Below, one piece after another: positions 1 to 64,000 of a DNA stretch of 64,000 nucleotides. Below the pieces are notes generated by a model. The model saw nothing but the letters and a program-made list of their open reading frames with translations, searched no databases and was not told where the DNA came from. Each line of letters opens with the position of its first letter. Position 1 is the stretch's first letter. The DNA is from Prostheceraeus crozeri. Taxonomy: Eukaryota > Platyhelminthes > Polycladida > Euryleptidae. Location: the NCBI GenBank assembly GCA_907163375.1, contig CAJQUW010011309.1, positions 124,001 to 188,000 of the forward strand. Reading direction: 5' to 3'. A program made the position numbers and the translations under genes.

Positions 1-2336
1 ACCACCACGCAGATCGACGTTTCCTGAAGTCTATAGGAGTGTGTGATTTTGTCATATTCTTTACATTCTTGTAAATTTCCACAAAGGTACCAAATGTCTG
101 AAACCTTAATAATATGAACCAGTGACATGAATATCGGACTTCCATCTTCAAGGCATGATAAAACGATAAAATCACCAACATCATAAATAAAATGTTTCAC
201 AGTCAGGCTCTGAACTTTCCAAATTTCCTTCATATCTTCATACGTCGCAACTTTTTTAATTTCATGCTGAAAGTCAGGTGAGAAGGAGCTCAATGGGACA
301 AATATGCCAACAGTGTTTTGTTTTTCACCATCCTTAAGACAATTGATGGAATTGAGGTCGTAGCATTGGCGCATTTGATGTCTTTTGGACAAGGTGTATG
401 TGATGTTTTTGAAATTTGATACCACATTACACAACTGTTTAAAGTATCTGTGCTTTGACTCAAACCTCATACACCATAAATGCTTTAAAGGACCAAACAT
501 CTTTATGAGTCTTGGGTAGTGAAGCATAAAGTGCATCTTGGGTATAAATTCTTTCGGCCATAATCGAACAAAGCTCTTCAAAAAATCGTTTATCAGATAT
601 GCCAAGTATTCAACCCATTCAGTTAGTATTGTAGGGGCAAATAATATGTCAGTGATATCTCGCAGAATGAGAAAAACTTCCCAAAAGGCAAGAATTTTTC
701 TTTGAAACTGTCTGACGTAGTCAAATAGCATCAGAGGCAAGCATCTAAATAAACACCATTGCTCACACGCTCTACCGGATATGTGCCCTCTTTCAGACAA
801 TGATGCTTTGTTTAAAGGTTGAGGCGCATTCTTCTTGTCCTTATTTCCAAACTTGAAATTTTCTAAAACAGTATTCAACTGTGCCATTGATAGGATTCCC
901 TCATTAAGCAAAGCTTGTAACACCAGTTTCATTGCAACCGGGATAACCCCTTCAAGGATGTCATGATGAATATCAGGAGGAAAAGTTTCAATGACTCTCA
1001 CGTATGGCAAGCGACTCAGGGGACATGGTTGATTGATTCCAAAAATTGCTCGATTCCTCGGGTATTTGTTAACAGCCTCTACGTGTTTTTTGTAATTCAC
1101 GTTTGTGCGCATGGTGCAATCATATTCTGACGTTTTAGATCGCATTGTTGAATAATGAGTCAAACAAAATCGGCAAAATCTTCCGGAACTAAAGCAACAT
1201 CTGAAACCTCCCAAAGCGTGAGCACCCAAATTATCTGCGGATACTGTGGCAAGACAGACTTTAAGTCGTTGTTTCACATTTCCAAATTCCATCAGCATTC
1301 CATCTCGTTCTAAAATCACCAATTCATCAAGAAGAGGCTTAAATATCTCATCATATGAAGTTGCTTTCAAGACGCACGAACGCACCAGTGCTATCAGATG
1401 TATTTGTGACAGTTGGGATCTGAATCGAGGATGCAAATTTCCAATGGTGAAATAGATTCCTGTAATTTTTTGTTTACCTCGCTTAGACCCAAGGGGGTTA
1501 ACAGTTTCAAATTCGTCAATGTACAAGTGGAGGTATATACATCCTGGATGCTTTGATAATACAGGATGATTTTTGAATATCTGTCCATCATGAAAATCAT
1601 TTAAAACATTTTCCGATTGCTTTTCTAATTTTTCATTCAAGTATCTTCCAACTTCATATGCAACATCTTGGTTTGTTAAAATGAACTTGATATTTTCTTC
1701 GATACTGACATAATGAAATCTGTATGGAAAACCATTTCTATCAATTCTTATTTCTTTAGGAGGTATCATTGAGAGATCATTCTTGCAAAATTTTAGCAGC
1801 TGATGTTCAGTAAGAAGTTGTGAAAATAATCTTCCCGACAGGTTGTCATCTAATATTTGTTGCAGCTCAGCATGTTCAGACTGGTTCATGCAAACTCGTA
1901 TGATGTTGTTATATTCTGATAAAAATGAACCGAATAATTCTTGAAGATCATGTGCGAGCTCATTTTGAACGATGGCCGGAATTGCATGCGTTTCTCGCAA
2001 TTTCAAAAACATAAGACCGATCGACTTCTTTATGTCCCTCATGCTACTCAAAAATAATGAGCTTGCATGAAGTTCTTCAACATAGTGGTCTTCGTTTGAT
2101 GTTTCAGGGCAATTATCCTCAACAACTGTTGTCATATTTTCTTTCCAATCGCCATGATTTCTGGAAACATGTTTCCGAAAACTAGCGATTCTGGAAAAAG
2201 TTCTACCACAAGAGTCAAAGCAGCACGAAATGTTGAAATTCTTATCTTGACTGTGGTATACGTAGTAATGTCTGTACAACTTAATAAGGTTCTCGGTTGA
2301 TGAAGGACACATACTGCAGTGAAAAGTGTTCTTCAT
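1..2336 (-). CDS. Large C2H2-finger protein, repetitive transposon-associated type (partial, 3' end off the left edge)
   Basis: One uninterrupted frame runs from an ATG at 2334-2336 to the left edge, 778 codons with no stop, so the C-terminus is missing. Residues about 7-25 form a degenerate finger (CSMC then paired His). Residues about 37-60 form a clear C2H2 finger (CCFDSCGRTF followed by H-x4-H). Further on are a DNLGAHALGGF block and a CRFC pair that could bind zinc. Proteins of this shape, with fingers followed by a long conserved body without a named domain, are abundant in repetitive copies in fish, cnidarian and other animal genomes; that comparison is from memory. I infer a mobile-element or domesticated protein, exact class unknown. 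The unbroken frame argues for a recent copy. Confidence 0.72.
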   Translation of the reverse strand, partial: MKNTFHCSMCPSSTENLIKLYRHYYVYHSQDKNFNISCCFDSCGRTFSRIASFRKHVSRNHGDWKENMTTVVEDNCPETSNEDHYVEELHASSLFLSSMRDIKKSIGLMFLKLRETHAIPAIVQNELAHDLQELFGSFLSEYNNIIRVCMNQSEHAELQQILDDNLSGRLFSQLLTEHQLLKFCKNDLSMIPPKEIRIDRNGFPYRFHYVSIEENIKFILTNQDVAYEVGRYLNEKLEKQSENVLNDFHDGQIFKNHPVLSKHPGCIYLHLYIDEFETVNPLGSKRGKQKITGIYFTIGNLHPRFRSQLSQIHLIALVRSCVLKATSYDEIFKPLLDELVILERDGMLMEFGNVKQRLKVCLATVSADNLGAHALGGFRCCFSSGRFCRFCLTHYSTMRSKTSEYDCTMRTNVNYKKHVEAVNKYPRNRAIFGINQPCPLSRLPYVRVIETFPPDIHHDILEGVIPVAMKLVLQALLNEGILSMAQLNTVLENFKFGNKDKKNAPQPLNKASLSERGHISGRACEQWCLFRCLPLMLFDYVRQFQRKILAFWEVFLILRDITDILFAPTILTEWVEYLAYLINDFLKSFVRLWPKEFIPKMHFMLHYPRLIKMFGPLKHLWCMRFESKHRYFKQLCNVVSNFKNITYTLSKRHQMRQCYDLNSINCLKDGEKQNTVGIFVPLSSFSPDFQHEIKKVATYEDMKEIWKVQSLTVKHFIYDVGDFIVLSCLEDGSPIFMSLVHIIKVSDIWYLCGNLQECKEYDKITHSYRLQETSICVV

Positions 2337-4342
2337 TATCAAAATAAGAGATTGATCCTAAACAATTGAAAGCTAATGTAAAAAAATGGTGAATCTAAAA
2401 TAAATCACTAGTGATGAGACTTGCTAATTTTCTACTCTTTGATCTGAAGTTTAGCAATCAATTCTGACCTTTAAACTTAGCAATATACTGTGAGAGTTGG
2501 ATACTTGTCAACCACTGGCAAACCCGATCGCAATTCCACGACGTAGGATCCTGAAGAAAAAATAGAACGGTTTAAATATCCAGTCCCTTCTTTTATAGGA
2601 ATTTTTCAGTAAGGCTATTCTCAAATAATGGAATGTTTAATCGCAATATTTCATAGATCCTTTCTTGAAAGGCGATTGAAGCACAGATCAACCGACATTA
2701 AATAGAACATGACATAAAACATCGGATTCAGGTCTGTGTTTTTTCATGTCAATATTATTCAGTAAATCCATAAATTACCAAACCTTTATACAGTCTAATT
2801 ATCTAGTCTATTCGTTACACATTCCATGCTAATTTCCTCTCTTGCAAAATTGATGCTATGTTCAATTGCTTGTAGGGACATTAGATTATGTGGTGTTCCA
2901 AGACAAAGCCACGTATTTGAATATAGGTGAATTTGCCTTATTCTACAGAAATTACATATCCGTGTAAGGTCCACATGTTTATTTTCATCCGCCAACTTTG
3001 TAGAGCAATTGTGATGCATGTATTATCATGAATGAGTATATCTGTAATACCATAGTCTAGCATAGTCTGCCATATTATGTATCACAGTCTTGAGGGGTAC
3101 CGGTTTATCAAAATTTTAACACTTTAGCAAACCTATAACTCCCTCCAATGGGTTATGAGGATCAATCATGCAAAAAATAGGAACGAAAATCACAAATCTC
3201 TCTGACCAAACGATCAACTGTTATAATTTTCTTTAACCCATAGGGTGGACTATAGTCTACAATTAATTCATTTGCGTCCAAAGAGCTCTATACCCCTTCT
3301 ACTTCTTTTTGGTGCTTTAGAATATATTTAACTAAAAACTCAGATTCAGAACAAGCTTCTTGGCATGCAGATCCTCTTATTTGTCTCCTTTAACCCAACC
3401 TACCGACTTCGATGTTTAGATGCCGAAAGATTGAAACTACTAATTTATGTACAAAGAAAGATTCCTTTGATGAATTAAGTGTCAAGGATAATGGCAGAAA
3501 TCAATTACAGTGATTCGGTTCAATAGTCAACAGATCGATAACAGTACTTCCTAGCTCTTTCTAAACATATGTGTAGATTCATAACAGATTGATTGTGTAC
3601 GAATGTGTATCTAAAAGCGTTCTAGAAACGTGTTCACCTTTGGAAAACAAGCAAACAATAAAATTTCAATACTATCAAAATTTTAAAATCAATTTTTCTC
3701 GACATTGGAGAAACAAGAAGAAGAAAATGTTACGGTCATCATTATCATCCGTACGATGATGATCACTATCAGCATATCATTATCACTAGACCAGTTATCA
3801 TTACGAGCAAACTAAGGATTCTTTTTCTTTTTCTTCTCAGCTTGATATTAGGAATATGGTACGCCTATACCCAAGGCCTATTTTCATTTATCTACATATT
3901 CATAAAAATCATAGATACATTCTCAAAGAACATTCAACAAAATATAGTCATTTCATTTATCTGTAAAGGTCCATCTTATCTGAAATATGTCAAAGTTTCA
4001 AGAAATTAATTCATAATGTCATCAGATGTAAGTAGACCCGGGCAAATGTCGACAAATACTCAGTAGAATTTCATTTTGTCACGTTTTTTTGAGATTCCTA
4101 AATTGTCACATTTTGTCACATCGGACCATCCCTGTTATAAGTCATGCATTATAATAGATAATCCATGGATTTCTTCGGTCTCTATTTGTGATAATAACCT
4201 CGAGCCTTCGGCTCTCGGTAACGACCTCAAATCTGTGTATTATCTATTACATTCAGATAAAACTTAGTTTGTCTATGAATCAAAATACAAAAATTGCTTT
4301 CCAATCTATTTTGCATCCAGTCAATTCTAAAATCCTTTTAAT
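2337..4342. other. AT-rich non-coding DNA, nothing recognised
   Basis: No long frame or RNA gene seen. A stretch near 3735-3800 is rich in ATCATTATC/GATGATGAT runs that could fold, but no element boundaries are visible. Confidence 0.5.
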
Positions 4343-4590
4343 AAGTCCTAAAATCATTAAACATTCAAAGTTCTGATGCTTTTCATTTCATAAGTCCTAA
4401 AATCAATAAACATTCAAAGTTCTGATGCTTTTCATTTCATAAGTCCTAAAATCATTAAACATTCAAAGTTCTGATGCTTTTCATTTCATAAGTCCTAAAA
4501 TCATTAAACATTCAAAGTTCTGATCCTTCTCATTTCATAAGTCCTAAAATTATTCAAACATATTAAACATTCAATGTTCTGACCACATCA
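4343..4590. repeat. Tandem repeat, 49-bp unit, about 4.5 copies
   Basis: Units begin with AAGTCCTAAAATCATTAAAC and start at 4343, 4392, 4441, 4490 and 4539. The first four are nearly identical and the last is degenerate. There are no unique spacers, so it is a minisatellite and not a CRISPR-like array. Confidence 0.9.
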
Positions 4591-6654
4591 TTAGTCCTAA
4601 AATCGCTAATAATTGTTATAATTCTAATAATCTTAAAGAACATTTTCGTTTCATATAAAATTCTTATATTAAAAACATGCACACAGGAGGAGCCATTAGA
4701 AATTGAAAATCTTGGCATCGCTAAAATGCTCTATTTCTGTAATCATGGAGCATTTAGTTACTTATGGGCCTATGATATCATAAGCCTAGATAGCAAATAC
4801 GTCATACTATTCATTAAAACTGACGGCTCAATAATGCTCATTCTTAGCTCTTAGAACCGATTTGTAACAGTAATCATTAAACATAAGAGTTCTAATTCTT
4901 TGATATAATTCAATATCTAATACTAAATTCTACACACTATGGCTATACATGTATGTGTTCAAAAAAAAAATAAAAATGACCTTCGGTGTCGGACAAATGC
5001 ATACTTTTAATTCAAAGTTAGTTATACACTTAAACTTAAGTTTGTTACTCAATGGTTATTCACAGTGTTGTCGTGCACTGGTTATGGATATTTGAGTCTC
5101 CACCCCACCCAGCACCCACGGCAACCGTGGCTACTCAATCATGCTCATTTAGAAATCCATAAATCTTTAGCAATACTCAACAAAACCCATGAATGTGAAA
5201 TGTTGAATGCCTATAAGTTATTATTGTAACTTTTACTACTCTATTTATGTACCTAATAAGAAAACAATAGTTCTCATCCTTCATTCATGATTAAATATTC
5301 AATGATTCTCAAATCAGCTAATATTCCATAAATTCATAGGGTTCAAACAATTACATCTATACTTGATTATGTTAATTATGGTGGTAGATCACAAAGGAAT
5401 TATAATATCAAATCAATTATGTGTTAAGATATTTAAAATCACTATAATACTCTTCTGCAAAATGGTGATATCACTGTACGACGATTGAAAATATAGAAGC
5501 ACTTTAATAATCCGTAAATAATCACAGGTGCATGTAGCGAAGACCAGCAATGAATGAAAGTAAAAGTGAAAATGAAACTTACCTCTCGTGCGTCAGTAGG
5601 AAGGCAGACGTCATTACCAAGTAGATCCGGGAAACATTTCAATGAAGGAAGGTAGTCGAATGAATTGCAATTGATTTGAACTTTATAAGTAATTAGATTA
5701 GTTTGTACATTTTTAGATGTAAAAACTAATCTCAATTGAGGTATTTCAAATAAAAAATTGTGATGACGTCAAACAGTATTCCCCTTGAAAACTGGGAAAA
5801 AGTTTACCAAAGGTCCTCAACTCTGAAGAAAGTTCAACAGAGCACATGTATTCCTAAAAACTAGCAAATCTGTGCATCAGGCGATGCTACTTCCCAAGCT
5901 GAGTCAATGCCTTTACATGGCAACTTCCGCACTGCATGTTACTCTCATCGTTTTTACTCACGTCGACCTAAGAATTTGACCTTTGATGTTAGTAGAAGCT
6001 GTGTGATGCCGATTCATTGTTCAGTAGTCTTATCTCGCATCATATCTCAGTTTCTGTTGGTTTCCTACTTGATGTACGTAGGAGATGTATGGAATATAAT
6101 TAATTAGCATAAAAATGCCTCCTAGGCTAGGCCCAACTGCTTTTAATCAGACAGAGATGTGGTACTGTAATAAGATGTCTATGCTATTCATTACTTTCTT
6201 GAAGTGTTGAACTTGGCGGGTCTAAATAAAGTGATATTAATTCTTGTTATATACAGCGATTAATCAGATCTTGTTCACAGATGACGTCTGAAATCCCATT
6301 CCCAAAAATGATCAGTATGCTCATATGCAAGTAACTAAGTATGATGCTGTTGGTTTCGATTGTCCATGTCAATGAAATATCATAAATATAATTTCAAGTC
6401 AATGAAGTTACATAACTGCAGGCTAAAATCGATGTTCTATACTTCTTTTAGATTATTGCAACAGTCGCCGGTCCGGTTGCATCGGTTACACCTCTATTAC
6501 TAGATTTAGAAGTGTGATCAGTTACCGATCCGATCCGGTATACAAAATTTAGGACTGTTCACCTTTATGAATTCAGTAAAATCACTTTTCATACATTCCA
6601 ACATTTCATTGAAAAAATATCAATTAGAAGACAATCTCGAAAACCGATTGTCTT
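4591..6654. other. AT-rich non-coding DNA, nothing recognised
   Basis: Short frames only, none with recognisable protein features. I see no RNA gene or element ends. Confidence 0.45.
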
Positions 6655-6925
6655 TGCAAAAACCAAATTTGGTTTTCCAGGAAACCAATTTGGTATTCCA
6701 CAAATCAGTTTAGTTTTCTAGAAAACCAATTGGTCTTCCAGAAAACCGTTTGGTTTTCCAGGAAACCACATGGATTTCCAGAAAACCAATTTGGTTTTCC
6801 AGGAAACCTTTTGGTTTTCCAGGAAACCACATGTATTTCCAGAAAACCAATTTGGTTTCCCAGGAAACCTTTTGGTTTTCCAGGAAACCACACGGATTTC
6901 CAGAAAACCAATCAAAAACCATTTT
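6655..6925. repeat. Palindromic minisatellite built on GGTTTTCCAGGAAACC
   Basis: The region consists of units of about 21 bp alternating TTTGGTTTTCCAGG and AAACCAATTTGG. Each junction is its own reverse complement, so all six frames stay open and several spurious overlapping frames appear on both strands. The array could form extended hairpins. Confidence 0.85.
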
Positions 6926-7099
6926 TTTTTAGAGTGTATAGCACCATTATTCATCAACAATAATGTAACTGCTACATGTGATTAACTGGACTTCATGTTC
7001 CATAGCTTCCTGACTTCGTTGCGGTGGTGTTGGCAGCACTCCTGATTGCTTTCAGCTAGAAATCTATCTCTTACCGGTTGAAAACAATACAAAGCACAA

Positions 7100-8050
7100 A
7101 TGAACAATAACGAGATCGCATTCACAAAAGGCAAAGTGTCAGCCTTGCTAGAACTAGGCTTTTCTTTGCGAGCTACAAGCAAGCGACTAAATGTCCCTTA
7201 CACAAATGTGCATCGATGGCATAATGATGATTTTCGACTCTGTCGTAAAGAGGGCTCTGGCCGTCCACGCAAAACATCCAAACGTAGAGACCGCCTAATT
7301 TTGAGATTTGTTAAAGTTGATCCAGGTCTCTCGTTAACTGAGATAGCTGCACTAGACTCGTCTATTTCTAAGTCCACTATTCGTAGAAGACTCATTGAGT
7401 CGAATTTCAAGAGCTGTAAGAGGCCCTCTCAGATCGAATTATCAGATCAGCATACAAAAAGACGTCTCAGATGGGCAATGAGTCATTGTCACTGGCGAAA
7501 TCAATGGGATCGGGTTGTCTGGTCTGATGAGGCATCAGTCCGTCTGAAGGATAGTGATGGTCGATTGAGATTATGGATAAAATCTGATCAGGAAATTCCG
7601 AGACATTTACACCGTCCCCGGGTACAAGGTGGTGCGACTCTACTGATTTGGGCTGGCATTTGGACCAATGGCCGTTCTGAACTTCACATACAGCAAGGAA
7701 CCATGAATTCTGAACGCTATGTGAATGTTTTACGAATGAACATTGGCCAAATGACAGATCAACTTGGTGATCCATCGACTTGGTTATTTATGGATGATAA
7801 TGCTACGTGTCACAGGAGTAGTAGAGTCAACTTATGCAAGTCTCAATTAGGGCTTAGGACATTATCTTGGCCAGCTCGCTCTCCTGATCTGAATCCCATA
7901 GACAATGTATGGAGTATTCCAAAACGTAACGTTCGTCGTTCACTGCTATCTACAGATGGCGTATCACAACTTACGTCACTGGTAATGTCATTGACAATAA
8001 AGGTAGGGCCACAAAATGTTAGCTTCTTAAGAACCGTTACTGTATCATAG
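7100..8050 (+). CDS. Tc1/mariner-superfamily transposase
   Basis: A 316-residue protein with an N-terminal helix-turn-helix (residues about 10-45, LLELGFSLRATSKRL), a GRPRKTSKRRDR basic hinge and a second helical DNA-binding part. The catalytic DDE-type core follows: VVWSDEAS (first Asp), FMDDNATCH (second Asp) and SPDLNPIDNVW. The third acidic residue is Asp where Tc1 elements normally have Glu, with 34 residues between, giving a DD34D triad in a Tc1-like context. The length is close to a normal Tc1 transposase (about 340) but the last residues lose similarity, so the C-terminus may be frameshifted. It would cut and paste its own element at TA sites. Confidence 0.85.
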   Translation: MNNNEIAFTKGKVSALLELGFSLRATSKRLNVPYTNVHRWHNDDFRLCRKEGSGRPRKTSKRRDRLILRFVKVDPGLSLTEIAALDSSISKSTIRRRLIESNFKSCKRPSQIELSDQHTKRRLRWAMSHCHWRNQWDRVVWSDEASVRLKDSDGRLRLWIKSDQEIPRHLHRPRVQGGATLLIWAGIWTNGRSELHIQQGTMNSERYVNVLRMNIGQMTDQLGDPSTWLFMDDNATCHRSSRVNLCKSQLGLRTLSWPARSPDLNPIDNVWSIPKRNVRRSLLSTDGVSQLTSLVMSLTIKVGPQNVSFLRTVTVS

Positions 8051-8160
8051 CTTATCAGATTATATAAGGACATTTAAATATATTAGGGACATGAAATAAC
8101 ATGAAAAATGCTTTCTGTATCATACTTATGTTTTATTTAGTCAAATTTTAGGATGATCCA

Positions 8161-8180
8161 CTTTTTATGAAACGGACTGT
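8161..8180. repeat. Probable 3' terminal inverted repeat of the Tc1-like element
   Basis: Read on the minus strand this begins CAGTCCGTTTCATAAAAAG, a typical Tc1-like terminus, 110 bp after the transposase stop. I could not find the matching end upstream of 7100; the palindromic minisatellite occupies much of that flank. Confidence 0.5.
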
Positions 8181-8185
8181 AAGTA

Positions 8186-9544
8186 TATATGTTTCAAAAT
8201 GAATATTGACAACTCAATTGTACAATTGTGTATGTGTCAAACAGATCAAAATTACTCGCATTTCAAATGCAATATAAACTCTATAAAAACTCCATAAATG
8301 TACATAAAGAATTAGAAACTGTGACCAGAAACATGTGGCACTGCCCACAATCACTCATCAATGTCTTCATTATTCCGATTATAAAAGTAATTCATTGACA
8401 CGATTTTCTCAATGTTTTCCAATGTTATTCCATGTAGATGAGTTAATCAAGTTTTTGTCATCTTGACAATATTTAGGTGATTTAGGTATTTTTGCAAAAT
8501 ATCCGGAATTTCGGTACAAAATTAATTTTAGGTGATTCTCCTAAATTGTCGCTGTCTAATAATAATGACATCGGCAAATAATCCTCAAGCATGTCAGCGA
8601 CTTCCTTACATTCAATATTTGGGAGCACTTGTCACTTTCAATAGAGTCTAGTAAACGTCATATACTCATGTTGAACATGAACATAGATAAGTTTTGAATA
8701 TTCATCTGCTGAGGAATCGATCATAAATTCATGTGTTCCAGTAGGTTTATATTCATATTGTGACAGTTGTGCATGCAAATAGCATATCTGCAATCGAGAT
8801 ATAAATGGTGGACGTCCAACAATAAGAGTAAACTATATTTGGAAAATAGAACTCGGACATGAGCAGTTTATATATTCTATACAGTGTGTTAATCACTTTC
8901 TTTAAAGGCCTTAGTAAGCCGAATCTGTATGAATTTACTCTGCGAAAGAACACACTGCGTGAAGTCTTAGATTTTCTTTCTTTTATCGAATGAGGCACAA
9001 TGAATTTTTAGAAAATGGAGAATCTGCATAAATGTAAGTAGTTGTTCTCAAATAACCTGGCGATCCATATATTTATCTAATCCCAATACAAAGTGACAGT
9101 TGAATTTTAGAAAAATGAGCTTACATATACATTGATCTTTTGGATTTACATCAACAAGAAGATTTTATACGAACATACGAAAATAATGAAATAACAGTTT
9201 GACTCATGTTCATATCTTCACAGAGTACCATTCCCTATAGGATAATAGTTACTGTGATAATTTCAATTTCACCAAAGCCTATCATAACCATCGCTTATAA
9301 AACGCAATCATAAAATCTGGTCACACACGTCTTCGTTGACATAGTTGACTGGTTTGAGAGTCAGGCGATGCATTTCACGGGCAAGTAAAGAGTATCTGAC
9401 TCGAATAATTTTATTGGTCAAAAGTAAAAAGCAATTAAGCTACACTTCTCACAGCGTGACGGGCCTTCGGCGTCCAGCGCCTTCTTGCGGTCGATAGTCA
9501 AATAGCAGTCTGCAAACTCGGTGTGAAGATTTATAAAGAAGTAA
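8186..9544. other. Non-coding host DNA, nothing recognised
   Basis: No convincing gene, RNA or repeat boundaries between the Tc1-like element and the following MITE. Confidence 0.45.
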
Positions 9545-10183
9545 GGTACTTATGGGTTATATCCCCATGTTTTCAAATTTGTCTAAAATCTGCAAAAATG
9601 AATCAATCGTCACCAATCTTCAGGTAAACGTACTTAAGCATATTTTCTATCCACATACAAAATTTTATGCAGATCAGACAAGTACTTTTTGCATGAGAGA
9701 CGATCACGTGAAGTGTAACGAAGTCTGCAGCTTGATCTGACTTCGTCTGCTCGACGCATTATGTGCGACGACTCGTGTGTGCATTGTTTCTCTTTCCCTC
9801 TTCGTCTCATCCACTGTTATTTGAAATCTTCCAACGACCACTGCCCCACCACACCTTTTTTAAATTAAAAATGTTAATGTAGGGATGTGGCCTGGTCATC
9901 ATCACTTCAGGAGTTGTCGGAAAATGACTTTATTGACCTCAAGTGCTTTCTGCGCTCCGACGGTGGGGTCAAAAGAAGTCAGATCAAGCTGCCGGCATCG
10001 CTGCGCTTCAAGTTATCGCGCTCCTAATTCAAAAAGTAATTGTCCTCTTTGCCTAAATGATTGTATGTGGGTAGAGAATAACCTCACTTACTTGCGCTCA
10101 AAGTTTTGTGGCGATTGATTAATTTCTACGGATTTTACACAAATTTGAAAACCGGGGGCGTGGGGAGATAACCCATAAGTACC
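9545..10183. mobile_element. MITE-like element with 23-bp imperfect terminal inverted repeats
   Basis: The left end reads GGTACTTATGGGTTAT and the right end is its reverse complement. The match runs about 23 bp with one mismatch and then continues imperfectly around a shared AAATTTG block. The 639-bp body has no transposase frame. Target duplication is not clear: AGAAGT occurs on both flanks but not flush with both ends. Confidence 0.6.
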
Positions 10184-12993
10184 AGAAGTGAGTGATATTG
10201 AGAATTGCGTTGCCTGTTGAATGTGAGGTGATCAAAGTGAGAGGGCAGACTGTAGCAAGGTAATTCATGTTTTCTATTGATTGTTGGCTTCAAGTGTGTA
10301 CCAGCATTTTCAGTGAATGTTATGTCTCGAGTGCTCGTCAGCTTAGCAATGAAACCGACCTGAAAATCCTCGATGCTACCTAGGTCATTATGTTTGCTGT
10401 TAATATACTCATAGAGAAGAGCGCGGGATGTAGACTTATAGATAATTGCACGTCTGTGTTCTCCATGATACACGTTTATCTTGGTGATGAATTCCTACGC
10501 ATAAGCACACACGTCCAACGTTTTTGATACTCTCTAATGAACAGCAGAGTCCCAATCAGACACATGATTAACCGTGACTAAAATTGGCCAAAATGTTGCT
10601 TTTGCCGACATAAGGAGATTTGTTGGATCTGAAAGTGTTTAGCTTAATAGACAGAGGCACATGAACACACGAGTTAATAATGTCAAACATTCCATGGAAA
10701 AAATTATTAGTTCTAGATTTAGTACTTTTCACTTTATCAGAAAAAGCACACCTGCTTCCCATTGGATATTTATGGATTTTTATTGATCCTTTCGCGCAAG
10801 AATAAGAACCGGGTAAAACTCGACAAACGCACAGATTAGTGGCACTCACACGGTACTATAGTGAAAAATTTATTCTGTGAAAGTCCCATGTTCATTCCAA
10901 TAGCTAGTCCTAGCGGCCTGACTATTGGCGGTATACAACGGGTAGAGCGACTGCTGATTGTTCGATGATTTATTAAGCGTCTTGATTCTGATTGAATCAT
11001 TTTAATACCCCATGTTAAAGAACCGCCCTTACTGCTGATTTTGTCGTGCGCGGAGAAACGAAGACTGGAGAGTGTATTTGAGATGTATAAGACATGAATT
11101 GAGAGGCTTTAGAGTACAAGTAGAGGAGCTCCACGCGTGTGAGAACACTCTTTACATCAAAACAGTGGAAATCAGGGAAAGAGGAAAGTTTTTCCACCTC
11201 AAATGTTGCAAATGAACGCTAGCTCTAAGATCAATAAGCTATTACGGAACAAGATACTTTTTGAAACTCGACAAATAAATTGTAGATCTCAAAAAGTTTT
11301 GCAGGTAATTGAAGATCTTGAAGAAGCTTGAACACCATGTATTTACATCGTTAACACATTTTATCTTTGAATGACTGAAGTAACTATTATATTCCTCATA
11401 TTTTGTGGTCAACCGCATTGTTACTGTTTGTTGATTGCTGGCTGTGAGAAAATGCAAGATCCTCCCTCTAGTCATTGAAATAATGATCATCACAAGAATA
11501 ATGATTGAGCTGTGTAGATGTTATTGATTATGCATTTCATGCGGTGCAGCCGTGCAGGTGTTGTTATATGTACTTATGGCGCATGTATGTAGAGCAGTAA
11601 GAGAATTCCAGCTTGGTCAGCTTAAAAATACTGATTTCTTTGTTGTTTTATCATTCGACCTTTTTGGCACTGACCGGCACTGACTATTTATACACTTTTA
11701 TTGAGTTTCACAGAAAGTCGACATCAAGCGCTTATTTGGGGCATATTTCATAAAAGACATCATGGCATTTTTGTACGGCGAACCAAATCGAATTAATTGC
11801 TTAAACAGCGCTGACCTTGCCGCTTACTGAACTTCTAGCTGATGAAAGAGAAGGTCGACTATTTTGTTCATAATTGATGTAATCAGTTTCTGATACAGGG
11901 TGTGGTACGACACAAGACGTTTTAAAGAGTAAATAAGACTTATTGATGGAGATTCTTTCCCTTCAAATAGTTTGATGCATCAATAAGTTATACCTTCTTT
12001 TTTAAAAAAGTTAAAGTAAAGATGATTTATTGATATCAAGTTCAAAAGCGATTTGCTGGAAAGAAGTTAGGAATGCAAAACTGATGCGTCACAATTTCGA
12101 AAGCTTTCTCATGGCAGAGCGTTTTTCCATTGAGCATTGTCTCGAAATAGTGGTTTCCAATGAAATATCTTGTCAATGCTACGCTGCCACTCTTAGATAG
12201 GAATTTATCAATCTTCAAGACTGCATGCAATAGTCTCCACTAGTGTGCATCGAGCATGTACACTTTCATCGTTTGCGCTTAGAATTCTTCTTAAACCAGA
12301 AAGGCAACAACATGACACGCCGGGCTTCGACCACAGGACTAAAATGTCACAAGTTCAAGCATTTGACCACTGTACCACGGATGCCACAGCAGCTTTATAT
12401 TAATTAAGAAAAACTTCACATCTTGTGGCATTCACGAAGACCATAAAGTCTTAAGGTCAATTCTGATGATTCTTAAGGCCAAAGAAACTTCAAGTTTACA
12501 GAGAACGAATGATACTACGACATTTATATAAATAAGCTTAATCTCCTAAGAATTATAGCCCTGACCGTCCTTATTTTTCTTTTGGAAAACTTTCGAAATC
12601 GTATATTCAGACCCATTTTGGCAGGAGACTTGACAATTTTGGGTCATTGTCGTGGGTTCTTATCTGATTCAGTGAACAAACGCAGGATGCAATTCTTTCA
12701 CCTTTTCTGTTAAATACCTGCTTCTGATAGGTTATCAATGCAATTTACCACACCCGATGAAGATCGTTTTGTGCTTCAAGATATGGTTGGATGGCTGTTC
12801 TCAGGTGTGGTAAATACCGGCAAAACCCCTCCTGGTAAAAACTACAAAAATGGGGAAAACTGGTCAAATCTGGAAAAAATACTAACTGTGATTTTATGAC
12901 AACTAGAATAAAATTTAGCAGATATACGAGCATAACTGTAAACGGTGTATTTGTAATACGGGCGCAATCTGAAGATTTAGGATATTAGATGCA
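10184..12993. other. Non-coding host DNA, nothing recognised
   Basis: Only short frames without protein character. No RNA genes or element termini that I can support. Confidence 0.4.
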
Positions 12994-13895
12994 GGGGCCG
13001 TATTCAGGAAAAAAGACTGATCTAATCTAATGATTTAGATTGGATTGTGCAATATTAGATTAGTCTGCGAATTCGTATTCACAGTTGCTTTCTAATGCCA
13101 ATAGTTGACACCAATTCTCTAAATTAGGCTGAACGGAAATCCATATGTGTGTCTCAACAACAACCAATAAGAAAGCGAATCTATCGATATTTGACGACTT
13201 TTTCATGACAAAGATATCATTGATCTGATATTCAGTAGACGGCAATGGACGGAAAGAAAAGGTTTTCCAGATAAGAATCAGTGAGACTCGTCGAGCTGGT
13301 GCTTTAGAGCCATAGTATTATCAAGGGGAGCGACAGGAGAGGAAATTCAAGCGCAAGAAGGGAGGAGAAATGGCTGGAGATCACGGAGAAGCTGAACAGC
13401 GAAAATATTCCAGGGTCGGTGAAGCGAAGCGTCGTTGAATGAAAGAAGCACTGGCAATACAAGCAAGTGAGATCCAAAACCCAAAACATGGATGGAAAAA
13501 GGTAAGTAGACTGTATTTGAACATGAAAAATTGTGTGTTGCATACATTCATGCAAATGTACAACTTCCATTTCACCTGATGGTCAACTGGCGTGCAAGCT
13601 TCAAGTACAGTGATTATAAACTATTTCAGTAATCACTAGTCACTAACTGGCATCACAGAAACGCTACTCACTTGAAATTAGACAACGCCATGGCTGTCTA
13701 ACAATATTGGATTGAACGAATCTAATATCACCGCACATTTCATTCTCTGAATGCCAGTTAGATTAGAAAAATTATTGGATCAATCTAATCGAAAATTTAT
13801 TCTAATTATTCCAGAATACCAATTAGATTAGATTGATCAAATATCTCAGAAATTAGATAAGTCTAATCTAATTTCGAGACTCTGCATACGGCCCC
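12994..13895. mobile_element. MITE-like element with GGGGCCGTAT termini
   Basis: The left end begins GGGGCCGTATTCAG and the right end is the reverse complement of GGGGCCGTATGCAG. Both subterminal regions carry several TTAGATTAGA/TCTAATCTAA motifs in opposite orientation. No transposase frame in 902 bp. Target duplication not resolved. Confidence 0.55.
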
Positions 13896-15183
13896 AGAAT
13901 CTGCAATCTACTGACTTTTCTCGAATTTGAGCCATATGAATGAAATTCATATTACTTATATACGCTTTGAAATTCTCATTTACTTGATTTACTTATGAAA
14001 CCCATAATATAAGATAAAACATTCAGATAGACCTATAGCATCTAGTAATTGAAGAGAAATTTTATCATATTTTGTCAATTTTCAGTAATAAAACCACTAA
14101 ATCGCCTATTTCTTAAATAACACACCCAAACCATATTGAGGACTTTGTTAATTTTTTAATCTAATTTTTCATGAATTACCTGTTCCTCTTTTCATCATAA
14201 TTAATTCAAACCTGACTAACCTAATCATCACAAAACACTTATTCTAAAACTATTTGAGTGTATTATTCGACAACAGTAAATGACTAGCTTCATCAAGAAA
14301 AACATGATGTGAAAAACATCATGTGCCTTGTGCGTTACTCACGTAAAGCTGATGAAATCAAATCTATTTATAGTCAATCACTGATAACAGTAGAAGGCAG
14401 GATTTAAGCCACTGTAGGATGTGATGTCTCAGTTCGATGCACATAGATAAATTGCTTTGTCTGCGTTGTTTGTTTGCTCTAGAGATGACATTTTTTTGAT
14501 ACTGATGGTCACGCTTAGAACTAGTCCCGAGGGGCATAAATATCCATTTTCCATTGAACGTAATGCAAATTCATGTCTAAATTCTGACGAACTAAATCAT
14601 TGGCACCAAATTGAACGCACGTAGTCAGTAAATTTAGATCGTGAGGAGTCGAACGTTGTGAATAATATTTCCATTTGATGAATTTATCACGCAGAAACAT
14701 TGAGGCAAAAGGTAGGTAATATCCACTTGACAGACGTTCAGTCTTCGATGTGAAAACGGTAGATCGTGTGTTCCCTAATACATCTTTTCTTGCGCATTGC
14801 GCGTTTGGCCAATCACGCAAGCCAAAGTGAGACGAATATGTCCAAATCTCTCTACCATCACATACAATGTCTGAGATAGAATCACGTCACCTCAAAAGTA
14901 ACATCGACAGCCGAATCCATCTCTGTGGTTCGATGATACAACAGCCAGTGTTGAGACCCGCATCATGTCAATATATGAATATTGGTTAATAATGAATAAT
15001 AGTGACAATGCAGGTTTCCACGTACCTTTATCTGCCACTTCCCGGTTTTTACCACTTTACCCGGATTTCGTCAGTTTTTCTCTCTCACCTGTCCTGGAAA
15101 AACTAGTTTCCCATAAAATTGCCAACCCTGCCTCAGGAGGACAAACTCAATGTTACTTGTGTATTCTTTCCTGCCTAAACAAC
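13896..15183. other. Host DNA with one possible exon
   Basis: Mostly AT-rich with no gene. The exception is a minus-strand open stretch at about 14521-14877, described separately. Confidence 0.4.
14521..14877 (-). other. Possible terminal exon of a host gene (weak)
   Basis: On the minus strand an AG preceded by a pyrimidine-rich TTCTATCTC lies just before 14877. The frame is then open for about 118 codons to a TAG at 14521-14523. The composition looks protein-like (Trp-, Asp- and Cys-containing, e.g. SHFGLRDWPNAQC), but I do not recognise a family and no other exon is visible. Chance remains possible. Confidence 0.25.
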
Positions 15184-15830
15184 CAGTGGCGTAGCCAAGG
15201 GGGGACAAGGGGACATGCCCCCCCGAAATGAAATATGAGCGGAGGACAATCTTGTGTTTTACACGGGGGCATATTAACATCACTTTATGTCGAATTATTA
15301 ATTATTTAATGTGAGAATCTGAAATCCTACAGTAGCGCGCTTGGCTAATTTTCGCATGTCCCCCGTTGCTCAACGACCGCGAGAGATGTTCATTTCTGTC
15401 AGTCAGATAGTCGGTCAGGCGTCGATACTAGTTGTACTGTCACGGACGTCTCGATGTGGCTTGTAGCCAGGACACGACACGATTTTGCGACACCCACAAG
15501 TAGAGGTCATTCATGACTGGGTATATAAACGCCTGTTCTATTTCGCTTTTGCTTCCAATTACACATGTATCGAATGATGAGCCACTTACATTAAGTCAAT
15601 ATTGTTAGAGCCTAGACTTCATTCTACGCTTGTGGCTGTGATCGATAATCTTGTATATACTGTATGATTTTATGTTAATCGTGTATCATGAATGATCAAT
15701 AAAAGACAAAATCAGATATTAATGAATATTAGGGCTTCTTCTGATTTATGAAATTATTAAGTATAGACTTATATAAATTAAGCCACATTCATTGTCACCC
15801 CCCGGAAATGAAATCCTGGCTACGCGACTG
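15184..15830. mobile_element. Non-autonomous hAT-type element with 8-bp target duplication
   Basis: The left end is CAGTGGCGTAGCCA and the right end is the reverse complement of CAGTCGCGTAGCCA. It is flanked by identical 8-bp repeats TAAACAAC at 15176-15183 and 15831-15838. CAG-type termini with 8-bp duplications are diagnostic of the hAT superfamily. The 647-bp body has no transposase. Confidence 0.82.
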
Positions 15831-15838
15831 TAAACAAC

Positions 15839-18666
15839 CGAAGAATTATTTTCATTAGTATTCATTCTATTTTCACTACATTACAAGCCAGTTTGGGCTA
15901 ATCCGAGCAGTACTAACTGCGTGACGAGCCCTTGTAGAGTGAAACGCAGCGTCTACGACCGCATATGATATGGCAGAGGGCGGGAGGATAATAATTCAGC
16001 AAAGAATGCAAAAATATTCCCGAGATATCGCCAGACGTTTCGCGTGTAAATTCTTAGTCAATGGCGGAACCTTTGACGACTACGAAGGAACTCTGTGCTG
16101 AAATGGTTCAAATTTGAGGCAAACTGAAACTATGCAATCTTTATGATCACCAGAAGCAAGGCGAAGTCAGGATGAATAAATCAGCCTGCTGCGTAGCCTT
16201 TCATCTTGAATGAATGAATGAACCTGGTTTATCTTCGGAAGCACAATAGGTGACACGCCCTTCTTCCATGTGGCCGAGTTTCATTTATCCCACTCTCCTT
16301 TTGTGCTGAGTGTTAAGCGAGAATGTAGAGTGCATCTATTTTAGAAGTCAAAGGTTTGACCCTACCAAGGTCTCCCACACACACAGGTCTCCCGCACGGA
16401 GAGCGACCACTCTACCACAAGGCCAGCCAGCGTGTTCAGCCGTTTTAGTTATTACAAGGCAGTTTGGGCCATTCCAAGCACCACCGACGAGCCCTTGAAG
16501 CAAGGTTGGACTTGGGTTTTGGGTCGACCACGACCTTGAGTTTTCTATACAAAACTTGGGTCTTCTGCTGCATATATACAAATCAAGTTATAAAAATTGA
16601 GACTTTGATTTGAACCTTGGGGAACCACATGATAAGAGCATGAAATTCTGATTTTTTATCAAAATTCCATTCAATTGACGGAATATTTCAAATAAGAAAT
16701 AATTGTGGTTATTAGCTCTTCAATTTTGGGCTTGACAATGCCGTGCATTGAAAGTTTCTACAAATTGAAATTTCACATATTTCATATACATGTATTTTAT
16801 ATCTTCGCAACCCTAAAATATGTGCAACAGACGAAATTAATCTAAAAATGAATTCATTTCAATTTTGTATTCCAAACATGTTTAACCATGCACTCACATG
16901 CGCAGCTATGTTAATTATTAAGTCTGTTTATTTTGAATGATGAAATGAAAAGAGCTACTTTGTCATGAGCAATGTGTAATTCAATCATCATTAAATCAAA
17001 AATCTTCAATTAGTCAGTGAATCAGTAAAGGCTAAATTGAGGGAAAGCTTTATAAATGGAAGATTAACTTTTCCATAAAGTAGCACATGTACTTAGGCTA
17101 CTAATTACAGTTGTTGCAATAAATGAATCGTTTCATACTAATGCCACACTTCTCATGGGCCCACAAATTACAAGAACAGCACATCAAAGATGTACGGTAA
17201 AACTTCTTACAAACGAAGAATTTGTGATCGACCGCAGTATTATCAACAGAATTGGCATACTGTGAATTGTAGCATCCTACGAATTACAGTCGATATCTCA
17301 GAATTTCTTGGTTTCAGTTGCAAGTCAAAGCCTAAGTCATAGAATAGAAACTTCGGTATAGAAATAAAATTTTCATTTAATGCAGTAATACTGTGTGAAA
17401 TTATCGTGATATATGAATATTGCCCTATAGAAGAATCTTTATGTCAGTACAAAATACAAGTAATGTACTTTGTTTACTTGATTGTACTCATTTACTGAAC
17501 TTGGGCTTGAGTTTTGACCCAACCTTGTTTGAAGGGCGAAACTCAGCGTCTACGACAGCCAGGGAATTCTGTGCTTGAATGGCTCAATCTGATGACATTT
17601 TTTGTTCTATTTTCATATCTTTTTAGCATTACGCATGCTGGTCACTCGTCTTTGTTAACCACATGACAAGCGAGATAGCAGCCGTCCTCCACAATAGTCG
17701 TGTACGCCTTGTCCAACTTTTACCTCAAAATGCATTAGAGTCGAAGTCTAATGTATAGTTCAGAAAATTCCAACACTCGACTAGACAGTCATAAAATTCA
17801 TGTGTTCACGTGATTTTCGAATCATCATGATGAATAAAAGTTTGATTTATGCCGCACCATCTCTGTACTTCACCGTTGCGTCTCCTTGACCTTCACTCCT
17901 TAACGCGATGAAACCATCACTTGATATTATTACTGCTCAGTCAAAGCACGAGTTAAATTGATGCTTTTGACGATCTAGTGAAATGCTTAATACATGTCAC
18001 TCAACCATATTTTCAATCACGAAAAGATCACTGTAACATTACGTAAATTCGTGCAAGCTCGTTTAAGAAAAAAGCTTTAGACGAAACAAATGATTTCCCA
18101 TACAGGGATTGTCAAAATTGGAATATAAGTGCAAAATCTATCAGCTTAATGAATCTTTCAAAGCGCCGATTATTGCTCAAATTATTTCAATTATAATTGA
18201 AATTATGAAAACTTAATTCCGAAAATCACCGAACATTTTTCGCCATAGCTGAAGGAGTTGCTTATCGGATTAAGTGCATTCTATGTGTTAGGGCAATATC
18301 TTAATTCAATATCTTAATATCCATACTAAGGCAATCTATGTGTGAGAAACATCTAGAAGTGGAAGAACGAGAGGCAAAGAACACAAATAACAACTGTAGC
18401 AAAACACAAGGGGATCGGTGTTCTAGAAACATTGAGGAAAAACATAAAAGCATAATAAAATAATTTCAAATGGATATAGCAGGGATATACAACTCAGATC
18501 CATTAATCACAGAGGCCAAAGAAGTAAGTAAAATAGACTGTTGTGATTGCTGTGCCCTAGCACAGCTACAAGGCGTGAACGAAGTTGGGTAGTTAGTCAA
18601 TGCAAAAATTAACAAACTGTATTATTTCAAATAAAAAAAAAGGAAAAAACAGATCTTCTAATCTGG
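15839..18666. other. Host DNA with dispersed repeats
   Basis: No gene found. Related fragments (CAGTTTGGGCCATTCC and AAACTCAGCGTCTACGAC types) recur near 15890-15960, 16455-16510 and 17520-17570, suggesting copies of one dispersed repeat around the SINE-like segment. Confidence 0.45.
16360..16440 (-). repeat. SINE-like tRNA-derived segment
   Basis: The minus strand reads GTGGTAGAGTGGTCGCTCTC followed by a GGGTCAAACC-type block about 45 bp later, resembling RNA polymerase III A and B boxes. It does not fold as a complete tRNA, so I call it a SINE head. Confidence 0.4.
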
Positions 18667-20065
18667 TTAAGCTGTCCCCATCAGAAACCTGTTCGCACGC
18701 CTCTTGAAAGTATCAAGATTGTATTGGGCACGGAAAGTGGTCTGGGGAAGGTGATTCCAAAGCCGTGCCGAGCAAACAAAAAAAGCTTTTCGAGCGACTC
18801 ACAGTGCGTGCGCGTTCTAGGCTCACATGATAGCATGTAAGTGCATTAGCTCTGCGTGTGCTTCTGGAGAAGATCATAGGTTTAGGTGCTCACTCATTTA
18901 CTGCAGTGCCACGTCTACCGAAATAGCATCTGTAGAAGAGACTGAGTGAAGCAACATCCCGTCTGACGGAGAGCGGCTGCAACTTGTCAGCAAGTTTTCC
19001 ACCTATAAGATTCTTGACACGTTCTCAACGCGTTCAAGGAGGTTAAGATGTGCCTGTGGGGCGCCGGTCCACAGATGACAGCAATGCTCCATCAGAGGAC
19101 GAATAGTGGACTTGGAATAGCAGACAGTCTGTGGTGGAAGATAACTGACGGTACGATAGACTATCAATGCGTTGAGTTGCCTGCTTGCTAATGGACTGGA
19201 TGAACGGTTTCCATGATAAATCTTTCGTAACCGCCAATCCAAGGAAGGAGATGCTGATGTCTGCTATGATGTTGTCTGATCCTATTATCTGACATCTTAG
19301 TGCTATGATGATCATCATCTCCTTTAAGTCGTGAGTGCAGAATACTCGTTTTTGAGAGATTGAAGGAAATGAACCATTTAGCGCCCCATTCAGAGACCCT
19401 GCGTAAGTCTTCATTAAGAACGTCACATAACCGCTGACGTTGCTGAGTGTTCTTAGCTAGTCGTTCATTGGAATTGATGAGTGTCGTGTCATCTACATAC
19501 ATCACCTATTTACTCACTAGGCAGTCTGGGAAGTCGTTGATGTACAACAGAAAAAGAGTGGGTCCCAAAATTGACCCTTGAGTAGCTCCTGCATTGACAA
19601 CCTTGGTGGAAGGCTTTTAGACATCTAAGACGAGATATCTGTCGGTCACTAAGGAAAGAAACAAGAAGTTTGTGGGGTTGATCAGAATGTCCGTAAGACT
19701 TAAGCTTCGTAAGAAGTCCCTGATGCCAGACTTTATCGAATGCCTTGGAAATATCCAGGGCAACTGATCTCGTCTCACCTAGTCTTTCAAAAACATGACT
19801 CACATGTTCAGTGACATATGAAAGAAGATGTGCAGTTGATCGAGGGTGCCAGAAGCCATACTGTTCCTCTGATAGAAGGTTATGAGTTTCAAGCCAGTTC
19901 AAGTTCTGAGCCATACTGTTCCTCTGATAGAAGGTTCTGAGTTTTAAGGAAGTTAGCAATATGCTGGTTCATCACTGCTTCAAAAATCTTGTCAGCAATT
20001 GGAAGCAAGCTGATATAATGGTAACCAGATGAGTAGGAGAGTCTAGCCCCTTTTTCCCCAATTTG
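18667..20065 (-). pseudogene. Degenerate non-LTR retrotransposon reverse transcriptase (CR1/Jockey-like)
   Basis: Fragments in three frames make up the 3' part of a LINE second open reading frame. In order they show an ISLLPIADKIFE-like block (about 19975-20020), LSEEQYGF, DISKAFDKVWH (catalytic Asp), YVDDTTLI (the catalytic YVDD, near 19500), SFNLSKTS, FLGLAVTKDLSW and a C-terminal tail ending at a stop at 18667. Several frameshifts and a tandem duplication of about 50 bp near 19861-19940 make it inactive. The start of the polymerase domain is cut off where the outer Polinton begins, so the LINE was here first. Confidence 0.82.
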
Positions 20066-20074
20066 CACTTAAGT

Positions 20075-20174
20075 ACACGCCCACGCATCAGAGCACGGAG
20101 CACACGCCCACGCATCAGAGCACGGGTAGCGAAGAAGACAGGAAACAGAGCACACGCCCACGCATCAGAGCACG
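20075..20174. repeat. Three direct repeats of CACGCCCACGCATCAGAGCA at the outer element's left end
   Basis: Copies of about 24 bp at 20075-20098, 20102-20125 and 20152-20174 lie between the presumed end and the polymerase promoter. Further GAGCAC words follow up to 20235. They could be terminal binding sites or upstream activating repeats. Confidence 0.8.
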
Positions 20175-20194
20175 CATCGGCGCACTTGGGGGTA

Positions 20195-20235
20195 GAGCAC
20201 GGAGCACCAATCGGAGCACGCGGCGCCGAGCACGT
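20195..20235 (+). promoter_or_regulatory. GAGCAC/CCAAT cluster upstream of PolB
   Basis: Contains GGAGCACCAATCGGAGCACG and GCCGAGCACG. The same words occur before the 511-residue gene (56645-56680) and the acidic-protein gene (60219-60312), always upstream of a TATA box. Confidence 0.55.
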
Positions 20236-20254
20236 GTGATGAGTCACCGCAGGG

Positions 20255-20262
20255 TATATAAG
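20255..20262 (+). promoter_or_regulatory. TATA box of outer PolB
   Basis: GGGTATATAAG, 38-45 bp before the ATG at 20300. The identical GGGTATATAAG precedes the exonuclease-like gene on the other strand. Confidence 0.65.
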
Positions 20263-20299
20263 TAAGGCGCTGTCAGAGAAATTCATTCTCATTCCAACC

Positions 20300-20776
20300 A
20301 TGCAGTACGCGTGTGAATTCTGCCGTCAGTCCTTCTCTCGCTTTCAAGACTGTATTGCTCATGGAGCAGCGGAGACGGGTCGCAACTATTGTTGGACATG
20401 TTGTAAATGGTATGGAGACGAACACGATTGCCGCGCGTTTAATTATGGTGATGACAATGACTTGCTGTGTCTGGATTGCGATGGAAGTTTCGACGTGGAG
20501 GCATACCACAAGCATGCGTGTGTGGGACGGTGTCGCTACTGTGATGTAGCAGTGAATGCTGAAGCGGAAGGATGGGATGAACATTTATGTCCCTACCTGT
20601 TTGAGTTCATACAAGAGGGCGGTGCAGCTGTGGAAGAAGAACGGATCATGGACGGTCGCGGGCATAATTATCGATTTACCCCTCATCAAGCCACGAATGA
20701 ATGGAAGGTCTATTTAAATTCAATCTATGCGGACTTGTATCGTGTCATTGTACAACAACACCCCACGAGGATGTGA
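20300..20776 (+). pseudogene. Outer PolB, segment 1: N-terminal zinc-finger domain
   Basis: Starts at the first ATG after the TATA box. It carries paired fingers: CEFCRQSF with C/H partners, CWTCCKWYGDEHDC, CLDC and CRYC-x-EHLC. The same domain makes up the first half of the minus-strand finger protein at 63244-63747, including the shared words AYHKH and VGRCRYCD. The frame ends at a stop at 20774-20776, but homologous polymerase sequence goes on in another frame from about 20750. A single-base frameshift near 20720-20770 therefore separates this domain from the rest of the polymerase. Confidence 0.75.
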
Positions 20777-22014
20777 AAGTGTTTGTGAGTATGAGACTCA
20801 GGTTTGTCAAGACGAATATGTCGACGGGCGAAGAGGAAGTGAGAGACATCACCACACCCCCATACATTCACGAAGGCGTCCAAGCACGTAACTTTGATTC
20901 ATGGTTCCGTGACATGGTGTCAATGTTTGAAGAATTTGTTGAAGACTTTCAAGAAGATGGATCAGGATTTACGGTGAAGGAAGTGTTGGAGTTACTGGTT
21001 CAAACAAGTTCCTTCCCTAATTTTCGCATGGGCGCACCGATTCCTATCCCCCGAGATATCAAGCTCTGCAAAGGCATATGTGTGTTTGAGTGCAACACGT
21101 ATACATCGCATTGTTTTCAAGACAGTGTCCTCTATGCACTGGCCTACCAAGACAATCGCATTCCTCGACGTCGTGAACGTGTTGATTTCCGCACCAAGAA
21201 ATCCTATGACATTTATCAGAATCGACTTCCTGCAGTGCGCAAATTGAATTTGAACCAGTATTATCATCTAGACTTTTCCATGATGACGTCAGAGGGGTTG
21301 ATGAATACACGGGATATTCAGGAGTTTGAAAAGAAGAACAACGTCATTGTTCGTATCCACGTACATGACGGTAAAGGATTTGTGGGTCAATTATACCCGG
21401 TCCGTCAAGCTGTGAAGGAGAACACACGCATTGTTCATCTGGTGATGGTGACGCGGTACGATATGGAGGACCAGTCTGGACATTTTCTTCCCGTGACGGA
21501 TTTTCAGAAATGTGCTCGCATGTGGTATCGGAATATGAGCCAAACGCAAGTGAAACGTTTTGAAACATGCGAGTTATGTAGCTTACGATTTAATTTCCAC
21601 GAGAAGGGGATGAAGTATGGAAAGACAAAGGATATGGCGCACAAAGAACGTCTGGAACATCAAGCCAAATGCGATGGAGGATTTTTTCAGATGGAAACGA
21701 CCCCAGAAGATACGAAACCGCATGAATTTATCGACCACGCGAAAACCACTCAACCCCTCGCTGTGATGTATGCAGACATTGAGAGCATGATTGATGCCGT
21801 GTCCAAGAAGCATACGGCAGCGTATGTGGGATCCTATGTGGTGTGGCATCCGGCCCTGGACATGAAAGAATCGGTGGTGATCCATAAGGGGAACGAGTGC
21901 ATTCCAGCCTTTATTACACACATCAAAAAGGTGAGCATGTCGATGTTTAATCACATGGAAGAGACGAAGCATAACATGACGTTGACGGAGGATGATATGC
22001 GAGATTATGAATAG
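20701..22014 (+). pseudogene. Outer PolB, segment 2: N-terminal region and Exo I
   Basis: Polymerase-type sequence is in this frame from about 20750; the ATG at 20701 is probably not a real start. A Cys/His-containing region (CFQDSVLYALAY, residues about 140-150) matches the equivalent CFLWSI region of the inner polymerase in place and spacing. Exo I of the proofreading domain is YADIES at about 21769-21786. Just before the end comes the first half of a CxxC zinc pair. The segment stops at an in-frame TAG (22012-22014), and polymerase sequence continues directly in the same frame. Confidence 0.8.
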
Positions 22015-22383
22015 ACAGCTCAATGTAACATGTGCGGATGTGATGTAAAACCCCAGAAACAAGGTGAAAAGAATGGGCCTACGACAAAGGTGCGAGATCA
22101 TGATCATATCACGGGCAAGTATCTGCAAACCCTGTGCAATGCATGTAACATGCGACGACGTCAATCCCGGACTACATTGAACATCTTGTTTCACAATTGG
22201 AAGGGATATGACAGTCACCAGGTGATTGTACAAGGGTTTACCAAGTTGGATCCCAAGTATAAGATCGAGCCCATTTATGTGTCAGGAGACAAGACGTTGG
22301 GAGTGACCATCTTTCTTCCCATGCCATCCAATACCCTATATAAACTCCGATTCATCGATTCGTGTCAGTTTTTGAAAGACTCT
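22015..22383 (+). pseudogene. Outer PolB, segment 3: endonuclease-VII-like knuckle and Exo II
   Basis: Continues in frame after the TAG. It contains CNMC, RDHDHITGKY and CNAC, a DHDH-plus-two-CxxC arrangement like phage recombination endonuclease VII zinc sites, also found at the same place in the inner polymerase. Then comes Exo II (FHNWKGYDSH). At 22383 the inner element begins, directly after a Ser codon and the GACTCT target copy. Exo III and the polymerase domain lie 19 kb further right. Confidence 0.85.
22378..22383. repeat. Left target-site duplication of the inner element (GACTCT)
   Basis: GACTCT directly before the AGTAATGG terminus; identical to 41505-41510. Six-base duplications are characteristic of Polintons. 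Confidence 0.95.
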
Positions 22384-23129
22384 AGTAATGGATAAAAGAC
22401 CGTTCCAGGACACCATAAAATCAAAAAAATTAGTACTTTTAAAAACGACATAAATTTATGAATTTAGTCCCTTTTTCAGGTTTTTAAGACCTAAATTCAT
22501 GAATTTAGTCTATTCAAAAAGTACCATTTTTTCAAAAAATGGTATTTTTAAAAACAACATAAATCGGAGCGAAGCTCCTCTGGCTTAAGCCGATTCATGA
22601 ATTTGAACCCTTTTTCAGGTTATGAAGACCTAAATTCATAAATTTGGGTGTTTTTAAAAATACCCAATTTTTCAAATTTTTTCAAAATCTCAAATTTGAG
22701 AATTACAATCGGGCGAAGCCCTAGAACCTTCGGTTCGATTTTCACCCCCAAAATCATGACCGTTCCAGGACACCGAAAATCATAAAAGTTAAGAATCTCA
22801 AAATTTGAGAATTACAATTTTCACCCCCGCTAAAATCATGACCGTTCTAGGACACTAAAAATTATAAAAGTTGAGTATCTCAAAATTTGAGAATAACAAT
22901 TTTCTCGCTTAAATCATGACCGTTCCAGGTCATGTAAAACCGGACACCGAAAATCATAAAAGTTGAGAATTTCAAATTCATGAATTTTATCCATCTTTCA
23001 GGTTTTTAAAATATATCATGTGACTAAAAATATTTCTTTAAAAATGGAAGGAACTCCAGAAATGGAAGAAACAAAAGTGGAAGGAACTTCAGAAATGGAA
23101 GGAACCTCAAGAATATATCCTTCGTTATC
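22384..23129. repeat. Left terminal inverted repeat of the inner element, 746 bp
   Basis: Reverse complement of 40759-41504. It holds several GACCGTTCCAGGACACC blocks followed by AT-rich palindromic stretches, two double-hairpin mini-repeats (22564-22593 and 22711-22737) and, at its inner edge, a truncated copy of the first codons of the membrane-protein gene. Confidence 0.93.
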
Positions 23130-23210
23130 TCAATTAAAAACAGGTGAAATGGTTCTCAATTATTATTAAGATTAGAGCACTATGATAAATTAAGAAGACG
23201 CAATTATTAC
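23020..23210 (+). pseudogene. Truncated 5' copy of the inner membrane-protein gene
   Basis: Bases 23020-23129 duplicate the start of the gene at 40104-40844 as part of the TIR. Beyond the TIR, 23150-23205 still resembles the codons for LLLRLEHYKKLRKR of that gene. The repeat was therefore once longer and has been eroded on this side. No full product is possible. Confidence 0.7.
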
Positions 23211-23998
23211 TTAGTCATTCTTCGTTATTGTATGCTCAACATTATTTAAAGTACTAATTGTGTGAACTAGAAGATCATTGTAACTCATAAACTCAAAATT
23301 ATTCAATGAACCCGTACACTGCCTGATAATTGAAGAGAGAGACAGAGATTGAAGAGAGAGAAACGTCTAGCAGCTTTCCCCTAAAATTATCATGCTATAT
23401 CTTGTCATTTCAATTTACCCATCGGTAAACTTTTGACATTTCAACTTACGCGTGCGTAAAGTTTTGACATTTCAATTTACCCCTACGTAAATTATTTTCA
23501 GAATCTGTTTTCAAAATCTATTTTCAAAATCCATTTGCAAAGTCTATTTTCAAATTCAGTTTTAGAAATCGATTTGCAAAATTCATTTAGCGTTTGCCAA
23601 ACACATACGGGTAGTAAAGTACTTCCCATTGTGAAGACATGAATAGATTAAGCACATAAGAGTGCATTGACAATAAAAGCAAATGACAATAAAATTCTTC
23701 TTCTAAATTTAGAACGCATAGACGGCGACATGCGGGATAGTTGTTATGGCAATTTTAAACAATCATTTTAACGATGAAACATATTTTACAAATGAAGTTC
23801 ATGAAGAAAATGGAAATATATAAAACAATATAGATTAGAATCGGCTAAAACCAGAGGAGCTTCGCTCCGATAATTATAATATAATCATTTCAAAATCGAA
23901 TAAGTAGTAAGGAAAGACATCATTAGAGAACAGTTTTAAATCAATACCCCCTCCCTTCTGTCTTCTAGGGGTCCCTTAAGAAATTTTTTTATTATAAA
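23211..23998. other. Non-coding region with short repeats, upstream of the protease
   Basis: Holds three copies of TTTTGACATTTCAATTTAC each followed by a GTAAA palindrome arm (23403-23490), then five or six TTTTCAAAATC-type words (23500-23585) and one double-hairpin mini-repeat (23840-23871). These may be regulatory or replication-associated. No gene seen. Confidence 0.55.
23840..23871. repeat. Double-hairpin mini-repeat, family B
   Basis: ATCGGCTAAAACC then GGAGCTTCGCTCCGAT; the second arm is a GGAGC-TTC-GCTCC hairpin. Intergenic copy. Confidence 0.7.
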
Positions 23999-24460
23999 AT
24001 GAGCAACATAAATGAGTTTTTTAAATTATATGGAACACAAACGACAACGAATTTCGACCTAAAGAAAATCGCAAATCAATTAGGAATAAAGAATTTTCAT
24101 GTTCTAATGAGAAACGAATTACAATTCCTAAAAAATAGGCCAACAGGAACCTTCAGTTCCCGGAACAAAGTTCCATCAATAATTGTAAATTTCATAACGA
24201 ATCTTCACACTTCAGACCAAAACGGCGTACATTGGTCAGCAGGTATCTTTAGTAAAAACGGAGATAATTATTATTTTGACTCATACGGGCTTCCACCTAC
24301 AAATGAAGTAAAAGAATTACTTGGAACGGGAACATACAATACGTTTCAAATTCAAAAACCGGGAACAACTTATTGTGGACAATTATGTCTTTATGTTTTA
24401 TTTAAATTACAAAAAGGAGTACCATTTCTAGATATTATGTTAGAGTTAAACAATCTATAA
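23999..24460 (+). CDS. Adenain-like cysteine protease (virion maturation protease), inner element
   Basis: 153 residues, with the catalytic His in GVHWSAGIF, the acidic residue in YYFDSYGLPP and the catalytic Cys in TYCGQLCLYVL, the order and spacing of adenovirus-type/Ulp1-like proteases of Polintons. It would process capsid and core precursors in the assembling particle. The start is the first ATG after an AT-rich leader. A paired-hairpin mini-repeat (24146-24175) lies in frame at residues about 50-59. It is the only plus-strand gene at this end, tail-to-tail with the integrase. Confidence 0.9.
   Translation: MSNINEFFKLYGTQTTTNFDLKKIANQLGIKNFHVLMRNELQFLKNRPTGTFSSRNKVPSIIVNFITNLHTSDQNGVHWSAGIFSKNGDNYYFDSYGLPPTNEVKELLGTGTYNTFQIQKPGTTYCGQLCLYVLFKLQKGVPFLDIMLELNNL
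24146..24175. repeat. Double-hairpin mini-repeat inside the protease gene
   Basis: GGAAC-CTTCA-GTTCC followed by GGAAC-AAA-GTTCC; in frame, adding about ten residues. Confidence 0.65.
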
Positions 24461-24494
24461 CTCAAGCGAAGCTAGCTAAAGCGCCACCTAGAGG

Positions 24495-25805
24495 TTAAAG
24501 CTCTGTTTTCTGTAATTCATTTTGATAAAAACGGCCTCTGATATTCTCATTATCTAAATCTTTAATTTCATAAGTAATCGGATAACTTTGATTTATTTTG
24601 CAAACTTCAAATATTTCTTTAGTCCAATAGCCAACAAAGCCTTTTTCAAATTTGTTCTTATATTTAAATATTCTAACTCTATCTCCAATTTTAAATTTCG
24701 GCTTAAGTTTCTGCAAATTCGGATTACTCTCATTCGAATAATTATTCTCGAATATTTTCTTTCGTATTAAATCAGGGTCGTCAGAAGCATTCTTTGGGGT
24801 TTCTTCAATACCTGAATGAACTTTATTATTGTACTGCTCTACAATTCCTGGTAATATTTTTAACCATTTCTGATTTCCTTGCTGAGTAAATTTCTTGAAA
24901 ATTTTATTTTTTAACGTCCGATTGAATCTTTCTATCACTATAGCTTTTCCTGCGTTTTCAGTTGAATAAACAGTTTCAAATAGTGGCTGAACGTTTCGGT
25001 TATAAAATTCCGACCCTTTATCAACAAACAATTTTTTTGGCTTTCTATTACTTTCTTTAAAGATTTCTTCAAACGCATATTTAACTGAAAGACCACTTTT
25101 ATTTTTTAAAGGCTTTACCCAAGCATATCGTGTATATAAATCTATAACTGTCAATGCGTATTTGTAGTCAGACTTTGTCTTAGAACCTTCGGTTCGGTCC
25201 CTTTCATTCGGCATATGAATAAGATCAGCACTCCAAATATCATCTTTATTAAATACTTTTACTTTTAATAAATATTTAGGCTTTCTATATTCTTTATGAA
25301 TTTCAGATGCATAAACGTCTGAATTATGATTTTCATTTAAACCCTGACCGAATAATATTTTAGCTTGTAAAGCTTTCTTAACAAACATTCTTTCAATTTT
25401 TTCTCTAAATGTAGGGTTTTGAATACTATCTAATTCTTTAATCATCTTCTTATCAGCTGCATGACGAGAACTTAGATCATGATTTCGATAAGCTAAATCA
25501 TGCCTGTAAGCGGCGGCATCTACTCTATTTATTGGTTCTTCACCTGGTTTCGGATTATTATTCTCATCTAGTCTTATATCTAATCGAGTTCCTGGACCAG
25601 TATATGAATGACCAGGAAGATGTTTTTCTTTCGAATATTTACTCCAAATAAAGCCAGGAAAGTTTTCTAATGTTTTTTGTATGTCACCTCCAATATGCTG
25701 ACAGTTTGAGTTTTTATTTTTGTTTAATAGATAATTTAATAAATCTAAATTAGCAATTTTTAATTTAATTAAATTTTCTGAATTTGTGGAATTTGCGGTA
25801 TCCAT
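24495..25805 (-). CDS. Phospholipase A2-integrase fusion, inner element
   Basis: 436 residues from the ATG at 25803-25805. Residues about 63-106 hold the parvovirus-type PLA2 signature: a calcium loop (YTGPGTRLD, about 68-76) and the catalytic HD pair in VDAAAYRHDLAY (about 102-103). From about residue 185 a retroviral-type integrase core follows, with Asp in DIWSADLIHM, Asp in LFVDKGSEFYN and Glu in VIERFNRT. It ends in an SH3-like tail without a chromodomain. Only about 29 residues separate the last two acidic residues, fewer than the usual 33-35. The integrase would insert the element; the PLA2 part, if active, would breach endosomal membranes during entry. A single frame encodes both. A mini-repeat at 25171-25200 interrupts the core in frame. 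Confidence 0.85.
   Translation of the reverse strand: MDTANSTNSENLIKLKIANLDLLNYLLNKNKNSNCQHIGGDIQKTLENFPGFIWSKYSKEKHLPGHSYTGPGTRLDIRLDENNNPKPGEEPINRVDAAAYRHDLAYRNHDLSSRHAADKKMIKELDSIQNPTFREKIERMFVKKALQAKILFGQGLNENHNSDVYASEIHKEYRKPKYLLKVKVFNKDDIWSADLIHMPNERDRTEGSKTKSDYKYALTVIDLYTRYAWVKPLKNKSGLSVKYAFEEIFKESNRKPKKLFVDKGSEFYNRNVQPLFETVYSTENAGKAIVIERFNRTLKNKIFKKFTQQGNQKWLKILPGIVEQYNNKVHSGIEETPKNASDDPDLIRKKIFENNYSNESNPNLQKLKPKFKIGDRVRIFKYKNKFEKGFVGYWTKEIFEVCKINQSYPITYEIKDLDNENIRGRFYQNELQKTEL
25171..25200. repeat. Double-hairpin mini-repeat inside the integrase core
   Basis: On the coding strand, GAACC-GAA-GGTTC, then TA, then GACTTTGTC-like arm; encodes the RTEGSKTKS stretch between the first catalytic Asp and the next strand. 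Confidence 0.7.
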
Positions 25806-25876
25806 TTTTAAAGATAAAAAACTTTTAAAAGATAAAATAAAAGTTTTACCGAAAAGAACCAAAGGTTCTGAGGTTA

Positions 25877-26359
25877 TTACCTTATCATACTAGGACTTAG
25901 ATATATTCCAGAACCATCTTTAGTTTCTTTAATTTCAATTAAATCATCAACATTGTGGAGAATATTTTTAAGAACTCGTTTTCCTTCATCAACTAATTTT
26001 AATTTACTAATAAAATTATCTACTATTCCTTCTCCTCTAGCAACTTTCTCTAACTCTCTATTATGACGTTTTTGTTCTTCTAATGCTGCCTTCTCTGATT
26101 TATTTTTATTTACTGCTTGGACAATACCAGCTGTCCCACCTGCAACACTTCCTGCAGCTGCTATGCCTCCTATTATTAGTGGAATTAATGGGAGAATACC
26201 GCCATTCTTTTCTTCTTGTAATTGAATATTCTCTATCATTGGTTTACTTATGTAATACTTTTTTTTGTTAATCGTAATAGTTTTACGGGTATTTTTGTCA
26301 ACAATATTACGTAATTTTAATTCAACAGTTTTATTATTATTACCTTTCGCTTGCGACAT
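25877..26359 (-). CDS. pX-like hydrophobic virion protein, inner element
   Basis: 160 residues. A basic N-terminus is followed by a GGILPLIPLIIGGIAAAG glycine/alanine-rich hydrophobic stretch (about 53-80), then a charged helix. The GGILP-x-L-x-PL pattern matches the outer element's 90-residue protein at 62187 and the hydrophobic tail of adenovirus core protein X as I recall that family. It sits between integrase and capsid gene on the same strand. The likely role is an internal, possibly membrane-active core component released by the protease. Function is inferred from this motif and position only. Confidence 0.65.
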   Translation of the reverse strand: MSQAKGNNNKTVELKLRNIVDKNTRKTITINKKKYYISKPMIENIQLQEEKNGGILPLIPLIIGGIAAAGSVAGGTAGIVQAVNKNKSEKAALEEQKRHNRELEKVARGEGIVDNFISKLKLVDEGKRVLKNILHNVDDLIEIKETKDGSGIYLSPSMIR

Positions 26360-26379
26360 TTTTAATAAAAAAATTTTAA

Positions 26380-26530
26380 GTTATCAAAAATTTAAATCTA
26401 TTCTAGTTACCAAAAAATTTTAAGTTACCAAAAATTTTAATCTATTCTAGTTATGAAAAAATTTTTAAGTTAAGAATTTTTAAGTTAACAAAAATTTTAA
26501 TCTATTCTAGTTATGAAAAATTAATTAATC
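26380..26530. repeat. Tandem repeat, about three copies of TTTTAATCTATTCTAGTTA
   Basis: Spacer between the pX-like gene and the capsid gene; each unit is about 50 bp with an AAGTTA-containing half. Confidence 0.75.
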
Positions 26531-26552
26531 GACTAAGTCTTGGGCTTTAACC

Positions 26553-26585
26553 TATCGGAGAGAAGCTCCTCTGGCTTTAGCCGAT
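26553..26585. repeat. Double-hairpin mini-repeat, family B, at the end of the capsid gene
   Basis: TATCGGAGAGAAGCTCCTCT then GGCTTTAGCCGAT; overlaps the last codons and stop of the capsid gene. Confidence 0.65.
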
Positions 26586-27551
26586 CCTAACCATCTTTCC
26601 ATTAAGAATTTCAATAGAATATTTTGCATCTTCTAGCAATAAACCATAAGCCATCAATGAAGTTGTGGAATCTTTCTTTTCAATATTAATTGTTACATCA
26701 CAACCATTTTTAATAATATCTTCAGATTGTGCACTTAAATCGAAACAGAAAATTGGATATAAATGTCTCCAATCTCCATGAGTTAATTGTGGTTCAACTC
26801 CAAATTCTATACAAAGATTTCTATAAGAATCATATCCTTCCATAAATTGATTATTGGTATCATCGAATCTTAATGGATCAATTGGATATCGAGTTTGATT
26901 TAATGAAACTTGTAAACTTCGAATTGTATTAATATGGAAGATATTATTGTTCTTATCAAAACTTGGAGAATTATTTCTTTGAAATGTTAGTAATAAATAT
27001 CTTGGAGTATTCGCAGTTCTAGTAAAATGCCAGTTAAATCTTTGTTCGGAAAAAGTTACTGAACTAGCAGTTCTCTTTAGAAAATTAACTGGAATTGGTT
27101 TGTTAGTATTTAATCTTTTTGCAATAGCTGTTTCAACCTCTAAACTAGGAGTAATATGCTTAATCCACCATTCAAGTCTATCAATTTTTAAATATGCTTT
27201 TTTCCCAGTCTTACCAAAAAAGATTAATTCATTATTTGCTGTACGATGAATTATTAATTTAAATTTTAATTGATATGATATTTTATCATAATCTAAATAA
27301 CCGAATAATGGAGACAATGACCAATTTACTGTCTGTTTACTTTTTTTGTTAAATTCACGTCTTTCTTTATATGCTTCATTATTTGTTTTATTTAAATGTT
27401 TTGCAATATTTTCTACATCTTTCGCAATTCCTGCGGCATCTGTTCCAGCGTGAGTTAAATCATCAATAATTATACCATCATTAGTATCAGGAAACCAACC
27501 TTCGATTTCATGCTTTTTATTATTTTCACCAATTGTTATAAATCTAAGCAT
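26577..27551 (-). pseudogene. Major capsid protein, inner element, C-terminal part
   Basis: 324 residues that continue the protein begun at 27910 in a different frame. Contains LLRFITIGE-type text next to an acidic IEGWFPDTNDG, long beta-rich blocks and a C-terminal PIFCFDLSAQ region, the arrangement of Polinton/adintovirus hexon-like double jelly-roll capsid proteins. The frame changes between 27551 and 27575, so the full-length protein (about 440 residues) is not encoded continuously. Confidence 0.75.
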
Positions 27552-27559
27552 TGTATCAA

Positions 27560-27910
27560 TTACACCTGGGAATCACTTATTGTTTCTATATTTTGAGTTG
27601 CAACATCTAAACGCATTTGTGTAAATAAACTTGGGAAAAAATTATTCTCTAGTGTAATATTATCGGTATCTGGTAATGGTGTTGTAAAATTAGCATCACT
27701 ATATAAAGAATATTCACAGTGTAAAAATGAATCAGGTAAATATAAATAACTCTGCTGATTATCAACTTCAAAGATTAAATCTCCTCCAGTGTTTACTCTA
27801 CTGGAAGATCCGGGATTCATAGCAATTCTTATATAGTCATTCTTTTTTTGATTGTAACTGGTGAACGGAGGATCATCTAATCTAAATTTATTTTCGATAA
27901 GCGAAGACAT
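27560..27910 (-). pseudogene. Major capsid protein, inner element, N-terminal part
   Basis: 116 residues starting at the ATG at 27908-27910. The first jelly-roll begins here (FEVDNQQSYLYLPDSFLHCE, then NNFFPSLFTQMRLDV). It ends in a stop one frame away from the continuation at 27551, a single-base shift in a CCC/AGG context. If the shift is real, no intact capsid is made from this copy. Confidence 0.75.
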
Positions 27911-27957
27911 TTTTATAAGAAATAATTTGACTTTTTGTTTTTCTCACAGATAGAAAA

Positions 27958-28085
27958 AAAATTTTTATTAAATATAATTTTAGAATTTTACTAAATATAA
28001 TTTTAGAATTTTACTAAATATAATTTTAGAATTTTACTAAATATAATTTTAGAATTTTACTAAATATAATTTTAGAATTTTGCTA
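27958..28085. repeat. Tandem repeat, 23-bp unit, about five copies
   Basis: AAATATAATTTTAGAATTTTACT repeated between the capsid gene and the alanine-rich protein; the last copy overlaps the latter's stop codon. Confidence 0.88.
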
Positions 28086-28593
28086 GACCAGCTCCGCTAC
28101 AGCTTTGCTGGTTAGACAGAAGGTTGCTGCTCACGCCATTACCTCTTATTTCTTCAATTGTTTTTTCATTTTGTTTGCTATTACCCTCTACAGCTATGTT
28201 AGCAATTTTGTTTTTTGTTTCATCTGAAAGTTTTTTTAATTTTTTTAGTTCTTCAGAATCATTCTTGAGTTTACGAATAGCTTCTAGTTGTTTTAATTCG
28301 TTTTGTGATTTAACAGCATTTGATATTGCACTAGCTGTACTACCTATAGCAGCTGCTCCTTTTGCAGCAGATGTAATCAAATCTTTATTACTTTTAATTA
28401 AGTTAACGATACTACCAATACCAGAAAAGATGCCATCCCCTTCTTTTTGGACGGCACCTGCGGTGCCTAGGAACTTTTGTGTTCCGACAGTTTCTACACT
28501 ATCATAATGGTACACAGGTTTCTGAGATGGTTCATGAGCAATTTTATTATTTGATGCAAAATGTTTAAGATTGTGTTTATAAATTATAGGCAT
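28072..28593 (-). CDS. Alanine-rich minor virion protein, inner element
   Basis: 173 residues. A central GIFSGIGSIVNLIKS helix and an alanine-rich AAKGAAAIGSTASAIS stretch (about 78-105) are followed by a charged coiled-coil segment and a glycine/serine tail. Composition and position next to the capsid gene suggest an internal minor protein, perhaps of the pVI type; this is inference. A double-hairpin repeat (28453-28483) lies in frame at residues about 37-47. Confidence 0.55.
   Translation of the reverse strand: MPIIYKHNLKHFASNNKIAHEPSQKPVYHYDSVETVGTQKFLGTAGAVQKEGDGIFSGIGSIVNLIKSNKDLITSAAKGAAAIGSTASAISNAVKSQNELKQLEAIRKLKNDSEELKKLKKLSDETKNKIANIAVEGNSKQNEKTIEEIRGNGVSSNLLSNQQSCSGAGLAKF
28453..28483. 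repeat. Double-hairpin mini-repeat inside the alanine-rich protein gene
   Basis: GGCAC-CTGCG-GTGCC, TA, GGAAC-TTTT-GTTCC: same two-hairpin layout with different stem sequence. Confidence 0.65.
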
Positions 28594-28636
28594 TTTTTAG
28601 GATTAAATTTGACTTTTGGTAAAAAATATTTACGTG

Positions 28637-28981
28637 TTAAGATTTACGTTTGTGAATGGACAACAACTTCGAGATAACTTTATTAATTGACTGTTGCACT
28701 TTATCTATTGCGTCAAGCAGCGTGTGATGTACTTTAATTTCTTTTCTATTAACTTGCATTTTCACCTGATTCATCTTCAACGCCGTTTTAAGAGCATTTA
28801 ACTTAATTTTAAGAACATCTAATTGTCTTTTAACAGCATCTAACTGTTCTTTATTTTCTTTAGAGTTTTCTTGTAAATTTTTCTTTAATTCATTTTCTAA
28901 ATTGATTTTAAGAGTTTTCATTTTATCAACTTTTTCATTAAGTGAGTTTACTTCATTTATTATTCTATTCATCTTTTTCAT
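28637..28981 (-). pseudogene. Coiled-coil continuation of the fibre-like protein, inner element
   Basis: About 115 residues, almost entirely heptad-like (LNEKVDKMKTLKINLENEL), with a basic end. The first ATG in frame is at 28979-28981, but the same frame is open further upstream past the stop of the neighbouring fibre gene at 29010. An A9 run at about 29047-29056 is the likely site of a frameshift, so this is probably the C-terminal half of one longer coiled-coil protein. Confidence 0.55.
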
Positions 28982-29009
28982 TTGTTGAGTAATTTTAGAA
29001 CTCAATTCA

Positions 29010-29525
29010 TCAACACTTTTTTGGAATGTAGTTTGTAACTGCTTTAAATTTTTTTTTAATTCTTTCAGGAAGTTTTTCTATTTCATCTTCTAATTGTTCT
29101 TCTAACATTTTGATCTGATGTTTATTTTTAATGACTGCAGATTTTAAATTTAAAGAAAGTAATATTAAAATTTTTGATTGTTCTGAAATCTTTTTAAAAA
29201 GTTTTGCTATATCTGCTTCTAGCTCTCTATCCTTTTTATCAAGTTTTAATAATTTTTCGTTTAATGATTTGTCATTAAGTTTAAGCAACTTCAATTCATT
29301 CATCAGTGGAACCATAACATCGTTTATATATTTTTCCTTTAAGTCATTGATTTGTGTATCAACATATTGTTTATTTGTTAACTCTGTATTTTGTTGCGGA
29401 AGAATAGAAAGATGCAATGGACCAGATAAAACGTCTCCAGTTTTCATAATATAATTTTCTATCTCTATTTCTAATTCACGATTATTCGGGATATATGCAC
29501 CTCCACCAACATTTGGTAACATCAT
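29010..29525 (-). CDS. Fibre-like coiled-coil protein with phage tail-fibre motif, inner element
   Basis: 171 residues. Residues about 24-60 read YIMKTGDVLSGPLHL followed by TNKQYVDTQI, the 'MKTGD-x-x-SGPL ... NKxYVD' signature common in phage tail-fibre shafts. After it come about 100 residues of coiled coil. A trimeric attachment or surface fibre is a reasonable inference. The frame ends at 29010 next to a homopolymer, and coiled coil resumes in another frame (28637-28981). Confidence 0.65.
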   Translation of the reverse strand: MMLPNVGGGAYIPNNRELEIEIENYIMKTGDVLSGPLHLSILPQQNTELTNKQYVDTQINDLKEKYINDVMVPLMNELKLLKLNDKSLNEKLLKLDKKDRELEADIAKLFKKISEQSKILILLSLNLKSAVIKNKHQIKMLEEQLEDEIEKLPERIKKKFKAVTNYIPKKC

Positions 29526-29568
29526 TTTTTAACAATAAAAAAATAAATTTTTTCTAATAAAAATAAAA

Positions 29569-29907
29569 ATGGAAATGTCTCAAATTTGTCAAGTTTGTGG
29601 AGTAGATTTTTTAAACCCAACTATGTTGTTTACTCATATGAAAAATACATCATGTGGAAAAATTAATCGAAGTAACTTTTATGATAATCAATCTAACAAT
29701 AATCAACCTAACAATAATCAACTGGAACAACCATTGCAAAAATTAAAACATTTATTTATTTCAGATCAGGGGCAAAATCTTTATACCGCTAGAAAAAATA
29801 CACCTAGAAAAAATACATCTAGGCAAAATAATAATAATTATTTAGCACAAAATAATCATGTAAATCAAAATAATTCTTTTATTCTTTTATTCAAAATAAT
29901 CATGTAA
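29569..29907 (+). pseudogene. Zinc-finger protein, inner element, N-terminal part
   Basis: 112 residues. One C2H2 finger at the start (CQVCGVDFLNPTMLFTHMK) is followed by asparagine-rich low complexity. The frame changes near 29870-29900, where TCTTTTATTC is duplicated, and continues as the three-finger part at 29940-30404. It is divergent from the fibre gene, sharing a 40-bp upstream region. Confidence 0.6.
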
Positions 29908-29939
29908 ATCCAAATAATCCCCTTACTCAAAATAATAAT

Positions 29940-30404
29940 GTCAATCAAAATAATAAATCTGTGAAAGGGGATACGAAAAAATGTTCTGGTTGTAATAAAA
30001 ATATAACGTCCAAAAATTTTGCACGTCATTTAAAAATATGTGAACAAACAGAAGAGGTTAAAAAAGATAAAAAAGATAAATTAAAAGATCAGTTATGTCG
30101 TAATTGTAATAAATATTTTACAATTCAAGGAATTACTAATCATTATAATTCTTGTATAAGTTCTACAAGACAATGTACAAGTTGTCAAAATACTAAACCT
30201 AAGATAGAGTTTTATGATAGTAAATATAAGTGTAAGGATTGTTTAAAGGAAAAAGTAAAATGTAGAGGTTGTCAAAAAATTATATTAAAGAAAAATTTTC
30301 AGCGACATGTAACACTATGTCCAAAACTTAATCAACATAAGGATCAACATAATAATAATTTATGTCAAAATAATAATTTATGTCAAAATAATAATTTATA
30401 TTAG
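29940..30404 (+). pseudogene. Zinc-finger protein, inner element, C-terminal part
   Basis: Open from about 29910; no ATG of its own before the fingers. Three C2HC knuckles are visible (CSGCNKNITSKNFARHLKIC, CRNCNKYFTIQGITNHYNSC and CRGCQKIILKKNFQRHVTLC), plus two extra CxxC pairs. The tail is repeated LCQNNN. Likely a nucleic-acid-binding or regulatory protein of the element; specific role unknown. Confidence 0.6.
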
Positions 30405-30602
30405 TATTTCAACTAAAATAGTTGTATTTCAACTAAAATAGTTGTATTTCAACTAAAATAGTTGTATTTCAACTAAAATAGTTGTATTTCAACTAAAATA
30501 GTTGTATTTCAACTAAAATAGTCGTATTTCAACTAAAATAGTTGTATTTCAACTAAAATAGTTGTATTTCAACTAAAATAGTTGTATTTCAACTAAAATA
30601 AT
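30404..30602. repeat. Tandem array, 20-bp unit, ten copies
   Basis: GTATTTCAACTAAAATAGTT repeated head to tail with one T-to-C change. It directly follows the zinc-finger stop. No spacers. Confidence 0.93.
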
Positions 30603-30838
30603 CTTATATATATTAAAATATTATTTTTTATAAAGAATAAAATATTATTTTATTAAATTATTCTTAAGCATTCCGGAAGAGAGGAGAGGTTCGGAACATA
30701 CTTCTTTTGAGTATAGGAACAAAAAGTCCGACACATTCCGGAGGTTCTACAGAGGTTAAAAACACTCATAAGAGTGTAAGAATGCGAGTCCGGAATTAAA
30801 AAATAATAATTCCTAAATTTTTATTTTAAAAATAATAA
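30603..30838. other. Intergenic, partly structured
   Basis: AT-rich flank then 30665-30800 with ATTCCGGA repeated three times and several short inverted pairs (ACTCATAAGAGTGT, CATACTTCTTTTGAGTATAGG). Possibly a structured leader; no known RNA family recognised. Confidence 0.4.
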
Positions 30839-31159
30839 ATGAATAAAAGCGAAAATTTGGAAGATTTATATTCACCGGTTTTAATTAAAAGTGATAAAAG
30901 TAATAAAAGTAATCTAAGTCGTCATAAATCTCTTAATGCAATAAACGAAATAATAAATAATTATATGAATAACACTGAGTTTCAAGATACACTAACCCCT
31001 CAAGATCCGAATCTCAAAGATATTAATAATATTGTAGAAAATCCTATATATAATACTAAATATAATAATAATATAGATAAAAATATATATAATAATATAG
31101 ATAAAAATATATATAATAATATAGATAAAAAATATTTAGAGCCACTACCCCCTAATTAA
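30839..31159 (+). CDS. Small asparagine-rich protein, or N-terminus of the following ATPase
   Basis: 106 residues, Asn/Ile/Lys-rich, ending with repeats of NIDKNIYN and PLPPN. Its TAA stop is followed in the same frame by 90 open codons, including a transmembrane stretch, that run straight into the ATPase. It may thus be the proximal part of a once longer membrane-anchored ATPase, or a separate small protein. Confidence 0.4.
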   Translation: MNKSENLEDLYSPVLIKSDKSNKSNLSRHKSLNAINEIINNYMNNTEFQDTLTPQDPNLKDINNIVENPIYNTKYNNNIDKNIYNNIDKNIYNNIDKKYLEPLPPN

Positions 31160-31429
31160 TCTCTTAATAAAAAAATACCACAATCAGATCTTACACGTCT
31201 TTGGAATTTTTTAAAATTTCATTGTATAAAAATATTGTTAGCATGTATTTTAATATTTTTTATTTATCATCTTGTTATATGTATTGGAAATCAATGGGGT
31301 TACTTTCTAACAGAGGAACAAAAGAGAATAAATTTTTATAAACAAGAAATAAAAACTTTTAAAGGATGGAAGACTGAGGAGGATAAGATTAAGGATAAAA
31401 CTAATAATAAAAATATTAAACAAGGTAAA

Positions 31430-32380
31430 ATGCATCAAGAAAATTTACATTTCATTGTTTACGGTAAAACTGGAAGTGGTAAGACTACGTTTATTAAAAA
31501 ATATATAAACCAATATTATAAGGACGAAACAAAAGTACATATTTTTTGTATGCATACTTCTGAATGGCCAACTTTTACAAACGTCTATAATGATAAACAA
31601 TTAGATGAGTTACAAGATATGGAAAGTTTTGCTGGTACACCTGAAAATAAATCTTTATTAATTTTAGATGATGTTGCAAGTTTATCAAAACAAAAAAATA
31701 TGTCAGAAATATTTACAAAAGGAAGACATCAAAATATTCAAATAGTTGTATTAGCTCATAAAGCTTGTGATGTAGATAATAAGATTAGAGAAAACATTCA
31801 AACATTTTTTACAACTACACAAAATAATGCAGCATTCTTTAATGATATTAATAAAAATTATAAAATGAATATGCCTTTATCATATTATACACATCATAAA
31901 TATGGAATAATACGTGTTGACACCATAAGTGGACATATGCAAGTATATGATAAAGATTTAAATATATTAGTAGATACCGAACATGAAATCTATAATAACT
32001 CTCAAGATTTTGATATTAGAATGTATGCAAATACAAAACATTTATCAAATCAAGTTATAGAACAAATAATTATCTTTTTAGAATCCGAAGCAAAAGTACC
32101 ACTAAAAATTATTCCTGATACATTTTATTTTTATTTCGATCATTATTTAAATGCAAAATTTGGTATACCAATACCAAAAAGATTACAAGATAATGAAACA
32201 TTAAATTATTTAAAAATTGCAATAAATGATGTTAGAAACGCTTTAAGAAAAGCAACACCAATAATAACTGATGTTAAATCTACATTTTCTGATGCTAAAT
32301 CTACATTTGATGAAGCCAAAAAAACATATAATGATATAAAACCATTAATAAATGGTGTAAGTGAAATACTTAATAATTAA
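31430..32380 (+). CDS. P-loop ATPase 1 (A32/FtsK-HerA-like), inner element
   Basis: 316 residues from the only suitable ATG. Walker A is VYGKTGSGKTT, Walker B is SLLILDDVAS, followed by FTKGRHQNIQIVVLAH, the GRH-N-x-x motif of poxvirus A32-like packaging ATPases. The C-terminal third is helical and low in similarity. In-frame codons upstream (31160-31429) encode a hydrophobic LACILIFFIYHLVICIG segment that would anchor it in a membrane if translation began earlier. It would drive DNA movement during packaging. A second ATPase of the same type lies at 39085. Confidence 0.75.
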   Translation: MHQENLHFIVYGKTGSGKTTFIKKYINQYYKDETKVHIFCMHTSEWPTFTNVYNDKQLDELQDMESFAGTPENKSLLILDDVASLSKQKNMSEIFTKGRHQNIQIVVLAHKACDVDNKIRENIQTFFTTTQNNAAFFNDINKNYKMNMPLSYYTHHKYGIIRVDTISGHMQVYDKDLNILVDTEHEIYNNSQDFDIRMYANTKHLSNQVIEQIIIFLESEAKVPLKIIPDTFYFYFDHYLNAKFGIPIPKRLQDNETLNYLKIAINDVRNALRKATPIITDVKSTFSDAKSTFDEAKKTYNDIKPLINGVSEILNN

Positions 32381-32398
32381 ACAAATTTATCATAATCA

Positions 32399-32427
32399 AA
32401 CCGAAGGTTCTAGGGCTTCGCGCTTCG
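32399..32427. repeat. Double-hairpin mini-repeat, family A, intergenic
   Basis: AACCGAAGGTTC, TA, GGGCTTCGCGC, between ATPase 1 and PolB. Confidence 0.7.
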
Positions 32428-32560
32428 CACGATTTTGCAGATATATTAGAATTTTTCCATTATATATATTTAGAATTTTTTTCTCTAAAAAATTAAAACA
32501 AAAATTTTTTTTTTAAAAAAAAAAACTAAAACACAAATTTTTTCTTTAAAAAATAAAAAA

Positions 32561-35500
32561 ATGAAAACATTTTATTGTGTCTTATGTGAAAAAAAATTGC
32601 AAACAAAAAGAAGTTATCAATCTCATCTACAAAGTAAAATGCATTTACAAAATGTAGAACGAGTTGATGAAGGAAATATATTAAAATTAAATAGTTATAA
32701 AAATTATCTAGAAACATTGCCTACTGATATAAAAGTTAAAAAAATGTTTGATGATTATTCACATTCGGAATATAAAAAATTTTTTAATAGTGAAGATGAA
32801 GCCGTAACAGATATAAAATATTTATTTAGCGATACTGATGAATTTAACGAAATAGATGAATTTGATGAAGCCGTACGAACCGAAGGTTCTAGGGCTTCGC
32901 CCGAAACAGATATAAAATATTTATTTAATCAGTCTTTTGAATATAATGAAACCGATAAAACTTTTTCTGATATTCTAACCAACTTTTATAATATATTTAA
33001 GAAATCTTTCAAATGTTATATGAATGTAGAAGTACTTTATACAAAAAATGGACCTGATGGAATTCCTGAAGAAATAATACAAGGACATTTTACAAATTCG
33101 CAAGAAATTCATAATGTAAATGATATACAACCCATATTTGAATCGATGATACTTAAATTAGAAAATTGTATAATTGAAGCCCAGTTACGTGAATCTGGTT
33201 GGAGATTTGTTAAAATAATATCTAAGAAAATAGTAATTGATAAATATAAAAATAATACTGGTGGTAGTTATGTTCCTTTACCTTTCAGTTCACCTCAATT
33301 AATCAACATAAAAAATGAAGATGATTATTGTTTTCTGTGGAGTATTATAGCACATTTACATCCTGCAAAATATCATAAAGAAAGACTAAGTCATTACAAT
33401 AAAGAAGAATACATAAATGAATTTGATCTCTCTGATGGCTTAGATGAATTTCCATATGATTATAATAGGTTACTAAAGTTTCATAAAAAGAATAAAAATT
33501 TAATTGAAGTAAATGTTTTTGAATTAAATGTGAATTATGTTTCTATTGGTAAAATTACTCCACTTTACCCAGATTCAAAAAAATTTTATTTGAATAATAA
33601 AAATTTTTGCCAATCAGAAATAGTATATAATGATAGAGGAAATTACATGCATCATAATATTTTTTACCAAGGAAATATAATATGTACTGAAAAATTTGAA
33701 CTTGTTAAAACACTATCACCAATAATGATTAATCATAATAATTATAAAGGACGTACTGATGATTATAATTACAAATATTCATCTTTATCTTCAGAATACC
33801 AACAAAAATTAGAAAATTTAAATGAAAGTTTACAAAAATGTAAAATAGATTATCAACAACAAACAAAAATGTTACTACAAGAATATCACCATAAATATCA
33901 AAATAAGATAGAAACAATTCAAAAATTAAATGAAGAAAATAATAAAGAATCGGCTAAAGCCAGAGGAGCTTCGCTCCGATTAAATAATGAAGAAAATGAA
34001 ACCAAACAAAAAATAAATGAATCTTTAAAAAAATGTCTACAACAATATAAAGAACAATATGATAAAGAATATAGTTATCAGTTACAAATATTAAATCAAA
34101 ATTATTATCAAAATACATTTAATCTTACAAAAGAAATTAATGAAACACATGAAATATATAAAGATGAATTTGTAAAATTAGAACAGTTAAAACAACCAGC
34201 ACAAGCGAATATATTATATTATCAGGGTCATTTTATATTGTGTAAAGATGTTTCTATATTTACAAAAACTTCAGATAATAAAAATTTTCCTTGTCTTCAA
34301 TGTATGACAAGTTTTAGAACTTTAGAAGAAATGAATAGACATTTGGAAAATTGTCAACAAAATGAAGCAGTTCAAAATACTTTTCCAAAAGATGATTATT
34401 TAGAATATAATAAATGGTATTTTAAAAATAAAGTACCCTTTACTATTTATTGTGATTTTGAAGCATATAATGTTAATATGACACAAAATCAAACGGAAAG
34501 TTCCAGGGCTTCACCCGATTCTGAAAATTATAATTCTGAAAATTATAATTCTGAAAAAAGTGCGCCTGGAAAAAGTGCGCCTGGAAAAAGTTCAGCTGAA
34601 CAAAGTAAAGAAAAATATTTATTTGAACAAAAACCATTATGTTGGGGAATGTACATTCATTCGAATTATCCTGAATTATTTAAATCAGAATATTTACAAT
34701 ACTATGGTGAAGACAGTTCAGAAATGTTTACAAAGAAAGTAGAAGAATTACAAGGACGTTTTTCACAATTGCTTGAAACAAATAAACCAATGATACCATT
34801 AACGGATGAAGAAAGAAAAGAATTTTATGATGAAATAAATTGTTATTACTGTGGAAAAGGTTTTACAAATAAATATAAAACTGGCAGAGGTAGATATATT
34901 GATAAAGTAAAAGATCATGATCATCTAAATGGATTATATAGAGGTGCAGCACATAATTCTTGTAATCTTAATGCTAACAAATTTAAATATAACTTTGTTC
35001 CTCTATATTTCTACAATGGTTCTAAATATGATTTCCATCTAGTAATGAAAGACTTATTTTCATCTGAAAAATTACAACAACAAAAAATAAATGTACTATG
35101 TAAACAAGAAGAAGAATATTTTTCAATGCAATTAGGCTGCATTAGAATTTTAGATGCATTTAGATTTTTAACTCCTTATCCACTAGATGATAAGGGAAAA
35201 ACTTTGAAATCTGAACAATGTAAAATATTAAATAAATATAATTTAAAACCTTTAAAAGGAATATTTCCGTATGAGTACATAACTGGAGATTTTAATTCTG
35301 TGAATAAAATTATGGAAGAAGAACAACTTCCCCCAATAAATAAATTTAAATCAACATTAAAACAATCACAATTATCTGAAGAAGATTATGCAGAAGCTGA
35401 AAAAAATTGGAGAGAGTTAAATTGTAAAACAATGTATGATTATACAATGAAATATCTACAGATAGATGTATTAATACTAGCTGATCTTTTTGAAAACTTT

Positions 35501-37093
35501 CGTGATATGTGTTTAGAATATTACGGAATAGATCCATGTTATTGTTATTCTACACCAGGTTTAACATGGCTAGCAGGATTAAAACATACTGGTGTTCAAG
35601 CCGATGGCTCTAGGACAAAGTCCGTTAAACTTAAACATTATAAAGAAAATACATATGATAAATTATTATTTTTTGAATCTGGAATTAGAGGTGGAGTTTC
35701 ATCAGTTTTAGGTAATAGATATGTTAAATGTTATAATAAGAAAGTAAATCCACAAGAATATGGAATAATGAAACCTTTATCTCCAGAAGAAAAAGAAAAA
35801 ATATTAGAAATTTTTCGAACGAAACGAGAAGGAGTAGAACGTGAAAAAGCAATTGATGAATTCATGAGAGAAAACTATTTATTATATTATGATTTTAATA
35901 GCTTATATTCTTCTTGCATGATACAAGAATTACCAACAGGTGAAATGACATGGTGTAATAATCTTGTTTATCAAAGAACATATGATGGTGAAAATAATTT
36001 TGGTTATGTATATGAAGTTGATTTAGTATATCCTGATTATATAAAAGAAGCAACAAAATATTATCCTTTCTGTCCAGAAAACAAAATTCCCAATATAGAA
36101 GATTTTTCAGATTATCAAAAATCTATAATTCCGAAAAAATACAGACCAACAAAAAAACTTATGTTAACACAAGGTAATAAAGGAAAGTATGTTGTTGAAG
36201 GAAGAATGCTAGATTGGTATTTAAATCATGGCATGATTCTCACCAAAATACATCGAAAACTAGAGTATAGAAAATCTAAATGGTTAAAAAATTATATAGA
36301 GTTCAATATTGAAAAACGTAAAATAGCTAAAAGAAATAAAGATGATTTTGGAAACGTTTTCTTCAAATTAATGAATAATGCATTTTATGGTAAGACTTTA
36401 GAAAATGTGCGTAATAGACAAAATATTGAAATAGTTTATGATAGAGATAGATTTCAAAATTTAACAAGGAAACCTACATATAAAAGAACTACTAGATTCA
36501 GTGATGAACTTTGTGCTGTTCATCTAAGAAGAAGCATTGTAAAACATGATAAGTTTAATTTCATTGGTTTCACTATATTAGAATTAGCTAAACTATTTAT
36601 GTATAGTTTTATATATGATTATTTAGCACCTGCTTATGGCAAAAACTATAAATTACACTTTACAGATACCGATTCTATTTTCTTAGAATTAACAGTACCA
36701 TATGGTTCTTCACTTGATAAAGAAATTAATAAAATAAAAGATATTATTCATCCTTCTGATTTATGTAAAGTAAAAGATGAATTAGAAGGAAATGAAGATT
36801 TCATAACAGAAGCTATATTTTTAAAATCTAAATGTTACTGTTATGATACAACTAATAATATTAAAACACATAAAACATTAAAAGGAATTTCAAAGGCATC
36901 AGTGGCTAATCAAATAACATTTCAAGATTATAAAAATGCATTATTTAATAATGAAATAAAAACGGCATGTAATTATAGACTTAATTCAAAAAAACATAAA
37001 ATGTATTTAAAAGAAGAACATAAATTAGCATTAGATCCATTTGATGATAAAAGAAAAATTTTACCTGATGGAATAACTACTTTACCTTTTTAA
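32561..37093 (+). CDS. Protein-primed-type family B DNA polymerase, inner element
   Basis: 1510 residues, unbroken. N-terminal C2H2 finger (CVLCEKKLQTKRSYQSHLQS). A Cys/His region follows (DDYCFLWSIIAHLHP, about residue 260), then a long coiled coil (about 405-560) and a second finger (CLQCMTSFRTLEEMNRHLENC). Exo I is YCDFEAYN (about 630). Next comes an endonuclease-VII-like knuckle (CYYC, KDHDHLNGLYRG, SCN, about 785). Exo II is YNGSKYDFH (about 819), Exo III LQIDVLILADLF (about 966), motif A YDFNSLYSSC (about 1110), motif B NNAFYGKT (about 1272) and motif C FTDTDSIF (about 1367). All catalytic residues are present. It replicates the element, presumably from a terminal protein. Four mini-repeats lie in frame between conserved blocks and enlarge it. 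Confidence 0.96.
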   Translation: MKTFYCVLCEKKLQTKRSYQSHLQSKMHLQNVERVDEGNILKLNSYKNYLETLPTDIKVKKMFDDYSHSEYKKFFNSEDEAVTDIKYLFSDTDEFNEIDEFDEAVRTEGSRASPETDIKYLFNQSFEYNETDKTFSDILTNFYNIFKKSFKCYMNVEVLYTKNGPDGIPEEIIQGHFTNSQEIHNVNDIQPIFESMILKLENCIIEAQLRESGWRFVKIISKKIVIDKYKNNTGGSYVPLPFSSPQLINIKNEDDYCFLWSIIAHLHPAKYHKERLSHYNKEEYINEFDLSDGLDEFPYDYNRLLKFHKKNKNLIEVNVFELNVNYVSIGKITPLYPDSKKFYLNNKNFCQSEIVYNDRGNYMHHNIFYQGNIICTEKFELVKTLSPIMINHNNYKGRTDDYNYKYSSLSSEYQQKLENLNESLQKCKIDYQQQTKMLLQEYHHKYQNKIETIQKLNEENNKESAKARGASLRLNNEENETKQKINESLKKCLQQYKEQYDKEYSYQLQILNQNYYQNTFNLTKEINETHEIYKDEFVKLEQLKQPAQANILYYQGHFILCKDVSIFTKTSDNKNFPCLQCMTSFRTLEEMNRHLENCQQNEAVQNTFPKDDYLEYNKWYFKNKVPFTIYCDFEAYNVNMTQNQTESSRASPDSENYNSENYNSEKSAPGKSAPGKSSAEQSKEKYLFEQKPLCWGMYIHSNYPELFKSEYLQYYGEDSSEMFTKKVEELQGRFSQLLETNKPMIPLTDEERKEFYDEINCYYCGKGFTNKYKTGRGRYIDKVKDHDHLNGLYRGAAHNSCNLNANKFKYNFVPLYFYNGSKYDFHLVMKDLFSSEKLQQQKINVLCKQEEEYFSMQLGCIRILDAFRFLTPYPLDDKGKTLKSEQCKILNKYNLKPLKGIFPYEYITGDFNSVNKIMEEEQLPPINKFKSTLKQSQLSEEDYAEAEKNWRELNCKTMYDYTMKYLQIDVLILADLFENFRDMCLEYYGIDPCYCYSTPGLTWLAGLKHTGVQADGSRTKSVKLKHYKENTYDKLLFFESGIRGGVSSVLGNRYVKCYNKKVNPQEYGIMKPLSPEEKEKILEIFRTKREGVEREKAIDEFMRENYLLYYDFNSLYSSCMIQELPTGEMTWCNNLVYQRTYDGENNFGYVYEVDLVYPDYIKEATKYYPFCPENKIPNIEDFSDYQKSIIPKKYRPTKKLMLTQGNKGKYVVEGRMLDWYLNHGMILTKIHRKLEYRKSKWLKNYIEFNIEKRKIAKRNKDDFGNVFFKLMNNAFYGKTLENVRNRQNIEIVYDRDRFQNLTRKPTYKRTTRFSDELCAVHLRRSIVKHDKFNFIGFTILELAKLFMYSFIYDYLAPAYGKNYKLHFTDTDSIFLELTVPYGSSLDKEINKIKDIIHPSDLCKVKDELEGNEDFITEAIFLKSKCYCYDTTNNIKTHKTLKGISKASVANQITFQDYKNALFNNEIKTACNYRLNSKKHKMYLKEEHKLALDPFDDKRKILPDGITTLPF
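32877..32903. repeat. Double-hairpin mini-repeat, family A, inside PolB
   Basis: GAACC-GAA-GGTTC, TA, GGGC-TTC-GCCC; encodes RTEGSRASP in the polymerase N-terminal region. Confidence 0.85.
33949..33980. repeat. Double-hairpin mini-repeat, family B, inside PolB
   Basis: ATCGGCTAAAGCC then GGAGC-TTC-GCTCC; encodes SAKARGASLRL in the coiled coil. Confidence 0.85.
34493..34520. repeat. Double-hairpin mini-repeat, family A (diverged), inside PolB
   Basis: GGAAAGTTCC then GGGC-TTC-ACCC; encodes ESSRASP just after Exo I. Confidence 0.7.
35600..35626. repeat. Double-hairpin mini-repeat (diverged), inside PolB
   Basis: GCCGATGGC, TCTA, GGAC-AAA-GTCC; encodes ADGSRTKSV between Exo III and motif A. 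Confidence 0.65.
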
Positions 37094-37170
37094 TTTTCTA
37101 ATTTCTATTTTCTAAGTATAACAATATAACAATATAAAAATATAAAATATTATAAAATTATCATATAAAA

Positions 37171-37986
37171 ATGGATAAAGTTAGAGCTGATAATTTTAAA
37201 AGAATAAAACAATTAGAAGAGTTAATAAAACAAAGAAATATTATGAAAGAAAATCATCTTCAACATAGAATGACAAAAGCTGGTATTCAATCTGATATGT
37301 TTGATCAATTAAAATTAACTGAAGAAGTAAAAACTGATTATGAAAAAACTGTCGAACCATTGAAAACTCTTGAAAAAGAACTTAATGAAAAACGTGTTGA
37401 TATAGCGGATCCTGTACTTAAAACACTATTAGATGACTATGGTTTATTAGAGGCAAACATAGATAAAAAATTACCAAAATCTATGTTATTCGAACATTCT
37501 ACTTTCCTTTTAGATAAAAAATTATTTGCAAGATTTTATCTTGGTGGTAAAGAAATATTTCCACAACCTTTACGAGGATTAATTTTTACTCCAGATAAAA
37601 AACCTATTAGTTTAGATAGAAATTTTGTTGATCTTTTAAGAGGAGCAGATTTAAAAAATTATGCTGTAGAAGATCTAATAAAATATAAAACTATATTAGA
37701 TAGAGTTGGCACAGTAAAAACTCTTAGACGTTATAAACAATTAGAAAATTTATTATCAACGGGAGTTAAAGTAGGGAAAGGTTTATCTGAAAAACAGAAA
37801 ACAGAAACAACCATATTTTTACCAGATGATCCACAAGAATTACTAAATAGATTAAATATTTTAATATCTGCAATAAAAGAAGGGCATAATTCTAGTTTCA
37901 ATGAAATTCATGCTATATTGAAAAGAATGTTAGAAAAAAAGATTCTAAATGAAGAGGATTATAAAAGTGTAACCGGACATCTCTGA
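37171..37986 (+). CDS. Orphan helical protein, inner element
   Basis: 271 residues, highly charged. The N-terminal third is coiled coil (RIKQLEELIKQRNIMKEN), followed by a more globular middle (FARFYLGGKEIFPQPLRGL) and a helical C-terminus. No family recognised. It lies between PolB and the penton-like gene on the same strand with short AT-rich spacers, so co-expression is likely. The last codons and the stop lie inside a mini-repeat (37975-38007), so its natural C-terminus may have been altered by that insertion. Confidence 0.6.
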   Translation: MDKVRADNFKRIKQLEELIKQRNIMKENHLQHRMTKAGIQSDMFDQLKLTEEVKTDYEKTVEPLKTLEKELNEKRVDIADPVLKTLLDDYGLLEANIDKKLPKSMLFEHSTFLLDKKLFARFYLGGKEIFPQPLRGLIFTPDKKPISLDRNFVDLLRGADLKNYAVEDLIKYKTILDRVGTVKTLRRYKQLENLLSTGVKVGKGLSEKQKTETTIFLPDDPQELLNRLNILISAIKEGHNSSFNEIHAILKRMLEKKILNEEDYKSVTGHL

Positions 37987-38044
37987 TGTCCTCCAGGGCT
38001 TCGCCCGAACCGGACATCTCTGATGTCCTCTAGGGCTTCGCCCG
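37975..38044. repeat. Two tandem double-hairpin mini-repeats at the orphan gene's stop
   Basis: Each is GGACATC-TCT-GATGTCC, TCTA or TCCA, GGGC-TTC-GCCC. The first supplies the final codons and the TGA of the preceding gene. Confidence 0.8.
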
Positions 38045-38123
38045 TAGCTGAAATATGTTGTTTCTAATTTTTTATAAAAAAATATTTCATAAAAAAATAT
38101 TTATTTAATTTTTTAGTTTAAAA

Positions 38124-38912
38124 ATGTGTTCAGCAGATTTAGACAAAATTAATAATCATTTACAAAATTTAACAGAGATTTTGGGTTCATCAAAATTTAG
38201 TACGACGTTAAAAATTATAACAACTACTTCATCACACACTTGTAATTTAGAACCCATTCTACATTTGGAACAAAATAAAAATTATCAAATTGCATTGACT
38301 AGTTTCTCTACATTTAACACTATTCAAAACGTTATCAAAGATGTGAATGATCAATTTAGATATTCTACTGATAAAGGCAAAACATGGAAAATATTAACTT
38401 TTCTTCCTGGTTCTTACGAAGTTGAAACAATATCAAATGAAATTAAGAGACATTTAGGTATACCATTTAAAGATAAGAAACAATTACATTTTGCAGTTGA
38501 ACCGGCAGTTAATAAATTTTCTCTTACTTTAGACGAAAATCATCAAGTTGATTTTAATCATGATAGATCATTGTCAAAGCTATTAGGATTTAATAAACAA
38601 ACTTACAGTCAAGGTTATCATTTAGGTGAGAAGATTCCAAAAATAACTGAAATAAATTCAATTGTTGTACATTGTGACATTATTGAAGGAGGATATATAA
38701 ATGGTAAATTATCAAATTTAATATTCAGTTTTCCAGCTTTTACTGTACCCATTGGTTATAGATTAAATGTATTTCCACAAACATTAATATATTTTCCTAT
38801 TACAAGAAAAACTATTAACAACATTGGCATTAGAATCACTGATGAAAAAGGACAAGAAATAAATTTTGGAGGTGAAGAGATTATGATAGATCTTTTGGTA
38901 CGGGAGGTATAA
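38124..38912 (+). CDS. Penton-like minor capsid protein, inner element
   Basis: 262 residues. It shows FLPGSYEVETISNEIKRHLG (the 'P-G-x-Y-x-x-E-x-x-x-x-I' module also seen three times in the outer spike), SKLLGF, an IVVHCDIIEGGYINGK block and a C-terminal INFGGEEIMIDLLVRE ending. This layout corresponds to the single jelly-roll vertex protein of Polintons and adintoviruses, and the outer element's 305- and 234-residue proteins share it (LLYCNIV, then a terminal DDG and LHLRR). It would sit at the fivefold vertices of the capsid. Confidence 0.75.
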   Translation: MCSADLDKINNHLQNLTEILGSSKFSTTLKIITTTSSHTCNLEPILHLEQNKNYQIALTSFSTFNTIQNVIKDVNDQFRYSTDKGKTWKILTFLPGSYEVETISNEIKRHLGIPFKDKKQLHFAVEPAVNKFSLTLDENHQVDFNHDRSLSKLLGFNKQTYSQGYHLGEKIPKITEINSIVVHCDIIEGGYINGKLSNLIFSFPAFTVPIGYRLNVFPQTLIYFPITRKTINNIGIRITDEKGQEINFGGEEIMIDLLVREV

Positions 38913-39084
38913 ACTCCCGTTCGAGAGGTATAAACTTTTACGCTACAATAGAAAAGTTTAATTTTTTTTATCATTTTCATTATTAATCTTATTAATCTTA
39001 TTAATCTTATTATTAGAAACAAAAAATAAACTTAAATTAAAATTTTATTTTTATTTTTTTGTTTCTAAAAACACTAATTCAATA

Positions 39085-39873
39085 ATGGATGAATTTATTA
39101 CTTTAAAAATGAATGAAATGTCTTTAAATAAAAAAAAACTTAAATTTAATCATCATCCAAATTTATCTAATAAAGTTTTAGCAGTTATTTGCGGAAGATC
39201 AGGATGTGGAAAAACATATCTATTATTTAAAATTTTAACGACTCCAAATTTTTTGGATTATAACAATCTTATAATTTATACAACAACGGCAGAACAACCC
39301 GTCTATCAATTTTTAAAATATGGATTTGAAAATAATCTTACAAAAACAGCAATTGCTTCTCTATTCGAAGAATACGAAAAATCTGAATATGAAGAAGAAA
39401 TAAATTTGTGGTGTGAAGAAGCAGCAAAAAATAAACAATTAGTTGAATCCAATAAAAATAAGCATATAAAAATACAATTAATAGATGATAGTGGTAATAT
39501 GCAAGATCCTAGTAAACTAGATAAAACAATGAAACATTGTGTAATTTTTGATGATTGTGTTAATGACAGAAATCAGTCAGTTCAAAGAAATTATTTCACA
39601 AGAGGTAGACATAATAACTGTAGTGTATTTTATTTGACACAAAGTATGTATTCATTAGATGGAAGTGTTATTAGAAAGAATGCAAATATATTTATACTAT
39701 TTGAAATAAATGCAAGAAACTTAAGTGATTTGTTAAGAGATTTATGTATAAGAGATAAAGATGAATTTAAACAATCGTGTAATAATGCTTGGTCAAAAGA
39801 TTATGGATTTATCACAATTAATATTGATAAAAAAATTCATGAAAGAGTTATCGAAGATTTGTTTACTGAGTAA
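39085..39873 (+). CDS. P-loop packaging ATPase 2 (A32-like), inner element
   Basis: 262 residues. Walker A is AVICGRSGCGKTYLL, Walker B is HCVIFDDCVND, and the motif following it is YFTRGRHNNCSVFYLTQSMY, where the Gln-containing sensor after the GRHNN loop is typical of FtsK/HerA-clade viral genome-packaging ATPases. It has a better fit to the standard Polinton ATPase than ATPase 1 and lies next to the penton-like gene. It probably pumps DNA into the procapsid. Confidence 0.88.
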   Translation: MDEFITLKMNEMSLNKKKLKFNHHPNLSNKVLAVICGRSGCGKTYLLFKILTTPNFLDYNNLIIYTTTAEQPVYQFLKYGFENNLTKTAIASLFEEYEKSEYEEEINLWCEEAAKNKQLVESNKNKHIKIQLIDDSGNMQDPSKLDKTMKHCVIFDDCVNDRNQSVQRNYFTRGRHNNCSVFYLTQSMYSLDGSVIRKNANIFILFEINARNLSDLLRDLCIRDKDEFKQSCNNAWSKDYGFITINIDKKIHERVIEDLFTE

Positions 39874-40034
39874 TAAAAAATATACAACATAGTGGTATAA
39901 TATTTTTTTGTTATTATCAGCTTTAATTTTATCTATTTTTTAAAATATAATATTTGAATTTTGTGGTAACATTGGAATACAGCAAAAACATTTTACTGAA
40001 CAAATAATTTTTTTATTGCTTTGTTGTTTGTAAT

Positions 40035-40105
40035 CTTTTCGTTTAAAGTTTTCTCGTTTAAAGTTTTCTCGTTTAAAGTTTTCTCGTTTAAAGTTTTCTC
40101 GTATT
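40035..40105. repeat. Tandem repeat TTTTCTCGTTTAAAG, four to five copies
   Basis: 15-bp units just downstream of the membrane-protein stop on its strand. Confidence 0.85.
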
Positions 40106-40844
40106 AAGTTTTGTTTAATAAAGTTTTGTCTAATAAAGTTTTTAGCTCTTCTAAAAAAATTTTGTCATTTTCTTCATTAGAAATTTTATCATCACTAAAA
40201 GTTTTACCATCACTAGAAATTTTACCATCCTTTTTATTTTTATCATCAACTTTTTCTGTCTGTGATTGAAATGATATTTGATTTACTTCATTAGCTATTT
40301 GATCAAATTTTTCAATCTCATCTAACGTAATAACATTATCATCACATACTCTTTGAAAGTAGTAATGTAGTTTATCATAGACTTCTTTAATATGTAAATG
40401 CTTAGTTTTTAATGATTTTCGTTTCTTTGATATTAAAGATTTATCTAACATTGTAACAAGTGAAGTTGCAAAAACACCCGTACCTGTTAAAGCTGTAGCA
40501 ACTACTGGAATTACTAAAACACCTGAAGATATAACAATTGTTAAAGCACCTAAACTTATTGTTAAGAATATGCCAATTCCTTGTGTTACATTCTTAACTT
40601 TACTCCATCTCTTTCTTAATTTTTTATAATGCTCTAATCTTAATAATAATTGAGATTCCTTATCTTTCATATACCTTACTCTATCTTTGTGTTTTTCTTT
40701 ATTCATTTTTTCAATGTTAATCTTTTCAATGTCCATTAAAGTAGAACTACGTTCATATGATAACGAAGGATATATTCTTGAGGTTCCTTCCATTTCTGAA
40801 GTTCCTTCCACTTTTGTTTCTTCCATTTCTGGAGTTCCTTCCAT
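40104..40844 (-). CDS. Two-pass membrane protein straddling the right TIR, inner element
   Basis: About 246 residues from the ATG at 40842-40844. The N-terminus repeats EMEGTS/VEGT words. A central pair of hydrophobic segments (GIFLTISLGALTIVISSGVL and VIPVVATALTGTGVFATSLV) is followed by a basic turn and a helical, acidic tail. The first 28 or so codons lie in the TIR, so the left TIR carries a truncated duplicate. No family recognised; a membrane-associated role, in egress or fusion or as a host interactor, is only a guess. Confidence 0.6.
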   Translation of the reverse strand: MEGTPEMEETKVEGTSEMEGTSRIYPSLSYERSSTLMDIEKINIEKMNKEKHKDRVRYMKDKESQLLLRLEHYKKLRKRWSKVKNVTQGIGIFLTISLGALTIVISSGVLVIPVVATALTGTGVFATSLVTMLDKSLISKKRKSLKTKHLHIKEVYDKLHYYFQRVCDDNVITLDEIEKFDQIANEVNQISFQSQTEKVDDKNKKDGKISSDGKTFSDDKISNEENDKIFLEELKTLLDKTLLNKT

Positions 40845-41504
40845 TTTTAAAGAAATATTTTTAGTCACATGATATATTTTAAAAACCTGAAAGATGGATA
40901 AAATTCATGAATTTGAAATTCTCAACTTTTATGATTTTCGGTGTCCGGTTTTACATGACCTGGAACGGTCATGATTTAAGCGAGAAAATTGTTATTCTCA
41001 AATTTTGAGATACTCAACTTTTATAATTTTTAGTGTCCTAGAACGGTCATGATTTTAGCGGGGGTGAAAATTGTAATTCTCAAATTTTGAGATTCTTAAC
41101 TTTTATGATTTTCGGTGTCCTGGAACGGTCATGATTTTGGGGGTGAAAATCGAACCGAAGGTTCTAGGGCTTCGCCCGATTGTAATTCTCAAATTTGAGA
41201 TTTTGAAAAAATTTGAAAAATTGGGTATTTTTAAAAACACCCAAATTTATGAATTTAGGTCTTCATAACCTGAAAAAGGGTTCAAATTCATGAATCGGCT
41301 TAAGCCAGAGGAGCTTCGCTCCGATTTATGTTGTTTTTAAAAATACCATTTTTTGAAAAAATGGTACTTTTTGAATAGACTAAATTCATGAATTTAGGTC
41401 TTAAAAACCTGAAAAAGGGACTAAATTCATAAATTTATGTCGTTTTTAAAAGTACTAATTTTTTTGATTTTATGGTGTCCTGGAACGGTCTTTTATCCAT
41501 TACT
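40759..41504. repeat. Right terminal inverted repeat of the inner element, 746 bp
   Basis: Mirror of 22384-23129. The first part of the membrane-protein gene (40104-40844) lies inside it. Mini-repeats occur at 41151-41178 and 41294-41325. The GGTGTCCTGGAACGGTC block is repeated with small changes near 41470, 41120, 41030 and 40950. Confidence 0.93.
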
Positions 41505-41510
41505 GACTCT
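41505..41510. repeat. Right target-site duplication of the inner element (GACTCT)
   Basis: GACTCT directly after the CCATTACT terminus; pairs with 22378-22383. Confidence 0.95.
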
Positions 41511-43616
41511 CTAAACAATTTGTCAACGACCATCAGTGACTTTCCTCACTCAAATCACATATTGAGCACCGTCTATCCGAATTGCGATCACACATCTATT
41601 CGGAAAGGATATTTTCCCTATACATATTTCGACTGCTGGGATCGTATCCACGAGACTCAATTGCCTCCGAAGGAAGCATTTTACAATGATTTGAGTGAGA
41701 AGGAGTTGGAAGAGGATGAGTATGCTGTGGCACAAAAGGCGTGGGCAGAGACGGGGTGCAGCACGTTTGAAGATTATATCCACTATTATTTGACAGTGGA
41801 TGTAGCCTTGCTCGCAGACATCTTCGAACACTTTCGAAGTGAAATACGCGACGTGTCTGCATTGGACCCCATCCACTATTTCGGCACACCTGGCTTGACC
41901 TATTCATTTTTCTTTAAAAAGACACAGGTCAAGTTGGAGAAATTGCATGACGTGGATATGTACCGCGTATTTGAAGCAGGGATTCGTGGAGGGATGACAT
42001 TTGTGAATCAGCACCGCGCTCAAGCAGAAGAAGGGACTCACTTGTTTTACATCGATGCGAACAATTTATACGGTGCGGCCATGATGGGACCTTTGCCGAA
42101 GGATTGTTTTGCCTGGGTACGACCGGAGGTCTTGGTGGACATCAACGACGAATGGGTGAGACGATACAATGTCAATGGCACCACGGGTCATGTACTGTGC
42201 GTCGATTTGGAGTATCCCCCACACGTCCAAGATGCCACGGAAGATTTACCATTGGCTCCTTACCGCGGGACGGCGAAATGGGAGGACATGTCTCCCTATA
42301 TGCAAGAGCTATGGCAAGAGTTGAACGGGAACCGACCCTTTCACTCAGCCAACAAGTTAATGATGACGCATGAAAATCGCAAAGAGTATGTAGTACATAT
42401 CGTCGCTCTCAAGTATTATGTGGAGAAGGGCTTACATATCACCAAGGTTCATTACGGGATCTCCTTCAACCAAGAACCGTATATTCGCCCCTATGTTCAA
42501 TACCATACGCAAGAACGCGCCAAGGCAACCACGAAAATGCGCCGCAATCTCCACAAGTTGATGGTGAACGCACTGTACGGCAAGACGATGGAGAATGTGC
42601 GGAATTATGGGAAGCACTATTTTGTACGATCACCGAATGTATTTAGCAAATGGACACGTCATCCCTATTGCCAATCTTTCTTCAACATCAGCGACAAAGC
42701 CGTGGTGGTGAATGTGCGCAAGACCAAGGTAGACTTGAACAAGCCCATTTATATCGGGCAATGCATCCTGGACAACAGCAAGATTATTATGTACAAGCTG
42801 TTTGACCAGTGGAAAGCCAACAAGACGTGTACCTCAGTGGAACTCATTGGTGGGGACACAGACTCCTTCTTCCTCAAAGTCCGCAGCCGGTATACACGCG
42901 AAGAAGTGCTGCGTTCGTTTGACAACATCCCCAATTTTATTGATACGGAGGCGAAAGGTGTTCTCGATACCTCAAATTACCCCGTGAGTCATCCAGAGAG
43001 ACGTACCGAGAATGCAAATCGTTTGGGATGTTTCAAGGACGAGTGTGTAGGGGATAGGGTGAAGGAGTTTGTATGTTTGAGTGCCAAGATGTACTCTTAC
43101 ATTGTCCTCAAAGGCAATGAGGAAGAAATCCACGACTGTCGCATGAAAGGAGTGTGTCAAGCAAAGAAGCGTCAAGTGAAACATCAGAATTATGTGGACG
43201 CCTTTGAAAAACATTCCGTTACCACAGTGTTACAAACCCTCCTCCAATCCCAACACCACGAGATGAGAACGGTGACGCAAGTGAAGAAGGCCTTAAGTAT
43301 CTGGGAGGACAAGCGGTGTTGGTATTTACCCAATCGGAGCCTTCCCTACGGTAACCATCGCCTATATGAAGAAGGGTATCTACACCCCGCTCTCAAAAAT
43401 GTCAAGGATCTGCAACCGCATGGTGGAGCTCAGAGCATCCTCCGCAATACCACTGCAGACATTGTTACCGCAACTCCCTCTGGCCACATACCGAGCATCA
43501 CGCCCTTGTCGAGTCTATTGGAAATGGAACTCTTCGGTTGCTGTACAGATTTTTCCACGGGGGTGTATCCAAATTTTGGGCAACCACTCTCTGGAAACCT
43601 ACGATCGTATTTGTAA
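41505..43616 (+). pseudogene. Outer PolB, segment 4: Exo III and polymerase domain
   Basis: After the second GACTCT (41505-41510) the outer frame resumes on a codon boundary at 41511. Exo III (LTVDVALLADIFEHF), motif A (DANNLYG, near 42053), motif B (NALYGKT, near 42570) and motif C (GDTDSFF, near 42852) are all intact, so the protein-primed-type family B catalytic domain was functional before interruption. The similarity ends near 43385. The remaining codons to the stop at 43616 are read out of frame over the TBP-like gene, so the natural C-terminus is probably close to 43390 and its stop has been lost or shifted. Confidence 0.88.
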
Positions 43617-43944
43617 AGAGATGCGCCAATTACTCGCCCCCTACGGATTGGACGTGAGCGACCCAATCACAAAATCCTGCACCGTTCAATGTCAATGGAA
43701 CTATACAAAAGACCGCATGCAAACCATTCAACAGTTGCCATCGACATCAGTGATTTCCAACGAGCGCGAGCTGTTTCCCGGAACGTTAATACGCAAAGGT
43801 AATTTACACTGCTCCTTCTTTTCCAACGGAAGTGTGATTGTGACGGGTGTTTTATCGATTGCAGAAGCGGAATCGTTGGTGGAAGACATTCTCAAATCCC
43901 TATTCGAAGGAGATTCCCTCAATGAATCGGACAACAGCAACTAG
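43399..43944 (+). CDS. TATA-binding-protein-like protein, outer element
   Basis: About 181 residues from the ATG at 43399 (good AAAAATGTC context). Two tandem lobes are visible. Lobe 1 contains VAVQIFPRGCIQILGNHS and lobe 2 has RELFPGTLIRKG followed by CSFFSNGSVIVTGVLSIAEA. The ELFPG, F-x-S/P-x-G-x-I-x-x-x-G and following helix positions match the saddle of TBP, and the total length is that of a bare TBP core. The DNA-intercalating phenylalanines seem only partly kept (FFSNG in lobe 2). It overlaps the polymerase frame upstream and the UBA-RING gene downstream by 23 bp, implying one transcript. Probable role: promoter recognition for the element's own genes. Confidence 0.72.
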   Translation: MSRICNRMVELRASSAIPLQTLLPQLPLATYRASRPCRVYWKWNSSVAVQIFPRGCIQILGNHSLETYDRICKEMRQLLAPYGLDVSDPITKSCTVQCQWNYTKDRMQTIQQLPSTSVISNERELFPGTLIRKGNLHCSFFSNGSVIVTGVLSIAEAESLVEDILKSLFEGDSLNESDNSN

Positions 43945-44428
43945 TATCCCAACGTCGTGGGTTGTCGCAAGAGATCTGGGATATTCATTCAAAGCGATAG
44001 AAATGGTAACACATCTCAATGAAACGATCACTGCTGGTGAATTAGTGGATCGACTCATGGATCTCGATGAGCATGCTATGAATCACCATTTGGAGCGTAG
44101 GTGGATAGAGGATGTCTCCCTGCCACACTGCAATACAATGACATTGGCGCGATCTGGAGTGAAAAAAGTGAAAAAAGTGAGATTTGCAACGGATGTGTCA
44201 GATAACTCTTCCCATAAAAGTGACTTTAGAAAGAAATTAGAAGAAGAGACATTTCAATTATTATGTGAACGCAACTGTGTTACATGTTTTAAACAGGAAC
44301 GGTCCCTTCTCTTTCTACCATGTTCTCATAATGTTATGTGTTCTACATGTTATAATGCCTTGGAAACGTTATCTTGTCCCCTTTGTGATCAAGACATTGC
44401 TTCAACAGTCACTGTCTATCGTGCATGA
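43922..44428 (+). CDS. UBA-RING protein, probable E3 ubiquitin ligase, IAP-like, outer element
   Basis: 168 residues from the ATG at 43922. Residues about 15-50 (ARDLGYSFKAIEMVTHLN ... ELVDRLMDLDE) resemble a ubiquitin-associated domain. The C-terminal 45 residues are a RING-HC: CVTCFKQERSLLFLPCSH, then CSTC and CPLCDQDI, ending -VTVY-A, closest in pattern to the terminal RING of inhibitor-of-apoptosis proteins. No BIR domain is present. It would ubiquitinate host or viral proteins, and countering cell death is a plausible job. A polyadenylation signal follows at 44519. The UBA half is duplicated at 44792-45028. Confidence 0.78.
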   Translation: MNRTTATSIPTSWVVARDLGYSFKAIEMVTHLNETITAGELVDRLMDLDEHAMNHHLERRWIEDVSLPHCNTMTLARSGVKKVKKVRFATDVSDNSSHKSDFRKKLEEETFQLLCERNCVTCFKQERSLLFLPCSHNVMCSTCYNALETLSCPLCDQDIASTVTVYRA

Positions 44429-44518
44429 TGTACGGAAAAACTCTGTGTACAGTGTATAGTGTACTATCACGAGTGACTGAACCTTGTACAAAACCTTGTA
44501 GTATTACCCTCTGTCTGA

Positions 44519-44524
44519 AATAAA
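44519..44524 (+). terminator. Polyadenylation signal AATAAA
   Basis: 91 bp after the UBA-RING stop; serves the PolB-TBP-RING strand and lies at the convergence with the minus-strand genes. Confidence 0.65.
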
Positions 44525-44544
44525 AATACAATCATTGACATGAT

Positions 44545-44790
44545 TCATTTCTTTATTGACTTCAAAACATGGGATAATGTAGAATACAAATAGGAATAGA
44601 CAATTTTATCATTGAAGGACAAGTAGGTTTGAATGAGTTCTTGATCTTTCTCGTAAGCATCCAATGTTCGAAAGAAAGTCAGTGTTTTTTCCATAGACGT
44701 GTTAAAAGGGCGTTGGTTTAAAAAGTAAATACAGTAAGCACCACAATAGGCTTTAGGGCCTTGTATACGCAGAGGGCGACGATAGTTTAG
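44545..44790 (-). pseudogene. Protease C-terminal part with the catalytic cysteine, outer element
   Basis: A minus-strand frame of about 80 codons ending at a TGA at 44545-44547. It contains KAYCGAYCIYFL, the catalytic-Cys motif of adenain-like proteases, and a conserved helical tail. It lacks His and Asp, which are found at 45137-45511. The two parts are separated by 346 bp of duplicated DNA and are not in the same frame. Confidence 0.72.
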
Positions 44791-45136
44791 AGGGTTGTCG
44801 CAAGAGATCTGGGATATTCATTCAAAGCGATAGAAATGGTAACACATCTCAATGAAACGATCACTGCTGGTGAATTAGTGGATCGACTCATGGATCTCGA
44901 TGAGCATGCTATGAATCACCATTTGGAGCGTAGGTGGATAGAGGATGTCTCCCTGCCACACTGCAATACATTGACATTGGCGCGATCTGGAGTGAAAAAA
45001 GTGAAAAAAGTGAGATTTGCAACAGATGACCAAGCAAGTGAGATTTGCAACCATGACTTATGAGGATGTCCATGCGCGCCAACACTTAAATAGCGGGAGG
45101 GATATACGCACTGGAGATGACAGCATTCTCCGGTGT
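44791..45136. other. Insertion made of two duplicated fragments, splitting the protease gene
   Basis: 44792-45028 repeats 43959-44195 (UBA part of the RING gene; 237 bp with two differences that I can see). After 21 bp, 45050-45136 repeats 45595-45681 (87 bp, apparently identical). The boundaries share GTTGTCG-type microhomology with the protease sequence. This looks like template switching or a repair patch. Confidence 0.82.
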
Positions 45137-45511
45137 TGTCGATAACCATTCGGTCACATGCGGATAGTGAGATGGAGTGAGTCCATAAGAGTCAAAGAAT
45201 TCGCACACGCGTTGATCCGCATTTTGATAAAAGGCCAACCAATGCTTGCCAGGTTGATGAGAGCGATCACTATTGACAATAAGTGTCTTTGATTCCGGGG
45301 AATGAGCAGGAAGTAGATCAGCAGGAAACACACCTTGGAAGGGAACGTAAGAAGATTGGAGGAGGCGATGAGCAAACGTTTGACAACTACACTGAATAGC
45401 ACAGAGAAAATCATCTTCGCACATGCAGGCATTGAGTAAATGTTTCTCTTGTAATTGATTCATACCCTGCATGATTCCTTCGATTTCCGTGTTGCTTAAC
45501 CAGTCTCCCAT
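45137..45511 (-). pseudogene. Protease N-terminal part, outer element
   Basis: Starts at the ATG at 45509-45511. WLSNTEIEGIM opens the protein as in other Polinton proteases, followed by the catalytic His in PGKHWLAFY and the acidic residue in CEFFDSYGLTP. The protein then runs into the duplicated patch and stops without the catalytic cysteine. Without repair this copy cannot be an active protease, so virion maturation from this element would need help in trans. Confidence 0.75.
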
Positions 45512-45750
45512 TCAGCCAACGCTGAGCTTTAATGAGACGGTGTTGATAAAGAGATGTCCAAGCGATAGGAGGAACGTGATTCTCGGGCTCCTTCACCATG
45601 ACTTATGAGGATGTCCATGCGCGCCAACACTTAAATAGCGGGAGGGATATACGCACTGGAGATGACAGCATTCTCCGGTGTGACGGAGAATTGTTCGTCA
45701 TGAATGACAAACATTAATAAATCCAAATTTTGCGTGGTCGTATTCTCAAA
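45512..45750. other. Spacer between protease and capsid genes, holding the source of the 87-bp duplication
   Basis: 45595-45681 is the second copy of the 87-bp repeat. A short minus-strand frame crosses it (about 27 residues from 45700) and ends at the same TAA. No recognised gene. Confidence 0.5.
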
Positions 45751-46998
45751 TTACAATTCCAGTCCATATTGACGTGTATTGGTGGGTTGAACACTATCGA
45801 TTTGTTTATCCAAGGTACAGTCAAAGGCGATAAAGTAACAGTATTTGGTAAAACTCTCCAAATCAATACCACATGATTCATTCGTGTTATAGACTTGAAT
45901 CGCACGATTGAATTGACTGTAGGCAATCACGTCATCTTTGCAATTGATGGTGCCTCCTGTCATGATGGCTCCATTGGTGGTCATGGTGACTTGAGAGAGT
46001 CCATGCCTTTCAAAATAGAGTTTACGACTTCCTGGATCAAACCAAGAGTTACTGGGAACAACCGCGAAAAAGATGAGTTTAGGACTCAATAGAGCAGCCA
46101 CATTGGAAAACGTCTTCTTTTGTACTCCACTTTCAATCGTTTGTCGTTGGACGGTCATGCCATTGTAGCGATAATAAATGGCTTCTGTCTTGCGTCGATT
46201 CGCAGTTTTCAATTGCAGTTCTGCATTCGGTGTGAGCATGGGCATATACAATTGGAAAGAGGTGATTTTGAACTTGTACTTTGTAGAGGTCGTCCCTGCA
46301 GCATGTGCCATATCATAAATGGCATATTCCGGTTTATTCAAGGTGAAAATGAGATCCAGTTGCATGCCTGGGGGCAGAGCAATCACTTGTTGGAACAAAT
46401 TACATTTCAGGGGAAAGTCAAAGGTACGTTTAAATTTGTGGTCTGACCATTGTTTGAGAATGGCTTGATTGAGTGCATTCTCTTTATCTGTAAACTCTAC
46501 CGCCTTAGTCTTTATCGTCTTCGTCGCTGCATCATACTCCGTGTCATACATCACTTGAGGAACAGTAAATCCTTGTGTGACCATGTGTGTATTCTTCACA
46601 TCATTGGTATATTGTAAAAGATTGCTAAGGTAAGCTCTCAAATAATACAAGTCATTGCCTCCTTCAATGGTGCGTTCATTCAAGCGGATAGTAATGTCGG
46701 AAAAGAGGGAGTGGGCCGTATTGTTGATAATAATTGCCTTGTCTGACGTCTCACATGGCACGTCTGCTCCTTTAGCCGAATCATGTTTCATGAGTTGTAC
46801 TTCCACGCGAAAATAGGCATTGCATACATTCATCCAATGAATGGCTAGTCGAGGGACCGTGAATTGAATGGTACCGGGATTTTCCAATCCATTGACTGGC
46901 GTCAGAACGCTCGTATGCTGAGAAGTACTCGAGACATCGACTTTATCACTTTGGAATACATCGTAACGCGCATCCAATAAGGCAGGGGTTTCCGCCAT
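45751..46998 (-). CDS. Major capsid protein (F54H12.2/hexon-like double jelly-roll type), outer element
   Basis: 415 residues, intact. YDVFQSDKVDVSSTSQHTSV at the start is followed by IQFTVPRLAIHWMNV. Then comes NNTAHSLFSDITIRLNERTI with YLRAYLSNLLQYT, the 'HSLFS-x-x-x-x-x-LN ... YRAYI-x-x-LL-x-Y' block shared with Maverick-derived F54H12.2-like proteins. An LPPGMQLDLIF block and the terminal YCYFIAFDCTLD follow. It is expected to form the trimeric capsomer of an icosahedral particle. It is followed by the core-protein gene in a same-strand series with motif-bearing spacers. Confidence 0.82.
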   Translation of the reverse strand: MAETPALLDARYDVFQSDKVDVSSTSQHTSVLTPVNGLENPGTIQFTVPRLAIHWMNVCNAYFRVEVQLMKHDSAKGADVPCETSDKAIIINNTAHSLFSDITIRLNERTIEGGNDLYYLRAYLSNLLQYTNDVKNTHMVTQGFTVPQVMYDTEYDAATKTIKTKAVEFTDKENALNQAILKQWSDHKFKRTFDFPLKCNLFQQVIALPPGMQLDLIFTLNKPEYAIYDMAHAAGTTSTKYKFKITSFQLYMPMLTPNAELQLKTANRRKTEAIYYRYNGMTVQRQTIESGVQKKTFSNVAALLSPKLIFFAVVPSNSWFDPGSRKLYFERHGLSQVTMTTNGAIMTGGTINCKDDVIAYSQFNRAIQVYNTNESCGIDLESFTKYCYFIAFDCTLDKQIDSVQPTNTRQYGLEL

Positions 46999-47024
46999 GC
47001 TTGATGGAACGGATGTCCTAAGAT

Positions 47025-47032
47025 TGCTTAGT
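47025..47032 (-). promoter_or_regulatory. Late-type upstream motif, capsid gene
   Basis: ACTAAGCA on the coding strand, 27 nt before the ATG at 46998. Confidence 0.55.
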
Positions 47033-47034
47033 TC

Positions 47035-47670
47035 TTAAAAGAGCATGCGTTGTTTAGCACCTCCGCGATAACGCCCCATCAAACTTCCTTTTCCCCATTT
47101 CGTATGATGAGCAATGGCCACATGACCACGGCGACGTTTAGGAGCAGGTGCTTCCACCCGATCTCCTTCTTCATCCGTGAAGACGCGTTTCCGACTCACT
47201 TTATTTTGAATAGCTTCTACAACACGTTCGGGAGCAGTCTGTAAAGTGCGTTTGGCGAGTGCTTTCACACCCTTTTTGAGATGGTGAACTCCTTCTTGTG
47301 CGGTAGAGCTGACAGCATCCGTGACAGCTTGTTTCGCAGCATTGAGAAACTCTGTCGTACGTAACGATTTTCCCAACGTTTTCTGTACCGTATGTACAAG
47401 TCCCTTTTGCGAAGGTTTTCGCGATGCTTTTCGAGAGGGTTTTCGAGAGGGTTTTCGAGGTGTTTTTCGAGAGGGTTTTCTGGGAACACTCTTTTTGAGT
47501 GATTTGGGCAGACGGATGGATGGTTTCTTGACACCAGTGACACGGGGTCTAATCATGCGTGTTTTCTGTCCAATCACTTTATTCCATCCACCGCGTTGCA
47601 TAAATGAACCTCTTCCAAACAATCGTCCAGAGGAATGTGTTCGGTTACGGATTAAAAAGAGATTCGTCAT
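47035..47670 (-). CDS. Basic core protein with RKPSRK repeats, outer element
   Basis: 211 residues, very Arg/Lys-rich. A glycine-rich N-terminus (GRLFGRGSFMQRGGW) is followed by five or more PRKPSRK-type repeats (about 70-95), an alanine-containing helix and a C-terminal GRYRGGAKQRMLF. The SRK/PRK repeats resemble protamine and adenovirus protein VII-type DNA-condensing proteins. It sits directly upstream of the capsid gene and carries the late-type motif, as a virion core protein would. Confidence 0.68.
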   Translation of the reverse strand: MTNLFLIRNRTHSSGRLFGRGSFMQRGGWNKVIGQKTRMIRPRVTGVKKPSIRLPKSLKKSVPRKPSRKTPRKPSRKPSRKASRKPSQKGLVHTVQKTLGKSLRTTEFLNAAKQAVTDAVSSTAQEGVHHLKKGVKALAKRTLQTAPERVVEAIQNKVSRKRVFTDEEGDRVEAPAPKRRRGHVAIAHHTKWGKGSLMGRYRGGAKQRMLF

Positions 47671-47699
47671 CGTGTCTTGATGTGCTTGGGAACAGACAA

Positions 47700-47708
47700 T
47701 TACTTAAT
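47700..47708 (-). promoter_or_regulatory. Late-type upstream motif, core-protein gene
   Basis: ATTAAGTAA on the coding strand, 30 nt before the ATG at 47670; overlaps the stop of the upstream gene. Confidence 0.5.
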
Positions 47709-48617
47709 TGCGCGACGTCGAAGATGCATTTTTACATAGGACCGTCCGTCTGTCATAGGGATGGGATGACCGTCATCCGACATGAGTTTGATTTCAATAT
47801 CTTGCACCTGTTGACTTTTCACAGGGAGATAGGTGACATTCTGGAATTCATGATGAATACTATCTCCATAATCTTTCCCCGTGTAGGGAATCACACACAT
47901 ACAGTTTGTTTTCATACCTCCTACATAATGATAACCTACAATATTACAATACAGGAGAATATTGTAGGTAAAGGCATTCAAATTCAACGGGGCAGTCGCT
48001 TGCTGTGAGGAAGTGAGTAAGTCTGTTTTAAACCCAAGAATGTCTTTGAGCAAAGGATGGAGTTTCATACTGTAGTGTGGGGGTACGACCACTGAAACAA
48101 CATGGACATGAGGCGCCAATGTAGTGATAGAAAAGTGGAAATTGTGTCCATGCTGTCGATTTTGATTCAAACACTGCATCAACGTCTTCTCCGAATAAAT
48201 ACCGCGTGGAATGTTGAAGCGCGTAAATTTGCCTTGTTCTCCCTGTTTGCCTTGTTTGTCTTGTTTATCTTGTTTGCCTTGTTCACCCTGTTTGCCTTGT
48301 TTGCCTTGTTCACCTTGTTTGCCTTGTTTGCCTTGCTCTCCTCGCGGTGAATCCGTTTTGACAGGAAGGATAGAGGATGTAAAGACGGTCGAAATCGTCT
48401 CAGGATGATCCTTCAATGTCCCCACACTAAAGCTGACATCCACGGGTATTGTCTGAAGGGTATTGATAAAGTTGACGACGGAGATACCGGCTTCCCATTG
48501 ATCCCCATGGACTATGGGGATGGAAGGAACCAAGCGATTTTTGAAATGATTGGCTCTATTTTCAGGAAACAAATTGGGCTGAGCATTACTCAACAAGTGA
48601 ATCGTTTCCTCATGCAT
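47700..48617 (-). CDS. Penton-like protein with collagen-like GxQ repeats, outer element
   Basis: 305 residues. The N-terminal module ([19 protein letters not shown], then WEAGI) is shared with the giant spike at 49249-52488. Residues about 91-130 are eleven to thirteen Gly-Lys/Glu-Gln triplets, with two Asp-Lys-Gln, like a proline-free collagen helix. Next is [20 protein letters not shown] and a vertex-type jelly-roll ending [11 protein letters not shown] and MHLRRR. The repeats would trimerise a stalk. Probably a vertex or fibre protein. Confidence 0.72.
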
Positions 48618-48641
48618 GGTTGAGTGTCACTCTGTCCATAA

Positions 48642-48650
48642 TTACCTAGT
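48642..48650 (-). promoter_or_regulatory. Late-type upstream motif, penton-like gene
   Basis: ACTAGGTAA on the coding strand, 25 nt before the ATG at 48617. Confidence 0.58.
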
Positions 48651-49346
48651 CTCCTTACGGCGGAGATGGAGTTTGAAATAGGATCGTCCTTCATGAATCG
48701 GAATAAATTCGCCATCATCACCACGCAACTGAATTTCAATCTCATCAATAGCAGATGTAAAAATGGGGTAATAATCAATATTGGACACTTCATACGACAC
48801 CATTTCCCCCAAACGTTGTTTCTCTTCAATGGGGTGAATTTTCAAGATTTGTTCACGTTGTCCTCCCACAATACTTTCCGCCACAATATTACAATAGACG
48901 ATAATGTTGAAGGAATTGGGAGTTAGGCTGAGCGGAGAGAGTGTTGTCATCTGTGTATTGGGTCCATAATAGGATTGGGGTAGACCTATACGATAACTCA
49001 ACGCTTCTCCAAAATCAATAAAGGCATGTTCCGCGGTTTTCACCGTCAAATAATGGTCTTTCGAGAGAGAGAGGGATACATCCGTCCACATCTGTAAATT
49101 CACTTGGAGTTTGGAAAAGAGTCCTTCCAAGGTATAACTCCCTTTGGGAATGCGGACACGATGAAACGAGGTAGAAATGTCTAGGGTGGGGTTGATGTAA
49201 CCTTGCCGAATCATGTGGTCATAGATGTGCAACGGTTTCATGGTCTTGCTATAGAGATGAAGAAAAGGGCGAGGTGTGGGATGTGTATTCACCATCACCG
49301 ATTGAATATCTTGTTTTCCCCACATCCACTCCCAACACCATACCAT
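48642..49346 (-). pseudogene. C-terminal jelly-roll of the giant spike protein (other frame), outer element
   Basis: About 234 codons. RIPKGSYTLEGLFSKLQVNL, then IIVYCNIVAESIVGGQ and the terminal DDGEFIPIHEG with KLHLRRK. This is the penton-type C-terminal domain found in the 305-residue paralogue, here out of frame with the 1079-residue part. The two frames overlap at 49249-49346 and meet at a GGGGAAAAC run near 49315-49325. One base there decides whether they are one protein of about 1300 residues. Confidence 0.7.
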
Positions 49347-52300
49347 CCACTAGATAAAACATGTTTTCTTGCCAGCGTTCCATCATGGTCGTCATGAGCT
49401 GTTGCATATCCTCACTGAACCATCCAATAAAGGAAGTCAATCTATCTTTACAGACTTTCAGGGTGGATCCTTCTTGATACGCGACAGCGGGTGAATACAA
49501 TGTCTTATCAGAGAGTTTATCTCCAAACAAGTAGGATTGTAAACACGTATTGGCCAACAGCTCTTTCGATTCGTAAGCATAAGGGAAATAGGATTTCTGA
49601 AACAAGCGATCCAATTCCTTCCCTTTCCATGGGAAGAGGGTGTCGAGGGTGTGGTTCCATCCTTTGGCATAATCAAAGGTATATTCCGGTAAACCATAGA
49701 TGTGTAATGTCATCCCATGGGTGACATGTTTTGGACGTTGTTGATACCGACGGTAACTTGCAGAACAATGTTCCGGCGTTTCCGAGTGTATACAGGTTTG
49801 TTCATGATAGGTGAACATACCATATTCATGACTATGATTCAACATGTGTTGCCAGAGTTGTGGGGGATTGATTTTCAACCCATACCCTTCCGCGATTTTA
49901 AAGTGAAGCACGTGAAAGACGCCCACTGTGGTATACGTCACCCACACCATATCAGGCAGGGGGATGGCTTGATTGAAAGCTTGCACAAAGGATTGGAGGG
50001 TATAATATTTCGTGGGTAAATTGAATCGTAATGGACTAGGGAGATGAGATAGGGTATGAAAAATCTCAAAAGAGTCGCCATGTTTGATGTTGAGAATATT
50101 GGGATGCTTCTTATCCTCGGTCTTATACTGTTGTGTCGGTTTTCCGTTTCGAAGCAAGACATGGGTCCCACTCAATGCATAGGGGACACTCTTCTTTTCA
50201 AAGAGAGCGTCCAATTCCATGGTTTGTTTCTGAAGGATAAAGGAGGGAACATGAATCGTGCTGAGGGGGATTTCCAAGATCCATTCTTCCCACACGTAGG
50301 TAGTCACTTCTTCTGCTTTGAAAATCTCATAGGCTTTAGATTGTCGGTCCATCTTGATTTCCATATCGTCCGTGCAATCGATGGTCAGTTCATAATGATA
50401 GGACATGGATGTGATGGTCCATGTCATGGGGGCGGGGAAGATGGTATTCAAATAGGTTTCCAACGAATAATAACCTGTGGGGACGATAGAACTCCATGTC
50501 TTATCACTCTCTAAATTCTTGTAATAAAACGATTCAGGTCTAGACACATAAAATAACAGTTTGTTCCCCTTGATGAGTTGACAAAGATCCGATGTCAACA
50601 CAGTCACTTCTGCATTTACCCTATCTCGTTCACGAACGATCTCGTCAAGATTGTCAGTTCCTGCAGTGGGTTTGAATTCTTTCACCCTCCTTCTTAACGT
50701 AGCCAACCGTTCCTGTTTCACTTCAAAATCATGGAGAATAGTCCCATACAGCTCCATCAAATCCACCAAACTATGATAGGCAAATACATTATACGTGTTG
50801 TAGATATGATACTTTTCCGTAGATGTGAAGGGAAGTGCATGTTGCCCCGTTTCATGCTGCATATCCGCACCACTGGCCAATACATTTTCTTTACCATCTT
50901 TAGGATGGGAATGAACTAAATGATGAATAATAGGCCGTTTTGTACCTTGTTCCTTTTGAATCGATTGTCGAACATTTTTCAATAAGACCGTATCAAACAA
51001 TCGCTTCTTGGCTCCGAATCGTTTAGAGACTAAAACACCTTCCATCTTGTGTTGACGTAGGATGCGCATCATGTTGCGGTACTTTGCATTCAGTGTGTTG
51101 ATATAGGTAGGCAAGAAACGGGAGGTGACTAAATCAGGAGCATCAGCTATATGAAGGGTAGGATCGATCTTGTGTAACTGTGTATCAATCTTGTCATACA
51201 ATTGATCAATACGGTTTCTGAACCATGATACATGTTTTTTCTTGGGATGTTGATACTCCTTTTCACGTTCTTTTGGGGTGAGTGGATTGAGAAACTCCAC
51301 TGGGAAAATAAATTGATTTTTCATGGTGCGTGTTGGTAAAGCAATCCATTTTTTAGAGGCCAAATGTTGCATTCGGAAAAATGTGCGTTGATACATTTTC
51401 ACGGCTTTCATCAACGCTCTCAGTTTAGGAAGAAGGATGCGAAGATTATGAAACAGACCTATATGCCCTCTGGGAATAGGAGGGGCCTTTGCATTGCGTT
51501 TGAGAGAGCTCACAAAGGTATCGGTCCTCATCCACACAGCACGTGTCGTATCATCACTCAGGGGTTGTATATCCTGATAGGTCACTGGGTGAGCCATGGT
51601 AACAGTGGCTATTTTCTGCAATTCGGAGAGGATCCCATAATCCATCGCAGATAATGTATAACTGGAAGCATGTTTTACATGAAAGGACAATCTGTTGGAT
51701 GAATGAAACACTAACTTCCCCACACCAAACCATTCTAATTGTTTGAATAAATTGAGCACTGAGATTTCATTTCCCAACATCCTTTCAATCCCATGTTTGG
51801 CAAAATGACAGCGGTGTAAGGGAATCACACTGAACCAATAGTCATGAGCGGGATATTTCTTTACGTCACATTCCTTTCGATGAATGGAGAGTCGTGTATG
51901 GATCCGAACGACATCCTTCAACGATAAATGATAGACACATTTGTCAAATAAGAGTGAGGCCGCCAAATGAGGGGAAAACACAAGGACGTAATGAAAGGCG
52001 GAGAATTCCTTGATTTGAAACAGGGAAAATGGGGCAATGTCAATCACATAGACATCTGCTTCCTCTATGCCATTGCCTCCATAATACAAGTAGGATGGAT
52101 GTGTCGTGACAGTCATCATGCTGGAAATGGTGCGGCGTGTATATAATTCCAACGCTGTGATCATGGGGACTCGTTTCACTTCCTCATCGGATTCAAAAAT
52201 GGTGTGACGACGGACCACATTGGTCCCTTCCATCGTATAATAAGGCAAATAGGCCTTCAAATCTTTCGTATCCACCATTTTCCCCACGGTAATATAACAA

Positions 52301-52488
52301 TCTTCGGGAATCGTATCCACATTATTCACATACCCAAACTCTTTCAAGCCTACTTCCCATGTTTCTCCTTTAGGAATAAAAAGTGGATTTTCCAGTCGTG
52401 TAAAGAAATGATTGGCTTTATTGTCATACAAATGGGGTTGAGTATTGCTCAACAAGTACACATGTTGTTCCTCATGCAGTTCCTGCAT
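49249..52488 (-). CDS. Giant penton/spike-like protein, outer element
   Basis: 1079 residues from the ATG at 52486-52488. The N-terminal module (YLLSNTQPHLYDNKANHF, then WEVGL) is as in the 305-residue paralogue. Residues about 100-650 are unique, with a Lys/Arg-rich helical part. Two 'P-x-x-Y-Y-x-L' modules follow (VPTGYYSLETYLNTIF at about 669 and LPTKYYTLQSFVQAF at about 824), and a third lies in the frameshifted C-terminal part. Repetition of the vertex-protein module suggests growth by internal duplication into a large vertex appendage or fusion/attachment device. The frame runs out 15 or so residues after the GGGGAAAAC run. Confidence 0.7.
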   Translation of the reverse strand: MQELHEEQHVYLLSNTQPHLYDNKANHFFTRLENPLFIPKGETWEVGLKEFGYVNNVDTIPEDCYITVGKMVDTKDLKAYLPYYTMEGTNVVRRHTIFESDEEVKRVPMITALELYTRRTISSMMTVTTHPSYLYYGGNGIEEADVYVIDIAPFSLFQIKEFSAFHYVLVFSPHLAASLLFDKCVYHLSLKDVVRIHTRLSIHRKECDVKKYPAHDYWFSVIPLHRCHFAKHGIERMLGNEISVLNLFKQLEWFGVGKLVFHSSNRLSFHVKHASSYTLSAMDYGILSELQKIATVTMAHPVTYQDIQPLSDDTTRAVWMRTDTFVSSLKRNAKAPPIPRGHIGLFHNLRILLPKLRALMKAVKMYQRTFFRMQHLASKKWIALPTRTMKNQFIFPVEFLNPLTPKEREKEYQHPKKKHVSWFRNRIDQLYDKIDTQLHKIDPTLHIADAPDLVTSRFLPTYINTLNAKYRNMMRILRQHKMEGVLVSKRFGAKKRLFDTVLLKNVRQSIQKEQGTKRPIIHHLVHSHPKDGKENVLASGADMQHETGQHALPFTSTEKYHIYNTYNVFAYHSLVDLMELYGTILHDFEVKQERLATLRRRVKEFKPTAGTDNLDEIVRERDRVNAEVTVLTSDLCQLIKGNKLLFYVSRPESFYYKNLESDKTWSSIVPTGYYSLETYLNTIFPAPMTWTITSMSYHYELTIDCTDDMEIKMDRQSKAYEIFKAEEVTTYVWEEWILEIPLSTIHVPSFILQKQTMELDALFEKKSVPYALSGTHVLLRNGKPTQQYKTEDKKHPNILNIKHGDSFEIFHTLSHLPSPLRFNLPTKYYTLQSFVQAFNQAIPLPDMVWVTYTTVGVFHVLHFKIAEGYGLKINPPQLWQHMLNHSHEYGMFTYHEQTCIHSETPEHCSASYRRYQQRPKHVTHGMTLHIYGLPEYTFDYAKGWNHTLDTLFPWKGKELDRLFQKSYFPYAYESKELLANTCLQSYLFGDKLSDKTLYSPAVAYQEGSTLKVCKDRLTSFIGWFSEDMQQLMTTMMERWQENMFYLVDGMVLGVDVGKTRYSIGDGEYTSHTSPFSSSL

Positions 52489-52497
52489 GATTACAAA

Positions 52498-53586
52498 TCA
52501 ATAGCGGCGTACATTACCTAGAGGTTCTAAGTCTGTCACCCATGAGTTCATTGAGGCCGGATAACCTTGCCAGTGCACAAAATATTCTGGTCGTCCATTC
52601 CGACGTCGGGTCTTGAGCACTTTGTCCACTTGATAGACTTCTTCCTCCCGATGAATCACTTGTAATTCCTGAGCATAAAAGGATCCTTTGATCTCTTCTC
52701 CACTCAAGTCTTTGATCTTGTACATTTTGGTACCATGAGGGTTATTGAGAATGTTGGAGACAATGAACTCTTCCGTCGACCAATTCGCTTCATACCCTCG
52801 TCCAAACGTTCCTTTATCACGTGAAATACGTACCCGTGCTCCCACAGGGATAGACTTTCCCGGGACTGCAACCTTTTTATAGTTTTGTCGGAGACGTTTC
52901 GCATTGTTTCGTTTCACTTCCTCGGTATTGGAGGCATTCACATCCATCGGGGTGAAACCTGTGGATGAATGGGTGCTGTGATTGTATGCATACATGACAT
53001 CTGCGATATAATCCACCCAATTCTTGTCATTGGTGTCTGTAAAGATACGTTCCAATTTATTCTTCACCGTACGGTTCAATCGTTCGACATGAGCACATTT
53101 ATAGGGACTGTAGATGGAAAACAATTCAATAGCGTGCTTGTCCAAGACGTCTTTCACCGGTCGGTTATAAAATTCACGACCTTGATCCGTTTGCAGTCGT
53201 TGCGGGGTGGGAATGGTTGCGAAAATGGCTTCTAAAACCCCCGACACTTCTTTGGCACTCTTGGTCTTGAGAGGGAATGCCCAGGCTTTGCGTGTAAAGA
53301 TGTCCATCACCATGAGAATATACTTGTAGCCACGATTATGCTGTGCATACTTTTGATAATCGACAATATCCGCTTGAAATTGAATTTGCGGACCGCGTAC
53401 ACGATACGGGTGCAAGGGTTTAATACGATGCAATCGAGATTTGTGAAGGGTGTAGGTCGGTTGACGCATTAACCATTGTTTGACTTTTGTTTTTGAATAA
53501 TGTGAAGCAGCAGCAAGTGCATTGACGCTTCCGTAGCCAGCGGGATGTTTGGGATTGTAATAAATCTTGTGCAACACCTCCTCCAT
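52498..53586 (-). CDS. Retroviral-type integrase with chromodomain, outer element
   Basis: 362 residues from the ATG at 53584-53586 (MEEVLHKIYYNPKHPAGYGS, the usual Polinton opening with a helical DNA-binding part). Catalytic Asp in FQADIVDYQ, Asp in LQTDQGREFYN and Glu in HVERLNRT, 33 residues between the last two. An SH3-like region follows, then a C-terminal chromodomain (YQVDKVLKTRRRNG, YFVHWQGYPASMNSWV) with aromatic-cage residues. It inserts element DNA with 6-bp staggers; the chromodomain could target methylated histone tails. The frame is open 55 codons upstream of the ATG without another Met. Confidence 0.93.
   Translation of the reverse strand: MEEVLHKIYYNPKHPAGYGSVNALAAASHYSKTKVKQWLMRQPTYTLHKSRLHRIKPLHPYRVRGPQIQFQADIVDYQKYAQHNRGYKYILMVMDIFTRKAWAFPLKTKSAKEVSGVLEAIFATIPTPQRLQTDQGREFYNRPVKDVLDKHAIELFSIYSPYKCAHVERLNRTVKNKLERIFTDTNDKNWVDYIADVMYAYNHSTHSSTGFTPMDVNASNTEEVKRNNAKRLRQNYKKVAVPGKSIPVGARVRISRDKGTFGRGYEANWSTEEFIVSNILNNPHGTKMYKIKDLSGEEIKGSFYAQELQVIHREEEVYQVDKVLKTRRRNGRPEYFVHWQGYPASMNSWVTDLEPLGNVRRY
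52514..52521 (-). promoter_or_regulatory. Late-type upstream motif, spike gene
   Basis: CTAGGTAA on the coding strand, 26 nt before the ATG at 52488, inside the end of the integrase gene. Confidence 0.55.
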
Positions 53587-53773
53587 CGACACAATCTGCT
53601 TGGTATTGACGTGGGGGTTGAAGATAGGCGATATTCCCGTTGGAACAACAATTAAAGCTCGCCGTGATGGTGTACTGTGTCTCTGCGCTGTCGTCTGCGT
53701 TGCCTTGGCCGCAACAACGTCCAAAGATACGCGATAAGAATGAGGAGGCAATTGGCGCGGCTGCCGTTGCCAT
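53420..53773 (-). CDS. Possible small Cys-rich protein overlapping the integrase start (uncertain)
   Basis: 117 codons from an ATG that overlaps the ATPase stop (TAATG). Only the first 50 or so residues, with FGRCCGQG and NCCSNGN pairs, look protein-like; after that it reads antiparallel-frame integrase DNA. It might be the original N-terminus of the integrase displaced by a frameshift, or an independent overlapping gene. Confidence 0.3.
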   Translation of the reverse strand: MATAAAPIASSFLSRIFGRCCGQGNADDSAETQYTITASFNCCSNGNIAYLQPPRQYQADCVDGGGVAQDLLQSQTSRWLRKRQCTCCCFTLFKNKSQTMVNASTDLHPSQISIASY

Positions 53774-54966
53774 TACCTGAATGGTGAGCCATAGGATCCC
53801 AATTCAAGAACTCCTTTTTTACTTAAACGAGTATTGATGGATGATTTCAAGGGAGAACGCTTCGTCTTGGGAGAGGTGACAACAGAAGGTTTGACGACTT
53901 TCCCTTTCGATCGCTTGAGGACGGGTGGATCTGCGACGTGCGTGAGCGGAGGTTTTGTGGCGTGCGTGAGCGGAGGTTTTGCGGTGTGCGTGAGCAGAGG
54001 TTTTTCCAATCGCTTCCCATGATCATTGTCCAAATTGAAAAATTGGCGACGAAATTTATCGAACAAATACAACCGGGCGTTCCATGCAGCGATATCATTG
54101 GCGGAAGGACGGTGACGCACAATATCTCGTGCAATACGATCAAGATGGGCTTGTTGAGGAGTCATCATCATGGTTCTCACCCTCTGATCTTCCGCTTGAC
54201 GTTGTAACATGGTCGACATCAGTTGGGTACTGTCACCACCACCACCACCCATTTGCTGTCCGCCACCGGTGTGTTCATTCATGTCAGATTTGGGAACCAC
54301 CACTAATTCACTAAAGTCCATTTTCGTTTTATTGGGTCTTTTGCTTAACTTAAACACAATCATAGGTGGATTAAATAAGTTGGTGCGAAATCGGTACTCA
54401 AACGGACAATTTGTAGTGAAATCAATAAAGAGGTAGGCATAATTCCCATACTTTTGAACCAATGTCGTTAATATATCATGTACGACGCTCATATTGCCTT
54501 TTGGGAGCATTTTCCCCATGAATTGAGCCAATTGTTGTTGATTTCTCGGATTATTGAACGCGACCAAATAATGGACATTGCCATTACGCATACGTTGTTC
54601 TTTATCACCATACAAATACTGTGTGATTTGCACTGCGAAAAACCGTTTATGATGAGATCCTCTTAAAAATAATCCCGTCACAGTTTCATTGTTTTGAGAT
54701 TCCTGTTGTAAATCATCGAGAATAATTAAATCATTTTCTTGCAATTGATCAAAATCATCTTGGGTAGGCACACCCATTTTCAAGATCACCTCTTGCAACT
54801 CTTTATGAAATGGACTTTCTATCCCATAATACCACCAGACTTTACGAATGGGCTTTTTGAATAAAGTATGACGATTCTTGATCATATTCGCCACAAACGT
54901 GGACTTTCCCGATTTACTAGGACCCGAGACAATCATGGATGAGTCATTCTCTAAACGGAAATCCAT
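53773..54966 (-). CDS. Genome-packaging ATPase (A32/FtsK-HerA-like), outer element
   Basis: 397 residues. Walker A MIVSGPSKSGKSTFV (about 11-25), Walker B NDLIILDDLQQ (about 88), then LFLRGSHHKRFFAVQITQYLY, where the RGSHH-to-Gln sensor fits the A32 family. The ATPase core ends near residue 215. A C-terminal extension follows with glycine runs (GGGQQMGGGGG), helices and three KPPLTH repeats with basic residues. The extension is unusual for a Polinton ATPase and could bind DNA or capsid. It overlaps the next frame by TAATG. Confidence 0.9.
   Translation of the reverse strand: MDFRLENDSSMIVSGPSKSGKSTFVANMIKNRHTLFKKPIRKVWWYYGIESPFHKELQEVILKMGVPTQDDFDQLQENDLIILDDLQQESQNNETVTGLFLRGSHHKRFFAVQITQYLYGDKEQRMRNGNVHYLVAFNNPRNQQQLAQFMGKMLPKGNMSVVHDILTTLVQKYGNYAYLFIDFTTNCPFEYRFRTNLFNPPMIVFKLSKRPNKTKMDFSELVVVPKSDMNEHTGGGQQMGGGGGDSTQLMSTMLQRQAEDQRVRTMMMTPQQAHLDRIARDIVRHRPSANDIAAWNARLYLFDKFRRQFFNLDNDHGKRLEKPLLTHTAKPPLTHATKPPLTHVADPPVLKRSKGKVVKPSVVTSPKTKRSPLKSSINTRLSKKGVLELGSYGSPFR
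53930..54005. repeat. Short tandem repeats encoding KPPLTH in the packaging ATPase tail
   Basis: About three 24-bp units containing GTGAGCGGAGGTTTTGCGG on the plus strand. Confidence 0.75.
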
Positions 54967-55022
54967 CTTGTCAAATCATAAAAGTCAGACATATATTCCA
55001 TGCAACATGTATTAAACATAAC

Positions 55023-56558
55023 TTAAAATTGTTTCCAGAACATAGAATCATTTCCAGAATAAAGAAGAAGTGGAATAAAACGTCCACGTGTACATGTTTT
55101 AAAGAGTGAGTTTTCAAGAGCAGTCACCATTTCACTCATCAATGTCCTTTCCATGTCATGGGTAAGAGGATTCATATTGTACCGTGCAAATGCTTCCTTC
55201 AACATGTTGGGAAAGGCGCGACGATGGATTTCGTAGGCACTACGCACAATGAAATAATGTTCAATATAGTTCAACACAGACCACTTCTCATTGACACACT
55301 GTCCTGCTTTGTACCATGAGGATGACACATACCACTGACTCTCCTGCTTATGTTCCACCATATCCTTGAACATTTCGAGGAATCGATTGATCCATTTCTC
55401 GGCTTGTATTTGATCACCGTCAAAGATATGCAGCGCGTGTGACTCTTCCCGGATGCGAATGTACACACCGAGTGCTTGCGCCTTGGTATAATCCGTCCGC
55501 ATCCTCCTCCAATCCTCCTCCTCCGTGGGTTGAGCACTCCACCTCTGAGAAAGCATGTTTGTCATCTCATCCTCCTTTTGTTTCATAAGTGCAATGCTGT
55601 CCTCTAATTGGGAGAGATGATCGAGATCATCATCTATAAAGTGTTTGAGTTCCTCCCAATCAATGTCTTGTTTAGATTGCACCATGTGTATCAGATCAAA
55701 TAAACCACTGGAGGGAATGTGTGCCTTCTTTATATCGAGTGTCAGCTTTGTCTTCTTCTTCTTCTTCTTCTTTTCCTCCACCGCTGTGCTCTGACATTCC
55801 TCCGCCTGTTTGATACGGACTTGGATTTGATCCACAGTAAAACACAGTTTCAGAGTCTTTGTCTGTGGATTATAGTATATGCCTGTGACGCGGAAGATGG
55901 TATTTGCTTGAAGGAAGGTATTCTCCTTAAGATTGGCAAGAAGATGTCCAAGAGTGGCCAAACTAACCTTCTTGTTCTTTCCATTCTCCTTCATCAGGAA
56001 GATGGGCGTGTCCTGCTTTAGCTTCATAAAGACACTGTCGTAGGCCGATTTCTTGTGTACATAACCGAGACAGGAGATAAAGTTGTAGGCAGATTCGGGT
56101 TGGACTTGTTTGTAGAGGGATTGTATCGCATCTTCCAACGTCTCCAGATCGCGTGAGACGGCTTGAGAAATGGTGAAGAGGGAGGAGAGTTGATCGGAAC
56201 CGTACCCACTGTTATTGTACGTTTGTGCACGCCATCCATAAAATCCCGTGGCAAACACGAGTTTTGAAATGTCTCGTCGTGATTGCCAATCCATCGCATC
56301 CATCATCGCATTCTCTCCGCGAATGGGATAATATCCAGTGTTATTCCATTTCTTGCCCAATACCAGCCGTGTGATGGGCAGAGGCTCCAACTGTGGTTGT
56401 GCCTTGGTAAGGTAGTTCTTCTCGGCTTTCCCATTCGTATGGAAATAGGGCTCCGTCGCTTCAACAAAGACTGGCTTCGATGTCGGTGTATCTGACGAAT
56501 ACGTGACTTTCGCCTTCTTCGCGAGAGGAGCTTCCAACGTGTTCGTACGTTTACCCAT
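55023..56558 (-). CDS. Orphan 511-residue protein with TATA-type promoter, outer element
   Basis: Starts at the ATG at 56556-56558, with a likely nuclear signal PLAKKAKV near the N-terminus and a KKKKKKKK run at about residue 270. The rest is helical with many Trp/Tyr, and I recognise no family. Its promoter belongs to the TATA plus GAGCAC class shared with the polymerase, so it may act early, in replication or regulation; that is inference. Its position upstream of the ATPase and the capsid group is at the boundary between two transcription units. Confidence 0.65.
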   Translation of the reverse strand: MGKRTNTLEAPLAKKAKVTYSSDTPTSKPVFVEATEPYFHTNGKAEKNYLTKAQPQLEPLPITRLVLGKKWNNTGYYPIRGENAMMDAMDWQSRRDISKLVFATGFYGWRAQTYNNSGYGSDQLSSLFTISQAVSRDLETLEDAIQSLYKQVQPESAYNFISCLGYVHKKSAYDSVFMKLKQDTPIFLMKENGKNKKVSLATLGHLLANLKENTFLQANTIFRVTGIYYNPQTKTLKLCFTVDQIQVRIKQAEECQSTAVEEKKKKKKKTKLTLDIKKAHIPSSGLFDLIHMVQSKQDIDWEELKHFIDDDLDHLSQLEDSIALMKQKEDEMTNMLSQRWSAQPTEEEDWRRMRTDYTKAQALGVYIRIREESHALHIFDGDQIQAEKWINRFLEMFKDMVEHKQESQWYVSSSWYKAGQCVNEKWSVLNYIEHYFIVRSAYEIHRRAFPNMLKEAFARYNMNPLTHDMERTLMSEMVTALENSLFKTCTRGRFIPLLLYSGNDSMFWKQF

Positions 56559-56588
56559 GACTGAATGAAAATGACTGAAATGGCTCAG

Positions 56589-56596
56589 TTTATATA
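56589..56596 (-). promoter_or_regulatory. TATA box of the 511-residue orphan
   Basis: TATATAAA on the coding strand, 31-38 nt before the ATG. Confidence 0.65.
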
Positions 56597-56644
56597 GAGT
56601 TGAGCGTGGGAAAATTTCTTCTCATTGGTTGACGCCCACGCATA

Positions 56645-56682
56645 CAAGTGCTCTGATTGGTGCTCCGTGAAATTCACGATGA
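56645..56682 (-). promoter_or_regulatory. GAGCAC/CCAAT cluster upstream of the 511-residue orphan
   Basis: GTGCTCTGATTGGTGCTCCG on the plus strand, that is CGGAGCACCAAT on the coding strand, as in the PolB promoter. Confidence 0.55.
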
Positions 56683-56689
56683 ATCATTC

Positions 56690-57060
56690 ATTTTTGGTGG
56701 TGTACGGGGCTTGTCCCTTTTTGTAGGTCAAATTCACGAGATAACGCTTGATTTCATGGGAATTTGCTGAGTCATTTTACGATAACATCGGTCGATTTGG
56801 TGTGGAAAAGGACCTCAGAATTCTCGATAAATCACCTGATTTTACGAGGATTTGTAACAGAGTGTGTTCTTCAAAGTCACAGTGAATCGATTGATATCAT
56901 GGGAAAATAACACATCAAATCCGTAGTATTTTTAACGATGTCATGGGAAAATCATCCTTTAAATCTTCGGTATATCGTTTGATTTCATAGGAATTTTACT
57001 GTGTGAACGTGTCTTATTCACACTCTTCGGTAAATCGTTCGATTTCATGGGAATTTCATT
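56690..57060. repeat. Degenerate tandem repeats of GATTTCATGGGAATTT
   Basis: Copies near 56750, 56900, 56940, 56982 and 57038, spaced about 40-60 bp. The last ones are translated as IPMKSND in the tail of the adjoining membrane protein. The repeat run beyond that stop may be former coding sequence. Confidence 0.7.
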
Positions 57061-57321
57061 GTGCGGTTTGGTGGGGTTGAGTATAGGCGTTTTGGACACA
57101 TCATAATTGACGACTTCCACATCGAGTAAGGGTTTTCCACTCTCTTTACGTTTTTTGATATCTTTCATCATTTTTCGACCAGATAAGAGGGTAACCAAAA
57201 TGAATATGACGAGTGTAAAGAATTGTGATAGGGTTTCTTTGAATGAACCAATGAGTGAACATTTTAAATCTCCTCCGTTGGCTGTTGAAAGTGTGTTCGC
57301 TATGGATTGAACAGTGTCCAT
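56959..57321 (-). CDS. Single-pass membrane protein, outer element
   Basis: 120 residues with one transmembrane helix (FFTLVIFILVTLLSG, about 33-48), a basic cytoplasmic-type flank (RKMMKDIKKRK) and a repetitive tail with two IPMKSND units. No family recognised. The late-type motif 30 nt before the ATG groups it with virion genes, so a virion- or membrane-associated role is likely. Confidence 0.62.
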   Translation of the reverse strand: MDTVQSIANTLSTANGGDLKCSLIGSFKETLSQFFTLVIFILVTLLSGRKMMKDIKKRKESGKPLLDVEVVNYDVSKTPILNPTKPHNEIPMKSNDLPKSVNKTRSHSKIPMKSNDIPKI

Positions 57322-57350
57322 GATGATAGTGTTGATGACGTGGGTATGGT

Positions 57351-57359
57351 TTACTTAGT
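57351..57359 (-). promoter_or_regulatory. Late-type upstream motif, membrane-protein gene
   Basis: ACTAAGTAA on the coding strand, 30 nt before the ATG at 57321; its TAA is the upstream gene's stop. Confidence 0.6.
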
Positions 57360-57750
57360 GTTTGGAGCCGATCGATGCATGTAAGGCTTGTTTGAAAGCT
57401 GCTGGATTATCGTGATATGCCATGGCATAGGCTTGTGCGAAGGGGATTTGTTTCTTGTTAAATTTCCGTTTTTGGCCCAAGTATTTGCGAGTTTGAGGGG
57501 GTGGTTTCACAAATTTGCGGAGAATTCCTTTGTAAGATTGAATAAACTCGTGCTGTAAAGGTGATAATTTCCCTGGATTCTCTCGCATTTTGCTCATGAG
57601 TGCTTGCATATCCTTGACATATTCCTCAGGCAATTGATCGACATGACGGTTAATTTTCTTTTTCGAGCATCCTATCCCTGAACTTAGGGATTTCAGTACA
57701 TTGGTAAAGTCCTGACGTCGACTTGAACATGATTCACACTGACACGTCAT
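57355..57750 (-). CDS. Orphan Cys/Lys-rich protein, outer element
   Basis: 131 residues. The N-terminus has CQCESCSSRRQDF and a later GCSKKK, possibly a small metal site, followed by a basic helical body (KPPPQTRKYLGQKRKFNKKQ). No family recognised. It carries the late-type upstream motif and is packed between other minus-strand genes with 33-35 bp gaps. Confidence 0.58.
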   Translation of the reverse strand: MTCQCESCSSRRQDFTNVLKSLSSGIGCSKKKINRHVDQLPEEYVKDMQALMSKMRENPGKLSPLQHEFIQSYKGILRKFVKPPPQTRKYLGQKRKFNKKQIPFAQAYAMAYHDNPAAFKQALHASIGSKH

Positions 57751-57777
57751 TCTTGTCTATCATCCTCTATCCCACAT

Positions 57778-57785
57778 AACTTAGT
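57778..57785 (-). promoter_or_regulatory. Late-type upstream motif, orphan Cys/Lys-rich gene
   Basis: ACTAAGTT on the coding strand, 28 nt before the ATG at 57750. Confidence 0.6.
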
Positions 57786-58658
57786 TTACATGGCGTTCAC
57801 CAAATTCATGTAGCGTGCGTGGACGTCTGCATTTTGGTTGGTTAAGTGGGCAATAAACTCTTCCTTTTGAGTCAGCAAGTCACGCATGCTTTCCAATGTC
57901 TCATCCAAATAGTCTCCATTGCCATCTGTACGATTGGGTTCATGAATGTGTTGATTAAATGCCTCTTCCAACACGTGCAAGATGCGTTTGCGAGCATTTA
58001 AATGACGTTCATGGAGACGAATAGAATCGTTCAACAGTTGAACAATGGCGCTGTTTTTCAAATTGTTCAGTTGAATAATGTACTCGTGGGAGTTGTCAAT
58101 GACAGGTGAATTGACTGGGTAAAACATTCTTTCCTCCACGGGGTGTGCGTCCATGGGTTGTTGAGGGGTTCCTACCCCCACTGAGTGTTGTTGTTGAGGG
58201 GTTCCTACCCCCACCGAGTGTTGTTGTTGAGGGGTTCCTACCCCCACTGAGTGTTGTTGGCGAGGTTCGCTTGATTCTTGTACCTCTGGATTTCCCACTG
58301 TGTTCGACATGGCTTGGACATAACTGTTGTGATCATTGACCGGACCTGGGTAGTTATCAAATGTCACATGACTTAGTGTAGGTTGAATATTCTCTAACGA
58401 TAGAGGACTCATATCAATCTCATTCGCAGCCATGGCTAACACATCGGGTGGCAATCGATTCCATTCTTCTTGTATTTGATGGACTGTATGGGTGGGATCC
58501 GGGGGAGCATCCACTCTGGCTCGATCGTCAACCATACTTTTCACGACAGCTTGCAGCATAGCGTGAGATGGATCAGGTGTTGCTAAGGCGCGATGATCCG
58601 CTGGAGAAGGTTGAATGAGTGCTTCTAGACTATCGTCTGCATCCAAATCTGTATTCAT
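57786..58658 (-). CDS. Orphan protein with QQHSVGVGTPQ repeats, outer element
   Basis: 290 residues from the ATG at 58656-58658, which overlaps the upstream gene's stop as ATGA, so translation may be coupled. The N-terminal half is acidic and proline-rich. Three perfect 33-bp repeats (58167-58265) encode QQHSVGVGTPQ. The C-terminal half is helical or coiled coil (LNNLKNSAIVQLLNDSIRLH). This resembles a structural scaffold or tegument-like protein more than an enzyme; function unknown. Confidence 0.6.
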   Translation of the reverse strand: MNTDLDADDSLEALIQPSPADHRALATPDPSHAMLQAVVKSMVDDRARVDAPPDPTHTVHQIQEEWNRLPPDVLAMAANEIDMSPLSLENIQPTLSHVTFDNYPGPVNDHNSYVQAMSNTVGNPEVQESSEPRQQHSVGVGTPQQQHSVGVGTPQQQHSVGVGTPQQPMDAHPVEERMFYPVNSPVIDNSHEYIIQLNNLKNSAIVQLLNDSIRLHERHLNARKRILHVLEEAFNQHIHEPNRTDGNGDYLDETLESMRDLLTQKEEFIAHLTNQNADVHARYMNLVNAM

Positions 58659-59080
58659 AGGTTGAGGGGGTCGCAAGGGATTGCACGACGTGAGGCAGGT
58701 GATAATTGTCGATCTTGTCCTGTCAACGTAGAGGACACCTTCAAAGAGGGTCTCGGAACATGCTGTTGAATAATATACTTGAGTTTGCTCACATTTTCTC
58801 CCTCCATTCGCTCGTTTAAAATATGGGTATGTTGACGCGCAAATTGTTGAGCTGTCTTCCTATCCACCGTTCCATCGAGGGTTTCCCCGCATAGACATGC
58901 ATAGATGAACTCTTCACTTGCTTTTATCTCTTCTTTTGTTTTATATTTTAGATGGTGTGAATTAAAAATATGCCTTCTCAGACGATCTTTTTGATAAGGG
59001 CATTTACAGATAGGACATAGGGTTATTCTCAATTTTCGCAACGTCAGGGTCTCTTCACTTTCACGCGCTCCTCCCTTCAT
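58655..59080 (-). CDS. Zinc-finger protein (C2H2 plus CxC domain), outer element
   Basis: About 141 residues from the ATG at 59078-59080. The frame has further in-frame ATGs at 59110 and 59122. Contains CPICKCPYQKDRLRRHIFNSHH (a C2H2 finger), then FIYACLCGETLDG and a helix QQFARQHTHILNERM. The same CLCGE-plus-helix domain recurs in the minus-strand protein at 62833-63216, so the two are paralogues. DNA or RNA binding is likely. It overlaps the next gene upstream by about 20 bp. Confidence 0.65.
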   Translation of the reverse strand: MKGGARESEETLTLRKLRITLCPICKCPYQKDRLRRHIFNSHHLKYKTKEEIKASEEFIYACLCGETLDGTVDRKTAQQFARQHTHILNERMEGENVSKLKYIIQQHVPRPSLKVSSTLTGQDRQLSPASRRAIPCDPLNL

Positions 59081-59510
59081 GGTTGATTTTTGTTGTGTGT
59101 TCCTGTGCATGCTTAAATACATTTGTTGGCCATTGAAACAAAATACTGAAATGAGCACAGATACGATTCAATGTCTCTTTGATATAAATAAGACTTGCTG
59201 CTGAAATCACACGTTTATGATACAGCTCTTGTACATAGGTCAAATGTTTTTCATTCATAAACTTCCATAGTGTGTCCTCATACAAAACGTCATCCTCAAA
59301 AATAGCCATGAGTAAATACACACGTCCCACGATGGAATAGCGGTCCTTCAGTACCAATTGATTCAAATAGACGGTGGACGTGTCGGTAAACTCTTCTAAT
59401 GTGGGGATATCATTGCCTCGGATGCGTTCATCGAACCAAAAATCAATAAGGATCTTCATCCGCGCTTGGTGCGAAGGAGTGGTCGAACTGTCTGTGGGCG
59501 TGATGTCCAT
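59061..59510 (-). CDS. Orphan helical protein, outer element
   Basis: 149 residues from the ATG at 59508-59510. Mostly helical with aromatic residues (KILIDFWFDERIRG, YSIVGRVYLLMAIFEDD). No family recognised. Its end overlaps the start of the zinc-finger gene, implying joint transcription. Confidence 0.55.
   Translation of the reverse strand: MDITPTDSSTTPSHQARMKILIDFWFDERIRGNDIPTLEEFTDTSTVYLNQLVLKDRYSIVGRVYLLMAIFEDDVLYEDTLWKFMNEKHLTYVQELYHKRVISAASLIYIKETLNRICAHFSILFQWPTNVFKHAQEHTTKINHEGRSA
59109..59117 (-). promoter_or_regulatory. Late-type-like motif, zinc-finger gene
   Basis: ATTTAAGCA on the coding strand, 29 nt before the ATG at 59080; weak match. Confidence 0.3.
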
Positions 59511-59772
59511 CTTTCACGCGATCGTCTTTTTCGAAGATGGCTTGTCCGAATAGGGCGATGTCGTCTTTTTCGATAATAGGGTAGGAGTAACATGATCTAT
59601 TTGAGAGAGCGTGAGGATCCATAACTTAAATAGTCACTCATTGCGGTGAGTATGCGTACAATCTCTCTCAGAAGAAAAAGGAGTACCAGTAGCTTGTTTT
59701 TCCAAATCTATCAACCCCAATAGCAGAATGCTTATAATATGGAAAAGCAACATGATTCATACAACGACATTC
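59511..59772. other. Spacer of about 260 bp
   Basis: Contains two GTCTTTTTCGA words and an ATAACTTAAATAG stretch (59621-59633; CTATTTAAGTTAT on the minus strand), possibly the promoter of the gene starting at 59510. No gene seen. Confidence 0.4.
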
Positions 59773-59778
59773 TTTATT
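59773..59778 (-). terminator. Polyadenylation signal AATAAA (minus strand)
   Basis: Six bases after the stop of the gene at 59784. Confidence 0.55.
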
Positions 59779-59783
59779 CATAC

Positions 59784-60182
59784 TTAGTCTGCGTCGCTTA
59801 CATATTCTTCTTCTTCTGATGTCCATCCAACAGAGAAATATTCAAAATTAAACGTTATACCATAGACACCAAGAATCTCTTTGTTATCACTGTCCATAAA
59901 TTCATAGTCCCATACGTTCTTTAGTGAGGCTAAATAGTCATCCATTTCTTCGACGTCACTTTCATAATACCGTTCACTGGCACCCATCAATGGTGGAGAA
60001 CCATTTCTTTTATATTTATAAATCATGAATGTATCCATGGAGAGTTCACATTCAGGCTTCACTTTGATCTTTTCCTTCACATAGGGAATCACTTTCTCCA
60101 ACATCGCGTGCGGTTGACATGTCGTTTTCGGGTAAATAATGAGCTGATTTGGATAGGTGTACACGTGAAAGTCTTCCATCAT
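59784..60182 (-). CDS. Orphan acidic-tailed protein, outer element
   Basis: 132 residues with two adjacent ATGs at the start. Mixed beta/helical, several Tyr, and an acidic C-terminus (WTSEEEEYVSDAD). No family recognised. It has the late-type motif 27 nt upstream and is divergent from the acidic proline-rich gene at 60393, sharing a 210-bp intergenic region. Confidence 0.58.
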   Translation of the reverse strand: MMEDFHVYTYPNQLIIYPKTTCQPHAMLEKVIPYVKEKIKVKPECELSMDTFMIYKYKRNGSPPLMGASERYYESDVEEMDDYLASLKNVWDYEFMDSDNKEILGVYGITFNFEYFSVGWTSEEEEYVSDAD

Positions 60183-60208
60183 GTATATGTCTTGATCGTT
60201 TCTCTATT

Positions 60209-60217
60209 TTACCTAGT
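60209..60217 (-). promoter_or_regulatory. Late-type upstream motif, acidic-tailed orphan
   Basis: ACTAGGTAA on the coding strand, 27 nt before the ATG at 60182. Confidence 0.58.
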
Positions 60218-60218
60218 T

Positions 60219-60312
60219 CTCCAATCGATAGGTGCTCCGATATAGAATGGGGCACACCCAATGCTCTGTTCTGTGCTCCGAGCATGGAATGGGGCACGTC
60301 TAATGCTCGGAG
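60219..60312 (+). promoter_or_regulatory. GAGCAC/CCAAT cluster, divergent region
   Basis: CCAATCGATAGGTGCTCCG, then three GGGGCAC/GGGGATGGGACA words alternating with AATGCTC and GGAGCA. Same words as in the PolB promoter. Confidence 0.55.
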
Positions 60313-60336
60313 CAGGGGATGGGACATTTGCAACAC

Positions 60337-60342
60337 TATAAA
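60337..60342 (+). promoter_or_regulatory. TATA box of the acidic proline-rich gene
   Basis: CTATAAAG, 51-56 nt before the ATG at 60393. Confidence 0.6.
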
Positions 60343-60392
60343 GCCAAGTCGAAAATATTCCACCTTCATAACACTCGTGAACATACAAGAAG

Positions 60393-60851
60393 ATGGTTGA
60401 TCTCAGCCGACTACCAATACCAAGCACACTACCTTTATCGCCAGCCAGCCCATTACCTTCGATCAGTGATGACGATTTTCCAACGGATCTCCCATCCCAC
60501 TGGGGCTCTATTCCCGATCTGGACGGACCATATTCCCTCCCGCCAACACCACCCACCATCGATGGACCGTTTCACATCCCACCAACCCCTGAACTTTCTA
60601 CGTCTAGTTTCGACGATCTCGGACCACCGAGTATGAGCGATGGTCAGGTGGAGGACTATTTGACAGATGAGAAGGAGAATACCCCACCGAATGCAGCTGG
60701 CTATCCCGAACTGGATCTTAATCGTCATCCATTTCGCCGTCCACTGACTAATTTGAGTAGTCGGTATAACATTAGAACTGAACTGCAAAACTTGGATGAA
60801 GCGGTTGCATTTTGGGACGACGTAGACTTTGTTGACGATTGGGTGTTTTAA
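60393..60851 (+). CDS. Acidic, proline-rich protein, possible transcription regulator, outer element
   Basis: 152 residues, rich in Pro, Asp and Ser. It has short aromatic-acidic clusters (FDDLGPPSMSD, FWDDVDFVDDWVF at the C-terminus) that resemble acidic activation domains, and several PPTP sites for proline-directed kinases. No folded domain. It is the only plus-strand gene in the right half and has a TATA/GAGCAC promoter, so an early regulatory role is plausible. A polyadenylation signal follows at 60898. Confidence 0.6.
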   Translation: MVDLSRLPIPSTLPLSPASPLPSISDDDFPTDLPSHWGSIPDLDGPYSLPPTPPTIDGPFHIPPTPELSTSSFDDLGPPSMSDGQVEDYLTDEKENTPPNAAGYPELDLNRHPFRRPLTNLSSRYNIRTELQNLDEAVAFWDDVDFVDDWVF

Positions 60852-60897
60852 CTTGTGTATCTTTCTTCTTCTACTTCATATTTTGATACATGTATTC

Positions 60898-60903
60898 AAT
60901 AAA
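60898..60903 (+). terminator. Polyadenylation signal AATAAA
   Basis: 47 bp after the acidic-protein stop, at the convergence with the exonuclease-like gene. Confidence 0.65.
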
Positions 60904-60926
60904 CATACATGGTAAGCTATGACTAT

Positions 60927-60932
60927 TTTATT
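60927..60932 (-). terminator. Polyadenylation signal AATAAA (minus strand)
   Basis: About 180 bp past the exonuclease-like stop; together with 60898 it forms a back-to-back polyadenylation region. Nothing else recognised in 60904-61109. Confidence 0.4.
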
Positions 60933-61109
60933 CAAGGGTGAACTGGGTTATAGGACATATCATGATAGAATAGAAGTTAAAATCAATGATTGAATTTTAA
61001 GATTGGAAATCGTTCATAAAAATTTTACACGTTAGCATTCATAAAATTGACAGTGCTATCATTCCCAAGTCAATGATTATCAAAAATAACAGGTCATTGG
61101 AATAACATT

Positions 61110-62114
61110 TTAATATAGAGATGCACTTTCTTGAGTTATTTCACAACATGCATTATTCTTGCACAAGGTACGATGTTCGGCATAATCACTGAAGTTACAA
61201 TAATGAACAATATAAGACTTGTGGAGTTGTCCATTGTCCACCGTGGTTGATTCGTGCATCACAGTGATGTGATCAATCTTGGTCCAGGCCCATGCAGCTT
61301 CACAGGAATCATAATTTAAATACAGTGTATGCACATAAAGTCGATAGTGTAGTTCAAAGCAATAATGAAGGAGAATCTCAACCACATCTGACAGCGCACA
61401 GTGGTACCCATACTGTACTTTGGCAGCTTGCGTTTCTGTGAGTGCTTTCCCTCGGCGTAAATGTAACAGGGCTCGACGGTACGCTTCTTTCCCTTCATAC
61501 TGGGAATGATTCATCCAGTTGCATCCGCGACGCATATGTTCCTTGTAACCAAGTCTATACACTTCACTATCCCGCATACATGAGGTGAATATATTCCAAT
61601 GAGAGTCAATGCGTTGAGACCATTCGGGGAGAGAAATACTATCCATGGTCACTTTTTCCAAGAGTTTTATGCTTTTCAACCAAGCTCTTTCCATCTCCGA
61701 TAATCCATTCCCTACAATCAGTTCCGCGTCTCCATACTCGCATGTCATTTCATGGACCCAGCCATTAAAACGGTGAATAATCACACTCTCTTCTGCACCA
61801 CATTTTCCAATCACACGTGGGTTGAGACCATGAATAAAATGAGTCGCAAAAACATCACACCCCGATGTTTCATGTTTGATAAAGTCATGGAAGCGCGATG
61901 TAATGGTCACATATCCACTCGGTTTATCGTCTCTGGGTGTATAATGACACCAAATGGCAGCGACTTCCTGCATGGGATCTCCTTCCGTATCAAATACGAT
62001 GAAATTGCGTACCGGCTTCTTCTGCTCCACCCACCATTGTTGTACTTTAGGATGATCAAATGTAATGGAATAAGAACCTTGCATGAGCTCGCCCAAATGC
62101 TGAATCCGACGCAT
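61110..62114 (-). CDS. DEDDh-type 3'-5' exonuclease-like protein, outer element
   Basis: 334 residues. FIVFDTEGDPMQEVAAIW (Asp42, Glu44) fits motif I of DnaQ/TREX-type exonucleases. YHCALSDVVEILLHY (about 237-251) fits the H-x4-D motif III. The middle acidic residue is less clear (IVGNGLSEMERAWL, about 133-146, offers Glu). A Cys-rich C-terminus (CKNNACCE) may bind metal. It has the same GGGTATATAAG promoter as the polymerase, so an early role in replication, DNA repair or degradation of host DNA is inferred. Not part of the usual Polinton set. Confidence 0.55.
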   Translation of the reverse strand: MRRIQHLGELMQGSYSITFDHPKVQQWWVEQKKPVRNFIVFDTEGDPMQEVAAIWCHYTPRDDKPSGYVTITSRFHDFIKHETSGCDVFATHFIHGLNPRVIGKCGAEESVIIHRFNGWVHEMTCEYGDAELIVGNGLSEMERAWLKSIKLLEKVTMDSISLPEWSQRIDSHWNIFTSCMRDSEVYRLGYKEHMRRGCNWMNHSQYEGKEAYRRALLHLRRGKALTETQAAKVQYGYHCALSDVVEILLHYCFELHYRLYVHTLYLNYDSCEAAWAWTKIDHITVMHESTTVDNGQLHKSYIVHYCNFSDYAEHRTLCKNNACCEITQESASLY

Positions 62115-62145
62115 CGTGAAATGAATCTCGTCTTGTGTGTCTCGA

Positions 62146-62153
62146 CTTATATA
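62146..62153 (-). promoter_or_regulatory. TATA box of the exonuclease-like gene
   Basis: GGGTATATAAG on the coding strand, 32-39 nt before the ATG. Confidence 0.65.
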
Positions 62154-62186
62154 CCCGTCCCTAGGATGGTGTACAACATGATTGGT

Positions 62187-62459
62187 TTAGCGATGATGAC
62201 GTCTCCTTCGACGTTTTCCTCCTCCTGATATTTTATTCGCTAAAGCACTTACGCCTGCGGCACCGGCTGCACCCGCTGCTCCCAACGCTGCAGCTTTCCC
62301 TGCGGCAATAAGTGCAGGGACGAGGGGGAGTAAAAATGGGAGGATACCTCCTCTTTGTTTACGACTCCCGCGGTAGATTCCACCTTTTTGTCTTCGACTT
62401 CCACGGTAAATACCCCCTTTCTGACGGCGGCTTCCGCGATAAATACCTCCACGTTGCAT
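62187..62459 (-). CDS. pX-like core protein with GGIYRGSRRQK repeats, outer element
   Basis: 90 residues. Three 10-residue repeats GGIYRGSRRQ (from 30-bp DNA repeats at 62365-62455) are followed by RGGILPFLLPLVPALIAAG, an alanine-rich helix and a RRRRRHH end. The RGGILP-hydrophobic-alanine layout strongly recalls adenovirus core protein X/mu. Repeats ending in GG could be maturation-protease sites. Likely a DNA-binding, membrane-active virion peptide. The late-type motif lies 27 nt upstream. Confidence 0.72.
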   Translation of the reverse strand: MQRGGIYRGSRRQKGGIYRGSRRQKGGIYRGSRKQRGGILPFLLPLVPALIAAGKAAALGAAGAAGAAGVSALANKISGGGKRRRRRHHR

Positions 62460-62485
62460 GATTACCGTGATAGGCTAGATGTCCC

Positions 62486-62493
62486 TACTTAGT
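62486..62493 (-). promoter_or_regulatory. Late-type upstream motif, pX-like gene
   Basis: ACTAAGTA on the coding strand, 27 nt before the ATG at 62459; overlaps the upstream stop. Confidence 0.6.
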
Positions 62494-62770
62494 TCTTCAT
62501 TAATAGTTTCCCTAACGTCTTTATCTTTCCCAACTTGTTCCTATTTAGATCGCGTTTCAACCGTTGCCATTCTTCCTTTATCATTTGATTATTGGATTTA
62601 TACCGTGGTCGCCACGCTGCTGGCAACAACGTATTGCCCAAATGACGTCGAATCAATTCGCCTTTATGTCTCTGAAACGCTTCATGTCCTCTACGATGCA
62701 TTTGAGATTTTATATACCGTTTCACATGTCTTACAGTTCCTCCTCTCTGGCGTTGTTTACGACGTGTCAT
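62489..62770 (-). CDS. Small very basic protein, outer element
   Basis: 93 residues with about 30 Arg/Lys (MTRRKQRQRGGTVRHVKRY). Its charge and its neighbourhood with the pX-like gene suggest a second DNA-condensing core peptide. It contains an RGGT word near the N-terminus that might be a processing site. The late-type motif precedes it. Confidence 0.6.
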   Translation of the reverse strand: MTRRKQRQRGGTVRHVKRYIKSQMHRRGHEAFQRHKGELIRRHLGNTLLPAAWRPRYKSNNQMIKEEWQRLKRDLNRNKLGKIKTLGKLLMKN

Positions 62771-62796
62771 GATTAATGTTTACGCTTCCCAATCAT

Positions 62797-62804
62797 AACT
62801 TAGT
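62797..62804 (-). promoter_or_regulatory. Late-type upstream motif, small basic protein
   Basis: ACTAAGTT on the coding strand, 27 nt before the ATG at 62770. Confidence 0.6.
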
Positions 62805-62832
62805 CACAAAAATAGGAGATTGATCACTACAT

Positions 62833-63243
62833 TTATTCATCATCCAAATCTACATTATACGTGAACCAATTCAATTGGTTCTTCAAAACAATGGGATTCA
62901 GAGGTTTCCCTCGTTTCTTACTAAAGTCAAATGAATATTTGCGTGGGTCCCGATTTCTATTCTCTGGTCGAAGCGAGGCTTGGGGGACACTGTTCACTTC
63001 CTTGGGTGGATTCGGTTGACTCTCATATATCCGTTTCAACTTTTCGCGCTGATTTTTCCATATTTTCTTGGCCATATGCTCCTTATGCAGCGAGACAAAT
63101 TGACGGACCTTCTCTTCCTCCACGTCACGGTGTAGCATCTCACCACAGACACACATATAGACAAAGTTGTCGCATGCCTCATTCGTCTTGCTCCACGACG
63201 GATTCCATCCACACACCTCCTTATGTTTTTTGCAAACATGTTC
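62833..63243 (-). pseudogene. C-terminal half of a two-domain zinc-finger protein, after an in-frame TAG
   Basis: Directly after the TAG at 63244-63246 the same frame stays open for 136 codons. It begins with a C-x3-H knuckle completed by CGWNP, then FVYMCVCGEML and a QFVSLHKEHM helix homologous to the protein at 58655, and ends in a basic tail and VDLDDE. No ATG precedes the conserved part, so translation would need readthrough of the TAG. Confidence 0.6.
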
Positions 63244-63747
63244 CTATAAGAAGAATGCTTGGTACATGTTATGACACCAGGGACAGCGTGCCAACTTCAC
63301 TTTTGACAAGTCGTACAGATATGAATTCGTACTCTCCGGCTCCACTGGACGATTCGGGTCCAAGGGTTTGGTGGGCATATACATGCTCAAATAGGGACAT
63401 AAATGTTCATTCCATTCATTCTCCTCCTCCTGAATCTTCTCATCACAGTACCTGCACCGACCCACACATGGATGTTTATGGTAAGCTTCCATATTATAGT
63501 CTTGTTTGCAAAGCAGGCAGGTGAACTCACTCTCCTTGTCGCCCCAATAACCTCTATCCAGTGAGCACTGATGATCGGTAGTCCACCATTTCCCACAACG
63601 ATCGCAATACTCCTTCCCTATCTCCTTGCGTCCATGACGGATGCATTGTGAAAACAGTCGGAAGCGTTTATTGCAAAACTCGCACTCATAATAGGGTTGA
63701 GGACGGGGACGGACTGTGGTTCGCCTCTTCTTTGTTGGTGGCTCCAT
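63244..63747 (-). CDS. Zinc-finger protein related to the PolB N-terminus, outer element
   Basis: 167 residues from the ATG at 63745-63747 (MEPPTKKRRTT, a nuclear-signal-like start). Four zinc sites: CEFCNKRF, CDRCGKWWTTDHQC, CLLC-x-AYHKHPC and CRYCDEK-x-EHLC. The order and wording match the outer PolB N-terminal domain. A last CPWC pair lies five to ten residues before the TAG, and its partners appear beyond the stop. Either a free-standing regulator made from the polymerase finger domain, or the two have a common origin. Confidence 0.65.
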   Translation of the reverse strand: MEPPTKKRRTTVRPRPQPYYECEFCNKRFRLFSQCIRHGRKEIGKEYCDRCGKWWTTDHQCSLDRGYWGDKESEFTCLLCKQDYNMEAYHKHPCVGRCRYCDEKIQEEENEWNEHLCPYLSMYMPTKPLDPNRPVEPESTNSYLYDLSKVKLARCPWCHNMYQAFFL

Positions 63748-63772
63748 TAAATCGTGGTTCAGATCATGTATC

Positions 63773-64000
63773 TTACGTAAACAATGAACCAAACCCAATG
63801 TCAATCTGCATACACAAGATTCCTCCAAAATAACGACACTCCAGTTGAGAACGTAACTTCTTCTGCAACGAATCGATCAGTTCTTCCACGTCCCAATCGT
63901 CACCAATGTTCAAATAGCGATAGGACACGTCCAGTGCACCTTTGGGGAACTTTGCAGATGTTCGAATATCAAACAAGAAGCGTGGTCCATACAGTATTAC
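63773..64000 (-). CDS. Partial orphan gene running off the right edge
   Basis: 75 codons, open from the window edge to a stop at 63773-63775. Contains GALDVSYRYLNIGDDWDVEE and a helical LIDSLQKKLRSQLE. No family recognised. It belongs to the same minus-strand series, 26 bp upstream of the finger gene. Confidence 0.5.
   Translation of the reverse strand, partial: VILYGPRFLFDIRTSAKFPKGALDVSYRYLNIGDDWDVEELIDSLQKKLRSQLECRYFGGILCMQIDIGFGSLFT

Follow-up and report, generated by a model that had tools for sequence, protein, structure and literature searches.

Members of the Polinton/Maverick family carry a PolB, an rve integrase, a double jelly-roll (DJR) capsid protein and an A32-type ATPase. In PMC8097293 they are described as bounded by terminal inverted repeats (TIRs) and 6-bp target duplications (TSDs). 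Adintoviruses, according to PMC11071296, combine PolB and an rve integrase with adenovirus-like virion genes, and a chromodomain is stated there for the integrase. Nested insertions into virus-like elements have also been described. Ngaro retrotransposons are nested in endogenous virophages of Cafeteria, with one of 20 analysable sites lying in pPolB, and some Ngaro types clearly prefer virophage as a target (PMC8547959). The cryptophyte polinton-like viruses (PLVs) carry nested retrotransposons that are able to disrupt coding genes (PMC12220804).

The stretch analysed here (the window, 64,000 nucleotides of Prostheceraeus crozeri DNA) contains one Polinton within another. The likeness to the Polintons of PMC8097293 lies in the TIRs and 6-bp TSDs, and the inner element also has the PolB, rve integrase, DJR capsid protein and A32-type ATPase of the family. 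The locus differs from the family in that a PLA2-like domain is joined to the inner integrase, in which no chromodomain was detected, and in that the outer element has TBP-like and RING genes. PolB, rve integrase and adenovirus-like virion genes are shared with the adintoviruses, but the chromodomain stated in PMC11071296 was found in the outer integrase and not in the inner one. As in the Cafeteria nests, a mobile element lies within an integrated virus-like element; those of PMC8547959 are, however, retrotransposons, whereas here a Polinton lies in a Polinton and a target preference is unsupported. Nested insertion is likewise common to this locus and the cryptophyte PLVs, where PMC12220804 describes a retrotransposon in a protist PLV. 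The nest provides a cleanly bracketed, datable virus-like element within another, for which the same genome supplies hundreds of empty sites to serve as controls.

Boundaries of the two elements

The inner Polinton-type element occupies 22384-41504 on the forward strand (19,121 bp), as defined by its ends, TIRs and TSD and by same-end relatives throughout the genome. Its termini are AGTAATGG / CCATTACT. The left TIR (22384-23129, forward) and the right TIR (40759-41504, reverse) are each 746 bp long and, when aligned to each other, are identical at 746 of 746 positions, with divergence beyond. The TSD, GACTCT, is present at 22378-22383 and again at 41505-41510. Both the two-sided GACTCT and the 746-bp inverted repeats had been noticed in the sequence-only reading and were verified; the nest reported there as 22378-41510 is real, but that span includes both copies of GACTCT. 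Among three further pairs of inner-type ends, matching TSDs were found in two (GTTTCA and AAGATT), and the third pair was unmatched.

The outer element, also on the forward strand, extends from 20032 to 64456, its last part lying past the window end (64000) in L070 (L070:456). The first 261 positions of its two ends match at 260. Its TSD, CAGATG, is found at 20026-20031 and, in L070, directly after window coordinate 64456. The TSD and the near-identical TIRs indicate that the two outer halves are parts of a single copy, which measures approximately 25.3 kb once the inner element and one copy of GACTCT are subtracted. To its left are LINE reverse transcriptase fragments (19188-19968, reverse; RVT_1, 1.7e-11 and 8.7e-4). 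LINE-like frames resume, by eye, to the right, where two frames gave no Pfam family. Scans of the window for tRNAs and for Rfam families at gathering score found nothing.

Gene content

In the inner element, TIRs and a 6-bp TSD are accompanied by a PolB with DNA_pol_B_2, an rve integrase and a DJR capsid protein, which places it among the Polintons/Mavericks. The PolB, of the protein-primed type, is an open frame of 1510 aa (32561-37093, forward; DNA_pol_B_2, 5e-17). No relatives of it were found in viral_contigs, where 11 stretches fitted the pattern and none was confirmed, and there was no match in phages. The integrase (24495-25862, reverse) is the fusion mentioned above (PLA2-like, PF08398, 2.5e-9; rve, PF00665, 2.1e-8), and both domains are present in most of the best 120 of its 1257 relatives. 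At E values up to 0.01 it showed no Chromo match, so that the C-terminal chromodomain of adintoviruses was not found. Two A32-like ATPases are encoded on the forward strand, a packaging ATPase at 31235-32380 (Pox_A32, 5.3e-11) and a second at 39085-39873 (Pox_A32, 2.9e-6).

The inner major capsid protein gene (26577-27943, reverse; DJR-like_dom, 8.2e-19 on 26577-27551) is frame-broken near 27.56 kb; of two other copies, one is a single open frame throughout the portion read, whereas the other is broken elsewhere. The description of the inner Polinton as complete therefore holds for its ends and most of its gene set, but not for this gene. Further candidates are a core protein (pX-like; 25877-26359, reverse), with a weak Adeno_PX match below the cut-off (E 0.0079), and a penton-like protein (38124-38912, forward), which gave no Pfam family over the cut-off and weakly resembles the outer frame at 48642-49349 (E 6e-4 for a single comparison). 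The frame at 23999-24460 (forward), picked by eye from a motif, is a candidate adenain-like protease; it gave no Pfam family, and its PDB sequence matches were to unrelated lectins only (best E 0.0054). The protease and the capsid part gave only short PDB sequence matches to unrelated proteins, the best being ribosomal eL39 (E 3e-4).

The outer element is likewise a Polinton/Maverick, as it has the TIRs (260/261) and 6-bp TSD together with PolB and an rve integrase. The latter (52498-53751, reverse; rve, 1.3e-11) ends in a C-terminal chromodomain (Chromo, 7.1e-8). Also present are a TBP-like gene (43366-43944, forward; PF00352, 4.9e-11; 17 relatives), a RING-finger gene (43847-44428, forward; zf-C3HC4_3, 2.7e-11), a putative ATPase (53773-54966, reverse; AAA_14, 7.1e-4, below the cut-off) and a split adenain-like protease (44545-45511, reverse; Peptidase_C5, E 0.017 on 45086-45511, below the cut-off). 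The frame at 45751-46998 (reverse) is a major capsid candidate by eye and position; it gave no Pfam family over the cut-off and no BLASTP similarity to the inner capsid pieces, and its single-sequence fold was unusable (mean pLDDT 30).

The insertion site

The outer PolB is found in two parts, N-terminal (20243-22383) and C-terminal (41505-43616; DNA_pol_B_2, 2.1e-21 on 41472-43616), both on the forward strand. The C-terminal part has 2221 relatives among 7988 candidates scored (best identity, 47%) and none in viral_contigs; nothing closely related to the outer PolB turned up in eight fetched PolB loci, whose only two weak matches were to the inner PolB. Each copy of GACTCT abuts a codon boundary, the frame running to 22383 and resuming at 41505. 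By hand count, the site falls between NWKGYD (22195-22212) and YLTVD (41787-41801), which we take to be the Exo II-like and Exo III-like motifs. A frame stopping and resuming on a codon boundary between these motifs had been proposed in the sequence-only reading, and this is correct at the junction; the frame is, however, already interrupted upstream by a stop (22012-22014) and a frame change (approximately 20.76 kb). That the insertion is codon-exact is uninformative, since a third of all insertions that duplicate 6 bp will fall on a codon boundary.

Empty copies of the outer PolB were sought in the same genome. In all 29 of the other outer copies fetched, GACTCT is single and the sequence continues across the site, the right-flank match being approximately 1.5 kb in 27 of them, approximately 0.8 kb in L046 and 278 bases in L063. 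Exact string counts in the genome gave 245 occurrences of the empty site (reversed control, 0) and one of the occupied junction (control, 0). It is apparent from these counts that, at the level of the assembled sequence, the nest is a real insertion. Misassembly of two loci deserves consideration, as each family is repeated in many copies and the assembly comprises 14,165 contigs of moderate length for 2.05 Gb. However, GACTCT and CAGATG are matched duplications independent of each other, and the locus agrees exactly with all 29 empty sites; misassembly is therefore very unlikely, indeed close to negligible, and was rejected. The nesting of a Polinton in the PolB of a different Polinton, as originally proposed, was thus borne out by the TSD, the TIRs and the empty sites.

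Order and age of the insertions

The anatomy, both duplication pairs, the hundreds of empty sites and the single occupied site were observed directly. Very probably, the inner Polinton integrated at GACTCT in the PolB of a Polinton of a different family that was then chromosomal, duplicating 6 bp. The insertion would have been carried out by the inner element's own retrovirus-type integrase, the outer element would already have been in the chromosome when the inner one arrived, and the landing place would have been random.

The suggestion that the insertion was recent is supported by the identity of the inner TIRs. Judged by the private divergence of the outer copy (12 of 3590 sites), approximately five differences would be expected between them and none was found (P ~0.007); the TIRs compared alone (1/261 outer, 0/746 inner) give P ~0.06. 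On these substitution counts, the inner TIRs look younger than the private divergence of the outer copy. If one TIR had been converted by the other, the inner copy would appear too young, and part of the private changes may precede the integration of the outer copy.

An unlikely alternative course is that the outer genome was replicating outside the chromosome when, within one cell, the inner element inserted into it, and that the composite then entered the chromosome. Equal ages would fit the TIRs, as the single difference among 1007 positions would fall in the 261-bp outer TIR with a probability of ~0.26. The private substitutions, with the reservation just given, suggest instead that the outer copy is older; the composite would also have been 44 kb long, and its exact junction string is found once in the genome, so there is no sign of its having multiplied.

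The claim that a competitor knocked out the outer PolB is unsupported, because the outer copy has other damage that is private to it. None of 29 other copies has the in-frame PolB stop at 22012-22014, and all 29 also differ at the frame break near 20.76 kb. A templated insertion (44794-45131) interrupts the protease gene, which is intact at this point in the five of five other copies read there. The filler matches 43959-44195 and 45595-45681.

Abundance and choice of target

The 2.05-Gb genome contains 6,662 inner-type ends (control, 0), or roughly 3,300 elements and about 3% of the genome. Among the first 100 ends listed, 31 pairs were found, 28 of them with ends 16-21 kb apart, and 38 ends were unpaired. 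With thousands of elements present, such a nest is to be expected; random landing predicts ~10 inner-type insertions in the outer family. Given the share of the genome that inner-type elements make up, the landing in the outer PolB was likely fortuitous. The abundance of this one Polinton end type in a 2-Gb genome may outweigh the nest in interest, and provides enough insertions for a census of whether Polintons avoid, tolerate or prefer one another as targets.

Four nested cases were found: that in the window, one in the PolB of another family (L016; one junction only), one in a PolB of the inner element's own type (C133; TSD, GAAGAT) and one in a TBP-like Polinton gene (L029). The three in PolB thus involve three different Polinton families, one being the inner element's own. 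It seems distinctly improbable that Polintons of the inner type single out the replication gene of other Polintons, perhaps during extrachromosomal replication, as interference between virus-like elements. Very improbable, too, is a preference for Polinton DNA, and PolB above all, as target: three of four nested cases in PolB is slightly above the random-landing prediction, but when the flanks of 24 other elements were examined, two proved to be within Polinton genes, and nesting of paired elements in their own type (1 of 31) matches the 0.9 expected. Moreover, it was the insertion in PolB that led to the choice of the window, and without it the count is two of three (P ~0.1 if the PolB share is taken as 0.2). 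Four nested cases being too few, PolB targeting was dropped as a claim.

A second end-subtype, of which the first 100 of 473 places were inspected by eye, yielded no new nest of the subtype beyond C133. Its list includes a few long spans, for example 33 kb on C1294.

Evidence for the nested insertion

It is apparent that the window, located at G000:C9380:124001-188000 in the 2.05-Gb genome, contains a Polinton inside the PolB gene of another Polinton, as proposed from the sequence-only reading. The inner element (22384-41504) has the termini AGTAATGG/CCATTACT, is flanked on either side by GACTCT, and has TIRs that align without a single difference (746/746 positions identical). The 6-bp duplication of Polintons is supported by PMC8097293, in the part available.

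Outer copies lacking the inner element, which had been suggested as a check, were sought using as query the 900-base sequence that adjoins the junction on its left side. All 40 candidates scored, from a total of 368, carried this left flank at ≥97% identity. Thirty loci, the window included, were cut out from this search, and in all 29 others a single GACTCT was present, with the sequence continuous across it. The right-flank match beyond GACTCT extended for approximately 1.5 kb in 27 of these copies, approximately 0.8 kb in locus L046 and 278 bases in locus L063. Across the genome, 245 exact copies of the empty-site string are present, some of them perhaps on duplicate contigs covering a single locus, as compared with one exact copy of the occupied-junction string. 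Misassembly was considered as a source of this arrangement, and is very unlikely, given the two matched duplications. The nested insertion is genuine and well bracketed.

Retrotransposons nested in virophages (PMC8547959) and in polinton-like viruses (PMC12220804) are described in the parts of those papers available, whereas the insert in the window is itself a Polinton. No Polinton-in-Polinton case was found in the available parts of PMC8097293, PMC8547959 and PMC12220804, and the word 'nested' is absent from that of PMC6431247; this partial coverage of the literature is, of course, no proof that such a case is unpublished.

Age of the insertion and state of the outer copy

The outer copy shows 12 substitutions in 3590 PolB sites relative to its nearest subfamily (seven copies for the left PolB piece and six for the right, from which L046 and L063 were dropped). 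At that rate, approximately five differences would be expected between the inner TIRs, as compared with the zero seen (P ~0.007). The same test using the 10 sites private against all aligned copies gave P 0.016, and a comparison of inner and outer ages by TIRs alone gave P ~0.06. With fewer differences than expected, the inner insertion is probably younger than the outer copy. The identity of the TIRs likewise favours the suggestion that the insertion was recent; TIR conversion could mimic such a low age.

The outer copy is damaged in several ways. Its PolB contains a stop at the codon of 22012 that is absent from all 29 other copies, and a frame break near 20.76 kb, where all 29 differ from it. 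Several other copies, e.g. L043, L045 and L046, have small private gaps elsewhere in the same PolB stretch, so that signs of decay or sequencing error are not confined to the window copy. The outer protease gene, unbroken in 5/5 other copies read there, is interrupted at 44794-45131 by filler (a templated insertion) matching two stretches of the same outer element, 43959-44195 and 45595-45681. With these lesions present besides the insertion, the loss of the outer copy cannot be attributed to the inner element, and the proposal that the outer replication gene was 'knocked out by a competitor' goes beyond the evidence.

Abundance and other nested copies

Inner-type ends, all of one Polinton end type, numbered 6662 (3207 + 3455), as compared with none in a reversed control. 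The first 100 listed gave 31 pairs, 28 of them spanning 16-21 kb, and 38 unpaired ends. Halving the ends and multiplying by the median length yields roughly 3,300 elements, or ~3% of the genome, a figure that truncated copies inflate and variant ends deflate. Adding the window copy to the 245 empty strings gives a minimum of 246 members for the outer family, which, taken at 25.3 kb apiece, amount to ~0.3% of the genome. By arithmetic, random landing would place approximately 10 inner-type insertions in the outer family, one or two of them in its PolB, and a single nest of this kind is therefore unsurprising. A genome crowded with such elements is the setting of the nested insertion.

Twenty-eight other inner-type ends on 24 contigs, counted as 24 elements, were fetched with approximately 1.5 kb of one-sided flank each; the flank queries were proteins of the window only, which more distant Polintons would escape. 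In L016, an inner-type element is located within the PolB of a different Polinton family (28-40% identical to the outer pieces), with one junction only, the contig ending there. In L029, the element lies in a TBP-like gene homologous to that of the outer element (31% identity). On contig C133, an inner-type element flanked on both sides by GAAGAT resides inside the PolB of another inner-type element; the two PolB flanks at this site agree with the inner PolB of the window at 86% and 96% of bases. Inner-type fragments were found at most 1.5 kb away in L031 and L020. Three of the four nested cases, the window among them, are in PolB, at differing points of the gene. Since PolB makes up about one-fifth of a Polinton and the window was selected for its PolB insertion, a PolB preference is suggestive at most. 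At G000:C3:98245-137209, inner-type ends are separated by 39 kb, roughly double the typical length, and may mark another interrupted copy.

Gene content and surroundings

The inner element encodes PolB, two A32-like ATPases, a fusion of an rve integrase with a PLA2-like domain (24495-25862), frequent among the relatives listed for it, and a double jelly-roll capsid protein. The capsid gene consists of two reading frames joining near 27.56 kb; of two other inner-type copies read, one shows a single uninterrupted frame throughout the stretch covered and the other is broken elsewhere.

The outer element, which is flanked on either side by CAGATG, spans 20032-64456, its right end 456 bases beyond the window; its TIRs are identical at 260 of 261 positions. 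Directly downstream of its PolB are a TBP-like gene (43366-43944), with 17 relatives by protein search, and an adjoining RING-finger gene (43847-44428). It also encodes an rve integrase with a chromodomain. By eye, similar zinc-finger-like frames are situated near both ends (20243-20776 and 63244-63876), and the proteins of 47700-48626 and 49249-52497 have an N-terminal stretch in common; the former contains a collagen-like repeat, below the cut-off. LINE reverse-transcriptase fragments lie to the left of the outer element and LINE-like frames resume, by eye, to its right, where Pfam assigned no family to the two frames searched. A Tc1/mariner-type transposase frame was identified by Pfam at 7100-8050.
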